A stretch of 50,537 nucleotides of DNA from Desulfobacter vibrioformis DSM 8776. GTDB lineage: Bacteria > Desulfobacterota > Desulfobacteria > Desulfobacterales > Desulfobacteraceae. A model generated the notes under the pieces. It was not told where the DNA came from, did no database searches, and worked only from the letters and a program-made list of their open reading frames with translations. The stretch spans positions 1 through 50,537 of the forward strand of contig NZ_JQKJ01000026.1 in NCBI RefSeq assembly GCF_000745975.1, given 5' to 3'. Positions 1 to 50,537 of this stretch are shown piece after piece; within the stretch, counting starts at the first letter, position 1, and each line of letters opens with the position of its first letter. A program made the position numbers and the translations under genes.

Positions 1-402
1 CTTCTGGTTGACAAAAAACATCCCGAGATCAGCATTACCAAGCAGTGTGAACTGCTGCAAATTTCAAAGGGAGTCCTGTATTACAAGCCGAAACCTGTAG
101 ATTCATATACTCTTACCCTGATGGATCTGTTGGATGAGCAGCACACCAGGACCCCTTTTTATGGGAGCAGGCGGCTGACCGCCTACCTTAATGCCCTCGG
201 GCATCCGGTTAACCGGAAGCGAGTTCAGCGGTTGATGAAACTGATGCGGATAGAAGCCATCTATCCTAAGCCCAAAACGACCAAAAGAAATGAAAATCAT
301 AAGATCTATCCATATTTACTAAGGAATGTCGTCATTGATAAGCCGGACCATGTCTGGAGCACAGATATTACCTATATCAGAATCGGGAATGGCTTCATGT
401 GG
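1..402 (+). mobile_element. IS3-family transposase OrfB fragment, truncated at both ends
   Basis: Frame 1 is open from the first base and reads as the N-terminal half of an IS3-type OrfB: a helical HTH_21-like part (SRRLTAYLNALGHPVNRKRVQRL-type pattern, bases about 169-240) followed by the start of the rve integrase core with the typical VWSTDITYI motif at about 352-384, which carries the first catalytic Asp. After GFMW (about base 402) the family would continue toward the second Asp, but the frame instead runs into sequence that is antisense to an ABC transporter gene. The fragment therefore lacks the rest of the DDE core and cannot be active. Its 5' part lies outside the window. The exact junction base is uncertain by several nucleotides. 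Confidence 0.88.
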
Positions 403-2382
403 GCCGGACCCATTGTTTCAGGGCGTTCATCACCTGGTTTTCCGATTCCAGGTCCAGAAACGCACTGGGTTCGTCCAGAAGCCATACCCGGGGCCGGGCC
501 ATGAAAATCCGGGACAGGGCCACAAGCTGTTTCTGGCCCCCGGAAAGTCCGCTTCCCCCTTCAAAAATTTCCAAATCCATGCTCCTGGGGTTTTCAGCCG
601 CCACCCGGTCAATCCCCAGCAGTTGCGCCACTTCCACGACCAGGGCGTCCGGCACCCCGCCGCTTAAAGCCATGTTGGTCTTCAGGGTGCCTTTGAACAG
701 GTGGACGTCCTGGGGCAGATAACCCACCCGCTGGTTGATCACCTGGATGTCCAGCTCACTGATGTCGGTGCGGCCAAGCCGGACCTGGCCCTCGGAGGGT
801 TTGAAAAGCCCGGCCAGACTTTTCAGGAACGTGGATTTGCCGCAGCCGTTGGGCCCCAGGATCAGAGCCCTGTCGCCTGCCTTGAAAGACAGGGTGGGGA
901 TGTCGATGCTGACAATGGGGGAGTTGGGATAGGAAAACCGTACCCCTTCCAGATCCACCAGGTCCGGCAGATAGTCCGGGAACAGGGTTTCCTGGTCCTG
1001 GCGGCGATCTGTTTCCATGGCCATGAGCCGGTTCACCATGTCCAGCCCCTCCCGCACATGCTCCCACTGCACCATGAACCGGACACTCTGGGCCACAGGC
1101 GCGATGATCCGCCCCCCGAGAATGGCGCAGGCGATCATGCCGCCGGTGGTAAGTTGCCCCAGCTCCACCTGGGTGACCCCGACCACCAGGGCCCCCACAT
1201 ACCCGATGGTGCCCAGGCTGCCGGTACTGACGACTGTTGTGGTGGTGATGCTTTTGTTTTTGAACCCATAGCCGGCCATGGTATGGGTGAGCTGTTGCCA
1301 ATGGTCGGAAAATTTCCAGGTGCTGCCCGTGGCCTTGATGGTCTCGGCGCCCTGGATGCTTTCCAGCAAAAGCCCCTGCCGCTCCTGGCCTTTTTGCACC
1401 TCCCTGCGGGCCAGCCGCCGCAGCCGCCACTGGGCCAGCCCCCCCAGGACAAGGGCGATGGGCAGCAGAAATGAATAGACATAGGCAACCCTGCCGCCGA
1501 TGATGTAAATCACCCCCAAAAAGAAAAAACAAAAGGGAAGATCTGTCATGAAAAACACAATGGAGGAGGAAAAAAAATTCCTGGCCTGCTCCAGCCCCTT
1601 CATATGGGCGGCCAGGGCTCCCAGGCTGTTGGGCCGGGTATCCAGGCGCAGATTCATGATATGGTCGAACAATTGCCGGGATATGGAGATGTCGGCCTGG
1701 TGGGCCAGGGAGTCGGTGATCCTGGCCCGGATGAATTTCAGGGACCAGTCCAGGCAGACAATGATGACCATGCCTGCCACCAGGGCCGTGAGGGTGGCAT
1801 AGGCAAAGGTGGGCACCACCCGGTCATAGACCTGCATGGCAAACAGGGAGGAGGCCACGGCCAGGATATTGATGACAACAGTGGCGGCAGCCATCTCAAA
1901 AAACCAGCGTTTGTCCTTCCAGAGTTCCTGCATCAGAAGGCTTGTGGCCTGGCGGTTTTCCCGGGGCCGCGAAACCAGAGCACCGGGGACTGGGTCAGCG
2001 CATCCGGGTCCAGGTGGTAATCCGGCCCCCCCGGCGGGGTGAGTGAGACCTTGTCTTCCGTGGCAGGTTCCACATAGGCCCATTGCCCGTTGTGAAAAAC
2101 CAGGGCCGGGAGCTGGCGGCGGTCCATCCGGTCCCACCGGAGCTGGCAGGCCCGCAGTTGCCGGTGTTCCAGGCCGTTTAAAATCCCGGTGAGGCGCTCC
2201 ACCGGCCGAATACGCGCCCCCTTGGGCTGGAAAACATCGCAGGATTTTGCCAGTGCACCGGGGGAAACAGATATCCCGTTTTTTTCCATGAGCCGTCCCA
2301 GGACCAGGGGGGTGATGGGCACGGTCAGGACCAGAGGGGCCTGTTCCTGTTCCGCGGAAACTACGCCGGGTTGATCCGTCAT
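402..2382 (-). pseudogene. Type I secretion ABC transporter (LapB/LssB-like), frameshifted and 3'-truncated
   Basis: This would be the inner-membrane ATPase/permease of a type I secretion system. The N-terminal 140 residues (bases 2382 to about 1950) read in one frame and resemble the degenerate C39-like domain of LapB-type exporters (RRQLPALVFHNGQW). The six-helix membrane domain and nucleotide-binding domain read in the next frame from about 1950 to 402, with Walker A GPNGCGKST, signature LSGGQKQ and Walker B VWLLDEPSAFLD. The switch is a one-base frameshift in a CCCC-GGG-AAAA tract near 1945-1962. The gene then stops abruptly at the IS3 fragment, just after the D-loop, losing the H-loop and about 60 residues. 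The start ATG overlaps the TolC stop (ATGA), showing former translational coupling. The protein is very probably dead; a sequencing error could explain the frameshift but not the truncation. Confidence 0.85.
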
Positions 2383-3668
2383 TGGGCAAGCCCGATTTGG
2401 TTGTCCAGCCGCCCCATTTGAACGGCCAGTCTCAGGCAGGTCTGCTCATACCGGGCATTGACCTGGGCCAGGGAGAGCCGGGCATTGGCATGCTCCCGCT
2501 GGACATTGAGCAGGTCCAGCCAGCTTTTGCGGCCAGCCTCGTACTGCCGGGTATAGGAACCCAGGGTCTGGCCCGTGGATTGGACCAGGGATCCGTATAA
2601 TCGCGTCAGTTGCCGGACCATATCCCGGTTCGTGAGCAGATCCTGGGTAGCGCGGCTGACCTCATTTTTTTCCGCATCAGACTGCATTTGCGCGGCCCGG
2701 CCCCGGGCATCAGCAGCCCTCACCTGTTCCAGGGTGCGAAACCCGCCCCCGTCCAGTGCGCTCTGCACCACCAGGGCAAGGGTAGTGTCCCGCTGCTGGC
2801 TGGTGGTGCCTTCCTTATCGTAAAGATCCTGGTCCAGGCGGCCGTAAACCTGGGGGTACCATTCAGCCCGGCTGATGAGGCGGTTAATCCGGGCGCTGTC
2901 GATCTCCATAACCGCCATCCTGATCCGGGGGGATCCATCGCTCACCTCTGCCTCCACCTGGGCGTGGCCGGGCAGGTCCAGCAATTCCCGGGGCACCGGT
3001 TCAAACCGGTCCGTTTTAAACTGAGCCATGGGGGTGCGGGTCAATGCGTACAGGTCATTGAGGGCCGTCTGGTACTGGCCTTTCAGGTCTTCCTGTGTCA
3101 GCATGGCCTGGGAATACCGGGACCGGGCAAGCTGCACATCGGCCTCGGCCGCAAGTTGCCCTTGTGTACGGCGGGAAATCAAATCCAGGAACCGCTCATG
3201 TTCGTCAATGTTCAACCGGGCCGCCTTAAGCTGTTCCGTCAAACCGGTCACGGTGGTGTAAACGATAACGGTTTGTTCCATCAACTCCCGCCGGACCTTG
3301 AGCAATTGCATTTCAGACAGGTCCAGCTGGCGTTTTGCCTTTTCAACGGCATTTGTAATTCGTCCCCCCAGCCACAAGGGCTGCTGCACCCGCACATAGG
3401 CATAGGAATCATCTCTCTCCTCGCCGATCGCTGTAAGGGAAACGCCGGGCAGCCACTGTCTTTTTTCCGACCTGAGCGCTGCTTCATATGCACGGACACT
3501 TTCCTTTGCTGCCAGAATCTGTGGATTCTTTTCCAGGGTGTATTGCATGGCCGCGAACAGGGAAATTCCAGGCGGTTCCCCGCCGGCTGCAAGGGAAAAA
3601 ACAGGGAAAAAAGCGGCAAAAGTCAAACAGAATGAAATAAAAACGATTAAACGAATCACTGTACCCAC
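2379..3668 (-). CDS. TolC-family outer-membrane efflux protein
   Basis: The 429-residue product has a signal peptide (hydrophobic VFISFCLTFAAFFPVFSLA) followed by the two alpha-helical OEP repeats of TolC proteins, with FAAMQYTLEKNPQILAAKESV at the start of the first and an R-Q-Y-E-A-G-R-K-SWLDLLNVQ motif at the start of the second-repeat helix. It would form the outer-membrane channel of a type I secretion or efflux complex. It is co-transcribed with the downstream ABC ATPase through an ATGA overlap, so it was the LapE-like partner. No HlyD/membrane-fusion gene is next to it; that gene probably lay beyond the IS3 junction. With its ATPase broken it is likely an orphan. The start is a GTG at 3668; a second GTG nine bases downstream is also possible. 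Confidence 0.88.
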   Translation of the reverse strand: MGTVIRLIVFISFCLTFAAFFPVFSLAAGGEPPGISLFAAMQYTLEKNPQILAAKESVRAYEAALRSEKRQWLPGVSLTAIGEERDDSYAYVRVQQPLWLGGRITNAVEKAKRQLDLSEMQLLKVRRELMEQTVIVYTTVTGLTEQLKAARLNIDEHERFLDLISRRTQGQLAAEADVQLARSRYSQAMLTQEDLKGQYQTALNDLYALTRTPMAQFKTDRFEPVPRELLDLPGHAQVEAEVSDGSPRIRMAVMEIDSARINRLISRAEWYPQVYGRLDQDLYDKEGTTSQQRDTTLALVVQSALDGGGFRTLEQVRAADARGRAAQMQSDAEKNEVSRATQDLLTNRDMVRQLTRLYGSLVQSTGQTLGSYTRQYEAGRKSWLDLLNVQREHANARLSLAQVNARYEQTCLRLAVQMGRLDNQIGLAQ

Positions 3669-3917
3669 CTTCCATGGATTTCATGGTCCCATATACCGCT
3701 GGCGACAGACCGCTGATTAATTCGGAACCGATGATATGGCTGTAATCCCGGAAACCCTACTATCGTATTGAATTTTGATCAAGCGAAATCTTCATTTTGT
3801 CCGGTTTCCTGGTAAAATTATCCTTGACGAATACCGGCCAGACGGTCAATAAAACTGAAAAGGCCGCTAAAAATTCCTTATATTAATTGGCAGAGAAAAG
3901 CCGGTTTATATGGTCCT

Positions 3918-3937
3918 TTTTTCGTTCGAACGAAAAA
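3918..3937. promoter_or_regulatory. Perfect 20-bp palindrome between tolC-like gene and VapBC
   Basis: A perfect 20-bp dyad centred on TTCGAA (ten-base arms ending in T5/A5) sits in the 342-bp gap between the divergent TolC-like gene and the toxin-antitoxin pair. No gene is seen in this gap. It lies about 20 bp upstream of the likely -35 of the antitoxin promoter, so it could be an operator. Because it is flanked by T and A tracts it could also act as a bidirectional hairpin. The palindrome is directly visible; the role is inferred. Confidence 0.5.
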
Positions 3938-3952
3938 GATAGTCTTTACGGA

Positions 3953-4006
3953 TTGACAAATTGTAACGATTACAACATCTTTACTATATCTATAAAGTAA
4001 AGGAGG
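3953..4006 (+). promoter_or_regulatory. Promoter, TTGTAA-N3-TTACAA operator and ribosome-binding site of VapBC
   Basis: A TTGACA hexamer (3953-3958) or TTGTAA (3961-3966) can serve as -35, with an AT-rich CTATAT-like -10 around 3984-3989. A perfect inverted repeat, TTGTAA-CGA-TTACAA (3961-3975), overlaps the promoter, as expected for autorepression by the AbrB-fold antitoxin. AGGAGG at 4001-4006 is a strong ribosome-binding site four bases before the antitoxin ATG. Exact promoter hexamers are tentative. Confidence 0.5.
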
Positions 4007-4010
4007 AATT

Positions 4011-4226
4011 ATGCCAAAGGTCAGTGCAAAAAGACAAATCACTTTGCCTGTAAGTCAGTGTGAAGCTCTGGAAATCGAACCAGGGGATGACGTGGAAAGC
4101 TTTATAGCTTATGGTCAGTTGATCATTGTAAAAAAAAAGCGGGGCGCTGCAAGAAGCGTCTTAAAGCACGTCCTAGGGAATCCTTCTATGACTGATGAGG
4201 AGTCTATGGAAAATTCTCTGCAATGA
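4011..4226 (+). CDS. AbrB/MazE-fold antitoxin (VapB-like)
   Basis: The 71-residue product begins MPKVSAKRQITLPVSQCEAL and continues with EIEPGDDVESF, the swapped-hairpin SpoVT-AbrB DNA-binding fold at residues 3-45, followed by a basic, then acidic tail that would wrap the toxin. It should neutralise the PIN toxin encoded immediately downstream and repress the shared promoter. The ATG is preceded by a strong AGGAGG. Its stop overlaps the toxin start (ATGA at 4223-4226), which is typical of coupled type II toxin-antitoxin modules. Confidence 0.88.
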   Translation: MPKVSAKRQITLPVSQCEALEIEPGDDVESFIAYGQLIIVKKKRGAARSVLKHVLGNPSMTDEESMENSLQ

Positions 4227-4648
4227 TCGCAATCGACACCAACGTTTTGTTACGGTACCTGCTTGAAGATGATGCCGAACAGTTTAGACAAGCGGTCAAG
4301 TTGATGTCAGGTCAGCAAAAGGTTTTAGTTACAGATGTCGTGCTGGTTGAAACGATCTGGACACTGCGCGGTAAAAAGTACCAGTTAAAAAAGCCTGAAC
4401 TGGTGACAGTTATTCAATCGTTGTTCCAGGAACCGAATATAAGGTTTGAAGATGGTCAGGCCGTGTGGCTGGCGCTTACCGATTATCAAAATGCAAAACC
4501 GGTGAAGGGTAAAGAAGCTGATTTTACAGATGCTCTGATCGTCAACAAATCTAAGCAGGCCGCCAACAAAGAAAATAAACCTTTTTATGGGGCTTTCACG
4601 TTTGATCTTGCAGCACAAACTTTACCTGGGGCCAAGACGCCAAAATAA
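4223..4648 (+). CDS. PIN-domain ribonuclease toxin (VapC-like)
   Basis: The 141-residue product is a complete PIN domain. The first acidic residue is in MIAIDTNVLLRYLLEDD (Asp5), a conserved Glu lies in the VLVETIWTL segment (about residue 43), and the third acidic site is in ADFTDALIV (about residue 99). Such proteins are Mg-dependent RNases, often cutting tRNA or rRNA. It overlaps the antitoxin by four bases. All key acidic residues appear present, so the module looks intact. The specific RNA target cannot be read from sequence. Confidence 0.88.
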   Translation: MIAIDTNVLLRYLLEDDAEQFRQAVKLMSGQQKVLVTDVVLVETIWTLRGKKYQLKKPELVTVIQSLFQEPNIRFEDGQAVWLALTDYQNAKPVKGKEADFTDALIVNKSKQAANKENKPFYGAFTFDLAAQTLPGAKTPK

Positions 4649-4694
4649 CTCAAACCAAAATTCAAACAAGCGAAACTTGAGACCAAAAAAGATA

Positions 4695-5456
4695 ATGAAA
4701 AAACTGATTTTAATTCCGGGATTGATCCTGGTGCTGTTTTCAACCACGGCATTTTCGGCGCAACCCGATGCAAAGGCCATTATTGCCCAAGCATGGGATT
4801 ACATGCGGGGAAGAACCTCGGTTTCCGAAGTCCGGATGACGGTGCACCGCGCCGACTGGGAAAGGACATCGGTCATCAAGGCCTGGACAAGGGGACTGGA
4901 AGACTCCATTTTCCAGATTATTTCCCCTAAAAAAGACAAGGGAAACGGCACCCTGAAAATCGGCCGGGACATGTGGACTTACAACCCGAAAATCAACCGG
5001 GTGGTTAAAATCCCGCCGTCCATGATGTCACAATCCTGGATGGGGTCCGACTTTTCCAACAATGACCTGTCCAAGGCCGATACCATTCTCAACGATTATA
5101 CCCATGAGATTGTCGGCACGACACGTAGCGACGGGTTCACGGTCTATGAAATCAGATCCCTTCCAAAGCCCGAAGCCCCGGTGGTATGGGGCATGCAAAC
5201 CCTTAAAATCCGGGAGGACGGGATACTCCTGGAACAAGCCTTTTACGACGAGGATATGAAAGCGGTGAAAATCATGGACACATCCGGAATAGTGGAGATG
5301 GACGGGAGGCCTTTCCCGGAAAAATGGACCATGCGGTCCATGGATGCGGATTCCAAAGAAGATTATACCCTGCTGGAATACCGGAACCTGAAATTTGACG
5401 TGCCGCTGGCGGATCATCTTTTCACCCTGAACGCATTGAAAAAAACCCAGAGGTAA
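4695..5456 (+). CDS. LolA-like outer-membrane lipoprotein-sorting protein
   Basis: I chose the ATG at 4695 (MKKLILIPGLILVLF) because it gives a clean signal peptide ending at AFSA-QPDAKAI; a longer upstream reading overlaps the toxin gene and adds a non-secretory segment. The mature part, about 230 residues, has the half-barrel pattern of LolA/LolB-related periplasmic carriers (RVVKIPPSMMSQSWMGSDFSNNDL, a characteristic stretch of this subfamily). Such proteins ferry hydrophobic cargo, lipoproteins or lipids, from an inner-membrane extractor to the outer membrane. It is the first gene of a five-gene operon with two FtsX-type permeases, an ATPase and a barrel protein, four bases upstream of the first permease, which fits a lipid or lipoprotein export route. 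Cargo is unknown. Confidence 0.82.
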   Translation: MKKLILIPGLILVLFSTTAFSAQPDAKAIIAQAWDYMRGRTSVSEVRMTVHRADWERTSVIKAWTRGLEDSIFQIISPKKDKGNGTLKIGRDMWTYNPKINRVVKIPPSMMSQSWMGSDFSNNDLSKADTILNDYTHEIVGTTRSDGFTVYEIRSLPKPEAPVVWGMQTLKIREDGILLEQAFYDEDMKAVKIMDTSGIVEMDGRPFPEKWTMRSMDADSKEDYTLLEYRNLKFDVPLADHLFTLNALKKTQR

Positions 5457-5459
5457 CCC

Positions 5460-6716
5460 ATGGAAATTCTCATGGCCTGGCGAAATGTCTGGCGAAATCC
5501 CAGACGCACCATCCTGACCATCCTTGCCATTGCCTTTGCCTGCCTGGTGCTGATTTTCATGCTTTCCGTCCAGGTCGGCACCTATGAAGTCATGATCAAT
5601 GCGTCGGTGAAAACCAGGACCGGGCATATCCAGGTGATTAAAAAAGGGTACAACAAGGACCACAAAATCAGGCAGGTGGTCAGCGACCCGGAATCCATTG
5701 CAAAAATCCTGGACCAAACACCCCATGTCACCGCCCATACCTTCCGGGCCAATGCATTTGCCCTGCTCTCCTCGGATCTTCGTACCTGTGCAGGTCTGAT
5801 CACCGGGGTTGATCCTGAAAGGGAATCAAAGATTTCAAACATAGTCCACACCATGCGCAAAGGCAGGTTTCTTAAGCCTTCGGACACCAACACGGCTGTT
5901 CTCGGGGCATTGCTTGCAAAAAACCTCAAGGTTAATGTGGGGGATGAGGTGGTGGCCCTGGGATCGGCAATGGACGGCTCTGTTGCCGCAACTGTTCTCA
6001 AGGTGGCCGGCATATTCTCTTCGGGCATGGACGATTATGACCGGTCTGCCATCCAGATCCCCCTGCCCCATTTCCAGGAAGTTTTTTACATGGAAAACGC
6101 CGTGCATGAAGTCGTGGTGACCTGTGACTCCCTGTGGCATGTGAGCCGGGTCAAAGAGAGCCTGGCAGCAGCACTGCACCCGAAGCCGCCGGCTGAACCA
6201 ACCGGGCAGGATGCGGACCAAGGCCTTGTCTGCCTGTCCTGGGACGAACTGACCCCCGGGCTGATCCAGTCCATCCAGATGGATCTGGGGGGCGGACTCA
6301 TCTTTTACGCCATCCTCCTGGTCATGGTGGCCTTCAGCATCATGAACACCTTTGTCATGGCCGTGTTTGAGCGAACCCGGGAGCTGGGCACCCTCCTGGC
6401 CATCGGGGCCGGGCCCGGGCGGCTTTCAAAGATGCTGGTCCTTGAATCGGCATTCCTGACCCTTTGGGGCATTACCCTGGGCATCCTGGCAGGCTGCGTC
6501 CTCACCTTCTGGTTCCAGCACACAGGCATCCCCCTGGGCGGTGCCGAAGGCATGCTCAAACAATACGGCATCCCCGGACTCATCCGGCCCAGGCTGACCC
6601 TGGCCACAGCCCTTTCAGGCCCTGCCCTGGTCTTTATCATCACCACACTTACGGCCCTGTATCCGGCCCTGAAAGTCAGGAGGCTCACCCCTGTGGATGC
6701 CATGCGGGCGGTGTAA
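5460..6716 (+). CDS. FtsX/LolC-type ABC transporter permease 1
   Basis: The 418-residue product has the MacB/LolC layout: one N-terminal membrane helix after a WRNVWRNPRRT cytoplasmic motif (residues about 6-40), a periplasmic domain of about 230 residues, and three C-terminal helices (residues about 280-415) with the FERTRELGTLLAIGA coupling motif. These transporters extract lipoproteins or other envelope molecules from the outer leaflet of the inner membrane. It is followed after nine bases by a paralogous permease with the same start motif, so the two likely form a heterodimer driven by the ATPase at 7973-8656. Confidence 0.9.
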   Translation: MEILMAWRNVWRNPRRTILTILAIAFACLVLIFMLSVQVGTYEVMINASVKTRTGHIQVIKKGYNKDHKIRQVVSDPESIAKILDQTPHVTAHTFRANAFALLSSDLRTCAGLITGVDPERESKISNIVHTMRKGRFLKPSDTNTAVLGALLAKNLKVNVGDEVVALGSAMDGSVAATVLKVAGIFSSGMDDYDRSAIQIPLPHFQEVFYMENAVHEVVVTCDSLWHVSRVKESLAAALHPKPPAEPTGQDADQGLVCLSWDELTPGLIQSIQMDLGGGLIFYAILLVMVAFSIMNTFVMAVFERTRELGTLLAIGAGPGRLSKMLVLESAFLTLWGITLGILAGCVLTFWFQHTGIPLGGAEGMLKQYGIPGLIRPRLTLATALSGPALVFIITTLTALYPALKVRRLTPVDAMRAV

Positions 6717-6725
6717 GGAGGAATC

Positions 6726-7952
6726 ATGAATTTTCACATGGCCTGGCGAAATGTCTGGCGAAACCCCAAAAGAACCGGCATCATCCTGGTGGCCATCATC
6801 ATCGGGGCATGGACCATGCTGGCCTATTGCGCCCTTGCCAGGGGAGTGATGGCCTCGTCCCTGGAGAGCGCCTTAAATACCCTGACCGGGCATATCCAGA
6901 TCCAGAATCCGGGATTCCGGGAAGATCCGGCCGTGGAAAACCGGATCCGCAATCCTGCGCCAGTGGCAGCCCTGCTTGACCATGCCCTGCCCAAAGGGTC
7001 GTGCTGGGCCTTCCGGGTCCAGGCAGGCGGTGTGGCTTCCAATGCCAGGAATTCCCAGGGCATCACCATTGTGGGTATTGATCCTGAAAAAGAACCCGAA
7101 CTCTCCTTTTACGGGAATGCAACGGCCCAGGGCCGCCTTCTTGAACCCGGCGACGACCGGGGAATTATCCTGGGACAGGCCCTGCTGGACAGCTTTGAAA
7201 CAAAAATCGGCCGCAAACTGGTGCTCATGACCCAGGATGCTGACCGGGAAACCGCTTCCAGGGCCTTTAAAATCCGGGGCACCTTCCGGGCGGAAATGGA
7301 AGGTACAGAAAAACAATACGTGTTCATCACCCTTGCCGCGGCCCAAAAACTTCTGGGAATCGGCGATAACGTCTCTTTGGCCTGCATCCGCCTGCCGGGG
7401 AGGACCGGGCAGGACAAAGCTGAACTCAACCCGGTTGTTGAGGCCCTCACCCGGGAGCTGCCCCGGGACCTCACCGCCCTGACATGGATTGACCTGCTTC
7501 CGCTGCTCAAGGGATATCTTGGCATGTTTGACCGCTTTATGCTGCTCTGGTACCTGGTGGTTTTTATTGCCATGGCCTTTGGCCTGGTCAATACCATGCT
7601 CATGGCTGTCCTGGAAAGAACCCGGGAGTTCGGCCTGCTCAAGGCCCTGGGCCTGACACCTGTCCGGATTGTCAAAAATGTCCTGCTGGAGTGCCTGGTC
7701 CTCCTGGTCATCGGCCTGGGCGCCGGCAACCTGCTCGGCGTTTTGACCATTTATCTTTTTTCCGGCGGCATTGATATGTCCTTCATGGCCCAGGGCTCGG
7801 AATTCTGGGGCCTGGGACGGCTGGTGGTCCCCTTTGTTACGGCAAAGGATCTTTTATCTGTCAACGCTGTCATCATGGGGCTGGGATTACTGGTCTGCCT
7901 GTATCCCGCAGTCAAGGCTGCGGGGATTACCCCGGTGGAAGCCATGAACTGA
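6726..7952 (+). CDS. FtsX/LolC-type ABC transporter permease 2
   Basis: The 408-residue product is a paralogue of the preceding permease: same N-terminal FHMAWRNVWRNPKRTG motif and helix, a large periplasmic domain, and three C-terminal helices with the LERTREFGLLKALG coupling motif (residues about 297-312). An AAGGAGGAA ribosome-binding site at 6715-6723 precedes the ATG. Tandem FtsX-type permeases with a LolD-like ATPase are the standard four-domain arrangement of LolCDE and its relatives. The upstream LolA-like gene and downstream barrel gene suggest export across the whole envelope. Confidence 0.9.
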   Translation: MNFHMAWRNVWRNPKRTGIILVAIIIGAWTMLAYCALARGVMASSLESALNTLTGHIQIQNPGFREDPAVENRIRNPAPVAALLDHALPKGSCWAFRVQAGGVASNARNSQGITIVGIDPEKEPELSFYGNATAQGRLLEPGDDRGIILGQALLDSFETKIGRKLVLMTQDADRETASRAFKIRGTFRAEMEGTEKQYVFITLAAAQKLLGIGDNVSLACIRLPGRTGQDKAELNPVVEALTRELPRDLTALTWIDLLPLLKGYLGMFDRFMLLWYLVVFIAMAFGLVNTMLMAVLERTREFGLLKALGLTPVRIVKNVLLECLVLLVIGLGAGNLLGVLTIYLFSGGIDMSFMAQGSEFWGLGRLVVPFVTAKDLLSVNAVIMGLGLLVCLYPAVKAAGITPVEAMN

Positions 7953-7972
7953 ACAATATAGGAAATTACGCT

Positions 7973-8656
7973 ATGAATATGGTTGACGTAAAAGAGGTAA
8001 GCAAAACCTATAAACAGGGCAAGGTGGCGGTCCATGCCCTGGCAGGCGTGTCCCTTTCCATTGCAAAGGGGGAATTCTGCGCCCTGGCCGGACCTTCGGG
8101 GTCAGGCAAGACCACCCTGCTCAACCTGATCGGAGGGCTTGACACGCCCACCCAGGGGAAAATCTTCCTGGACAATGATGAGATCACCGGGCTTTCCCAA
8201 TCCAGGCTTGCCAGCATCCGCCTGAACAAAATCGGATTCATATTCCAGTCCTACAACATCATCCCGGTATTGTCTGCCCGGGAAAATGTCGAATATGTCA
8301 TGCTCATGCAGGGGGTGCCGGCCCGGGAAAGGAGCGAACGCGCCAGGGCTGTTCTGGATGATGTGGGACTTGCGGGCATGCATGACCGGAGGCCGGCTGA
8401 ACTTTCAGGCGGACAGCAGCAGCGTGTGGCCGTGGCCAGGGCCATTGTCTCCAACCCCGCCATTGTCCTGGCAGACGAACCCACGGCCAACCTGGACTCC
8501 CAGACCGGCCAGGGCCTGCTTGAAATGATGGCAAGGATGAATGAGGAACGGAACGTGACCTTTATCTTCTCCACCCATGACCGGATGGTCATGGACTTTG
8601 CCCACAGGATTATCCGGCTCAAGGACGGGCTGGTGGCCCATGAGCAGATCAAGTAA
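7973..8656 (+). CDS. LolD/MacB-type ABC transporter ATP-binding protein
   Basis: The 227-residue product is a complete nucleotide-binding subunit: Walker A GPSGSGKTT (residues about 40-48), Q-loop FQSYNIIPVLSA, signature LSGGQQQR, Walker B IVLADEPTANLD and H-loop STHD. The pattern is that of the LolD/MacB/FtsE subfamily, which energises FtsX-type permeases by mechanotransmission. It sits directly after the two permeases and overlaps the next gene by 17 bases. Confidence 0.93.
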   Translation: MNMVDVKEVSKTYKQGKVAVHALAGVSLSIAKGEFCALAGPSGSGKTTLLNLIGGLDTPTQGKIFLDNDEITGLSQSRLASIRLNKIGFIFQSYNIIPVLSARENVEYVMLMQGVPARERSERARAVLDDVGLAGMHDRRPAELSGGQQQRVAVARAIVSNPAIVLADEPTANLDSQTGQGLLEMMARMNEERNVTFIFSTHDRMVMDFAHRIIRLKDGLVAHEQIK

Positions 8657-9983
8657 AAAAAAAGCAGGACACCCGGGTAAAACACCTGTTTGGACAATGG
8701 CAATTGCCCTTGTTCTGTGCGGGTTCTGCCTTGCCTTCGTACCCTGCGGTTTCGGAAAAGAGGCCCTTATTTCCGGGGCGGAATGGGACGGCCACCTGAA
8801 ACTATACACCCGGGCACTTTTCCCCGGATCAGACAGCCCGTACCAGGCCGTGGGCCTTTCTTCAAATTTTGACGGGTACGCAGAGCTGCGCCTGAACAAC
8901 AAAACCTTTTTCGGCGATGCCCTGTTTCTTGAGGTGAACTACGAAGCCCTGGCCGGGGGCGGCGACACCCGCAGGGACGGGGAAAGGCTTAAAGAGATGT
9001 ATCCCGGCCTGTTTCCCCATGGACTTTCCAACCCGGTCCGGGATGACCGCAGGTTTTTTGATCTTACCGCCATCCTGCACGACAGTCGTGACACGTTCAG
9101 CTATCACCGTCTGGACCGGGCGTTTTTCTCCTTTTCCCCGTCCTGGGGGGAAATCCGCCTGGGGCGCCAGGCCGTGACCTGGGGGCATGGATTCACCTTT
9201 AACCCCATGGACCTTTTCAACCCCTTTTCCCCCACCGACCTTGAGCGGGAGTACAAAACCGGGGACGACCTGATCCTTGTCCAGTTCCCTGTGAACGGGG
9301 TGGATGTGGAACTGATCTACGTGGTCCGCAGGAATCCTGATACCGGAGATACCGGGACAGATGAAAATTCCCTGGGCGCAAAACTCCATTTCCGCCTGGG
9401 CGACATGGGAACCGATCTCATGGCTGCCCGCCATTACCGGGATTTCATCACCGGGATCGGGTGCGTGGGGGACCTGGGAAATGCGGCCTGGCGGCTGGAT
9501 CTTACCGGAACCTTTCTTGATAAAGAAAGCCATGGCCGGTCCTTTTACCTTTCCGCCCTAGCCAACATAGACTATTCCTGGATCTGGCTTGGCAAAAACT
9601 GGTACGGATATGTGGAACTTTATTACAACGGCCTTTCCCGGAACAATTATACGGATCAATTTGATGATCCGGCTGTTTCAGAGCGCCTGGACAGGGGAGA
9701 ACTCTTTGTCCTGGGCCGATGGTATGCCAGTGCCAGCCTCAACCTGGAAATCCACCCCCTGGTCAATGCATACATCACCCCCGTCGTCAACCTCAACGAC
9801 GGATCCGGCATGCTTTTGCCCAGGATCGTATATGAGGTCTCGGACAATATCCGCGCCACCCTCACCGCCACCCTGAACTGGGGAGATGCCAACACCGAAT
9901 ACGGCGGATATGCCATCCCTGGTACAGGCTTTTACGCCACACCTGCCAACACCATTTCGGCCTGGATTACCTGGTATTTTTAG
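8640..9983 (+). CDS. Predicted outer-membrane beta-barrel protein of the LolA/FtsX operon
   Basis: I chose the ATG at 8640 because it follows the ATPase H-loop region with only a 17-base overlap and yields a basic N-terminus (MSRSSKKKAG) plus hydrophobic signal segment ending near CGFGKEA. The rest of the 447-residue protein is rich in alternating aromatic strands (WDGHLKLYTRAL, RLGRQAVTWGHGFTFNPMDLFNPFSPTDL) and ends in a terminal aromatic pair WYF, as in outer-membrane barrels. I do not recognise a named family with certainty; the RxGRQ..WG..F...D.F.P pattern occurs in porin-like proteins of export operons. Its role is probably the outer-membrane end of the export path. Confidence 0.72.
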   Translation: MSRSSKKKAGHPGKTPVWTMAIALVLCGFCLAFVPCGFGKEALISGAEWDGHLKLYTRALFPGSDSPYQAVGLSSNFDGYAELRLNNKTFFGDALFLEVNYEALAGGGDTRRDGERLKEMYPGLFPHGLSNPVRDDRRFFDLTAILHDSRDTFSYHRLDRAFFSFSPSWGEIRLGRQAVTWGHGFTFNPMDLFNPFSPTDLEREYKTGDDLILVQFPVNGVDVELIYVVRRNPDTGDTGTDENSLGAKLHFRLGDMGTDLMAARHYRDFITGIGCVGDLGNAAWRLDLTGTFLDKESHGRSFYLSALANIDYSWIWLGKNWYGYVELYYNGLSRNNYTDQFDDPAVSERLDRGELFVLGRWYASASLNLEIHPLVNAYITPVVNLNDGSGMLLPRIVYEVSDNIRATLTATLNWGDANTEYGGYAIPGTGFYATPANTISAWITWYF

Positions 9984-10001
9984 TCCGGGTGCCCGGAAAA
10001 A

Positions 10002-10451
10002 TCAAATGCCGCAGATTCTGGCGGGACCATGGCAGCCTTCGGGCGAGGTTGTCATCCCGGGGGCCGGTTTCCCCTTGTGATTCTGTCCGGATTCCTCCAC
10101 AAGGTTGCGGACCAGGCGGGAGACGTCTCCGATGCTGTAGGGCTTGGGCAACTGTGCGTCAATGCCCCAATTTGCCAGGGTATCGGCAGGGAGATTCCCA
10201 GATCCGGTACACAAAACAACAGGAATATCCGGCCGGATCTCACGGATCCGCCGGGTCAGTTCATCCCCTGTCATCTTTGGCATCATATAATCCGTGATCA
10301 CCAGGTCAAAGGCATGGGGCCGGGACCTGAAAACAGAAAGGGCCTCAATGCCGCTGTACAAGGCCCTGGCCTGGTAGCCCAGTTTTTTGAGGAACAGTAC
10401 CCCCATATCATTGACAATAGGTTCATCATCAATCCAAAGAATGGATCTCAT
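10002..10451 (-). CDS. Stand-alone response-regulator receiver protein
   Basis: The 149-residue product is a CheY-like receiver domain: acidic pair Asp8/Asp9 (LWIDDEP), phospho-acceptor Asp54 (VITDYMMPKM), Thr82 (LCTGSG) and Lys103 (LPKPYS). There is no output domain, only a 25-residue low-complexity tail, so it would act through protein-protein contacts or phosphorelay. No histidine kinase is encoded in the window. It converges on the barrel gene with 18 bases between stops; the short GC-rich CCGGG/CCCGG dyad there (9985-9996) may help termination but has too small a loop to be called confidently. Confidence 0.9.
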   Translation of the reverse strand: MRSILWIDDEPIVNDMGVLFLKKLGYQARALYSGIEALSVFRSRPHAFDLVITDYMMPKMTGDELTRRIREIRPDIPVVLCTGSGNLPADTLANWGIDAQLPKPYSIGDVSRLVRNLVEESGQNHKGKPAPGMTTSPEGCHGPARICGI

Positions 10452-10672
10452 CTTTCACACCTCCCGGGGCAGATGATTTTTTTAAATACAGAATCCGCGA
10501 AAAAGAGGCGCAAGAGAACGGAATACGGATCTGCGGTTCATATGTCGGGCCATAATACAACCGTAAGGAGATATATGTCAATAGAAAAATACAACTCCCA
10601 GGTATTGGATTTTGGCTTCCCGCTAGGATATTTATCAGGCTTAACTCTGTTGGGAGCAGTGATACTAGGGAC

Positions 10673-11083
10673 ATGTCAACAATCAACAAACTGATCGGCT
10701 TAAACATCAAGTCGATGAGAATAAAATACGGACTTTCTCAAATCGAGCTGGCGGAAAAGATTAATCTTTCCTTTCAGCAGGTCCAGAAGTATGAGAAAGG
10801 CGCTACCGCCATTTCGGTGAGCCGGCTCCAGCAGATTGCCGAGGCATTCGGGGTTCCGGCCCAGACGTTCTATGCGCCACCGCCCCAACCCGATGAGGTG
10901 GACGAACCCAGGCCGGTTTTTTATGAGACAAGTCGCTCCGAGCCGCTCCCTTCCCCTGTGTTTACCCCGGAAGAGCGCGACCTTTTGAAAATATTCCGCA
11001 AGCTCCGGAACCGGAAAGTGAAACTTGGCGTCATCCAGCAGTTGAAGGGACTGGTGGAACTGGAACGGGAAAGCGGCAACTGA
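10673..11083 (+). CDS. XRE-family helix-turn-helix regulator
   Basis: The 136-residue product carries an N-terminal XRE/Cro HTH (residues about 8-63, with IKYGLSQIELAEKINLSFQQVQKYEKG), the SinR-like arrangement common in proteobacterial regulators. It has a proline-rich linker and a basic helical C-terminus (LLKIFRKLRNRKVKLGVIQQL) that may dimerise. It is divergent from the receiver gene across about 220 bp that hold no other gene. Its ribosome-binding site is weak. Targets are unknown; the neighbouring deacetylase is a candidate. Confidence 0.85.
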   Translation: MSTINKLIGLNIKSMRIKYGLSQIELAEKINLSFQQVQKYEKGATAISVSRLQQIAEAFGVPAQTFYAPPPQPDEVDEPRPVFYETSRSEPLPSPVFTPEERDLLKIFRKLRNRKVKLGVIQQLKGLVELERESGN

Positions 11084-11202
11084 CCTGGGACCGTGCCGGA
11101 CATTTGCAAAGAAAGAAAATATCCTGCTTCTATTCCGGCTCTGTGGTATGATCCTGCCTGCCAGGGTCAGTTCCCTGGTAAAAAAGTATCCGGGGCGTCC
11201 GA

Positions 11203-12069
11203 ATGAAAATACCTGAAAAACCCGCGTTGAGCACAGGGGAGAAAACCGGGATTGCCGCGTTTATCCTGGCAGGTCTTTTTTTTGTCCTGTGGGGGCCGGG
11301 CTGGGGCATTGTTTTTCCGGCAGGATTTGTCCTGGTCTGTCTGGCCGCTCCTTTTGTTACGGGTTACGGTTTTTTCCTGCCTGTTATCTGCCGGGGGCCG
11401 CGCAACGCCGGTTATGTGTCTCTCACCTTTGACGACGGCCCTGACAGCGTGACAACCCCGTTAATTCTGAACCTCCTTGACTCTTACCAGGTACCGGCCA
11501 CATTTTTTGTCACGGGAAAAAATGCTGCCGCCCATCCGGATCTCATTGCCCGGATTCTGGACCAGGGCCACACCATCGGCAACCATACCTATTCCCATGA
11601 TCCCTTGATCATGCTCAAATCAGGTCAGCGCCTCAAAGGGGAAATCATTAAAACCCAGGCGGTTCTGGCGGCCCATGGCATCCGGCCCCTGGTTTTCAGG
11701 CCGCCGGCAGGCATCACCAATCCGAAACTGGGACCTGTCCTGGCAGAACTTGGACTCAGAGCTGTGAATTTTTCCTGCCGGGCCATGGACAAAGGCAACC
11801 GCAGGATATCCGGCATGGCTTCAAAAATTCTGGACCGGGTGAAATCCGGTGATATCATTCTGCTCCACGATTCAAAGCCCTGGGTCAAAAAAACGGAAGA
11901 TCCGGATAACACACCTCTCTTTTCGTTTTTAACCGAACTTGAGCGTGTATTAAATGGACTTGAAACCCGGAAGATCCCGGTGGTGCCGTTATCGGAACTG
12001 ATCGGACAGGCGGTCATGGAACAGGTGGCCCCCTGCGCTGCCCCTGCCGGAACGGATTTAAACGATTAA
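11203..12069 (+). CDS. Membrane-anchored polysaccharide deacetylase (NodB domain)
   Basis: The 288-residue product has two N-terminal hydrophobic helices (residues about 17-60) followed by a NodB carbohydrate-esterase 4 domain: metal Asp78 in the TFDDGPD motif (residues 75-81), metal His128 and His132 in GNHTYSHD, the FRPPAG motif and a late LLHDSKP histidine. It should N- or O-deacetylate a glycan or glycolipid at the membrane face. It converges on what was originally the 3' end of a radical SAM gene: the deacetylase stop and the relic's stop overlap at 12066-12069. The last 220 bp are duplicated at 21892-22114. The position next to the lipid locus suggests, but does not prove, a shared pathway. 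Confidence 0.9.
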   Translation: MKIPEKPALSTGEKTGIAAFILAGLFFVLWGPGWGIVFPAGFVLVCLAAPFVTGYGFFLPVICRGPRNAGYVSLTFDDGPDSVTTPLILNLLDSYQVPATFFVTGKNAAAHPDLIARILDQGHTIGNHTYSHDPLIMLKSGQRLKGEIIKTQAVLAAHGIRPLVFRPPAGITNPKLGPVLAELGLRAVNFSCRAMDKGNRRISGMASKILDRVKSGDIILLHDSKPWVKKTEDPDNTPLFSFLTELERVLNGLETRKIPVVPLSELIGQAVMEQVAPCAAPAGTDLND

Positions 12070-12122
12070 ATCTGGGGCTTAAGGTTGTCCGGGGTTCGCC
12101 AGCACAGGGGGTCCGAAGCCAG
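12066..12122 (-). pseudogene. 3' tip of a radical SAM/SPASM gene (relic copy A)
   Basis: The 18 codons before a TAA read LASDPLCWRTPDNLKPQI, matching the last residues of the intact radical SAM protein at 22869-23939 (LASDPLCWRNPDNLKSTI) with four differences. Homology ends at about 12122, where unrelated sequence begins. It marks the left border of the inserted 9-kb island. The same tip recurs near 21215-21275 in copy B, so the island is bracketed by imperfect direct repeats. Confidence 0.8.
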
Positions 12123-12180
12123 GTATAAAAACCAGGAGATCGTTATCCTTGGTGCGCAAAAAATTGATTGAAATGCGGCT

Positions 12181-12286
12181 TATAGTTCCGGTCACATGAC
12201 TTAAAACCAATTTTCAACCTTAACTAACTGTTTTTTTAATGATTTAACGTGGTGATTTAATGTCAAGTCATTTGACCGGAACTATA
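12181..12286. repeat. 106-bp MITE-like element with 22-bp terminal inverted repeats
   Basis: TATAGTTCCGGTCA... at 12181-12202 is repeated in inverted orientation at 12265-12286 with one mismatch in 22 bases. The 62-bp interior is AT-rich and has no reading frame. Size, terminal repeats and lack of coding capacity fit a miniature inverted-repeat element or an IS relic. It abuts the truncated 5' end of an HTH gene. A target-site duplication could not be recognised with confidence. Confidence 0.65.
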
Positions 12287-12288
12287 GT

Positions 12289-12459
12289 AGTAAGGGACTG
12301 ACTCAGGCTGAGATCAATAGAATAATGGGAACCAGTAAAAGCAATATTTCTCGTTTGGAATGTGGGGAGAATGTATCCTACCCCACCTTTATGACTATTT
12401 CAAAGTATGCACATGCACTCGGATATCGGGTGAGTGTGGAGTTTGAACCGATACCATAA
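12289..12459 (+). pseudogene. XRE-type HTH antitoxin, C-terminal fragment
   Basis: The reading frame SKGLTQAEINRIMGTSKSN followed by ISRLECGE, then YPTFMTISKYAHALG and RVSVEFEPIP-stop is the HTH of a HigA-like antitoxin. It lacks the first helix and any start codon; the frame upstream enters the MITE-like repeat and soon meets a stop. It is therefore a toxin-antitoxin remnant decapitated by that element. No toxin gene remains beside it. Confidence 0.72.
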
Positions 12460-12476
12460 AAAATTCCTTTCTTGGA

Positions 12477-13154
12477 TCACAGATCAAGCCCATTCACCCA
12501 GTCCATAATCTGCTGCTCCGCGTTTTGGATACGGTCACGAGAGATAGTGAGACCGTCCATCATCCTTGCCTCCGGCTCCAGATGCTGGATCGTCTTGGGC
12601 GTTCTGGCGAATCTGCTGCCGCCGTGGGTGCTGAAAGGCACAATAGTTTTGCCGGAGAAGTCGTATTCCTCAAAGAAAGTATACAGAATCATGGGCATAT
12701 CGCTCCACCAGATGGGGTAGCCGATGAAAACCATGTCATACTGCGCCAAGTTTTTAATTTGCGCCTCAATGGCTGGGCGGGCGTTTACACCCTTTTCGTC
12801 CTCTGCCAGATCGACCAGTGCCGCATGATTGGTGGGATAGGGAGTCGCCGGCTCAATGCGGAAAATATCCGCCCCGGTGGCTTCCTGAATTACATAGGCC
12901 ATGTACTGGGTGTTACCCAATACATGGCCGTCGATGACCACAACGCTGTTGTCCTCATCGGTGGTCATTTCATTTGGATCGGTGGTCTCCGGCATTGAGA
13001 AGTAGACAATCAAAAATTTCTTTTCAGAAACAGTTGTGGGGCTTTCCGAATTGCTTTTCATTTCAGCCTTATTTTCCTTTGCCTCTTTGCTGTAGCCAAT
13101 GGTTATAGACGCCAACGCAGCGAGGATCATGGCTGTAGACAGGATTGCTTTCAT
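12477..13154 (-). CDS. Exported flavodoxin-like protein
   Basis: The start at 13154 (MKAILSTAMILAALA) gives a signal peptide and has AAGGAG nine bases upstream; a longer start is unlikely. After a charged linker, residues about 45-225 form a flavodoxin_4-type domain: LIVYFSMPETTD phosphate-loop region, FIGYPIWWSDMP, and PFSTHGGSRF, typical of flavodoxin-fold proteins of the FldA/WrbA-like superfamily. It likely binds FMN and carries electrons in the periplasm. It is the last gene of the island operon, directly after the decarboxylase/cupin gene (about 40-base gap). Confidence 0.85.
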   Translation of the reverse strand: MKAILSTAMILAALASITIGYSKEAKENKAEMKSNSESPTTVSEKKFLIVYFSMPETTDPNEMTTDEDNSVVVIDGHVLGNTQYMAYVIQEATGADIFRIEPATPYPTNHAALVDLAEDEKGVNARPAIEAQIKNLAQYDMVFIGYPIWWSDMPMILYTFFEEYDFSGKTIVPFSTHGGSRFARTPKTIQHLEPEARMMDGLTISRDRIQNAEQQIMDWVNGLDL

Positions 13155-13195
13155 GGTTTTTCTCCTTGTTTTTTGAAGGAACATGTGTTGGCGTA

Positions 13196-14320
13196 TTACT
13201 CATCACTAACCTTTTCCATCCATTCCACAGTAGAATCATTCATGGAATCTGAAATTGCCACATGCGACATAGGGCTATCCGGCGTAGCACCGTGCCAATG
13301 GCGCACATTTGCTGGAATCCAGACAACATCTCCCGGCAAGATTTGTTGAACGGCTTCTCCTTCTGACTGTACCACCCCCCGTCCTGAAGTGACGATTAGC
13401 GTCTGTCCCAAAGGATGGGTATGCCAAGCCGTACGTGTTCCTGCATCAAAATTCACAATGCCACCACGATAGCTATTCTCTTTTTCTGAAGAGAACCGTG
13501 ATTCGACAGTGACATTACCAGTGAAATAATCGGCCGAACCCTTTGTTGATTTCCCTTTTTTGATAACCTTAACAGCTTTTTCTATGTTTTCGACAGGACC
13601 GATGCCTAGCAAGTCGTTAAAGCTTTTAGTGGCTCTTTCGGCACTTTCTTCACTGACTTCCTCTCGAAGAACCGCCAGATAATCTTCAATCTGTGTTTTG
13701 GTCAGTCCCACATTCATTGAGACCCTAAGATGTGAATTGAGCTGTGGTTCCGTTCCGGGCATCGCGGCCAGAATACTGATCGTCACCAGTTCTCGTTCCT
13801 GATGATTAAGAACATCCCGATAAAAAATATCCGCAAATAGATGGTCGACCAAAAACTGGTCTATGATCGGAACAAAAACCGGATAGCCACCGGTACGTTT
13901 TGATATATCCCTGCCCACCAGCGCATTCCGTACTTTATGTCCATATGTATTTTTATCAAAATCGGAAGACATGGCGGTTGCCTCCTTGCCAATTTCATCT
14001 TTTATCCCTTGTTCTTTGCGCCTATCCATGACGGTGATGAACATGCTGATGCCATTCAGGGCTCGTGGAAAACCGGCATAGGCATAGGAATGAACCAGAA
14101 TTTCCTTGATTTCATTTACCGTCAGTCCTGCATCCAGCCCCTCAACCAAGGCTGCTTCCAGCTTCGGCATGTTCCCATTTGCGGTGAAGGCTGCGATGGG
14201 AATAATTTTTCTTTGCCCGGTACTCAGTGTTTCGCAGGTCTCTGCTATCGGTGAGGAAATACCAATCATGCAGACGAATGCTACAACCAAGATTGGAATG
14301 GTTACTTTAAACGTTTTCAT
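13196..14320 (-). CDS. Carboxymuconolactone decarboxylase-like / cupin fusion protein
   Basis: The 374-residue product starts with a signal peptide (TIPILVVAFVCMIGISSPIA). Two carboxymuconolactone-decarboxylase/AhpD-like helical domains follow (residues about 40-110 and 135-225), then a cupin domain (residues about 270-365) with the metal-binding HTHPLGQTLIVTSGRG and a later VRHWHGA. Neither helical domain shows the CxxC of AhpD peroxidases, so decarboxylase-like or structural roles are more likely. Such CMD/cupin fusions are common in operons with SDRs, aldo/keto reductases and AraC regulators and are thought to act on small oxidised organics. An exported form is consistent with its exported hydrolase and flavodoxin neighbours. 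Confidence 0.87.
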   Translation of the reverse strand: MKTFKVTIPILVVAFVCMIGISSPIAETCETLSTGQRKIIPIAAFTANGNMPKLEAALVEGLDAGLTVNEIKEILVHSYAYAGFPRALNGISMFITVMDRRKEQGIKDEIGKEATAMSSDFDKNTYGHKVRNALVGRDISKRTGGYPVFVPIIDQFLVDHLFADIFYRDVLNHQERELVTISILAAMPGTEPQLNSHLRVSMNVGLTKTQIEDYLAVLREEVSEESAERATKSFNDLLGIGPVENIEKAVKVIKKGKSTKGSADYFTGNVTVESRFSSEKENSYRGGIVNFDAGTRTAWHTHPLGQTLIVTSGRGVVQSEGEAVQQILPGDVVWIPANVRHWHGATPDSPMSHVAISDSMNDSTVEWMEKVSDE

Positions 14321-14414
14321 GGTAATTTCCTTTATTGTTTTAGTAAGTTAGGATTCAGTTCATATATTTTTTCAAAAACCTTATTCACCCGGTTCGGACA
14401 CTCCGGAACAAGCA

Positions 14415-15503
14415 TTAATCCAGCCCTTTCTTTGCGAGCCATTCGGACATAAGATCCGCAATTTCGAGATTATTCAGATCCGAAAAGGGAAAGTGCGTAT
14501 TACCGTGTATCCCTCGTTCTGGCAGATGCACGACCGTGGTATCACCACCATGACGATTCACGGCAGCAGCCCACAATTTAGCCATCGCCAGGCGGACGCG
14601 CCAATTGTCCTGGCCGGGATTTTCAGAAGGTTGTTCCGGGATATTATCACCGTAATAGATGACAACCGGAATCTTGGTCAGTTTCATAAAATCTGCCAGA
14701 GGTACACCGGACGCTTTAAGTGTTCCCGCTGAACTCGGCATCTCTTCAGGAACCTCTCCTTCAGGAAAGATGAAACCGCTTCCCGGCTCATAGGAAATGA
14801 CAGCGCGGATATCTGGGCTTTTAATAACCGACTGCCACCCCATACCGCCACTGTGGGAATGGGTGACGAGGATGCCAGGTCCGATTTTTGCGAAAAGTGC
14901 CGCAACAGCATCAGCATTGACGTCGATATCAATCGGCCCCGTGTCCGAAGTCATTTGCCGAAAATATTGCTCCAGGGCTTCCGGGTTTTGTGAAAATTGC
15001 ACACCAGGGAAGAACTCCGGCCAGATCCCAAGGCGGAAGATATCAAACCATTTCTGCTCATCTGGGGTTGGTGTCAGTATAACTGGCTGAGTACTACGCC
15101 CGGCCCGGGCCCGGCGAGGTTGGTCAACCAGATAAACCCCGTAACCGCGCCGCAGGAAAATATTCTGGAATCCTTCACGCCCGTCCGGAGTGGTTTCCCA
15201 GGTTTTTGCTGATTGACCATATCCATGCCACATAACAAATGGAAACTTACGAGCGTTTGCCGGAATCTGGTAAAAGGCATAGAGATGATCGCCGTGTAAC
15301 GTTTGCCCCTCCGGAGACATATTAACGGGATCGAACGTGCCCGGGTTGATCATAACCGTTCCGCCGGCAGCGAAACTGCCTTGCTGCTGGATGACCATCG
15401 GCTCAAGTTTGTCAGTATGCTGTGCAACTGAGCAGGCGGAGAGGCTCACGCTGACAAAAGTCAGCATGAGCGCGGCAATTAACTTTTCAAACCTTGTCTT
15501 CAT
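14415..15503 (-). CDS. Lipoprotein alpha/beta hydrolase
   Basis: The 362-residue product has a lipoprotein signal with lipobox LSAC (Cys about residue 24), so it is probably lipid-anchored. The alpha/beta-hydrolase core shows an oxyanion-region MWHGYGQS, the nucleophile elbow THSHSGGMG (Ser in HSHSGG, about residue 222), and a C-terminal ERGIHGNTHFPF histidine. It would hydrolyse an ester or lactone in the periplasm. Its start overlaps the end of the upstream hydrolase gene by 17 bases, so both are translated from one message. Substrate unknown. Confidence 0.87.
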   Translation of the reverse strand: MKTRFEKLIAALMLTFVSVSLSACSVAQHTDKLEPMVIQQQGSFAAGGTVMINPGTFDPVNMSPEGQTLHGDHLYAFYQIPANARKFPFVMWHGYGQSAKTWETTPDGREGFQNIFLRRGYGVYLVDQPRRARAGRSTQPVILTPTPDEQKWFDIFRLGIWPEFFPGVQFSQNPEALEQYFRQMTSDTGPIDIDVNADAVAALFAKIGPGILVTHSHSGGMGWQSVIKSPDIRAVISYEPGSGFIFPEGEVPEEMPSSAGTLKASGVPLADFMKLTKIPVVIYYGDNIPEQPSENPGQDNWRVRLAMAKLWAAAVNRHGGDTTVVHLPERGIHGNTHFPFSDLNNLEIADLMSEWLAKKGLD

Positions 15504-16572
15504 CGATTGCCCCGTACTTGAGTTCCTTGCCGAAGAACTCGGTCAATTTGCCCATGGCTTGCTCTACATATTGCGGCTTCCAATAGGTTTCGATGTGGGT
15601 TGCACCGTTAATCAAGTACAGTTCTTTGTCTTTCGCATTGACCGCTTTTTTGAAAGCGTCTTGAGTCATGTACAGGCTGTCGGCCTTGATTCCAGCGATC
15701 ATCAGCAACGGCTGGTTAATCAGATCAATATGGTCGGTAGCATCGAAGCTCATCAAGTCCAGTAAGCTGCTCGTGGTATATTTGAAGGTCGAGTTGGGGT
15801 GCGCATGTGTCTTCCAGTAGTACTCATAACCCTGTCGATACAGATCAAACGGCAGTTTGGCAATCTGCTCATCCGTCATATCGGCATCCCCTGAATAGAG
15901 GACCTCGCCTCCGGCCGCTTCCTGCGCACGGGCGTCAGAAGCTTGCTGCAAACGTTTCCGGATGGTGGAAATCTGCGAGTCCATATAGCCGTTGCGTCTC
16001 ACCCGTCCGGAATTAAACATGCTCAAAGTGGCAACTGCTTTAAAGCGCTTGTCAGTTTGGGCCGCTTTTAATGAATAACCGCCGCCGCCACAGATACCAA
16101 GCAATGCTAAATGGTTAGCATCTACGCCGGTATACTGAGTGATGAAATCAGCCATGCCATGGACATCTTCAATCCGGTTTGCCGGTTTATCAACATTGCG
16201 GGGCTCACCACCGCTGGCCCCCTGATATGCCGCGTCTGCAGCAATGGTGATGTATCCTTGCTCTGCCAGGCGTTGAGCATACAGCCCGGCAACCTGCTCT
16301 TTCACGCCGCCATTGGGGTGGGCGACCACCACAGCCGGATATTTATGAATAGGGTCATAGTTCGCCGGGATGTAAACGTTGGCAGAAATATCGATGCCAT
16401 TAAGTTTGTAAGTAACCGGATAAATATTTACTTTGCCTTGCACGTTTTCGGTGATCGCATTGTCATAGGTCAGTGTAAACGGATTGAGTTTATAGTCTGC
16501 TGCCCTTGCTGCTCCTGATGAAATGCTGATAATTGCCGCCAACAGCAGCGTTACTATTTTTAAACTGGACAT
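15487..16572 (-). CDS. Exported dienelactone-hydrolase-like alpha/beta hydrolase
   Basis: The 361-residue product has a signal peptide (LKIVTLLLAAIISISSGAARA) and an alpha/beta-hydrolase fold of the dienelactone hydrolase/DUF1100-like type: VVVAHPNGGVKEQ oxyanion region, the elbow LLGICGGGGYSL with Cys in place of Ser as in dienelactone hydrolases (about residue 161), and a late GATHIETYWKP histidine. The nucleophilic Cys is compatible with dienelactone-type chemistry. It is part of the minus-strand island operon, 15 bases downstream of the MFS gene. Confidence 0.85.
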   Translation of the reverse strand: MSSLKIVTLLLAAIISISSGAARAADYKLNPFTLTYDNAITENVQGKVNIYPVTYKLNGIDISANVYIPANYDPIHKYPAVVVAHPNGGVKEQVAGLYAQRLAEQGYITIAADAAYQGASGGEPRNVDKPANRIEDVHGMADFITQYTGVDANHLALLGICGGGGYSLKAAQTDKRFKAVATLSMFNSGRVRRNGYMDSQISTIRKRLQQASDARAQEAAGGEVLYSGDADMTDEQIAKLPFDLYRQGYEYYWKTHAHPNSTFKYTTSSLLDLMSFDATDHIDLINQPLLMIAGIKADSLYMTQDAFKKAVNAKDKELYLINGATHIETYWKPQYVEQAMGKLTEFFGKELKYGAIDEDKV

Positions 16573-16587
16573 TGTTTTCTCCTTATT

Positions 16588-17829
16588 TTATTTACCATCC
16601 CTTGGGGGAATCAACAGCAACATCGACAACAGGCAGCCGAGTCCGCTCAAGGCGATCACCAGTCCCAACGGCCACGGTGTGCCGTCGGCCCATAGACCCA
16701 CCAACCCGGACCCGAAGATTCCACTGCCGTACTGAACGGCTCCTGTTAAGGCGGAGACAGCTCCGGCCCGTTGCGGGAAGTCAGCCAGGGCTCCGGTAAT
16801 TGAGTTGGCAACAATAAGGCCGGTAGTTGACGCAAACAAAAACAGCGGCGCAACCAGCCCCCACAGCCCACCAAATCCGCTGTGGGCGGCGCAACCTGCC
16901 CAGATACCGGTACACATGGCGGTAATGGTCCCGAACAACAGAATCCGGTCATAACCAAAACTGCCGACCAGCCGCCGGTTCAGGAGGTTAGCTATCATGA
17001 TGCCGCCGATGCCGAGACCAAACAGGAGGCCATAGAAGCGAGCAGGGAAATGGTAGTAACTGATATAGACGAAAGGAGTCCCGGCCACGTAAGCAAACAT
17101 GCCGGCATATAGAAAGCCGCCTGCACCGAGATATCCCAGCAACCTGCGATTCTTGAGTACCTCGACATAGCGCAACATCGCTCGACCAAGTGGTTCCGAA
17201 TTGCGGTTTTGAACGGGCAGGGTTTCGGGAATGGTGTAAAGAGCGCCAAGAGTTAACAGCCCGACTGCGACCAGAACCCAAAAGATGGCTCGCCAGCTGG
17301 CCATGGCAACAATCTGACCACCGACCAGCGGCCCGACTAAGGGCATAATTGCCATCACTGTGATCAGGGTTGACAGCATTTGAGCAGCCCTGGTGCCCTT
17401 ATAAAGGTCACGCACCATGGCGCGCGAAAGAGCGACACTGGCACAAGCGCCAAGGGCCTGCACGATCCGCCAGCCGATCATCGTCATCACGTCATTTGAC
17501 AATGCGCAACCGGCCGAGCCGATTATAAACAGAATCAGACCGCTCCCGACTGCCAATCGACGACCGTAACGGTCGCTAATCGGCCCCCAGAACAGCTGCC
17601 CCGAACTGAAACCGATCAGATAGCCTGAGATCGTCCATTCGATCATGCCGGTATTTGCGTGCAGGGAATGCCCTATGGCAGGCATGGCGGGCAGATAAAG
17701 ATCCGTGGAAATGGAAGCAAACCCCATCAACAGGCTGAGGACCGCGAGTACATACCACCCTGGCTGCTGCACAGCCAAAGCTGAAACATCAGCATTCCCA
17801 TGAATCGTCAATTGATCTAAGCACGCCAT
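16588..17829 (-). CDS. Bcr/CflA-type MFS drug/metabolite exporter
   Basis: The 413-residue product has twelve predicted hydrophobic helices and the Bcr/CflA signature: STDLYLPAMPAIGHSL in the first helix region, the SDRYGRR loop motif between helices 2 and 3, and a second-half repeat. Members export drugs, sulfonamides or small metabolites by proton antiport. The start ATG at 17829 overlaps the stop of a tiny upstream SDR relic (TAATG), so translation may be coupled to it. In the island it probably expels toxic intermediates or substrate. Confidence 0.9.
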   Translation of the reverse strand: MACLDQLTIHGNADVSALAVQQPGWYVLAVLSLLMGFASISTDLYLPAMPAIGHSLHANTGMIEWTISGYLIGFSSGQLFWGPISDRYGRRLAVGSGLILFIIGSAGCALSNDVMTMIGWRIVQALGACASVALSRAMVRDLYKGTRAAQMLSTLITVMAIMPLVGPLVGGQIVAMASWRAIFWVLVAVGLLTLGALYTIPETLPVQNRNSEPLGRAMLRYVEVLKNRRLLGYLGAGGFLYAGMFAYVAGTPFVYISYYHFPARFYGLLFGLGIGGIMIANLLNRRLVGSFGYDRILLFGTITAMCTGIWAGCAAHSGFGGLWGLVAPLFLFASTTGLIVANSITGALADFPQRAGAVSALTGAVQYGSGIFGSGLVGLWADGTPWPLGLVIALSGLGCLLSMLLLIPPRDGK

Positions 17830-17963
17830 TACAACTCCTGAGCCGTCGGCCGAAACAGGATCTCGTTGATATCCACCTCGTCCGGCTGGCTCATAGCAAA
17901 GACCACCGCCCGCGCAAAGGAATCGGTGATAACCACGACTTTATTTAAATTAGGCATATTCAT
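17829..17963 (-). pseudogene. Internally deleted SDR relic, 44 codons, still open
   Basis: Reading from ATG at 17963, the first part (NLNKVVVIT) matches the first beta strand of a short-chain dehydrogenase. The second part, SFARAVVFAMSQPDEVDIN then EILFRPTAQEL-stop, matches the extreme C-terminus of YdfG-like SDRs. The about 200 residues normally between them are gone, yet the frame is kept. A good AAGGAG ribosome-binding site precedes the ATG and the stop overlaps the MFS start (TAATG). It may survive only as a leader that couples translation of the transporter. Confidence 0.72.
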
Positions 17964-17968
17964 CTCCT

Positions 17969-18850
17969 TTATTTATAATCTGTACTGACACTGATCTCTT
18001 TCCAGTTTTCTAATTCTGTATGCTGACCATCCAACTCGGCACGAATGGCGTTGATTGCATCGGTTCCAAGTAGCAGCCGGAACGGGATTTTGGAACCCTT
18101 GGCAACTTTTATAATGGTCTGAGCGGCTTTTTGAGGATCTCCGGGCTGTGTTCCGTCTGTCCTGTCGTTCTTTTTCCGCCGCGGCCCGGCAGTTTCGTCG
18201 TAATCTGAGATTTCTTTTTTTGATCCTGTTAATGACCGTCCGGCAAAATCGGTCCTGAAAGCTCCCGGTTCAATCAGCACTACTCTAATGCCTAACGGTG
18301 CAACCTCTCTGCGAAGGGCGTCGGACATTCCTTCAATAGCAAATTTTGAAGCCGCATAATATCCGGAGCCGGGCATGGCAAAACGACCGGCGATTGATGA
18401 TACGTTCATAATTGTGCCGAATTTCCGTTTTCTCATCCCGGGCAATACCGCCTGAATCATATGGACCGTGCCAAAGAAGTTCGTATTGAACAATGTACGG
18501 ATTTCATCCGCTTCGGCTTCCTCGACCGCCGCACGGTAGCCATAGCCCGCGTTGTTGATGAGCACATCGATACTTCCGAATTTAGCTTCGGCCTGACTGA
18601 CTGCATTTGCAATCTGTTCTTTGTCGGTAACGTTCAGAGAAAGACCCAATGCCGTATCCGGATAATTTTCGACGATACCATGAATATCATCAGCATTCCT
18701 GGAGGTCACGACGACATTGTCTCCATTTTTCAAGATTTCCAGGGCAAACGCACGCCCAAGCCCGCTTGAACAGCCGGTAATCAGCCATGTCGTCATATCA
18801 CTCACGCTTCCTTTACTATTCTTCTTGCTTAGCTCTTGTGCGTTTTTCAT
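17969..18850 (-). CDS. Short-chain dehydrogenase/reductase
   Basis: The 293-residue product is a classical SDR: nucleotide motif TGCSSGLGRA (TGxxxGxG), NNAGYG, catalytic Ser in NVSSIAG and the YxxxK motif YAASK. The NADP preference is suggested by the SRN motif after beta strand 2. It would oxidise or reduce an alcohol/carbonyl. I kept the start at 18850 because GGAGG lies eight bases upstream; an internal ATG (MTTWLITG) 18 codons later is the alternative and aligns better with typical SDR starts. It lies between the aldo/keto reductase and the transporter in the AraC-linked operon. Confidence 0.9.
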   Translation of the reverse strand: MKNAQELSKKNSKGSVSDMTTWLITGCSSGLGRAFALEILKNGDNVVVTSRNADDIHGIVENYPDTALGLSLNVTDKEQIANAVSQAEAKFGSIDVLINNAGYGYRAAVEEAEADEIRTLFNTNFFGTVHMIQAVLPGMRKRKFGTIMNVSSIAGRFAMPGSGYYAASKFAIEGMSDALRREVAPLGIRVVLIEPGAFRTDFAGRSLTGSKKEISDYDETAGPRRKKNDRTDGTQPGDPQKAAQTIIKVAKGSKIPFRLLLGTDAINAIRAELDGQHTELENWKEISVSTDYK

Positions 18851-18864
18851 AAATTAATCCTCCG

Positions 18865-19029
18865 TTATTCAAAACGGCATTTCGTTGTGACGTATATAAG
18901 GTTTTCTGAAATCGGACCTTTCTCCGAGAACCTTGTTTGATTTGTTCCCAGCCGGGCCGTAATAATTCCTGCTCGTGCACATGCAGCCAAGGCCGAAGGC
19001 AGAATTTTATCAAGTTTGTGCTTTTGCAT
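18865..19029 (-). CDS. Small hypothetical protein, 54 residues
   Basis: An ATG at 19029 with AGGAG about nine bases upstream opens a 54-codon frame between the aldo/keto reductase and the SDR. The product, starting MQKHKLDKILPSALAACARAG, is weakly basic with one short hydrophobic stretch. I recognise no family. It may be a gene ruin or leader peptide; support is the ribosome-binding site and operon position only. Confidence 0.3.
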   Translation of the reverse strand: MQKHKLDKILPSALAACARAGIITARLGTNQTRFSEKGPISENLIYVTTKCRFE

Positions 19030-19061
19030 TTTAAGCGCTCCTGTTCTAGTCAAATCATTGA

Positions 19062-20081
<1,020 letters not shown>

Positions 20082-20083
20082 TT

Positions 20084-20106
20084 ATGTTGCAATAATATAG
20101 CAACAT
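20084..20106. promoter_or_regulatory. Inverted repeat ATGTTGC-N9-GCAACAT in the reductase/AraC intergenic region
   Basis: A perfect seven-base inverted repeat with a nine-base AT-rich spacer lies 33 bases upstream of the aldo/keto reductase start, inside the 189-bp divergent region. It is a good candidate operator for the AraC-type regulator encoded on the other side. The repeat is directly visible; binding is inferred. Confidence 0.5.
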
Positions 20107-20240
20107 GCACAAACCCAGGTAGACCAATCCTGTCGAATGGTTGCCTATTCCTCTGTGGGCTGGCAAAAAAAACATTGATGTATTACGATTGAACGCGTAG
20201 CATGGATAGGCAATAAAGGCTAAAACAATGAGGCAAATCT

Positions 20241-21164
20241 ATGAAAAAATGTGATATTGCGTTAGAGTTCGCTATGAACGGCTTAGTGGAAAGCATTGCC
20301 CGATTAACTGAAAATGGAGAGTTGCGCACAACATCCGTTCCCGGATTATCGCTCTTTCGAAAAACAGAACCCTCCGAGCCGGTCACAGGAATGTACGAGC
20401 CGAGCGTCTGCCTGATTGCCCAGGGGGCTAAACGAGTGTTGCTGGGGGATGATACATATGTATACGATGCAAGCCGTTATTTATTTTCGGGATTACATTT
20501 ACCCGTAATTGCGCAGGTAATCGAGGCAAGCCAGGAAAAACCATACCTGGGCTTCAGATTGACTTTTGATTATCGCGATATATCTCAACTGATGGCGGAC
20601 AGCCAGCTCCCGGCACCGCGAGTCAGGAAAACAGACAGGGGCATGGCTACCGGAGAATTGACAGTGCCGTTACTGAATGCGTTTCAGCGGCTGGTGGACC
20701 TGCTTGACCAAAAACAAGACATTCCGATTCTGTCGCCTGTTATTCAGCGTGAGATTTTTTATCGATTACTGGTGGGAGAACAGGGGGCCATATTGCGTCA
20801 GCTTGCAGTGACAGGTACCCAAAGCCAGCAGGTTGCCCAAGCCGTATTGTGGCTAAAATCAAATTTTTCACAGCCATTGCGAGTCGATGAACTAGCTGAA
20901 ATGGCTAATATGGGAACATCAACCTTTCATCACCATTTTCGCAGCATGACGGCACTTAGCCCACTTCAGTACCAGAAGCAACTGCGGTTACAAGAAGCAC
21001 GGAGACTGATGCTGATCGAACATATTGATGCCGCCTCCGCTGCATTTCAAGTTGGCTACGAAAGCCCATCACAGTTCAGTCGTGAATACAGCCGCCTATA
21101 TGGAGCACCACCGGTACGGGACATCATGGCCCTGCGCCAGCAGGCGACAAGTGTAAGTGGGTAA
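20241..21164 (+). CDS. AraC-family regulator with AraC_N domain (YqhC-like)
   Basis: The 307-residue product has an N-terminal AraC_N cupin-like sensor (residues about 25-180, starting TSVPGLSLFRKTEPSEP and PSVCLIAQGAKRVLLGD) and a C-terminal double HTH (residues about 205-300, with LAEMANMGTSTFHHHFR and the GYESPSQFSREYSRLYG signature). This is the subfamily of YqhC, the aldehyde-responsive activator of reductase genes. It is transcribed divergently from the aldo/keto reductase operon and likely activates it. Confidence 0.92.
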   Translation: MKKCDIALEFAMNGLVESIARLTENGELRTTSVPGLSLFRKTEPSEPVTGMYEPSVCLIAQGAKRVLLGDDTYVYDASRYLFSGLHLPVIAQVIEASQEKPYLGFRLTFDYRDISQLMADSQLPAPRVRKTDRGMATGELTVPLLNAFQRLVDLLDQKQDIPILSPVIQREIFYRLLVGEQGAILRQLAVTGTQSQQVAQAVLWLKSNFSQPLRVDELAEMANMGTSTFHHHFRSMTALSPLQYQKQLRLQEARRLMLIEHIDAASAAFQVGYESPSQFSREYSRLYGAPPVRDIMALRQQATSVSG

Positions 21165-21193
21165 ACACATTCCTTGCTGCCAATTAAGCGGGA

Positions 21194-21559
21194 TCAACCG
21201 GGCCCAACGCCGTTTAACTTTGGGGGGGTAAGGTTGTCCGGATTTCGCCAGCACAGGGGATCCGACGCCAGGAGATCGCCGGTGACCTGGAAGGCTGCGC
21301 CCCGGCACCCGTAGCAGGTGTCACTCTTTTCACAGGTGCGGCAGAATCCCTTAATGGTCTGCCGGTGATTTTTCAGCAGGGCAAGTTCCCGGGCAAAATC
21401 AGGGGTAATGCCGGTGCCGTTGGTAAACATTTTCGTTTCAAGATGGTGGCTTTTTAAAAATTCGATGACCTCCCGGATATGGGGATAGATGCTGGGCTCT
21501 CCGCCCAGGAGAATAAATTTTCCGGCACAACCAATGTTATGACTGCTACAGATATTCAT
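21194..21559 (-). pseudogene. Twice-deleted copy of the radical SAM/SPASM gene (relic copy B)
   Basis: This 121-codon frame is a recent copy of the intact gene at 22869-23939. One deletion corresponds to 198 bp of the intact copy (between TTTCCGGC at 23701 and 23899) and removes the CxxxCxxC motif. The other corresponds to 528 bp (between AAGTTCCCG at 23037 and 23565). Both are multiples of three and both fall at short direct repeats, so the frame remains open. What is left is the N-terminal tip, the GGEPSIYPHIREV region and the C-terminal cysteine-rich SPASM tail. It cannot be a radical SAM enzyme. The 3' end also diverges (PDNLTPPKLNG). Confidence 0.85.
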
Positions 21560-21900
21560 GGGGACGCCTTTGCGACAAACCAGACGGTTTCCGGGTTGTT
21601 ACCGGATACTTTGGTGTATTCCATCCTGAAATCCGCCTTGTTGATAAGATCTGCGATGGCTTGCACAGACAGGTAATGGGGAACCACCCCTTTTAATTTC
21701 AGTTTCAGCGCTTCAATAGGCCAGACCCGTGTCGGTTTTGCGGCCGGGGGAATAATCGCCCTGAGAATAAGGGTTCCGCCGGGCGCCATAACTGCCCTGA
21801 TTTTTGTTAAGGTCTGCCTGAATTCATCAGGTGTTAAAAAATGGGCCATATCCAGCATCAGGGCCATGTGGACAGGTTCTGAAACATTCGGGATATCCGG
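21556..21900 (-). pseudogene. Copy of the methyltransferase tail of the MMPL fusion gene (relic copy B)
   Basis: This stretch is nearly identical to 23936-24280, the last about 115 codons of the MMPL/methyltransferase gene (DIPNVSEPVHMALMLDMAHF to the end). The SAM-binding glycine motif and all membrane parts are absent. At GATATCCGG (21892-21900) it changes abruptly into a sense copy of the deacetylase gene. The same nine bases occur at both parental sites (24272-24280 and 11805-11813), so the junction is a microhomology deletion. The four-base overlap with the radical SAM relic is preserved from the parental arrangement. Confidence 0.85.
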
Positions 21901-22114
21901 CATCGCTTCAAAAATTCTGGGCCGGGTGAAATCCGGTGATATCATTCTGCTCCACGATTCAAAGCCCTGGGTCAAAAAACCGGAAAATCCGGATAACACA
22001 GTTCTGACCTCATTTTAAACCGAACTTGAGCGTATATTGAATGGACTTGAAACCCGGAAGATCCCGGTGGTGCCGTTATCGGAACTGACCGGGCAGGCGG
22101 TCATGGAACAGGTG
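21892..22114 (+). pseudogene. Copy of the 3' end of the polysaccharide deacetylase gene (relic copy B)
   Basis: The sequence matches 11805-12027 with few changes, including LDRVKSGDIILLHDSKPWV and GLETRKIPVVPLSEL. A short indel near 22008-22020 breaks the frame with a stop. The catalytic NodB motifs are not included. It reads toward the RelE toxin-antitoxin pair, showing that the original order was deacetylase end, then radical SAM end, as at 12066. Confidence 0.85.
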
Positions 22115-22204
22115 AAAAGAGACGCTGCCCGTTCCCGAAGGGGTTTGAAAAAATTAAATTATCGCTCTTCGGATAGCCGCACTTCCATTTTTATATTTGA
22201 CATA

Positions 22205-22224
22205 ATGTATCTTGCGAGATACAT
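22205..22224. promoter_or_regulatory. Palindrome upstream of the RelE-type toxin gene, likely operator
   Basis: ATGTATCT-TGCG-AGATACAT is a 20-bp dyad with eight-base perfect arms, nine bases upstream of the toxin ATG. Toxin-antitoxin operons are usually repressed through such palindromes by the antitoxin's HTH. The repeat is visible; the role is inferred. Confidence 0.55.
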
Positions 22225-22232
22225 ATATAGCT

Positions 22233-22532
22233 ATGAAATATACACTGGAAAGCACCTGGCAGTATGACAAATGGTTCAGAAAACTGAAGGATGGTTCTTC
22301 CAAAATCAAAATTCTGGCCAGGCTCTCTCGTGTTGAGAACGGCAACTTCGGGGATTTCAAACAACTGGGAAGCAAGCTATACGAATTGCGGCTGTTCTTC
22401 GGCCCTGGATTAAAAATTTATTATACCATTAAGGACGGACGAATAGTTCTTCTGCTGGCCGGTGGCGACAAATCCGGTCAACAACAAGACATCGAGAAGG
22501 CCGAAGTTCTTTTGGAAGAAATGGAGGATTGA
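22233..22532 (+). CDS. RelE/ParE-superfamily toxin (addiction-module killer protein)
   Basis: I chose the ATG at 22233 (MKYTLESTWQYDKWF) since the upstream TTG start lies inside the palindrome. The 99-residue product has the compact RelE-fold pattern of the PF05973/HigB-like killer subfamily: FRKLKDGSSKIKILARLSRVENGNFGDFK, then GSKLYELRLFFGPGLKIYY and LLLAGGDKSGQQQDIEKA. Such toxins are ribosome-dependent mRNases. The antitoxin gene follows after three bases, in the reverse order (toxin first) typical of this subfamily. Confidence 0.88.
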   Translation: MKYTLESTWQYDKWFRKLKDGSSKIKILARLSRVENGNFGDFKQLGSKLYELRLFFGPGLKIYYTIKDGRIVLLLAGGDKSGQQQDIEKAEVLLEEMED

Positions 22533-22535
22533 AAG

Positions 22536-22814
22536 ATGGCTATCGAAACAAGATCTTTTGATATTGCTGAACACTTGAAAACGCATGAAGATGTGCGTGA
22601 CTTCCTGCAGGAGGTCCTGGAAACCGGAGACGAAGCCGATTTTATTCACGCATTGAGTACGGCAGCCCGGGCCATGGGCATGACGGAGGTTGCCAGAAAG
22701 GCGGGGGTAACCCGCGCAAGCCTTTACAAATCCCTTTCCGAAGGGGGCAATCCAAGGTTTTCCACCATCAGCAAGGTAACCCGCGCTTTAGGCTGTAAAT
22801 TGGCAGTCGCCTAA
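22536..22814 (+). CDS. HTH antitoxin partner (addiction-module antidote)
   Basis: The 92-residue product matches the putative addiction-module antidote family: an N-terminal FDIAEHLKTHEDVRDFLQEVL toxin-binding part and a Cro-type HTH (residues about 43-90, MGMTEVARKAGVTRASLYKSL and PRFSTISKVTRALG). It should neutralise the toxin encoded just upstream and repress the operon via the 22205-22224 palindrome. The GAAAGATGG spacing gives a modest ribosome-binding site within the end of the toxin gene. Confidence 0.88.
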   Translation: MAIETRSFDIAEHLKTHEDVRDFLQEVLETGDEADFIHALSTAARAMGMTEVARKAGVTRASLYKSLSEGGNPRFSTISKVTRALGCKLAVA

Positions 22815-22868
22815 CGTTGATATTTTTTTTATGTTGCTTGAAAATCAATTTAATTGGAGTTTGAACGA

Positions 22869-23939
22869 TTAAATTGTGGATTTAAGATTATCCGGATTTC
22901 GCCAGCACAAGGGATCCGAAGCCAAAAGATCGCCGGTGACCTGGAAGGCTGCGCCCCGGCACCCGTAACAGGTGTCATTTTTTTCACAGGTGCGGCAAAA
23001 TCCCTTGATGGTCTGCCGGTGATTTTTCAACAGGGCAAGTTCCCGTGAATGGTCCAGAATATCCTTAAGGCCGGTTTCCCGTATGTTTCCTATGGGTTTT
23101 GTAATGCCCACACAGGGCTGGACATTGCCGATGGAGGTGACCATGCAGGAAAACTGGTGCCGCATGCACTGGTTGCCCATGAGCGGCGGCTGGGGGTCCC
23201 ATTCAATGCCGTAGCGTTCCCGGTCAACGGCACAGATCTCCTCGAACACCGCTTTAAGCTCCAGGGGGGTCAGTTCAAGGGCGGCATTATTTTTTGCCTG
23301 GCCCTGGGGGGTAATGATTTCAAAATAGGGTGCCATGTTGTTGTCCCTGATCCAGGACCACAGGTCAGTCAGTTCATTCCGGTTCTGGCGGCAGATAATG
23401 GTGCTCAACGCCAGGAACGCGTCCTTGGCTGGATAGCCTGCTGCCTTAAGGTTGCCCAGGGCATTGCGGATAATGTTAAACGCCCCTTTTTTGCCTGCAA
23501 GGGCATCCTGCCTGTCTTCATCAAAGGAGTTCATTTTCAGGACAACCCTGACCCCGCCTGCATGAAGTTCCCGGGCAAAATCAGGGGTAATGCCGGTGCC
23601 GTTGGTAAACATTTCTATTTCAAGATGGTGGCTTTTTAAAAATGCAATAACCTCCCGGATATGGGGGTAGATGCTGGGCTCTCCGCCCAGGAGAATAAAT
23701 TTTCCGGCCCCAAGTGCTTTGGCCTGGAGAATAACCTCAAAAATCTCGTCCAGGCTGAGTTCATTATCAAAATATGAATCATGGGGCACATAGCAGTAGG
23801 TGCAGCGAAAATTGCACCGCAGGCTTAACTCAATTTCCATGGAGAGAAGCCGGTTGCCGGATACGGCCTGATCGATCTTTTGTCTGGAAAATTCAAAATT
23901 TCCGGCACAACCAATGTTATGACTGGTACAGATACTCAT
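22869..23939 (-). CDS. Radical SAM/SPASM enzyme at the end of the lipid operon
   Basis: The 356-residue product has the radical SAM cluster motif Cys42-x3-Cys46-x2-Cys49 (RCNFRCTYCY), the SAM-contact GGEPS, and a C-terminal SPASM region with cysteines in NQCMRHQFSC, VQPCVG, FCRTCEKNDTCYGCRG and DPLCW, enough for one or two auxiliary [4Fe-4S] clusters. SPASM proteins modify peptides or small molecules by 5'-deoxyadenosyl radical chemistry. It overlaps the MMPL/methyltransferase gene by four bases, so it belongs to that operon. Substrate is unknown; the context suggests a lipid or acyl intermediate. A deleted recent copy lies at 21194-21559. Confidence 0.9.
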   Translation of the reverse strand: MSICTSHNIGCAGNFEFSRQKIDQAVSGNRLLSMEIELSLRCNFRCTYCYVPHDSYFDNELSLDEIFEVILQAKALGAGKFILLGGEPSIYPHIREVIAFLKSHHLEIEMFTNGTGITPDFARELHAGGVRVVLKMNSFDEDRQDALAGKKGAFNIIRNALGNLKAAGYPAKDAFLALSTIICRQNRNELTDLWSWIRDNNMAPYFEIITPQGQAKNNAALELTPLELKAVFEEICAVDRERYGIEWDPQPPLMGNQCMRHQFSCMVTSIGNVQPCVGITKPIGNIRETGLKDILDHSRELALLKNHRQTIKGFCRTCEKNDTCYGCRGAAFQVTGDLLASDPLCWRNPDNLKSTI

Positions 23940-26900
23940 GGGGACACCTTTGCGACAAACCAGACGGTTTCCGGGTTGTTACCGGATACTTTGGTGTATT
24001 CCATCCTGAAATCCGCCTCGTTGATAAAATCTGTGATGGCTTGCACAGACAGGTAATGGGGAACCACCCCTTTTAATTTCAGCTTCAGCGCTTCAATGGC
24101 CCAGACCCGGGTTGGTTTTGCGGCCGGGGGAATAATCGCCCTGAGAATAAGGGTACCGCCGGACGCCATAACTGCCCTGATTTTTGTTAAGGTCTGCCTG
24201 AATTCATCAGGTGTTAGAAAATGGGCCATATCCAGCATCAGGGCCATGTGGACAGGTTCTGAAACATTCGGGATATCCGGGGCGTGGCCCTGATCAACAC
24301 GTCCCTGGCCTGAAATTGCCATGGCACTGATCCGTTGGCTTTCAGGATCCGGCTCCAGGCCGGATATACGGGCATGGGGAAACAGTTCAAGGAGAAAACA
24401 GGCCGGCACACCCAGCCCGGTGCCGATGTCCAGTATCCGGGAAATATTTTCCCTGCCTGCCAAAAGGCCTGGCAGCTCCCTGAACATGGGGTCCAGCTTC
24501 AGCTTAAAACGGACGAACATTCTGGGGTATGCCTCGGCTGTGCGGTACCTGGCGAGAATCCGGGATGGGACAGGTATAGCCATTTCCGGATTCCTGCCCG
24601 CCGGCGGTTCAGCGGTTTGCGACATAAAATAGCGGCGCAGCAGGGGCGGCAGAATCAAAAACGCGCCCCCAAGGCAAAAGCCGATGCCCAGAAGGGAGGA
24701 AAGGCCGGCACTTTGCAAAAGCGAATGCTCGGCCAGGCACATCACCCCGAATCCGATCATGGTGGAAATGCCTGCCACGAATACGGCCAGGCGTATCAGT
24801 TCAACCGATGGATGGGATTCGTCACGGTAGCGCTGGTAGGCGCGCACAAAGAACAGGGAGAAGTCAATGCCGATGCCGAAGACAATGATGGAGAGCATCA
24901 GCGAGGGAATGTCCAGGTCGTGTCCAATAAGTTTCATGGTGCCCAGGGTGCCGATAAAGGCAAAAAAGACCGGCAGCATGGTGATGATGGTGAGTTTGAT
25001 GTCCAGGAAAAAGACAAAAAGCAGGATCAGAACAGCCCCTGCAATAATGAAGAACATCTTGACAAAGGTTGAACACAAAATGGCGCCCAGGGTGGTGGAA
25101 AAAAGCTGGGGTTCAAACACGGTGGCAACGCTGCTGAACGCGTCATAGAAACTTTTTTCATCCACAGCCGGGTTGCGCATCAGGCTTGTGGTCCAGACCC
25201 AGTGGCCCCCATCTGTCCCGGGTTGGGATATGCCCATCATGGGATAAAGGGCCTGGGGAATTGCCACGGGTCCGTCCGGAAGGCCGGCCGGGACAAGAAG
25301 GCTTAAAAACGAGTCAAAGGCATCCCGGGTGAAACCGAGTTGCCCGGCCTCCCGGACCAGGGTCTGTTTAAAGGCACTGACCCGTTCCGGAGTCCAGAAT
25401 TGTACCCAGGCCTGGTAGTTCTCCTGTTTTTTTGCCTTTCCCGGAAATATCATTGAAAGGGTTGTGCCCGACGCCGGAATCCCTTGGGTCTGAACGGCAG
25501 AAACCTTATCCGCCAGCTGGTCGCTTAAATCCTGGAGTTCCGGGACCGAGCCCGCAGTCAGCATGAGGTGGGATTTGCCTGTAAACCCTTTACCCCAGGT
25601 TTCATAGAATTTTGTATCCGCATCCCGGGTTTCCCGGCTCACCGTACTCATGGCAGACAGGTCCACATGAAAAACAGGCCAGGCAAACCACACCAGGATC
25701 AGCGTCAGTACCAGGGCAAACCAGGCCCCTGCGTTACCGGGAATAATCAGGGCATTGACCAGCCGTTTTAAAGGGAGGGCCCGGGGCCTGGCCGGGCCAA
25801 GCATGGGTACGATCCTTGGAAACAGGGAATGAATAAAGACAAAGGAGAATCCCATGCCAAGGGCTGTAAATTTGCCAAGCTCTTCAAGGATTTTAAAATC
25901 ACTCATCCCCAGGGAGAGAAACGCGCATACCGTGGTCAGGGTGGCGATAAGACCCACGGCCCGCACTTGTGCGGATGCATGTCTGCCAGATGTTTTCCGG
26001 GGCTGGTCCAGGAAGAGCAGATAGGTAATGCCGTGGTCTATGGTGATGGAGATGATGGCCCCGCCAAATCCAAGGACAATCAGGGAGATACTGTCATATA
26101 ACAGAGAATAGGTAAAAAGGCCCGCAATGGTGCCGAACATGGCGGGAACCAGGGCCAAAAGCCCGATCCATGGCCGGGGAAAGGCTAAGAACAATAGAAG
26201 AACGATGGCTGCCGTGGCAATGAAAATGGCGTTTTGGACATCGTGTTTAATTATTCTTTCATTGTCATAGGCAGCCCTGAATGCCCCTACTGAGGTAAGT
26301 ACGGCATGCTCTCCGGGCCGGGAAAACCCTGTCTGGGCACGGGTCTGGATAGCATGGATCAGATCCATGGCCCGGGTTGAAAATTTTGAATCCGTGCCCG
26401 AGCTTTTCGGGGTGGCCATGATCAGGCAGTGCCTGGAATCACCGGATAAAAGTTTTCCTTTGTAAATATTGAACTCGTCAACCGGCGCCAGGGACTTCAG
26501 CCTTGAAAGCACAATGTTTTTCAACCCTAATGGATCAAGGGAGATGAATTCAGATGTGCCAACCTCTTCCAGGCCCAGCAGTCTGGCATGGGTCTGGCCC
26601 AGGGTTTCCCGGATGGCACCAGGTGCCAGTAAAGGTGCAATATCGGTTTCAAGCTGGGTGCGGGTGAATTGAAAAGGCAGGGTCTTTACCACCTGGGTCA
26701 TCAATTCCGGCATGATCTCCTGGTAGTGATCCATTCCCACACTGCTGAACAGTCCGGATGCCCAAAGCGTTTCCTCCACCATGGCGGCAAGTTTTACCAG
26801 TCGTTCCGGATCCCGGGTGCCAAGGCCTGCACTAATAACGACCCGGTCCTGGATGGGGTGGTGGTCAAAAAAATAAAGGGCATCACGGATCACCGGGTTG

Positions 26901-27046
26901 TGTGTTGGAAGCGATGCCGTGATATCGGTTTCTATATGAAGCCTTTGGAAACTGACAAAAAGCATCAATGCCGCACTAAGGATCGTGATGATTAACAGAC
27001 CGATGTTCAGTTGTTTGTCGCGTTGTGTTGCATTTACCACAGGCAC
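23936..27046 (-). CDS. MMPL/RND-type lipid exporter fused to a C-terminal methyltransferase
   Basis: The 1036-residue product first shows two MMPL halves, each with one leading helix, a large periplasmic domain and five helices. They carry the SIVFGIGIDFSLFFVRAY and FGGAIISITIDHGITYLLFL segments, whose Asp residues are the usual proton-relay sites. After about residue 835 a SAM-dependent methyltransferase follows, with ILDIGTGLGVP (about 869-879) and GLEPD as the SAM acid loop. MMPL proteins export lipids; in aryl-polyene and similar loci an MMPL and a methyltransferase are normally separate. Here they are one chain with no internal start that looks better than the fusion. The methyltransferase would sit on the cytoplasmic face and could modify cargo at the export gate. 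It overlaps its neighbours by 4 and 13 bases. Confidence 0.9.
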   Translation of the reverse strand: MPVVNATQRDKQLNIGLLIITILSAALMLFVSFQRLHIETDITASLPTHNPVIRDALYFFDHHPIQDRVVISAGLGTRDPERLVKLAAMVEETLWASGLFSSVGMDHYQEIMPELMTQVVKTLPFQFTRTQLETDIAPLLAPGAIRETLGQTHARLLGLEEVGTSEFISLDPLGLKNIVLSRLKSLAPVDEFNIYKGKLLSGDSRHCLIMATPKSSGTDSKFSTRAMDLIHAIQTRAQTGFSRPGEHAVLTSVGAFRAAYDNERIIKHDVQNAIFIATAAIVLLLFLAFPRPWIGLLALVPAMFGTIAGLFTYSLLYDSISLIVLGFGGAIISITIDHGITYLLFLDQPRKTSGRHASAQVRAVGLIATLTTVCAFLSLGMSDFKILEELGKFTALGMGFSFVFIHSLFPRIVPMLGPARPRALPLKRLVNALIIPGNAGAWFALVLTLILVWFAWPVFHVDLSAMSTVSRETRDADTKFYETWGKGFTGKSHLMLTAGSVPELQDLSDQLADKVSAVQTQGIPASGTTLSMIFPGKAKKQENYQAWVQFWTPERVSAFKQTLVREAGQLGFTRDAFDSFLSLLVPAGLPDGPVAIPQALYPMMGISQPGTDGGHWVWTTSLMRNPAVDEKSFYDAFSSVATVFEPQLFSTTLGAILCSTFVKMFFIIAGAVLILLFVFFLDIKLTIITMLPVFFAFIGTLGTMKLIGHDLDIPSLMLSIIVFGIGIDFSLFFVRAYQRYRDESHPSVELIRLAVFVAGISTMIGFGVMCLAEHSLLQSAGLSSLLGIGFCLGGAFLILPPLLRRYFMSQTAEPPAGRNPEMAIPVPSRILARYRTAEAYPRMFVRFKLKLDPMFRELPGLLAGRENISRILDIGTGLGVPACFLLELFPHARISGLEPDPESQRISAMAISGQGRVDQGHAPDIPNVSEPVHMALMLDMAHFLTPDEFRQTLTKIRAVMASGGTLILRAIIPPAAKPTRVWAIEALKLKLKGVVPHYLSVQAITDFINEADFRMEYTKVSGNNPETVWFVAKVSP

Positions 27047-27747
27047 ACCCCAAGGAACCCGAGAACCGCTAAATGACCGATAATAATCATCGGGCGGTGG
27101 GCATGAAAAAATTCGTTCATCATCTGGATGAATCCAAGGCCGCCAAAACAGCGCCGGAACCTGTCCAGGCCCCGGCAGGCATCATTGTCTGTTTCCGCAT
27201 TGCTCTGGAAGGCAAAAAAAGGCGTTGTTCCCAGGTAGTCGTCACTAAGATTTCTGAGCATCACATCATAGGGTATCCCGCGCCAGGACTGGCTTGCGAT
27301 CTTTTTGCCAAAGGTGCGGCTGACCGCATAGGCATGGGTCAAGGCATGATACCTGATTTTTTTTACCCCTGGATTGCCGGTTTTTGAACTGCCCTTGATC
27401 AGACAACCGAAAAAGAGCAGGGTCCAGGTGCTGCAGGCTGACAGATGTTGAACAGCACCTCTTAATCTCTTTGGGTCATACCGATGAAACACCACGTCAT
27501 CCTCAAACACCACCCAGGCCCGAGCCCCGGCATCAATGGCTTTTTCCATGCACAGCAGATGGGATGCAAAGATTCCCCGGCAGGGGTCGTTGCGGTCTTT
27601 ATCCACCAGGATAAATTCAATCCGTTTTCCAATGCCCATGCGTGAAAATTCAACCCCGGCCCGTTCCCGGCGGTCAGTACGGTCCCGGAGGGAGATGCAG
27701 TACAGCTTGTCAAAAAAGGCCCAGGGGGTTTCAGGTTCAGGTGTCAT
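27034..27747 (-). CDS. GT25-family glycosyltransferase with C-terminal membrane anchor
   Basis: The 237-residue product resembles LPS glycosyltransferases of family 25: N-terminal FDKLYCISLRDRTDRRERA, the acidic metal-binding FEDDV (residues 81-85), and the ALTHAYAVSR region. A hydrophobic tail (PMIIIGHLAVLGFLGVCLW) probably anchors it to the inner membrane, unusual for the family. It likely adds a sugar from a nucleotide donor to the product of the lipid locus. It overlaps the MMPL gene by 13 bases and the PlsY-like gene by four. Confidence 0.85.
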   Translation of the reverse strand: MTPEPETPWAFFDKLYCISLRDRTDRRERAGVEFSRMGIGKRIEFILVDKDRNDPCRGIFASHLLCMEKAIDAGARAWVVFEDDVVFHRYDPKRLRGAVQHLSACSTWTLLFFGCLIKGSSKTGNPGVKKIRYHALTHAYAVSRTFGKKIASQSWRGIPYDVMLRNLSDDYLGTTPFFAFQSNAETDNDACRGLDRFRRCFGGLGFIQMMNEFFHAHRPMIIIGHLAVLGFLGVCLW

Positions 27748-28352
27748 GGCCTGTCATTCGCTATTTTTTTTGAAACGTCCATACAATGATTCCCGGATAC
27801 AAAGGCAAGCCAGTTGCTTCGGTGGTTCAGCACGATAAATCCCATGCATACAATCACCCCAGCGATTCCCGGAAAATCGGTTCCGGATATCCGGGCAAGG
27901 CCCATGCCGATAATGGCCACAAGCACCATGGAGCCTGCAAAGGGTTGCCGGAAAAACAGATATCCGGCACACCAGCCGGCAAGGGAAAGCACTGTAAATA
28001 AAGGGGTTAGAAACAGGGAGAAACCAATGAAATGGGCAACGCCTTTTCCCCCTTTAAATCCGTGGAAACAGGGGAAGCGGTTCCCAAGGAGCAGAAAAAA
28101 TCCCACCCAGAGGGTTGCGGGCACAGACAGAAACCGGGCGGCAGCCGCTGAAATCAGAAACGCCTTTCCCACATCGGCCATGAGAACAAATCCGGCCCAT
28201 TTCATCCCCAGGATTCTGTAAATATTGGTTGTGCCGGCATTTTTGCTGAACAGGGTCCGGGGATCTTTTTTCGTTTTCAGTTGCAGCACAAGGATGGAAA
28301 CGTTCAAAGCGCCTGCAGCATAGGCAATCAGGCAGAAAAGCGCAAACATCAT
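27744..28352 (-). CDS. PlsY-like membrane acyltransferase
   Basis: The start ATG at 28352 overlaps the stop of the upstream gene (TAATG) and follows GGGAGGG. The 202-residue product has at least five membrane helices and the PlsY motifs: SKNAGTTNIYRILG (residues 36-49; glycerol-phosphate site), FHGFKGGKGVA (about 93-103) and LNHRSNWLAF near the C-terminus. PlsY transfers acyl groups from acyl-phosphate to glycerol-3-phosphate. An acyl-phosphate donor could be made by the DhaL/DegV fatty-acid kinase of this same locus, which makes a direct functional link. It is divergent enough to be a specialised paralogue, not the housekeeping enzyme. Confidence 0.88.
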   Translation of the reverse strand: MMFALFCLIAYAAGALNVSILVLQLKTKKDPRTLFSKNAGTTNIYRILGMKWAGFVLMADVGKAFLISAAAARFLSVPATLWVGFFLLLGNRFPCFHGFKGGKGVAHFIGFSLFLTPLFTVLSLAGWCAGYLFFRQPFAGSMVLVAIIGMGLARISGTDFPGIAGVIVCMGFIVLNHRSNWLAFVSGNHCMDVSKKIANDRP

Positions 28353-29218
28353 TAGGCACCCTCCCTGATCCATGCAGGCGGGGTGATGGTCCCGCCGCTG
28401 ACATCCCGCATCATCACCCCGGACACGGCTTCACACAGATCGCCCTGGTCATCGAAAATCCATATGTCAAACCCCAGGGTTCCGTGGATCTGGTATTGGG
28501 GGATCACCCGGGCAGTATACGCCTCATGTTCAACCGTGGGCTTGTAAATGACCCGTTTGTCAAATCCCACCGGAAAAGCCACAATGCCGAAAAACCGCTG
28601 GCTCCAGACACATCCGGCATGGAAGGCACCGTCCAGGGAAAATCCCGATCCCAGCACCGTTTTCAAGGGATCGTCTGTATCCTCCGGCATCGCTTTAAGT
28701 GTTGCTGACGCGCCGGACCGGGAAAGCTGCAATTCACCTGTAATGGAGTGAAAGGCAGGCCTGAATGGAACCAGTTCCCGGTATATGGCGGCAGCGGCCA
28801 CATGAAACACCGGCTCACTGAATTCATGCATCCGGGCAGATGACAAGTTTGGGGCAGGTTCTGTTTTAGTGCTGAAGGTTGCTGTGCAATGCACCCTGAG
28901 CCGTGTCATGGCCCCGTTTTTTATGGGAACCCGGGTGGCCAGGGAGAGCGTGATCCGGTTATCGTCAATGCGGCGGATATTGCACAGCGCCCCAATGGTT
29001 TTCTGCCCCGGTTCAAGCACAAGAAATTTGTTGAACCGTACATCCGCCATATGCCAGGGGGCTGCGGCAGACGGAAGAAAGTTGTGTGCCTGAATTGATC
29101 CGGCCAGGACCTTCAACGCCTCCACAGCCGGAAAAACCGCCTGGCCTGCAAAACAATGGTCCATGAAGTGGGGATATACGGCAATGGTTAACGGAACCTG
29201 GGTAACCGATCTGTCCAT
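28352..29218 (-). CDS. Stand-alone polyketide-synthase-type dehydratase (double hotdog)
   Basis: The 288-residue product carries the PKS dehydratase signature HxxxGxxxxP exactly (His21, Gly25, Pro30 in DHCFAGQAVFP) and the partner motif DxxxH (Asp196, His200 in LDGAFH), in a two-hotdog layout. This catalytic pair dehydrates 3-hydroxyacyl-ACP to enoyl-ACP. In modular synthases it is a domain; here it is a free protein between a radical SAM gene and the PlsY-like gene, separated by one base and overlapping by three. It would act on ACP-bound intermediates of the ketosynthase. Confidence 0.85.
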   Translation of the reverse strand: MDRSVTQVPLTIAVYPHFMDHCFAGQAVFPAVEALKVLAGSIQAHNFLPSAAAPWHMADVRFNKFLVLEPGQKTIGALCNIRRIDDNRITLSLATRVPIKNGAMTRLRVHCTATFSTKTEPAPNLSSARMHEFSEPVFHVAAAAIYRELVPFRPAFHSITGELQLSRSGASATLKAMPEDTDDPLKTVLGSGFSLDGAFHAGCVWSQRFFGIVAFPVGFDKRVIYKPTVEHEAYTARVIPQYQIHGTLGFDIWIFDDQGDLCEAVSGVMMRDVSGGTITPPAWIREGA

Positions 29219-29219
29219 A

Positions 29220-30266
29220 TCAGGTTCTGCTTGGCGGGTCTACGAATTTGGGGCTTAGGTTTTCCCCTTTTTCATACCCCATCACCCATACGGCCAGATA
29301 GGTATCCACATAATCCAGCCAGGCCTTGAAGGTTTCAGGATTGGTGGCGTGTCTGAAAAGCCGTGCCGTGACAACGGCACTGCCGGCCGCGTAGTGGCGG
29401 CAGTCCGCACAGTCCGTATCCGGAACACAGCATGCCGCGTTTCTGTCCCAGGTCAGATCTGCCCGGTATTGCCTGAAGGTTCTGCCCAGGCCCACATCTT
29501 CATGGGGATTCATTCTCGGATAAGAGCATTGAAACAGATCATGCAGACCCTTCTCATAGGTATGGGCCAGGATGTTATAGTGGGAAAAGAGCAGATGTTC
29601 AGGATAGGTCCCAAGCATTTCCAGCATGACATCCCGGGTCTTGGCCAGTGTCTGCCGGGTGTGCCGAAGGTCTCCCTTATAGCCAACCGGCGCGGAAAAC
29701 ATATTAAAGGTGAAGCGGCAGCCGTTTTCCGCAAGTATGGGTGCCACATCCCGTATCTCGTCAATATTGCTGCGGGTAAAGGTATAGACAAACACAGCCC
29801 TGGGATCGTCTTTGTAATTTTCGATCTGTTTTTCAAGCAGGCGGTCTGCCCTGCGGACAGCCTGGCTTGTCCGGTCATTGCCCCACACGGAGATGTGAAT
29901 CCTGTATCCCACGCTTTCGGGTATGAATTTTAACCCGTTGGATGCGATGGCGCCCAGGGGGATTTCCCGGTAACAGGCTTGTAAAAGCCCGGGAACCAGG
30001 GCCGGTTCAGCCCCTGCCAGGACAACAAAGGTGATGCCCCGCTCCTTTTCTTCGGCCATCAGCTTTTGCCATGCGCCAGGGTCGTTATTTTCAGTGACAA
30101 ACTGTTTGTCGCCTTCATAGAAATAACAGCCTTCACACCGGATATTGCAGCGGTTGGTCATGTCATAGGTGGATTCCCTCAGGAAAAAATACTTTTTTAC
30201 CCGCTGCCATCGGCTGCGAATCACCGGATCGGACAGAATATCTGAAAATTTCCACTGTTTTTGCAT
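29220..30266 (-). CDS. Radical SAM protein (lipid-locus paralogue 1)
   Basis: The 348-residue product has Cys40-x3-Cys44-x2-Cys47 in YDMTNRCNIRCEGCYF and a C-terminal cysteine cluster (CCVPDTDCADC, about residues 280-290) that may hold an auxiliary Fe-S centre. It is clearly paralogous to the protein at 37011-38009, sharing the (Y)D(M/V)TNRCN(I/L)RC motif, the EKERG(I/V) segment, the G(A/G)EP loop and the C-terminal CC-x6-C-x2-C. The family is not one I can name; it somewhat resembles HpnH/SPASM-like enzymes. It is tightly linked to the ACP gene (11-base gap) and the dehydratase (1-base gap). Confidence 0.88.
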   Translation of the reverse strand: MQKQWKFSDILSDPVIRSRWQRVKKYFFLRESTYDMTNRCNIRCEGCYFYEGDKQFVTENNDPGAWQKLMAEEKERGITFVVLAGAEPALVPGLLQACYREIPLGAIASNGLKFIPESVGYRIHISVWGNDRTSQAVRRADRLLEKQIENYKDDPRAVFVYTFTRSNIDEIRDVAPILAENGCRFTFNMFSAPVGYKGDLRHTRQTLAKTRDVMLEMLGTYPEHLLFSHYNILAHTYEKGLHDLFQCSYPRMNPHEDVGLGRTFRQYRADLTWDRNAACCVPDTDCADCRHYAAGSAVVTARLFRHATNPETFKAWLDYVDTYLAVWVMGYEKGENLSPKFVDPPSRT

Positions 30267-30277
30267 GGAGCGCGCTT

Positions 30278-30538
30278 TTATAATTTATTGTTGATGTATT
30301 CAGCAATGAGCCGGATGTTGGTCAGTTTGGGGTAGTCATCCTCGTCAATACGGATGCCGTATTCATCCTGGATCACCAGGGCCACGGTGGCAAGGTCCAT
30401 GCTGTCAATACCGACTTCATCCACAAGGTCCATTTCCGGATCAAAGGTTTCAGGCGTCACATCTTCAATCATGAGTTCATCAATAATAATCCGGGCCACA
30501 TGGATAATGACCTCGTCAATGGTTTTTACTTTGTTCAT
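30278..30538 (-). CDS. Acyl carrier protein
   Basis: The 86-residue acidic, helical product has the phosphopantetheine site in GIDSMDLAT (Ser46) and the ACP pattern around it (DPEMDLVDEVGIDS, YGIRIDEDDYPKL). It carries acyl chains as thioesters and is one of three ACPs in the locus. It lies 11 bases upstream of a radical SAM gene in transcription order, suggesting that enzyme may act on the ACP-bound chain. It is separated from the rest of the upstream operon by the inserted ATPase/DUF4276 pair. Confidence 0.92.
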   Translation of the reverse strand: MNKVKTIDEVIIHVARIIIDELMIEDVTPETFDPEMDLVDEVGIDSMDLATVALVIQDEYGIRIDEDDYPKLTNIRLIAEYINNKL

Positions 30539-30637
30539 TTTTTGATTTTTCTCCCTTTTATAATTTTAAAGCGTCTTAACATATTCCTGCCAGGATATCC
30601 ATTTCAGGATTCCGGGGTCAAGGGTAACAGAAATCAT

Positions 30638-31324
30638 TCATTGGCAACCGCTCTGGAGCGCTTCAAAAACTGTCAGCCACGCATCAAAAAGAGGACATGC
30701 GTTTCGAATCTTGTCTATGCCGATCTCTTTGGCAATGGTTATGCCCATGGTTGTTTTAAGGAACTTCCCATTGGCTGACCAGGCGTCAAGTCGCTTGGAA
30801 GGAGCCGTCATGGGATTATTATTAATTTTTTCAGGTGATCCGCACGCTGAAACAACCGTTGCCACTTTAGATTCATCTATCCCCAGTTGTCCGGCAAGAA
30901 TCCCGGCATCGCTGAAAAGCAGTGCCTCAAACTCATGCACTGCGACAAAAGGTATAAATCTGCGTTCTGCCTGACGGCCGGGAAAAAGCGAGACAACCTG
31001 CGTTCTGGTTGCCCCATTGATCGTTCCGGCAATTTGAGCAGGAGACGCGTTCGGCGGCACCAGATCAAGTCCAGGCCATTCTTTGATCCCATAGTAATCA
31101 ATAAAGGTTGTCACATAGGTATCAGCGCGTTGTTTCAGATGATTTTCCAAATCCCGCCGCACACGGGAGAAACGGACATCCCCACCCTTTTGCCCGGGTT
31201 TTGATATCTGTGTGGCACGCATCCCTATATTCTTATGCCCTATATAAGGTGCTAAAATCCGCTCAATAAAAATTTGCTCTGTTTTGCCCTCCACAATGGC
31301 AATGACCTCAATGTAATTATTCAT
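30638..31324 (-). CDS. DUF4276-family protein, TOPRIM-like, partner of an AAA ATPase
   Basis: Starting at the ATG 31324 (MNNYIEVIAIVEGKTEQIFIERIL), the 228-residue product shows the VEGKTE motif with Glu12, as in the first acidic element of TOPRIM nucleases, and a later TTFIDYYGIKEWPG segment that could carry the second. It belongs to the DUF4276 group that is regularly encoded with RecF/OLD-like ATPases. It overlaps the ATPase gene by eight bases. The likely role is a nuclease or effector subunit of a defence pair; that is inference. Confidence 0.8.
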   Translation of the reverse strand: MNNYIEVIAIVEGKTEQIFIERILAPYIGHKNIGMRATQISKPGQKGGDVRFSRVRRDLENHLKQRADTYVTTFIDYYGIKEWPGLDLVPPNASPAQIAGTINGATRTQVVSLFPGRQAERRFIPFVAVHEFEALLFSDAGILAGQLGIDESKVATVVSACGSPEKINNNPMTAPSKRLDAWSANGKFLKTTMGITIAKEIGIDKIRNACPLFDAWLTVFEALQSGCQ

Positions 31325-32450
31325 AAACCGGCCCCCCGGCAATGACGTTTTTTGACCAGAGTTCGCCAACTGAGTAATCGTCCAGCCATGCTGAAAAGTC
31401 TTTTTCCTTAAGCCGTTCAAAAGTTGAGGCACCATCTCGACGGTTCATCACGATGATATCTTCAATGCCAAATTGATCAATAAGCGCAGGAGACTGGGTT
31501 GCTACAATAACTTGAGTTTGTTTTGAGGCTGCCTGTATCAGTTCAGCAAGCACCACGATTGCGGCCGGATGCAGGCCCAATTCGGGTTCATCAATGATAA
31601 TGGTTGAAGGAGGACTGGGTTGCAACAGTGCCGTGGCAAGGCAGATAAAGCGGATAGAACCATCCGAAAAATGATAGGGCTGCATCGGAAAGTCCGACCC
31701 TTTCTGGGACCAGCTCAGTCGAACTTTTTCCGCTTCACCGCGTTTGCGCACATCTAGCCGGAAGTCATCAAAGAAAGGGATGACCAAACGGACCGCATCA
31801 ATAATTTTTTTATAATAGCTGGAAAAGTATTCCTCATTTTTAAGGTGTAACAGGAACGGTGCAATATTTGCCGCATCTCCCCTTAATTTATGATAATCTT
31901 CCACGATCTCTGAACGGCGCATGGGGGAGCGCTCTCCGGTGTCATGAAAATGATAAACCATCCAATTGGAGATAGATTCATAAACGAAATGCCCTACACC
32001 GTTCCGTTCACCATTCATTGATTTTTCATTGCGTTCTTCATACAAACGGCTTTCCTTAGATGGCCCTCCATAAAGGCGCCAGTTTGTATTTATATATTTG
32101 CGTTCTTCACTGATCAAAAATTCCTCATCTGCCGTTGGGGTAAGCTCAAACCTGTATGAATTAGAGCCGGCGGAAAAACTGCTGAGCGACGCAAACTCAA
32201 ACTCCATATTGATTGTTGACGTGCGTTTAGGACCATTAAAAAGAAAATTATCAGCTCCCCCGCGTTCAAGAATAAAGCGGCTCAAGTTTTTTTGTGTCAT
32301 TGCCATCAACATGCGGAAAATCTGGACAAAATTACTCTTTCCAGCCCCATTTGCACCAATGATTACATTAAGGTCGCCCAGTTTGAACTCATTGAGTTCT
32401 TTAATGGATTTGAAGCCTTTTACTGTTAATTTATCTAAAGCGCCTCTCAT
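31317..32450 (-). CDS. AAA_21/RecF-like ATPase of a predicted two-gene defence pair
   Basis: The start at 32450 (MRGALDKLTVKGFKSIKEL) begins the classic RecF/SMC-like N-terminus; Walker A GANGAGKSN is at residues 32-40, Walker B IIIDEPELGLHPAA at about 285-300, and VIVATQSPALIDQF follows as the sensor region. The 377-residue protein is of the OLD/AAA_21 type without a fused TOPRIM; the downstream DUF4276 protein probably supplies it. The DNA here is visibly more AT-rich than the genes on either side, and a TATAAAACTATA stretch upstream may be a private promoter. It looks like cargo inserted into the lipid operon. Confidence 0.88.
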   Translation of the reverse strand: MRGALDKLTVKGFKSIKELNEFKLGDLNVIIGANGAGKSNFVQIFRMLMAMTQKNLSRFILERGGADNFLFNGPKRTSTINMEFEFASLSSFSAGSNSYRFELTPTADEEFLISEERKYINTNWRLYGGPSKESRLYEERNEKSMNGERNGVGHFVYESISNWMVYHFHDTGERSPMRRSEIVEDYHKLRGDAANIAPFLLHLKNEEYFSSYYKKIIDAVRLVIPFFDDFRLDVRKRGEAEKVRLSWSQKGSDFPMQPYHFSDGSIRFICLATALLQPSPPSTIIIDEPELGLHPAAIVVLAELIQAASKQTQVIVATQSPALIDQFGIEDIIVMNRRDGASTFERLKEKDFSAWLDDYSVGELWSKNVIAGGPVYE

Positions 32451-32485
32451 AACAAAAACCCCTATAGTTTTATAAGGCAGGAAAG

Positions 32486-32905
32486 TTACATGCAATTGCC
32501 CTGTCCCGAGGGGCTGACGGTTTGGTCAACACAGATGTCAATAAATCCGGTACAGACAATCGCCTGGTCCGCCGTGAGCTTATATTCAAAGCGATCCGGG
32601 GTTTTCCCCGCCGGTTTTATCAGGACTGAAACAAGGGTGTCCGGTCTGATTAACTGTTTAAATCTGACCCGCTTGAATCCGTTAAGTTTCAGGCCGGGGC
32701 CCATTGTCCGCTGCATCAGGTCAAAAATCATGCTCATCTGGGCAATGCCCGGAACAATGGGGTTGCCCGGGAAATGTCCGTCAAACCAAGGCGAGCCGGG
32801 TCCAACGATAATCCGGGCTGTGACCACCGAGTCGTCGGGCATGCTGATCTCATGGATCTCATACCCGGATACGCCCGGGTCCGCCATATCCGCGGATGGG
32901 GTCAT
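32486..32905 (-). CDS. FabZ/ApeI-like hotdog dehydratase-type protein, acid residue replaced
   Basis: The 139-residue product is a single hotdog fold with the FabA/FabZ-like motif GHFPGNPIVPGIAQM (His44). In FabZ the catalytic Glu, and in ApeP-like enzymes an Asp, sits 14 residues after this His; here that position is Ser58 (QMSMI). The protein may thus be a weak or non-dehydrating partner that binds 3-hydroxyacyl-ACP, or use another acid. It overlaps the upstream ACP gene by four bases. Confidence 0.82.
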   Translation of the reverse strand: MTPSADMADPGVSGYEIHEISMPDDSVVTARIIVGPGSPWFDGHFPGNPIVPGIAQMSMIFDLMQRTMGPGLKLNGFKRVRFKQLIRPDTLVSVLIKPAGKTPDRFEYKLTADQAIVCTGFIDICVDQTVSPSGQGNCM

Positions 32906-33165
32906 GATCCCCGGTTTCCGTGGTCGTTAACATACCGGGCCAGGCTATCAAGGGTCGCGAATACGGTTTCTCCCAGCTCCTTGTTGTCAATGACAACCCC
33001 GTAATCGTTCTCCAGCATCATGACCATCTCCAGAACATCAATGGAATCAAGCCCCAAAGGACCGCCTATGAGCTGGTCCTGTTCATTGATATCCCCGGGG
33101 GTTACATCCATCAGTCCCAGTGTGTCCACAATTTTTTGCTTCAGTTCGGAAATCAGCTTTTCCAT
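32902..33165 (-). CDS. Acyl carrier protein
   Basis: The 87-residue product has the motif LGLDSIDVLEM with phosphopantetheine Ser41 and the helix pattern of the aryl-polyene/type II ACPs. It is overlapped by the hotdog gene (ATGA) and lies 45 bases downstream of the fatty-acid-kinase/radical SAM fusion. Its motif closely resembles that of the third ACP at 44010 (LGLDSLDAVEI), while the ACP at 30278 is more distant, so the three may serve different stages. Confidence 0.93.
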   Translation of the reverse strand: MEKLISELKQKIVDTLGLMDVTPGDINEQDQLIGGPLGLDSIDVLEMVMMLENDYGVVIDNKELGETVFATLDSLARYVNDHGNRGS

Positions 33166-33209
33166 AATATATCCAATAACCGTTATGGGTTTTATTTTTA
33201 TTCTGTATA

Positions 33210-36200
33210 TTAAAGGTCTTCAAAGGCGTTCATTTTTTCCTGCTCTTTTAACACATCTTTATAAATGCCGTCCCACCCCTTTTTCCTAAGGACCCTGGCA
33301 TGCTGCTGCTGGAGTAATGGTTTGAACATATAAGTCCAGATACCTGTCCATAATTTCCCGGTTCCCTTGGCCCTGGCCGACGGGTCCCACCACCCCAGAA
33401 CGGTCTGGCGGTGATACCAGAAAAGGTATTGGAGCTTGTCGGCACTCAGATGACGGGTTTTGACATTGGCCCACAGACCGTTATATTTTTTTAAATCCAG
33501 GGCATTGGTAACAAGCCCCTGATCCATCAGCTGCTCCCGCATGCCTGTTTTGGGATAGGGGGTCAGGATCTGGCAATAGGCGGCATCGGCATTGATCTCT
33601 TTTAAAAAACGGTAATTTTCAATGATGGCTGTCTCGTCATCACCGGGGAATCCGAAAATCAGGCCCCCGATGACCATAAGGCCGTGTTTCTGGCACAATG
33701 CCACGGCTTTTCTTGAATATTCCACAATATTGCCCTTACCTGCCACGGCAAGGTTTGTTTTTGAGACATTTTCAATCCCTAAAAATACGGATATAAAACC
33801 GGCCTGGACCATTTTCCGGATCATATCCTCATGGGTGGCCATGGTCAGGCTGTCAGCCTGGACCACCAGTTTCAGACGCCTGTATCTTTGCTGGATGATG
33901 GCATCACACAGCCGGATGACCCTATCTGTGTCCAGAACCAGGTTGTCATCCACAATAAAGGCCAGCCGGGTTTTTTTATTGTAGTAAATGTCATCAAGGT
34001 CGGCAATGACCCTGTCAATGGGATAGGTCCTGAAGGTGCGGCCGTACATGTGCTTCATGCTGCAAAAATTGCAGGAGCGGGTGCATCCCCTTGAGGTTTC
34101 CAGCACCTCGGCCTTCATGTTCATCACATGGTATCCCCAGGTCAGCCGCCGGTTGTCCCGGATGGGCGGTTTCAACGTGGAAAGATCCTGCAGTTCTCCC
34201 ATGGGATTGGTGATAAATCCGGTTCCGTCTCTGTACGTCAGGGAGGGGATGTCATGGAAGGCGTCACGGCCGTCCAGGGCTTCCACCAAGCGTTTAAACG
34301 TGGTCTCGCCTTCACCCTGGACAATGAAATCAATCAGTTTGCCTTCCGGGGATTGTGTGATCTCCCGGGTCATCAGGGTGGCATGATATCCCCCGACCAC
34401 GATTTTGGCACTGGGCCGGACACGTTTGATCAGGCGGATAATCCGGCAACAGGTGTCCCATTGCCAGGACATGGCTGAAAGTCCGACGATATCCGGCCCA
34501 AGCTTTATGATCTGTTTCGTCAAATAGGCGCTGATGGACCGGCGTTTCCGGATCAGGTCAATGATTCTGACCTCATGCCGTTCATGAATATTGCCGCCGA
34601 TGCTGGCAATGCCAAGGCTGGGGAAATGCACAGCATCCTGGTGAATCACCAGGGGCGCCACATCCGGCATGGACAGCAGAAGTACCTTCATGGCAGACTC
34701 TCCTTGGAAAAAGGGATAATGGTGATTGAAAAGGGTGTCATGGCAAACGCGGTTATCTGCGTCCTCCGGGGCCAGTTCTTCGGGTAAAAATGCCATTCCC
34801 CAGGTGCCCGGCCCCATGTGAACACCTGATGTCAGGGACAACGGGACAAGGCAAACACGTGCCCGGGGGCAGGCCTGGCGTATTTTCGGCATGACCGAGG
34901 CCTCTACCCATGCCCTGTTGTCGGAATATTCCAGAAGTATCCTGGGTGACGCGGTTTTTCCAAACTCGCGTTCAAGCCGGTTTACGGCATATTGGATCTG
35001 GCTTTCACTGTTTCTGGCAGTGGCGACTTTTTGGGCGCCGTCTGCCCTGGGGCTGATGATGGGCCGGATGCTGAGAAGATCACCCGCCACACGGCCTGTC
35101 CTGGACAGCCTGCCCCCCATGGCCAGGTATTTAAGCTGGTTGAGGAAAAGCAGTTCGTCGCAAGCCCCAATGATTTTTAATGCATGGGCCGTCAGTTCTG
35201 CCAGATCCGTCAGGGTTCCGGATGCCAGGGCAACGGCTTCAGCAATGAGCCCGAGCCTGCCGGATGCCGCACCGGTATCCACAACCTGCATCCGTTCCGA
35301 AAGCCCGTTGGCCCCAACCCACTGGACGGCAACGTCATAATTGCCTGTATACACGGAGCCCACGCACAAATAAAGGACCGAGCGGTATTGCCCCAGCACC
35401 TTCCTGAAGGTCTCCTGGCGCTGGAATATCGAGGCCTGGGCCGTCATGACCCGTTTGCCCCGGGTCATGTCCGCATAGATCCGGGCCGGGTCTGCCAGGG
35501 TTTCAGGAAACCCGCCGTCACCGGTCACGATAAAACTGTCCATGAGCGTGATGCCAAGCGCTGCGGCCCGGTCAAGGGTGATGGAACCTGCCGCATCCGT
35601 GATGATGCCCACCGTGTTCTGGTTTGTCCGGTCCGGCGCCTTTTCTGGCCGGGTTGTGATGGGTTCGTCATCCCATGCCACAATAGATCCTATTTCAGAC
35701 ACCCGCTGCCTGAGCGCGTCCCTGTCCCTGGTGTGTACATGGATCTTAAGTGACTGGCCGGTTTGTGCCATAACCACGCTGTCGCCAAGGGTTCTGATCA
35801 GCGCATCCGGAGCGCTGACGCCTTGATCCGCCCGGATCTGTAAATCCACACAAAAGGCCGGTTCTGCCGATTCTTTATACCCGGCCGACACACAGAGCAG
35901 GTCCTTGAAACTTTCCATAACCGGAATGCATTGAGCCTGCCTGTTCTCAAGGGCTTTGAAGAATCCTTCAAGAAACAGAAACATCCCCAGTGCCCCGGCA
36001 TCCACGACGCCCGCTTTCTGCAGAACCGGCAGCCGGGTGATGCTCTGGGCCACACTCTGTCTGAGCACTTCGGTCAGTGCGTTGGTATCAAAGAACGTTT
36101 CTTGCCGTTGGCCTTTACCTGCCCTGTCATCAAAAAACCGGGCCTGGCTCTCAAACAGGTCCAGCATGGTACCGGGCCTGGGATCGGCCACGGCTTTCAT

Positions 36201-36575
36201 GGCCATGTTTAAGCCATGTCCCGTGGCATCGGGCAAAGATGCAGGCAACGGACAAGACAGAAAGCCTGAAAAAAAGGCTGCCGCAATATTGCCTGAATTG
36301 CCTACGGCTGACATTGACAGCTTATTAATTAATTGATTAAAGGCGTGTTGGTCAAAATCACCCCCTGAAGATATGTTGCCGGGGCCATTGACCGATTCAA
36401 CCTGCTTAAACGGCGCCAGGCTGATCTTCAGGTTTTTGCCGGTATCTGAATCATGGACCGGAAAGACATTCACCTGATCCAGCAGATCGGCCCAGGCCAC
36501 AATCCGTTCGTAGCCAATGGCAAGGGCTTTTGTAATTTTTTGTGTGTCAGTACATTCAAAAGGGCCTTTTGGCAT
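33210..36575 (-). CDS. DhaL kinase / DegV fatty-acid-binding / B12-binding radical SAM triple fusion
   Basis: The 1121-residue product joins three activities. Residues 1-310 are a DhaL/FakA-type kinase domain with VNVFPVHDSDTGKNL, Asp42 and Asp44 being the Mg-ATP ligands. Residues about 321-605 are a DegV/FakB-type fatty-acid-binding domain (GIITDAAGSITLD, VDTGAASGRLG, LKYLAMGGRLSRTGRVAG). From Met629 (MKVLLLSMPD) to the end it is a B12-binding Rossmann domain plus radical SAM domain with Cys831-x3-Cys835-x2-Cys838 (SRGCTRSCNFC). In FakAB the DhaL kinase phosphorylates a fatty acid held by DegV to acyl-phosphate; B12 radical SAM proteins often methylate or cyclise unactivated carbons. An AAGGAG eight to nine bases before the Met629 codon (ATG at 34691) suggests an old gene boundary and possible second start. 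The fusion implies radical modification of a fatty acyl chain coupled to its activation. Confidence 0.87.
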   Translation of the reverse strand: MPKGPFECTDTQKITKALAIGYERIVAWADLLDQVNVFPVHDSDTGKNLKISLAPFKQVESVNGPGNISSGGDFDQHAFNQLINKLSMSAVGNSGNIAAAFFSGFLSCPLPASLPDATGHGLNMAMKAVADPRPGTMLDLFESQARFFDDRAGKGQRQETFFDTNALTEVLRQSVAQSITRLPVLQKAGVVDAGALGMFLFLEGFFKALENRQAQCIPVMESFKDLLCVSAGYKESAEPAFCVDLQIRADQGVSAPDALIRTLGDSVVMAQTGQSLKIHVHTRDRDALRQRVSEIGSIVAWDDEPITTRPEKAPDRTNQNTVGIITDAAGSITLDRAAALGITLMDSFIVTGDGGFPETLADPARIYADMTRGKRVMTAQASIFQRQETFRKVLGQYRSVLYLCVGSVYTGNYDVAVQWVGANGLSERMQVVDTGAASGRLGLIAEAVALASGTLTDLAELTAHALKIIGACDELLFLNQLKYLAMGGRLSRTGRVAGDLLSIRPIISPRADGAQKVATARNSESQIQYAVNRLEREFGKTASPRILLEYSDNRAWVEASVMPKIRQACPRARVCLVPLSLTSGVHMGPGTWGMAFLPEELAPEDADNRVCHDTLFNHHYPFFQGESAMKVLLLSMPDVAPLVIHQDAVHFPSLGIASIGGNIHERHEVRIIDLIRKRRSISAYLTKQIIKLGPDIVGLSAMSWQWDTCCRIIRLIKRVRPSAKIVVGGYHATLMTREITQSPEGKLIDFIVQGEGETTFKRLVEALDGRDAFHDIPSLTYRDGTGFITNPMGELQDLSTLKPPIRDNRRLTWGYHVMNMKAEVLETSRGCTRSCNFCSMKHMYGRTFRTYPIDRVIADLDDIYYNKKTRLAFIVDDNLVLDTDRVIRLCDAIIQQRYRRLKLVVQADSLTMATHEDMIRKMVQAGFISVFLGIENVSKTNLAVAGKGNIVEYSRKAVALCQKHGLMVIGGLIFGFPGDDETAIIENYRFLKEINADAAYCQILTPYPKTGMREQLMDQGLVTNALDLKKYNGLWANVKTRHLSADKLQYLFWYHRQTVLGWWDPSARAKGTGKLWTGIWTYMFKPLLQQQHARVLRKKGWDGIYKDVLKEQEKMNAFEDL

Positions 36576-36579
36576 GGCG

Positions 36580-37017
36580 TCACACCAGAAGCGATGAAAT
36601 TATATCCCCGGGGAGTCTGTACTGAAGCGTCATTTCAGGAACACGCACAGCCAGTTGTTCGCTTTTTCCCCGGGCGCAGACCTGGCCCGTATCTTTAAGC
36701 CGGATTTCAAAATCCATGGCAATCTTGTATTCAGCCGCAGTCACAACCGCTTTGCAGATGAATTCGTCATGAAATTTTAAGGGCGCAATATGCTTGATGG
36801 ATGAACGGCTCACCGGAAAGCTGATCTGTTTTGACATGGAGTATTCATACAGGTCAATGCCCGCGGCTTTAAACAGATCAAACCTTGCGATATCAAAGTA
36901 TTTATAATAATTGCCGTGCCACATCACATGCATGGGGTCCAGGTCGTGGAACGGGACTTTGTGGATCGTTTCGATCTGCCTGTAGACCGGCTTTTTATTT
37001 TCGTTTTTTTTTACCAT
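36580..37017 (-). CDS. 4HBT-type hotdog thioesterase
   Basis: The 145-residue product has the YbgC/4HBT motif VPFHDLDPMHVMWHGNYYKYFD, whose Asp27 is the usual catalytic or water-positioning acid, then IKHIAPLKFHDEF of the second strand pair. It would release acyl chains from an ACP. Aryl-polyene loci carry a comparable thioesterase. It overlaps the upstream radical SAM gene by seven bases and ends four bases before the kinase fusion gene, so the released free acid could be handed to FakAB-type activation next door. Confidence 0.88.
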   Translation of the reverse strand: MVKKNENKKPVYRQIETIHKVPFHDLDPMHVMWHGNYYKYFDIARFDLFKAAGIDLYEYSMSKQISFPVSRSSIKHIAPLKFHDEFICKAVVTAAEYKIAMDFEIRLKDTGQVCARGKSEQLAVRVPEMTLQYRLPGDIISSLLV

Positions 37018-38009
37018 GGAATGAACTGATACAGTTTGGCGAACATTTCATAAACCGTTATCCAGTTCTGCAGATCCCGGGTGCTGTTCATGTGGGCCCG
37101 TTTGTTGACCATGACCCAGCTCATGTGGGCTGCGCCGTCCTTGCAGGTTTTGCAGTCCCGGGTTTCAGAGGTGCAGCAGCGGTGCATGGTTTTAAGGTCC
37201 GAAGCCCAGCGGATGAAGTTGGTCAGCCGTTTGGGGTTATTTTTCCGGCTGTCCAGGGGCTGGGTTACCGAGGGGCATTCCGGCCACCCGAAAGGCCTGC
37301 CCAGCATGGTGCCTGTGGTAATAATTTTGTGGTAGTATTTTGAGGAGACCACTGTATCCGGATAGCGGTCCAGCAATTCGTCCATCTCCCGGCACACGGC
37401 GGCAAGTTCAGGTTCTGTCCAGCTGAATCCGTCCACGCCTTCGTCATTGGACAGAAGCTGCATATGCACTTTGAGTCCGACATTGCGGATTTTCCGGATA
37501 ATGGGCTCGATATTTCCCACCAGCCTGGGGGTAATGGTCAGAAGATAGTAAACATGGGGATCGCCTTCATAGTGGCGGCTGGATATGGCAAAGGTATCCT
37601 TTCCCCTTAATGTTTTTTCGTCGTCGCTGCTGCCCCACAGCGAAATGCCCACCATCATATCCGGGAAACGGTCCCTGGGCACTTTGATCAGCCCGTTTGT
37701 GGCAACAAAGGCGGGCATGCGTTTATAAAACGCCTCAACCCGGTCCAGGCAGAGGGTGGGTTCCCCGCCGATGAGAATGGCGAGGTTGACGCCCCGCTCC
37801 TTTTCCCGGTCAATAAAGGCTTCCCATTCTGAAACATCCATCTGTTCTCTGGCTGCCTCGTGTTCGCCGGATGAAAAAAAGAAACAGCCCTTGCACCGCA
37901 GATTGCAGCGGTTGGTTACATCATAGATGGAACTTCTTATGTTAAGCTTGGAAATCGCTTTATATCGTGCATACCACTGCTGGTCCAGCAGTGAACTAAC
38001 TGTTTTCAT
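37011..38009 (-). CDS. Radical SAM protein (lipid-locus paralogue 2)
   Basis: The 332-residue product has Cys35-x3-Cys39-x2-Cys42 (VTNRCNLRCKGC), GGEPT as the SAM-contact loop, and a late cluster HRCCTSETRDCKTCKDGAAH (about residues 275-294). It is a paralogue of the protein at 29220-30266 by motif order and length. It is first in line after the ketosynthase gene, 179 bases away, and overlaps the thioesterase. Two related but non-identical enzymes suggest two similar radical steps, or a heterodimer. Confidence 0.88.
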   Translation of the reverse strand: MKTVSSLLDQQWYARYKAISKLNIRSSIYDVTNRCNLRCKGCFFFSSGEHEAAREQMDVSEWEAFIDREKERGVNLAILIGGEPTLCLDRVEAFYKRMPAFVATNGLIKVPRDRFPDMMVGISLWGSSDDEKTLRGKDTFAISSRHYEGDPHVYYLLTITPRLVGNIEPIIRKIRNVGLKVHMQLLSNDEGVDGFSWTEPELAAVCREMDELLDRYPDTVVSSKYYHKIITTGTMLGRPFGWPECPSVTQPLDSRKNNPKRLTNFIRWASDLKTMHRCCTSETRDCKTCKDGAAHMSWVMVNKRAHMNSTRDLQNWITVYEMFAKLYQFIPW

Positions 38010-38094
38010 AGACAGTTTCCTTGACTTGCCTGTATTAATTCTTCAAAGGTTAGGTAATATAATAAAATGACGCACCGTAAACAAGACTAAAATA

Positions 38095-38130
38095 GTGTCT
38101 GGACCCAAATTCGTGTTTGGACGCAAATTT
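38095..38130. repeat. Two tandem 18-bp repeats in the radical SAM/ketosynthase gap
   Basis: GTGTCTGGACCCAAATTC (38095-38112) is followed directly by GTGTTTGGACGCAAATTT, three mismatches in 18. An ACGCAAA near 38121 and TTTGCGT near 38156 also form an inverted pair. No gene is seen in this 179-bp gap. It may hold an operator or promoter for the downstream part of the operon; nothing stronger can be said. Confidence 0.4.
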
Positions 38131-38188
38131 TTCTGCACCGCGGCAGATGGGTGACTTTGCGTTCAAACGCTAGAATCAAAACGCGCGT

Positions 38189-40372
38189 TCATCCGGGCAT
38201 CACCTCAACGGCTGTGAGATACCGGCCAAGGCCTAAAAGAAGAATGCCGCGGTCTTGAAGGTCTATGTATTGTCCCGGGGCATGGGGGTCAGGCAGCCTG
38301 TTGTTTTCTATCGCATCCACGGCAAGCACGGCGGCAACAGCCGGGGCCGTGGCAAACTGCCCGGTCAGACAGCGGTAATCCAGGATGGGTATGGACGATG
38401 AAAACGCGTGGGGCAACGCATCAGCCAGGGCCTTTCCCCGGACGGCACAGGCCCGGGGAATACCGGCCATGACAGCACCATACCTGTCATTGACCTCCGG
38501 CAGTTCCCGGATAAGGCCTGCCAGGGCATCTTGGGGTGGCACATTATTGTCATTTTTCATAAAAAGACGGGGAGTCAGGGTGGTTTTGCCGGGCACCGCC
38601 CCCGGGACCAGCACTAGGGCACCGCCGCCGTCCGATGCCGTGTTCCCGGGGACCACGGACATGTCAAATCTGAAAGACAGATCCTTATGGTGTTCATCTG
38701 CGCCCATGACCATCATGGGGGCATGATCCTTTTGACTTAGCATCCCGGCTGTCCAAAGGGCCTGTTCAAAGGAGGCATCCCCGCCCGTGGTGGTGATGTT
38801 TGCGCCTTTGGCACCCAGTTCCATGGCCACATGGCCCAGGGCTGCGTTGTGGACTGATCCCACAAAATCAATGGGGCTGGAGGACATTTCATTGCCTGCA
38901 AAAAGCCGCGAAAGAAAATCCCAGGTTTCCGACAAAGATCCCCAGCCGGTTCCGCCGATAATGGATGCCGGCGATATGCCGGAAATATTTTTCCCGGCCA
39001 GGACTGCCAGGGCCAGCATCAGGCGGGAAAACCGTTTCATCCGCCGCACTTTTTTCAAGGAGAGCAGGTCTGTCAGGATTTTGTCCGGGATCATTCCGGC
39101 AAGGGACTGCCCCTTGTAAAATGCGTCCAGGCTTTCAGCCGTGGTGCCCGCACCGGTCACACAGGCGTAACCCAGAACCGACATGGGACCCATCTTCGGC
39201 TCTTGCCCCCCTTTTACATCCCGGGCCCAGGCCCCGGATGTCCGGTTTTGGGTTTCTGATATCACAATGGCCGCATTATTGCCCCCAAATCCAAATGTGT
39301 TTGACAATACCCTGTGAACTGGCTTTTGTATGGGACCGGGCACCGGGATAAAATTGAGTTCAGGATCCGGTGTACTGAACCCGGTATTGCCGGGAATGAT
39401 GCCTTTGGATACGGCCAGGGCGGAAATGACCGCTTCAATGGCCCCGGCAGCGGCCATGGGGTGGCCTGTGGCGCCTTTTATTGATGATGCCGCAGGTCTG
39501 TTCCGGTTAAAAAGCCGGTTCACGGCCATGGCTTCGGCCTTGTCATTGGCCTCGGTGCCGGTGCCGTGAAGGCTGATGTAATCGACCTGTTCGGGTGTGA
39601 TACCGGCGTCATCCAGGGCTTTTGCCATGGCATCAAACGCCCCGTTCCCTTCGGGGTGCGGGGATGAGGCGTGGAATGCATCACAGGACAGGCCGCCGCC
39701 GGACAGTTGTGCAACGGGATTTTCAGGTCTTTGGGATACAAGCAGCAGCAGGCCTGCACCCTCGGCAACACTCATGCCGGAACGATTTTGGTCAAAGGGG
39801 CGGGCCCCGGCAGGGTCAACCACCTGCAGGGATTGAAACCCGAAACAGGTCATCCGGCACAGCGCATCTGCCCCCCCGGCCAGGACGGTTTGTGCCTGGC
39901 CCGAACGGATCATCTCCAAAGCGATTGTCAGGGCCGTGTTTCCCGAAGCGCAGGCCGTGGCCACGGTGATAGCCGGGCCGGTGCAGCCAACCAGTTCGGC
40001 AATATCCTCTGCAACCGTTCCCAGACCGTGGTATTGAAAAAGCGCTGGATCGGTTTCCTTTGCTTTAAGCAGGGATTCGCAGGTCAGCATGCCCCCGGTG
40101 GTGACCCCGAGAACAACGGCATCCGGAACCAGGCTGCATTGGGCCATGATCTGTCCGGCAGCGATCCGGGCAAGCTCGTGTGTTCTGGGCAGCGTGTTTT
40201 TGATTGTCCCGCGGACCATGCCCACCTTGGGAAACTCCGGACGGTTGAGTTGAAAAAAATCCACGGAAACCAGGCCGGATTCGCAGCGTTTAAGGGCCTG
40301 GAAGGTGCTGTCCGTCCCTGTCCCCAATGCGGAGATAATTCCCATTGCAGCAATGTAAGCACCACATGTCAT
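38189..40372 (-). CDS. Ketosynthase / chain-length-factor fusion protein
   Basis: The 727-residue product contains two thiolase-fold halves. Residues 1-375 are a complete beta-ketoacyl-ACP synthase with Cys141 (TACASGN), His269 (LHGTGTEAND), Lys299 and His304 (KGATGH). Residues about 395-727 are a second, degenerate synthase of the chain-length-factor type: the active-site position reads TTTGGDASFEQAL with no Cys, as in ApeC-like/ketoacyl-synt_2 proteins. KS and CLF are normally two subunits that heterodimerise and set chain length; here they are one chain. AGGAG lies eight bases before the ATG. It condenses malonyl-ACP with the growing chain and is the first gene of the minus-strand arm, divergent from the BtrH arm. 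Confidence 0.92.
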   Translation of the reverse strand: MTCGAYIAAMGIISALGTGTDSTFQALKRCESGLVSVDFFQLNRPEFPKVGMVRGTIKNTLPRTHELARIAAGQIMAQCSLVPDAVVLGVTTGGMLTCESLLKAKETDPALFQYHGLGTVAEDIAELVGCTGPAITVATACASGNTALTIALEMIRSGQAQTVLAGGADALCRMTCFGFQSLQVVDPAGARPFDQNRSGMSVAEGAGLLLLVSQRPENPVAQLSGGGLSCDAFHASSPHPEGNGAFDAMAKALDDAGITPEQVDYISLHGTGTEANDKAEAMAVNRLFNRNRPAASSIKGATGHPMAAAGAIEAVISALAVSKGIIPGNTGFSTPDPELNFIPVPGPIQKPVHRVLSNTFGFGGNNAAIVISETQNRTSGAWARDVKGGQEPKMGPMSVLGYACVTGAGTTAESLDAFYKGQSLAGMIPDKILTDLLSLKKVRRMKRFSRLMLALAVLAGKNISGISPASIIGGTGWGSLSETWDFLSRLFAGNEMSSSPIDFVGSVHNAALGHVAMELGAKGANITTTGGDASFEQALWTAGMLSQKDHAPMMVMGADEHHKDLSFRFDMSVVPGNTASDGGGALVLVPGAVPGKTTLTPRLFMKNDNNVPPQDALAGLIRELPEVNDRYGAVMAGIPRACAVRGKALADALPHAFSSSIPILDYRCLTGQFATAPAVAAVLAVDAIENNRLPDPHAPGQYIDLQDRGILLLGLGRYLTAVEVMPG

Positions 40373-40577
40373 AATTTAAGCTCCTATCGTCAGGCTGGTG
40401 ACCGGCAAACAAGACCCTGTTGGAAAATTTTCCCATTCGAAATATCATTTAAGGCAGGCCAATGGAAGCACATTGTAAAATTAGGCTTGTTTTTAACGAT
40501 AAATTCAGTGTAAGTCCTATGCAAACTTTGAACACACTATTTTTTAACCCCTTTTTTAACACAAGTTTTTATCTGTG
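40373..40577. promoter_or_regulatory. Divergent promoter region of the lipid locus
   Basis: This 205-bp AT-rich gap separates the two divergent arms and must hold at least two promoters. Short direct repeats TTTTTTAACCCC / TTTTTTAACAC occur at about 40539-40563, just before the plus-strand start, and could bind a regulator. Exact -35/-10 elements were not assigned. Confidence 0.4.
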
Positions 40578-41000
40578 ATGGAAATTAAAGACGTCCCCCA
40601 AGACCCTGGTATTTTAGACGATTATGGCCGTGAAATATGCTATGCCGTAGACCAGAACGGCAATTACAATCTGGTGCAGAGTATTGGCTGGTATCCCAAA
40701 AATATAGCAAACAGACAGGCATGGCAGGCCATTGAAAAAAAAATAAATAAGGCCCGTGAAGATATCCTTGGCGGAAAGCTCAGTCCCATTGGGTTTTATA
40801 TGGCGTGCAACCAGATGGATATCAGGCTTCTTGCCCAGTATATGGGATTGTATTGCTGGCAGGTCAGACGGCATCTCAAGCCTGCGGTATTCAAAAGAAT
40901 CAAAAAAAATGTACTGGACAAGTACGCGGCATTATTCAATGTATCCGTGGATGAATTAACATCGCTGCCGGACAAACTGACCAGGGATTGCCATATATAA
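40578..41000 (+). CDS. Hypothetical helix-turn-helix-like protein of the lipid locus
   Basis: I use the ATG at 40578 (MEIKDVPQDPG); a GTG three bases earlier is the alternative. The 140-residue product ends with a helical bundle (GFYMACNQMDIRLLAQYMGL, QVRRHLKPAVFKRI, ALFNVSVDELTSLP) that resembles an XRE HTH, where the last piece is the usual HTH end. The N-terminal 60 residues, with GREICYAVDQNGNY, are not recognised. It is first in the plus-strand arm, 11 bases before the BtrH-like gene. A regulator of the divergent arms is the simplest idea, but a structural or adaptor role is possible. Confidence 0.68.
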   Translation: MEIKDVPQDPGILDDYGREICYAVDQNGNYNLVQSIGWYPKNIANRQAWQAIEKKINKAREDILGGKLSPIGFYMACNQMDIRLLAQYMGLYCWQVRRHLKPAVFKRIKKNVLDKYAALFNVSVDELTSLPDKLTRDCHI

Positions 41001-41010
41001 ATATAAAAAA

Positions 41011-42024
41011 ATGATAATTGATTTTAAACATACCCAGTCTGCCCATTGCGAATGCGGGGTCACAGCAAACCTGATCAATCATGCCGTAAAAGAAAGTGAC
41101 CCGCAGCTTTCAGAAGCCCTGGCATTTGGCATCGGCCAGGGCATCTTTTTCGGATACCTGCCGTTTATCAAGGTCAATGAACTGCCGCTGACAACCTTTC
41201 GGTGCCCGGTGGGCAAAATATTCAAAAGCGTGACCCGGTCTTTGGGTATTGACGTCAAATGGCAGAAGTTTTCAAGCGTCCCCAAAGCCATGGATGCCCT
41301 GGACATGGAACTTGACAAGGGGCATCCCGTGGGATGCCGGACCGGCGGGTACTGGCTCCCGTATTTTCCCCCGGCACTGAGATTTCATTTTAACATGCAC
41401 AATATCGTAGTGATCGGCAAACAGGGGGATAACTATATCATCAGTGATCCGGTTTTTCCGTCGGTGGTAGAGTGCCCGGCAAAGGACCTGGCCCTTGCCC
41501 GGTTTGCAAAGGGGGCACTTGCACCCAAGGGAAGCATGTACCGGATTACCCGGGTACCTGGAAAAATTGATCTTAAACCGGCCATATTGTCCGGGATCAA
41601 AGGTGCGGCAAAAAGCATGGTGAAAACGCCTGTGCCGTTTCTGGGCACCCGGGGGATCCGTTTCCTGGGAAAATGTGTTGAAAAGTGGCCTGAAAAATTC
41701 GGCCAGGAGAAAACCATACTCCTTTTGGGTCAGCTCATACGGATGCAGGAGGAGATCGGTACAGGCGGCGGCGGCTTTCGCTTCATGTATTCGGCCTTTC
41801 TCCAGCAGGCTGCCGGGATATTGGATGACCCGCGGCTCACCCCCATGGCCGAACAGATGACAGCTTCCGGAGATCTGTGGCGCAGATTTGCCGTCAAGGC
41901 CGCAAGGCATTGCAAAGGCAGGGCAACCCAGGACGACTCGGTACATGCCATGCGTCAGGTGCTTAATGCCTGCGCGGATATCGAAACCCGCACCTTTAAG
42001 GAACTTTTATCCATTGCCGGCTGA
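41011..42024 (+). CDS. BtrH-like N-acyltransferase (papain-like fold, DUF4872)
   Basis: The 337-residue product begins with the BtrH_N pattern TQSAHCECGVTANLINH, giving nucleophile Cys13, then MHNIVVIG (His130) and ISDPVF (Asp146), a papain-like triad. BtrH moves an acyl group from an ACP to an aminoglycoside amine. The C-terminal half is a helical DUF4872-like region with a GTGGGGFRFMY loop. Here it could transfer the acyl chain from the adjacent third ACP to an amine, giving an amide lipid. It lies between the HTH-like gene and the ABC transporter and overlaps the latter by about 11 bases. Confidence 0.82.
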   Translation: MIIDFKHTQSAHCECGVTANLINHAVKESDPQLSEALAFGIGQGIFFGYLPFIKVNELPLTTFRCPVGKIFKSVTRSLGIDVKWQKFSSVPKAMDALDMELDKGHPVGCRTGGYWLPYFPPALRFHFNMHNIVVIGKQGDNYIISDPVFPSVVECPAKDLALARFAKGALAPKGSMYRITRVPGKIDLKPAILSGIKGAAKSMVKTPVPFLGTRGIRFLGKCVEKWPEKFGQEKTILLLGQLIRMQEEIGTGGGGFRFMYSAFLQQAAGILDDPRLTPMAEQMTASGDLWRRFAVKAARHCKGRATQDDSVHAMRQVLNACADIETRTFKELLSIAG

Positions 42025-42775
42025 TAATGATCAATCGGTTCTTGAGGTCAGTGGATTGGGAAAACGCTATCCAGGCGGCAGCAAAGATGTCTTGAACGAC
42101 CTGAATTTAAGGGTTGAAAAAGGCGAGATTTTCGGATTGCTGGGGTCCAACGGTGCGGGGAAAACCACAACCATCTCAATTTTGTCCACCTTGATAAAAC
42201 CCACCCGGGGCAGCGTGCGGATCTGCGGGGTGGACGCCTTGAAACATCCCGTTAAAGTCAGGCGCCTTATCAGCCTGATCCCCCAGGAAATCGCTTTGTT
42301 CCCCAAACTCACCGGACGGGAAAACATGCGCTACTTCGGCACGTTATACGGCCTTAAAAAAAAAGCGCTGGGTTTGAAAATTTCTGAAACCCTGGCATTG
42401 TTTGACCTTGATGATTTTGCCGATGAGCTGGCAGGCAAATGTTCCGGCGGCATCCAGCGCAGGTTTAATATTGCCTGCGGGATTCTGCACGATCCGGCAC
42501 TGATTTTTCTGGATGAACCCACCGTGGGAATGGATGTTCCCTCCCGCAACGCATTGCTCGCCCGGATTCAGCAGTTAAGCCTTAAGGGCAGCACCCTTAT
42601 CTATACCACCCATTACATGGAAGAGGCCGAAAAAATCTGTTCACGGGTCCTGATCATGGACAAGGGCATCTGCCTTGCCCAAGGTGCCACCAGAGATCTG
42701 ATCAGCGGCAATGACAAATGCCGTGATCTTAATGAGCTGTTTTTGACTGCCACAGGAAAAGAGACTAATTGTTAA
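42014..42775 (+). CDS. ABC-2-type transporter ATP-binding protein
   Basis: The domain starts at about SVLEVSGLGKRYPGG; no ATG is available in frame, and TTG at 42014, eleven bases before the end of the BtrH-like gene, is the best start. The product of about 253 residues has Walker A GSNGAGKTT, Q-loop IPQEIALFPKL, signature CSGGIQRR (Cys replacing the usual Leu), Walker B LIFLDEPTVGMD and H-loop TTHYMEEAE. This is the DRA/ABC-2 importer-exporter type (CcmA/YadG-like) for drugs and lipids. It stops where the permease starts (TAATG). Confidence 0.88.
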   Translation: MPADNDQSVLEVSGLGKRYPGGSKDVLNDLNLRVEKGEIFGLLGSNGAGKTTTISILSTLIKPTRGSVRICGVDALKHPVKVRRLISLIPQEIALFPKLTGRENMRYFGTLYGLKKKALGLKISETLALFDLDDFADELAGKCSGGIQRRFNIACGILHDPALIFLDEPTVGMDVPSRNALLARIQQLSLKGSTLIYTTHYMEEAEKICSRVLIMDKGICLAQGATRDLISGNDKCRDLNELFLTATGKETNC

Positions 42776-43998
42776 TGGGACTTTTGGCTGCCACATTAAA
42801 AAAAGAACTGCTTTTGCTCATCCGGGACCGGGTGGGGCTGGTGCTGTTGTTTGTCATGCCTGCCGTGCTGGTGACCATTGTCTGTCTTGTGCAGGAAAAA
42901 GTGCTGAACCCCACCACCCATGTTCTGGTCCTTGATAACGATAAAAATGAGATCGGGAAAATTATTTTTAAAGGCTTAAAAGCGTCGGACAATATTATTG
43001 CCGTAAACGGGAAAGATATCGGCTGTGACACCGAGGCCGCTGCAAAATCCCTTGTGAATAAAGGCCAGTACCAGTTCAGCATTATCATTCCCCGGGGCAG
43101 CACCCGCTTTGCTTTTGACAAGGCCCGGCAGTTTGCCCTGGGACAAACTGATCCCTCAGGCACAGACAGCAGACAGATCACCGTATATTTCGATCCTTCG
43201 GTCCAGGGGGGCTTTCGGGCTGCGGTGTTAAGTTCAATCTCAAAGGTGCTTTTATGTCTGGAGTATGAGATCAAACTGCGACAGGCACTTTTATTGACGG
43301 ACAGGCTCCCGGATACGTCACCGCCTGCCCCGTGGTTTGACATCAAAGAGGCCTGGGCAACGGAATTCGGATTCATTAAAATGCCCACATCGGTTCAGCA
43401 GAATGTGCCGGCCTGGGCCTTATTCGGCATCTTTTTCATCTGTGTGCCCATTGCCGGCAGCATGATCCAGGAGCGTGACAATAAAACCCTGGCCCGGCTC
43501 AAAACCATGCCTGTTCCGGGATTTATATTTATATTTGGAAAAATTGCCGCCTATATCTGTGTGTGCCTGATTCAGTTTTTCTTTGTTTTTTTCATCGGTA
43601 AATTTGTTTTCCCCCTGCTGGGCCTGCCCGCCTTTGTCATAGAGGGCCCATGGCTTGCCGTGCTTATTATTATTGCCGCATGTGCGGTGGCTGCTGCAAA
43701 TTACGGCCTCATGCTGGGACAGGTTGCAGGCTCCTATGAACAGGCCTTTGTCATCGGTCCCACAACCATCGTGATTGCCGCAGCACTGGGCGGTATCATC
43801 GTTCCTGTTTATCTGATGCCGGAACCCATGCAGTTTATCAGTCACTTATCCCCCCTGGCATGGGCTTTGGACGCATTTTACGATATCCTTCTGAGGGGAA
43901 AACAGATCAAAGATGTTTTGCCCGAAGCAGGTTACCTGCTGGTGTTTGGATTTGCTGCGTCAGGCATTTCCCATATCTCTTTTAAATACAAAAAATAA
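42775..43998 (+). CDS. ABC-2-type transporter permease
   Basis: The ATG at 42775 overlaps the ATPase stop (TAATG). The 407-residue product is an ABC2_membrane_3 permease: first helix VGLVLLFVMPAVLVTIVCLV (about 20-40), a periplasmic domain of about 170 residues, and five C-terminal helices with the PVYLMPEPMQFISHLSPLAWALDAF motif typical of the family. With the ATPase it would export the lipid product or a glycolipid. The locus therefore has two exporters, this one and the MMPL protein. Confidence 0.88.
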   Translation: MGLLAATLKKELLLLIRDRVGLVLLFVMPAVLVTIVCLVQEKVLNPTTHVLVLDNDKNEIGKIIFKGLKASDNIIAVNGKDIGCDTEAAAKSLVNKGQYQFSIIIPRGSTRFAFDKARQFALGQTDPSGTDSRQITVYFDPSVQGGFRAAVLSSISKVLLCLEYEIKLRQALLLTDRLPDTSPPAPWFDIKEAWATEFGFIKMPTSVQQNVPAWALFGIFFICVPIAGSMIQERDNKTLARLKTMPVPGFIFIFGKIAAYICVCLIQFFFVFFIGKFVFPLLGLPAFVIEGPWLAVLIIIAACAVAAANYGLMLGQVAGSYEQAFVIGPTTIVIAAALGGIIVPVYLMPEPMQFISHLSPLAWALDAFYDILLRGKQIKDVLPEAGYLLVFGFAASGISHISFKYKK

Positions 43999-44009
43999 GG
44001 TAAACCATA

Positions 44010-44267
44010 ATGCTGGAAAAAGAGCTGTTAACAACCATTGTCGAACTCTGCAATGTCCAGGAAGATATTCCGGATGACTTTCCAATGGACGCCCCCCTGG
44101 TGGGACCGGACTCCCTGCTTGGACTGGATTCCCTGGACGCGGTTGAAATTGTTGTCATGGTCCAGGATGTCTATGGGCTTCGAATCGACACCCAGGACCA
44201 GGCCCGTGAAATTTTATCAACGATTAAAACCCTTGCCGGTTATATACGGGAAAGGGGGAATTTATAA
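44010..44267 (+). CDS. Acyl carrier protein (third of the locus)
   Basis: The 85-residue product has LLGLDSLDAVEIV with phosphopantetheine Ser41 and the same length and layout as the ACP at 32902. It closes the plus-strand arm, 11 bases after the permease gene. It may be the donor ACP of the BtrH-like transferase, as butirosin BtrI is for BtrH. The 125-bp gap after it carries no clear terminator. Confidence 0.93.
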   Translation: MLEKELLTTIVELCNVQEDIPDDFPMDAPLVGPDSLLGLDSLDAVEIVVMVQDVYGLRIDTQDQAREILSTIKTLAGYIRERGNL

Positions 44268-44392
44268 GAAACGATTACTGCAACTTTAATAATATCACTT
44301 TATCGCGTTTTTGCCCCCTGCCCCTTTTTTGTGATTCATTCGTGATTATTTTCAATGGATAGGCAAGATCCCAGCAAAAAAGGAGATTCAAC

Positions 44393-45520
44393 ATGAAATA
44401 CGTTTTTATCATAATCGTATCGTTGGTATCATTCATTTTGTTTTCCAATTCTGTACTCTTTTCCCAAAACCCGGAGGGTAAAAAAATGAAAACAGCTGAA
44501 AATAAGCACCTGGAAGTGGCCACATTTGCCGGCGGATGTTTCTGGTGCACCGAAACCGACTTTGAAAAAGTGCCCGGTGTTATCATGGTCACATCCGGAT
44601 ATACCGGCGGCCATGACATGCAGCCAGACTATTCTTCTGTGTCGTCGGGAACCACCGGCCATGCAGAAGCGATCCAGGTTCATTTTGATCCTGAAAAGGT
44701 CAGCTATGAACAGCTTTTAGATGTTTTCTGGCGCCATATCAATCCAACGGATGCCGGGGGGCAGTTTGTGGATCGGGGCAACCAGTACCGCGCTGAAATT
44801 TTTTATCACACCGCGTCCCAGAAAGCAAAAGCTCTAGCCTCCAGAAAGGCACTGGACGCTTCGGGCGTTTTCCAGAAACCGGTTGTGACATCAATTACCC
44901 AATTTAAAAAATTTTTTCCGGCCGAAGAATATCACCAGAATTACGCCAAGAAAAATCCCCTTCAGTACACGTATTATCGCCAGGGGGCCGGCCGTGACCA
45001 GTTTTTGAAAAAGACCTGGGCAAATGTGCCCGATTCGGCACCGGACCGCAACAAGGTATGTACACTTCAAAAAACACGGGGATGGTCTAAACCAGGGAAC
45101 CCGGATATCAAAAAAAAACTGACCCCCCTTCAATATGATGTTACCCAGAACGCGGGTACAGAATCCCCATTCAATAATGAGTACTGGGATAACAAAAAAG
45201 AAGGTATTTATGTGGATATTGTATCCGGAGAGCCACTTTTCAGCTCTCTGGACAAATTCGATTCCGGGACCGGGTGGCCAAGCTTTACCACGCCTCTGGA
45301 ACCGGATCATATTGTGGAAGAATCTGACCGGACTGCGTTCATGGCCCGGACCGAGGTCAAAAGCAGAAACGCCGGCTCCCATCTGGGTCACGTTTTTGAT
45401 GATGGCCCGGCGCCCACAGGTCTTCGATACTGCATTAACTCAGCGGCACTTCGCTTTATCCCCAAAGAAGACCTTGAAAAGGAAGGCTATGCCCAATACA
45501 CCGAGCTATTTGTGAAATAA
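44393..45520 (+). CDS. msrAB: Exported bifunctional methionine sulfoxide reductase MsrAB
   Basis: The 375-residue product has an N-terminal hydrophobic export segment ([19 protein letters not shown]). An MsrA domain follows (residues about 40-200) with the catalytic GGCFWCTE (Cys49), then an MsrB domain (about 230-370) with TGWPSF and the catalytic RYCIN. The zinc-binding CxxC pairs of many MsrB proteins are missing ([11 protein letters not shown]), as in the non-zinc type. It repairs oxidised methionine on exported proteins, reducing both sulfoxide epimers. AGGAG precedes the ATG. Its own promoter should lie in 44268-44392. Confidence 0.93.
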
Positions 45521-45543
45521 TTCGAAGCAGAGAGGGGACAAAA

Positions 45544-46836
45544 CTAGTATTGCATGGGCATTCCAGGCTTGCTCACGGGAGGTTTTGCGACCAAGCACAA
45601 AAAACCGGCCATGAGGAGGAGAACAGTGAAGACTGAAAAAGGAATCCAGTAGTTATGGAAAAGGTCAAAACAGATCGCCGCCGAGACAGGGCCTGCTGCG
45701 TTTGCAGCCATCCGGAAAGGGCCGGCAATCCCCAGCACGGTCCCGGAAGATCTTCTGCCATAAAATTCCGTCCAAAGCAGAAATATTAATGGCAGAACGC
45801 CGCCCCGGATCGTTCCGTACACAACGGCAAAGATAAACATCCACACAGATTCTTTGACTGCCCAGAAAACTGAATAGAAGAGGATTCCGTTGGTGATCAG
45901 AACCCCTCCCATGAGTATTTTAACAGAGATCTTTTCTGCCAGAAAACCGAACAACACCCCGCCGAATGCGGCGCAAACCGATAAAACAGTGATGACCAGA
46001 ACCGCCGTGGTTGGCGGCAATCCCTGGTCCGTCATAAACGGAAACAAATGAAAATTAGACCCGGCCCCAACCAGATAAATCACACACATGACAAACACCA
46101 GTTGCCAGAATGCCGTGGTGCGGACAGCGGTTTTTTGGGTCCACACCGGTTCATTTTCTATATTAAAGCGGGACCCCTGTTTTTTTTCATCCGGTCGTTC
46201 CGGGCCGGTCCCCAACTTTTTTTCCGGGGCTCTCCCATCCGGCAGCAATCCAATGTCTTCCGGTCTTCGTTTCAGAAAAATCAGACTTGGAAGCGCCGAA
46301 AATGCAAATACAATAATCCCCAATACAGCCCAGGCTGTCCGCCACCCATAGGAAATGATGATATGCTGTACCAGCAACGGGAGAAAAGCGATTCCGATGC
46401 GGCTGCCCAGCTGGGAAATCCCCATGGCCCTTCCCCGTTTTTCAATAAACCAGTTGGAGACACTAACCGTGACCACCAGAGCCAGCAGACCGGAAGCAAT
46501 CATCCGGCCGGTTCCGAAAAACAGGTACAGCTGCCAGACTGATGATAGCTGTGAAAGTGCAATCAGGCCCGCACTTAAAATGGTAATTCCCCAGAATGCC
46601 GGTTTTCGCGGGCCATAGTGATCCAGGTAAGGACCAATCAGAGGGGACAGGAGTCCGCCGGCCAGGGACCCCACAGCGATGGAACCGGTGATGATGGAAC
46701 GATTCCATCCGAACTCCTCGGCCATGGGTTTGAGGAAGATAGACAGCACATTCTGGAACACACCGGCCTGGGTAAACCCGATCAAAAAAGTCACGGCAAC
46801 AATGGTCCAGCCATAAAAAATTTTTTTCTGGTGCAT
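45544..46836 (-). CDS. MFS transporter, OFA/monocarboxylate-like
   Basis: The 430-residue product has twelve hydrophobic helices and starts FYGWTIVAVTFLIGFTQAGVF, the opening of oxalate/formate and monocarboxylate-type MFS carriers. DHYGPRKPAFW fills the conserved helix 2-3 loop, and a central charged loop (residues about 195-225) separates the halves. Substrate is probably an organic anion. It converges on MsrAB with 23 bases between stops and is divergent from the hydrolase gene. Confidence 0.88.
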   Translation of the reverse strand: MHQKKIFYGWTIVAVTFLIGFTQAGVFQNVLSIFLKPMAEEFGWNRSIITGSIAVGSLAGGLLSPLIGPYLDHYGPRKPAFWGITILSAGLIALSQLSSVWQLYLFFGTGRMIASGLLALVVTVSVSNWFIEKRGRAMGISQLGSRIGIAFLPLLVQHIIISYGWRTAWAVLGIIVFAFSALPSLIFLKRRPEDIGLLPDGRAPEKKLGTGPERPDEKKQGSRFNIENEPVWTQKTAVRTTAFWQLVFVMCVIYLVGAGSNFHLFPFMTDQGLPPTTAVLVITVLSVCAAFGGVLFGFLAEKISVKILMGGVLITNGILFYSVFWAVKESVWMFIFAVVYGTIRGGVLPLIFLLWTEFYGRRSSGTVLGIAGPFRMAANAAGPVSAAICFDLFHNYWIPFSVFTVLLLMAGFLCLVAKPPVSKPGMPMQY

Positions 46837-47064
46837 GAAACCGTGCTCCTGCTACACGTCGTAAATTGTCAGGTTGGAAATGCCCCATAATTGTTCTAAT
46901 TGAAAAAGAACTTATTCACCGTGCAGTGCAATTGTCAATAATAATTACCTGGGGACAATGAAAACGGTCTTTTTTTGAGGGCTTGTTGTGCGCAAGGGGA
47001 GCTGGTAGGATGTGTCTGACGTGAGTGAGTATGGTTGATCTTAAATTTTATTCGGGAGGTTTAT

Positions 47065-47856
47065 ATGCAAACAAAACTTAATGGTATTCAACTGGCTTAT
47101 GATGAAGCAGGGGATGGGCCCGCAGTATTGTTGATTCACGGATTTCCGCTTTGCCGTCAAATGTGGCGTCCCCAGACCCAGGCTTTGGCCGCTGCGGGTT
47201 TCCGGGCTGTGGTTCCCGATCTGAGGGGATTCGGGGAAAGTGAACCGGGCACCGAGGCCGGCTCAACGGATCTGTTGGCAGATGATCTGATTGCGCTGCT
47301 GGATCACCTCGGTATCGAGAAAGCCGTGGTCGGCGGCATGTCCATGGGCGGGTATGTGCTGCTCAACTTACTGGCCCGTTATCCGGAACGGGTTTCCGCT
47401 GCCTGTTTTATCGTCACCCGGGCTGACGCCGATGATGAAACCGCCCGGGGCAAGCGCAACCATCTGATTGCCGAGATTAAAGCCGGCCGGCCGGAGGCGG
47501 TGCCAAGCGCGTTTACCCCGCTTCTTTTTGCCGACCAGACGGTTGCTGCCCGTCCTGAGTTGGTGGAGGAGGTGCGCGGCTGGATGACGGCGACCTCGCC
47601 ATCCGGTTTGATTTTGGGGTTAGAGACGATTCGGGATCGGGGCGATTCATCAACATTGCTGCCTGGGCTGAAGATCCCGGTATTGGTCATGGGTGCCCGC
47701 GGAGACAAGGCAATTCCGCCGGAAAAATCAACGGATCTGGCCGAACGGATTCCCGGGGCAAAACTCTGCATGCTGTCCGATGCCAGTCATATGGTCAACA
47801 TTGAGCAACCCGAAGCATTTAATTCCGCGCTAGTTGATTTTTTACGTGACAACTAA
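47065..47856 (+). CDS. Alpha/beta hydrolase
   Basis: I chose the ATG at 47065 with GGGAGG upstream over an upstream-extended start. The 263-residue product shows the HGFPL oxyanion motif, the nucleophile elbow GGMSMGGY (Ser about 92), Asp in GARGDKAIPP and a final His in SDASHMVNIEQ. It resembles 3-oxoadipate enol-lactonase and other small-ester hydrolases. It stands alone with its own ribosome-binding site; the substrate cannot be read off. Confidence 0.9.
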   Translation: MQTKLNGIQLAYDEAGDGPAVLLIHGFPLCRQMWRPQTQALAAAGFRAVVPDLRGFGESEPGTEAGSTDLLADDLIALLDHLGIEKAVVGGMSMGGYVLLNLLARYPERVSAACFIVTRADADDETARGKRNHLIAEIKAGRPEAVPSAFTPLLFADQTVAARPELVEEVRGWMTATSPSGLILGLETIRDRGDSSTLLPGLKIPVLVMGARGDKAIPPEKSTDLAERIPGAKLCMLSDASHMVNIEQPEAFNSALVDFLRDN

Positions 47857-47933
47857 TGCCAGGACAAAGGGGACGCTGACCGCTTTGGTACGCGCGGCTG
47901 CCGGAGAGAGGTACAGTCACAGGAGGTATTCCC

Positions 47934-48563
47934 ATGTCATTGGCTTTTGACTTAGAAAACAATCTTATTGATCTGCGCTCGGCCCGGATCTTTTCCCCGG
48001 AGAATCGGGCCTGGGAAGAACTTGACGCCATTGCGGCGGAACTTGCCCCGGTATCGGAAACAGATGCGGTCACCCGGCTGCAGCAGCAGGGCAGCCGGTG
48101 CCGGGTTCCGGTAGGGATTATAGGCGGCCGGAAGGCGTCGGAAGAGCAGCTTGCAGATGCGTTGGAATTGGGAACGCTCATCGCTCGGATGGGGCTGACC
48201 CTGATCTGCGGCGGGCGCCAGGGGGTGATGGAAGCCGCCTGCAAGGGGGCGGCAGAGGCTGGCGGAATCTGTGTGGGGCTGCTGCCCGATGAAAATCCAG
48301 GTACAGCCAACCCTTATGTCACCATCCCCCTGGCCACCGGGATCGGGGTGGCCAGAAACGCAATCCTGACACGGGCCGCTCTTTGCCTCGTGGCCGTGGG
48401 CGGGGGATACGGCACCCTTTCGGAGATTGCCTTTGGCCTTCAGTTTGAAAAAAAGGTACTCGGCCTCCCAGGGGCCCCCAACATTCCGGGTATGCTCCCC
48501 TGCCGCAGCCCGAAAGAGGCTGCCGCCAGAATAGCCCGGGTGGTCCTGAATCTGCCCCAATAG
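47934..48563 (+). CDS. TIGR00725-family Rossmann nucleotide-binding protein (LOG/DprA-related)
   Basis: The 209-residue product has VPVGIIGGRKAS, LICGGRQGVMEAACKGA and VAVGGGYGTLSEIAF, the nucleotide and phosphate-binding loops of the TIGR00725/lysine-decarboxylase-like superfamily. The PGGGxGTxxE motif of LOG enzymes is present as GGGYGTLSE. A cytokinin-riboside-monophosphate hydrolase-like or molybdenum-cofactor-carrier-like role is known for relatives, but the specific role is open. AGGAGG lies just before the ATG. Confidence 0.85.
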   Translation: MSLAFDLENNLIDLRSARIFSPENRAWEELDAIAAELAPVSETDAVTRLQQQGSRCRVPVGIIGGRKASEEQLADALELGTLIARMGLTLICGGRQGVMEAACKGAAEAGGICVGLLPDENPGTANPYVTIPLATGIGVARNAILTRAALCLVAVGGGYGTLSEIAFGLQFEKKVLGLPGAPNIPGMLPCRSPKEAAARIARVVLNLPQ

Positions 48564-48574
48564 TATCTCCCGGC

Positions 48575-48627
48575 CCCGGTCCAGCCTGGGTACCCCCCTG
48601 AAACCGTATCCCCCTGGCTGGACCGGG
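48575..48627. other. 12-bp inverted repeat after the nucleotide-binding protein gene
   Basis: CCCGGTCCAGCC (48575-48586) and GGCTGGACCGGG (48616-48627) form a perfect dyad with a 29-base loop that itself has CCCCCTG repeats. It lies 12 bases after the stop. There is no U tract, so a factor-independent terminator is doubtful. The remaining gap to 48888 is AT-rich and shows no gene. Confidence 0.4.
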
Positions 48628-48847
48628 TTAAATCTGATCCACGGCCAGGGGGGAATCAAATTAAATAGGGCATTAAGATGTTTTATTTCCAATAATCTTG
48701 ATTTTTAATTTTATCCTCTGTATTTCCAATGCACCTGGATAACACTCATATTTTCAAGATATGCAGTTTAAAATTTGGATAATAAGCGGATATACAAAAC
48801 CACACATCATATTGTTCGCTTCAAAAAATCGTTGCACGGATTAAAAA

Positions 48848-48868
48848 GTAATACTATATTGGTATTAC
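48848..48868. promoter_or_regulatory. Inverted repeat GTAATAC-N7-GTATTAC, likely operator of the second VapBC
   Basis: A perfect seven-base dyad with a seven-base spacer sits about 20 bases upstream of the antitoxin ATG, with AAAGGAGG in between at 48876-48883. It overlaps the likely promoter (AT-rich ACTATATTGG / CACTATAAAA). Autorepression by the AbrB-fold antitoxin is expected. Confidence 0.55.
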
Positions 48869-48888
48869 ACTATAAAAGGAGGTTTATT

Positions 48889-49113
48889 ATGCGTGTAACC
48901 ACAAAAGGTCAAGTCACTATCCCCAAGAATGTAAGGGAAATATTAGGTATTGTTCCAGAGACAGAAGTTGATTTTCATGAAGATAACGGAAGATTTTATC
49001 TGGTCAAAGCATCAAAAAACAAAACGACCTCTAAATTTTCGAAGTTAAGGGGGATTGCTACAGCTAAAATGTCTACAGACGAAATCATGAATATGACAAG
49101 AAAAATAAAATGA
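48889..49113 (+). CDS. AbrB/MazE-fold antitoxin (VapB-like), second module
   Basis: The ATG at 48889 follows AAAGGAGG and gives MRVTTKGQVTIPKNVREILG, the canonical SpoVT-AbrB start. The 74-residue product ends in a basic helix (NMTRKIK) for toxin contact. It is unlike the first antitoxin in detail, so the two modules are not a recent duplication. Its stop overlaps the toxin start (ATGA at 49110). Confidence 0.9.
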   Translation: MRVTTKGQVTIPKNVREILGIVPETEVDFHEDNGRFYLVKASKNKTTSKFSKLRGIATAKMSTDEIMNMTRKIK

Positions 49114-49514
49114 ACGGAATTTTTATTGATTCGTGTGTGTTGCTTGATCTGTTTACGAATGATCCCAAATGGGGAAACTGGTCTGAAGACGTGTTAAGTC
49201 GCTATAGTCAAACGAATACATTATTTATAAATTCAATTGTGTATACCGAAATATCAATTGGTTTCAACCGTATTGAAGAAGTCGAGGAAGCTGTTGAACA
49301 AGTGGGTGTGAAAGTACTGGAAATTCCACGCGAAGCTCTGTTTTTGGCTGGAAAGACATTTCTTGAGTATCGAAGAAACAAGGGAACTAAAAGTTCAACC
49401 CTTCCGGATTTCTTTATTGGCGCACACGCTACAGTATCTTCATTTGACTTAGTCACAAGGGACATCGCAAAATATAGAACGTATTTCCCAAACATAAAAC
49501 TTATTTGCCCATAA
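49110..49514 (+). CDS. PIN-domain ribonuclease toxin (VapC-like), second module
   Basis: The 134-residue product is a PIN domain: Asp7 in GIFIDSCVLLDLF, Glu in SIVYTEISIGF (about 47), Asp in TLPDFFIGAHA (about 98) and Asp in LVTRDIAKYRTYFP (about 116). All four acids of the active site are present. It is coupled to its antitoxin by a four-base overlap. Confidence 0.9.
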   Translation: MNGIFIDSCVLLDLFTNDPKWGNWSEDVLSRYSQTNTLFINSIVYTEISIGFNRIEEVEEAVEQVGVKVLEIPREALFLAGKTFLEYRRNKGTKSSTLPDFFIGAHATVSSFDLVTRDIAKYRTYFPNIKLICP

Positions 49515-49663
49515 TTTGCTTCAAGACGTGATCGCAAACACCAAGCGAACAAAACACTGGTCGTGCCCAGATAAATCCGAATCGTTGGAAAAAGGTGCCC
49601 CCCCCAGACCGCCAGAACGTGAGCGGTTCTTTGCAGGCTTTCTTCGGCGGCTGCGCCGCCGAG

Positions 49664-49801
49664 AATCGCGGTGCTGACTGCGTCCAGCACCTTGTTCCGG
49701 AGCCTCTGGCGCCAGAACAAGGTACTGGACCGGACACCGCACACCGATCAATCAAACTGCGTTTGCTTGATCGGCGCACGGCGCCGGTCAGCACCGCGAT
49801 T
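49664..49801. repeat. Hairpin-rich 138-bp palindromic element
   Basis: The outer arms AATCGCGGTGCTGAC (49664-49678) and its exact inverse (49787-49801) enclose further hairpins. A 16-bp near-perfect dyad lies at about 49685-49730 (CCAGCACCTTGTTC with GAACAAGGTACTGG), a 31-bp dyad at about 49745-49775 (CCGATCAA...TTGATCGG), and GGCGC-ACG-GCGCC at about 49772-49785. No convincing protein frame exists. It may be a non-autonomous mobile element or structured RNA. Confidence 0.6.
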
Positions 49802-49820
49802 AGCCAATTAGGAGTCCACG

Positions 49821-50285
49821 GTGCGCAAGGAATATGGAAAAATTCTGAGAAACCGCTTTTTAAGACGAATGAGAGATCTCGTTCCGGAGTTCGAAGAGGA
49901 GAAAGTTAAGTCAATTTATCTTGCGCCAGGGGAAAGAGCTTTCAGCAAATTAAATAATGATGGATCTAAATGTTGGGTGGTATTGTGTCCGAGTCAAAAG
50001 GACTATGATGAATTTACGATTTTGATCGGCTGGTCGGTATTTGGAAGATACCCAGAACTAAGTATGATCCCATCAAATATTTGGCCGTCGCAAGATAGAA
50101 GCGAGTTTGGTCAAGAAGAATACTTAACAAGGCTACCACAGCTTTGGACTGACCAAGATACATGGTGGGTTATTGAATCGTTTGAGCCTGCCCTTAGTGT
50201 GGAACAAAGTAAGCGCTCTATAAACCCCATCTTCCAGAGAGGTGTTTTTCATGAAATAGTGGGCCATCTTTTAACGAATAGATAA
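49821..50285 (+). CDS. Hypothetical protein, 154 residues
   Basis: The start is a GTG at 49821 (MRKEYGKILRNRFLRRM), the only sensible one upstream of the conserved-looking body; a better start codon is absent. The product has an N-terminal charged helix, then a mixed alpha/beta core (KCWVVLCPSQKDYDEFTILIGWSVFGRYPEL) and tryptophans in WTDQDTWWVI. I do not recognise the family with confidence. It is framed by the hairpin element and the IS66 gene and reads as mobile cargo. Similar lone genes are often found beside transposons. Confidence 0.6.
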   Translation: MRKEYGKILRNRFLRRMRDLVPEFEEEKVKSIYLAPGERAFSKLNNDGSKCWVVLCPSQKDYDEFTILIGWSVFGRYPELSMIPSNIWPSQDRSEFGQEEYLTRLPQLWTDQDTWWVIESFEPALSVEQSKRSINPIFQRGVFHEIVGHLLTNR

Positions 50286-50304
50286 AAAGGATGCTTGCTC
50301 CAGT

Positions 50305-50537
50305 ATGAAAAAAAATATCACCCCAATTAACGGCCAGGAGTCCCCGGCAATTCTTTGCGAATTTTACCAAGAACATTTGAATAATTGGAAAAATTCTGGT
50401 CTCAGTCAAGCTGAGTATTGTAGACAGAACGATTTGACCCGCCATCGTTTCGGATACTGGAAAAGGAAACTCTTTAAAAAGGAAGAAAAAATGAACTTTG
50501 CCCTTCTTCCAATAAACATCTCTGAGCCAAGTGCGTC
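50305..50537 (+). mobile_element. IS66-family accessory gene tnpA-like, 5' part
   Basis: The frame from ATG 50305 runs to the end of the window. Its product has FYQEHLNNWKNSGLSQAEYC, then RQNDLTRHRFGYWKRKL, the HTH of IS66 TnpA/OrfA-type proteins that help the transposase. The rest, and the TnpB/TnpC genes, lie outside. It shows that the right edge of the window is an IS66 insertion. Confidence 0.82.

Follow-up and report, generated by a model that had tools for sequence, protein, structure and literature searches.

Aryl polyenes and flexirubins are yellow-orange pigments. The closest described relatives of the locus studied here are the aryl polyene (APE) cluster of Escherichia coli CFT073, apeA-R (PMC8253772), and the clusters for the Chitinophaga flexirubins and the Azoarcus arcuflavin (PMC3992019, PMC3949708). 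In the available part of the APE paper, attachment of the aryl polyene to its lipid anchor is still a proposal, the Xenorhabdus lipid having just been solved (PMC8253772). The available text on Azoarcus predicts an ester joining the polyene to a dialkylresorcinol, and describes a chorismatase in place of the tyrosine ammonia-lyase (PMC3949708). Flexirubins are described as a chemotaxonomic marker of Bacteroidetes, and the term 'radical SAM' is absent from the accessible main text of the same paper (PMC3992019). Strict anaerobes can also make aryl polyenes. The celluxanthenes, arylpolyene alkaloids of cellulolytic anaerobes, are according to the accessible text products of an iterative type I PKS, unlike the type II set considered here (PMC12144888).

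Here we investigate a window of 50,537 nucleotides, the whole stretch analysed, from Desulfobacter vibrioformis DSM 8776. A preliminary description had listed its gene classes, and each of them was found with Pfam and NCBIfam profiles. In the list below, the counts of loci are lower bounds because the loci differ in length.

22869..23939, minus strand: radical SAM/SPASM enzyme (Pfam Radical_SAM and SPASM)
23936..27046, minus strand: MMPL/RND exporter fused to a methyltransferase, ApeM-like (Pfam; E. coli ApeM, E 6e-9)
27034..27747, minus strand: GT25 glycosyltransferase (Pfam; in at least 18 of 80 named loci)
27744..28373, minus strand: PlsY-like acyl-phosphate:glycerol-3-phosphate acyltransferase (Pfam, 107.7 bits; in at least 26 of 80 loci)
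28352..29218, minus strand: double-hotdog PS-DH-like dehydratase (Pfam, 23.4 bits, below the cut-off of 23.7)
29220..30266, minus strand: rSAM2, radical SAM (Pfam, 28.2 bits, below the cut-off of 29.5; in at least 75 of 80 loci)
30278..30538, minus strand: acyl carrier protein (ACP) 1 (Pfam; D45 and S46 conserved)
30638..32495, minus strand: HEC-01-like defence pair, DUF4276 and AAA_21 (PADLOC HEC-01B 3.1e-67, HEC-01A 2.7e-138)
32486..32905, minus strand: ApeI-like dehydratase (Pfam ApeI-like; E. coli ApeI, E 5e-11)
32902..33165, minus strand: ACP 2, ApeE-like (Pfam; ApeE 39.5%)
33210..36575, minus strand: FakA (Dak2 and FakA-like_M)-DegV/FakB-B12-binding radical SAM, a single polypeptide (Pfam)
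36580..37017, minus strand: 4HBT thioesterase, ApeK-like (Pfam; ApeK, E 1.9e-16)
37011..38009, minus strand: rSAM3, radical SAM (Pfam; 76-83% identity outside the genus)
38189..40372, minus strand: KS-CLF fusion (Pfam; KS Cys141, His269 and His304, with CLF Asp532 at the KS Cys position)
40575..41000, plus strand: DarG-family protein (NCBIfam NF053536, 167 bits, cut-off 70)
41011..42024, plus strand: DarH, BtrH-related acyltransferase (NCBIfam NF053550, 437 bits, cut-off 300)
41888..42775, plus strand: ABC ATPase (Pfam; the ORF overlaps DarH and its true start is uncertain)
42769..43998, plus strand: ABC-2 permease (Pfam)
44010..44267, plus strand: ACP 3 (Pfam)

The ORF calls were scripted and mechanical, antisense ORFs being included, and relatives were scanned against Pfam with one representative per unnamed family. 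Four radical SAM enzymes, proteins of an oxygen-sensitive class, are present in the cluster: the SPASM enzyme, rSAM2, rSAM3 and the fused B12 enzyme. rSAM2 has a CxxxCxxC motif and a conserved C-terminal Cys set, and D20, H21, D196 and H200 of the PS-DH-like double hotdog are conserved. The HEC-01-like pair is an insertion within the minus-strand operon and is unrelated to the pathway.

The ketoreductase, AMP ligase and ammonia lyase were said to be missing. This is true of the cluster itself, near which lies a generic SDR (17969-18850). The further statement that this is not a standard aryl-polyene cluster is not supported, because most of the 'missing' genes are located elsewhere in the same genome. 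Contig C3 encodes an ApeB/FlxJ-type methyltransferase (ApeB homologue, 49%; 485 with the FlxJ model, below the cut-off of 560), an AMP ligase, an ApeR-like KS and PlsC, and further KSx, KSy, a thioesterase, a GT2 and an acyltransferase (AT). Contig C11 carries a FabG ketoreductase, ApeP-, LolA- and DUF3261-like genes and a further B12 radical SAM enzyme, KS and ACP, and contig C26 carries a DarB-type synthase. LolA and DUF3261 were detected through relatives' genes only. Across the window, C3 and C11 there are thus a ketoreductase, two dehydratases, ACPs, a thioesterase, GT/AT, LolA-like and DUF3261 genes and an RND exporter. From its sequences, the locus is quite probably the core of an APE-type pathway like those for flexirubins and arcuflavin, in a form adapted to anaerobes and split in this assembly over four contigs.

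The KS of the KS-CLF falls in a nine-row clade with E. coli ApeO (support 95/98), three Planctomycetota KS being inside it too, and the Fak-operon KS groups with ApeR, in a tree of 38 chosen KS with some long branches, that of ApeO among them. Where alignment rows had letters, the KS Cys was kept in 37/37, both His in 40/40, and Asp replaced Cys in the CLF in 39/40. At E<=1e-3, 7 of the 18 E. coli Ape proteins have homologues among the window proteins. The ORFs of 27 loci from the wider family match 14 of the 18, with no homologue of ApeB. The window together with four stretches of three further contigs of this genome holds 12 of 18. As far as the CFT073 cluster is set out in the accessible text (PMC8253772), the window shares with it homologues of ApeI, ApeK, ApeM and ApeE, C3 those of ApeB, D, H, J and R, and C11 those of ApeP and Q. 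Direct search of the window genome's stretches returned no match for ApeA, C, F, G, L or N, ApeC giving a weak match (E 3e-4) by protein search alone. The locus also differs in its fused KS and CLF, in the spread of its genes over several contigs, and in its additional genes, namely at least four radical SAM enzymes, the FakA-FakB fusion, PlsY and GT25.

Is the starter unit an aryl acid? The AMP ligase is 28.7% identical to ApeH over 134-448, and its best named family is 4-coumarate ligase, with a score (109) far below the cut-off of 335. An ammonia-lyase-family gene (PF00221) is present on contig C14. Such genes occur in 16 of 19 genomes of the genus, with or without the cluster, so the gene is uninformative here. 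No ammonia lyase was linked to the cluster in Desulfobacter, and it was rejected there as a starter gene of the locus. Because of this, and of the ligase score, an aryl starter is not assured.

Gene order is kept in stretches from six other genomes of the genus, with proteins 71-96% identical, which points to more than a chance arrangement. The whole minus-strand operon was covered in G004, G009 and G016; coverage extended into MMPL in G005, into rSAM2 in G003, and to ApeI in G015. Of the 19 genus genomes, 11 lack the window cluster, and six of these 11 are 96-100% complete with contamination <=5%. The AMP ligase is found in 8/8 genomes with the window cluster versus 1/11 without it, in co-occurrence statistics that ignore shared ancestry. 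In G009 most of the C3-, C11- and C26-type genes are contiguous with window-type genes over 49.5 kb (2,378,602-2,428,149), and G004 also shows contiguity (1,477,374-1,512,571). In Desulfosarcina widdelii, rSAM3 is near 2.9 Mb and FakA-DegV at 4.09 Mb. Cluster genes are thus far apart in some relatives, and therefore some may serve other pathways.

Could the product be a familiar lipid instead? The fatty acid 10-methyl-16:0, mid-chain methyl-branched, is known as a lipid marker of Desulfobacter and as generally present in the genus. The named families related to the fused B12 domain include B12 radical SAM methylases; the domain might act as the methylase, after which the kinase and PlsY would feed the acid back into phospholipid. 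The absence of the cluster from 11 of 19 genomes does not fit a genus-wide marker, nor does the APE/flexirubin gene set fit this acid. We rejected this product on the first of these grounds and regard it as highly improbable.

The flexirubin and arcuflavin clusters, in the text available (PMC3992019, PMC3949708), share with this genome DarB, a DarA-like candidate, the plus-operon order, a FlxJ-type methyltransferase, the ligase, LolA, and the exporter and acyltransferase types. The plus-operon order (DarG family, BtrH, ABC ATPase, permease, ACP) is that of Azoarcus darD-E-F-I-C, except that in Azoarcus the ABC genes are separated by two additional genes; Desulfobacter differs in its lack of a cluster-linked ammonia lyase. 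Given the genes located on other contigs, the distribution of the ligase and this published dialkylresorcinol order, the earlier view that the product structure is not predictable is not supported. The DarB gene (G000:C26:44196-45341) has 89% identity to that of G009, which scores 532 bits for the StlD/DarB family (cut-off 450) and 471 bits, below the cut-off of 550, with the narrower DarB model (NCBIfam). The DarA-like candidate is a 305-aa gene on C3 whose product has no family match and no clear PDB match; its plasmid homologues, 3/3, directly adjoin a DarB homologue by coordinates. It is present in most of the genomes covered that have DarB, DarG and DarH. G009 has all three, with no ApeB or DarA-like gene in the stretch covered.

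The two operons might, however, belong to two pathways, the minus strand making an APE-like lipid, much as in the preferred reading, and the plus strand an independent dialkylresorcinol, with only the promoter region in common. DarB is found in 7/8 genus genomes with the window cluster. The exception, G004, has the minus-strand and ligase operons, and the plus-strand operon, DarG, DarH and the DarA-like gene are absent from the stretches covered. DarB is also present in G013, which lacks both the cluster and the AMP ligase, and in G008, which has the AMP ligase and gave no FakA match. In the stretches covered, DarH was seen in few of the wider-family loci (2 of 80), and DarG/DarH in few of the Fak loci (3 of 20). 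The divergent DarG/KS-CLF adjacency, on the other hand, is kept in five other genomes of the genus, three distant relatives (L168, L169 and L173) again have DarG/DarH next to the Fak operon, and the ester predicted for Azoarcus links both products. Two independent pathways are rather unlikely, and a single pathway remains our preferred reading.

Together, FakA-FakB, PlsY and PlsC are known to take a free acid to phosphatidic acid. The window protein has the Dak2, middle and DegV domains of the FakA/FakB fatty-acid kinase and its checked catalytic and ligand residues. It differs in that kinase and acyl carrier are one chain, extended by a B12 radical SAM domain, and are tied to a biosynthetic cluster rather than to free-acid uptake. 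The FakA DxD, GNSG and Cys/HxH and the FakB Ser, Arg and His, which we take to be the functional residues, are kept in 28/28, with one Ser in 26/28. All 28 Desulfobacterota genomes that carry rSAM3 have the FakA-DegV fusion, against 2 of the 367 that lack rSAM3 (Fisher p 7e-41, ignoring shared ancestry). In 11 of 20 loci of relatives, one operon encodes FakA-DegV and the B12 enzyme as separate genes, and the triple fusion has the appearance of a collapsed operon. These results support the earlier proposal that the pathway has its own acyl kinase working with a PlsY-like acyltransferase. The earlier proposals of one coherent pathway and of a chain built on ACPs are supported as well.

Relatives of rSAM3 are encoded in 298 stretches, of which 80 were kept (76-96% identical). 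Its predicted structure has a mean pLDDT of 71.5, with values <50 in the cluster-binding region. PDB sequences gave weak matches only, and no reaction is assigned because the Foldseek matches are only general ones (best query TM 0.48). The rSAM2/rSAM3 pair is the hallmark of a family that has no characterised product, and the pathway looks widespread among anaerobic bacteria.

A different use of these enzymes is suggested by the ladderane FASII clusters of anammox bacteria and Desulfotalea (PMC2649909, PMC4790861), the available text reporting related clusters in Desulfotalea psychrophila, a producer of polyunsaturated hydrocarbons (PMC2649909). On an APE-like chassis, radical SAM chemistry might convert a polyunsaturated chain to a fatty acid that is cyclised, methylated or otherwise not a polyene; FakA, PlsY and PlsC, on their known route, would place this acid in membrane glycerolipids, with no pigment. 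Features in common are TIGR04072 in relatives, SPASM, KS, FabG, ACP and MMPL. An enzyme of relative L083 scores 378 for TIGR04072 'rSAM_ladder_B12' (cut-off 360). The SPASM enzyme has 42% homologues next to TIGR04072 in two loci of the anammox-like kind, L145 (9306-10352, E 5.7e-95) and L149, both of which also carry KS, ACP and MMPL. The window genome itself has no TIGR04072 match above cut-off, the best being 97.9 bits versus 360. Among 20 genomes of G457's phylum passing TIGR04072, rSAM3 has a strong match in one, on a contig that is likely mis-binned, and FakA-DegV in none; apart from that contig, neither was found in these clusters. We dropped the ladderane assignment because the equivalog is lacking in the window genome and rSAM3, bar that contig, and the kinase in that phylum's clusters. 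The ApeB/FlxJ-type methyltransferase, the aryl-ligase-like enzyme and DarB indicate APE/flexirubin chemistry instead, and a special membrane lipid of any such kind is unlikely.

For the APE-type pathway, we infer the reactions and product from gene content, conservation, co-inheritance and kept catalytic residues. The AMP ligase would load an aryl acid onto an ACP, and KS-CLF, the extra KS of C3 and C11, FabG and the ApeP/ApeI dehydratases would elongate it into a polyene. Methylation of the head group may fall to the ApeB/FlxJ-type enzyme, and rSAM2, rSAM3, the SPASM enzyme and the B12 radical SAM domain may alter chain or head group. The acid would then be released by the thioesterase, phosphorylated by FakA on the fused FakB/DegV carrier, built into a glycolipid by PlsY, PlsC, the GT2/LpxL-type pair and GT25, and exported by MMPL and the LolA/DUF3261-like carriers. 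Where a genome also encodes DarB, DarG and DarH, part of the acid might be esterified to dialkylresorcinol. Tentatively, and short of an even chance, this may define a new anaerobic lipid class in Desulfobacterota, Smithella-type syntrophs and spirochaete MAGs, in which an ApeO-type KS-CLF polyene is remodelled by the conserved, undescribed radical SAM pair and by B12 radical SAM enzymes, freed, phosphorylated by FakA-FakB and made into an outer-membrane glycolipid by PlsY, PlsC and glycosyltransferases.

The two conserved radical SAM enzymes, the B12 radical SAM enzymes and the FakA-FakB fusion are new relative to known APE clusters. The preliminary description had put the system forward as a candidate undescribed pathway, and in line with this our literature search found no lipid cluster with these radical SAM and FakA kinase genes in the text available. 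We have not seen this 'release and re-activate' attachment logic described for aryl polyenes. The picture of flexirubins as a Bacteroidetes marker would become wider with a gene set of this type in sulfate reducers, and a kinase-PlsY route tied to an APE-type pathway would be a direct, testable answer to the anchor-attachment step. Through TIGR04072 and SPASM, the ladderane clusters of anammox bacteria are also brought close to those for aryl polyenes, a link of relevance to the unsolved ladderane pathway.

The window, 50,537 bp long, is the complete contig C25; the assembly to which it belongs comprises 4.47 Mb and has a completeness of 95%. Each gene listed in the preliminary description was confirmed by Pfam and NCBIfam profile searches, with rSAM2 and the double hotdog protein scoring slightly below their own Pfam cut-offs, and a small ORF of the DarG family (40575-41000) is added to the list. 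Gene order is the same in the stretches from six genomes of the genus, with protein identities of 71-96%; the minus-strand operon is covered end to end in three same-genus genomes (G004, G009, and G016) and only partially in the remaining ones. The slot after ApeI differs between genomes. In the window it contains:

30638-32495, minus strand (the operon's own), HEC-01-like defence pair, between ApeI and ACP1

Other genes occupy this slot in other Desulfobacter genomes, therefore the HEC-01-like pair is not regarded as part of the pathway. By eye, the cargo is of cobalamin type in G005 and G016, transposase-like in G015, Fic/DoxX/rhodanese-like in G003, and toxin-antitoxin-like in G009.

Just downstream of the intact genes, a degenerate partial copy of the operon end (21194-21999) holds the C-terminal part of a methyltransferase and an internally deleted radical SAM gene. 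An MsrA/MsrB fusion gene (44393-45520) adjoins ACP3 and has apparently been inserted or lost, since in G009 the next MFS gene follows ACP3 immediately. In five Desulfobacter genomes a small PEMT/ICMT-like methyltransferase gene, named from the homologue L103, is present between KS-CLF and rSAM3:

L018, 3619-4164
L019, 17755-18300
L015, 17403-17975
L021, 9592-10137
L023, near 8747

The corresponding gap in the window and in G004 is too short for this gene.

A pattern search with rSAM3 found relatives encoded on 298 stretches from named genomes, of which the best 80 (76-96% identity) were retained. These 80 are chiefly from Desulfobacterota, with others from Smithella and from several MAGs labelled as spirochaetes; the nearest named contig is from a Desulfobacter postgatei MAG, with an rSAM3 96% identical to that of the window. 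Within the 80 loci, which are of unequal length, we found rSAM2 in 75, KS-CLF/KS homologues in 75, ACP1 in 69, ApeI in 66, the double hotdog in 56, PlsY in 26, MMPL in 20, and GT25 in 18. The usual order runs from ACP2 and KS-CLF through a B12 radical SAM family, ApeI, ACP1, rSAM2, and rSAM3 to a further pair of KS, after which come thioesterase, double hotdog, PlsY, GT25, and MMPL. The B12 radical SAM family after KS-CLF has a member, on L083, above the cut-off of TIGR04072, the NCBIfam 'rSAM_ladder_B12' family. Both rSAM2 and rSAM3 have a conserved C-terminal Cys set; the predicted rSAM3 structure is too weak around its clusters to tell the reaction.

Judged from sequence and distribution, the FakA-DegV kinase appears to be a member of the pathway. 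It is present in 46 of 49 searched genomes with rSAM3 loci, being absent from G435, G444, and G457. Of 395 neutrally drawn Desulfobacterota genomes, 28 have rSAM3, the query genome included. FakA-DegV is matched in 33 of the 395; three of these match the FakA half only (26% identity), leaving 30, which are all 28 of the rSAM3 genomes versus 2 of the 367 others (G048 and G385; Fisher p 7e-41, uncorrected for ancestry). The FakA and FakB residues checked, which we take to be catalytic or ligand-binding, are invariant in all 28 aligned sequences, with the exception of one Ser (26/28). The earlier proposal that a Fak-type kinase and the PlsY-like enzyme act on the finished chain thus gains from both distribution and residues. 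In G452, G462, and G470 there is one TAA within the FakA-DegV match (pseudogene, frameshift, or split gene).

The surroundings of FakA-DegV were surveyed in 20 genomes, with family names taken from one representative each. Around it are GT2 (17/20), an LpxL-like acyltransferase (16/20), thioesterase (14/20), ACP (10/20), and PlsC (9/20), and 11 of the 20 have an orthologue of the window's B12 radical SAM domain nearby as a gene of its own (57-63% identity). A typical Fak locus, such as L160, L166, or L171, has thioesterase, FakA-DegV, GT2, acyltransferase, ACP, KS, PlsC, and the B12 radical SAM gene. In the window genome GT2, acyltransferase, PlsC, and KS are on another contig. Because FakA-DegV and the B12 enzyme are separate genes in these 11 relatives' loci and one polypeptide in the window genome, we infer that the triple fusion is a collapsed operon. 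The nearest NCBIfam kin of its B12 domain is BchE (165 bits, cut-off 481).

How does this family relate to the ladderane clusters, to which TIGR04072 is tied? Published ladderane-related work includes Rattray 2009 (PMC2649909), Javidpour 2016, and Uegaki 2023, and the available part of the Cariaco study reports 'ladderane' clusters in Desulfobacterota. Polyunsaturated hydrocarbons have been published for Desulfotalea psychrophila. Nothing in the window genome exceeds the TIGR04072 cut-off in a profile search. The Desulfobacter genome G009 has retained a 48% homologue of the L083 enzyme between KS-CLF and rSAM3. In the phylum to which G457, a Planctomycetota MAG, belongs, 20 of 343 genomes pass the cut-off, and among these 20 rSAM3 has a strong match in G457 only, with weak partial matches in four others. 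The G457 rSAM3 (79%) is on a 5.8 kb contig carrying a piece of the cluster (L073 1-5811), which we suspect is mis-binned. FakA-DegV is found in 0 of these 20 genomes, while the same query matches in the rSAM3 genomes and the Desulfobacterota draw. The anammox-like locus L145 has a SPASM enzyme (42%), TIGR04072, KS, FabG, ACP, and MMPL in common with this family. Ladderane-type and window-type systems therefore have a common chassis with different add-ons.

Are the remaining aryl-polyene genes missing from this genome? They had been taken as absent, but most of them are present on two other contigs, C3 and C11, and so the pathway is split rather than missing:

C3:225-236 kb, ligase operon region: ApeB homologue (49%), 305-aa gene, AMP ligase, ApeR-like KS, PlsC, KSx, KSy, thioesterase, GT2, LpxL-like acyltransferase
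C11:110.9-117.0 kb, second region: ApeP-like, FabG, LolA-like, DUF3261-like, further B12 radical SAM, ApeR-like KS, ACP

In the KS tree, the window's KS and E. coli ApeO belong to one clade of nine rows (95/98), and the three C3 KS group with KSx, KSy, and the ApeR-like KS of the relatives. Of the 18 E. coli CFT073 Ape proteins, seven have a match among the window's proteins and 14 among the ORFs of 27 loci of the wider family. The window together with stretches L188, L189, L190, and L223 matches 12 of the 18, with no match there for ApeA, C, F, G, L, and N. Within the genus, the AMP ligase is present in 8/8 genomes that have the window cluster and in 1/11 that lack it. In G009 a stretch of 49.5 kb contains the minus-strand operon with its SPASM enzyme, the plus-strand operon, DarB, and the ligase operon to the acyltransferase, with ApeB and the 305-aa gene missing; in G004 the minus-strand operon, ApeB, and the ligase operon are together within 35 kb. 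Among the 20 Fak loci, four have an aromatic ammonia-lyase gene, including a Smithella and a spirochaete MAG, and four, all from Desulfofustis/Desulfopila-type genomes, have an AMP ligase, which would fit an aryl starter in those lineages.

The plus-strand operon resembles a dialkylresorcinol cluster. The available part of the Azoarcus report (PMC3949708) lists darA (DAR aromatase), darB (cyclase), darD, darE (BtrH-like), and darF (ABC ATPase), then darG and darH (antitoxin- and PIN-like), darI (permease), and darC (ACP); NCBIfam names the dar genes differently. The window's DarG family, BtrH, ABC ATPase, permease, and ACP genes follow the order of this cluster as described there, but without its two antitoxin/PIN-like genes. 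Contig C26 of the window genome carries a gene with 89% identity to a synthase that scores 532 bits for the StlD/DarB family (cut-off 450). Of 40 genomes searched, nine have DarB-type genes. Seven of these are among the eight same-genus genomes with the cluster; the other two are G008, with an AMP ligase and no FakA match, and G013, with neither. G004, which has the cluster, has no DarB, and DarG, DarH, and the 305-aa gene are also missing from the stretches read. The 305-aa gene is a candidate DarA. Among plasmid records, just three contain a homologue, with a DarB homologue directly adjoining by coordinates in all three; the lack of a family match in profile searches and its absence from the G009 stretch count against this role. 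In G009 an HpnR-like B12 radical SAM gene (L205 8773-10083; HpnR 155 bits, cut-off 650) adjoins DarB.

Aryl polyenes are already known from anaerobes as celluxanthenes, made by a type I PKS according to the available part of PMC12144888. On gene content and phylogeny, the window locus is best read as being of the aryl-polyene/flexirubin kind, relative to which its predicted attachment and tailoring set would be new.
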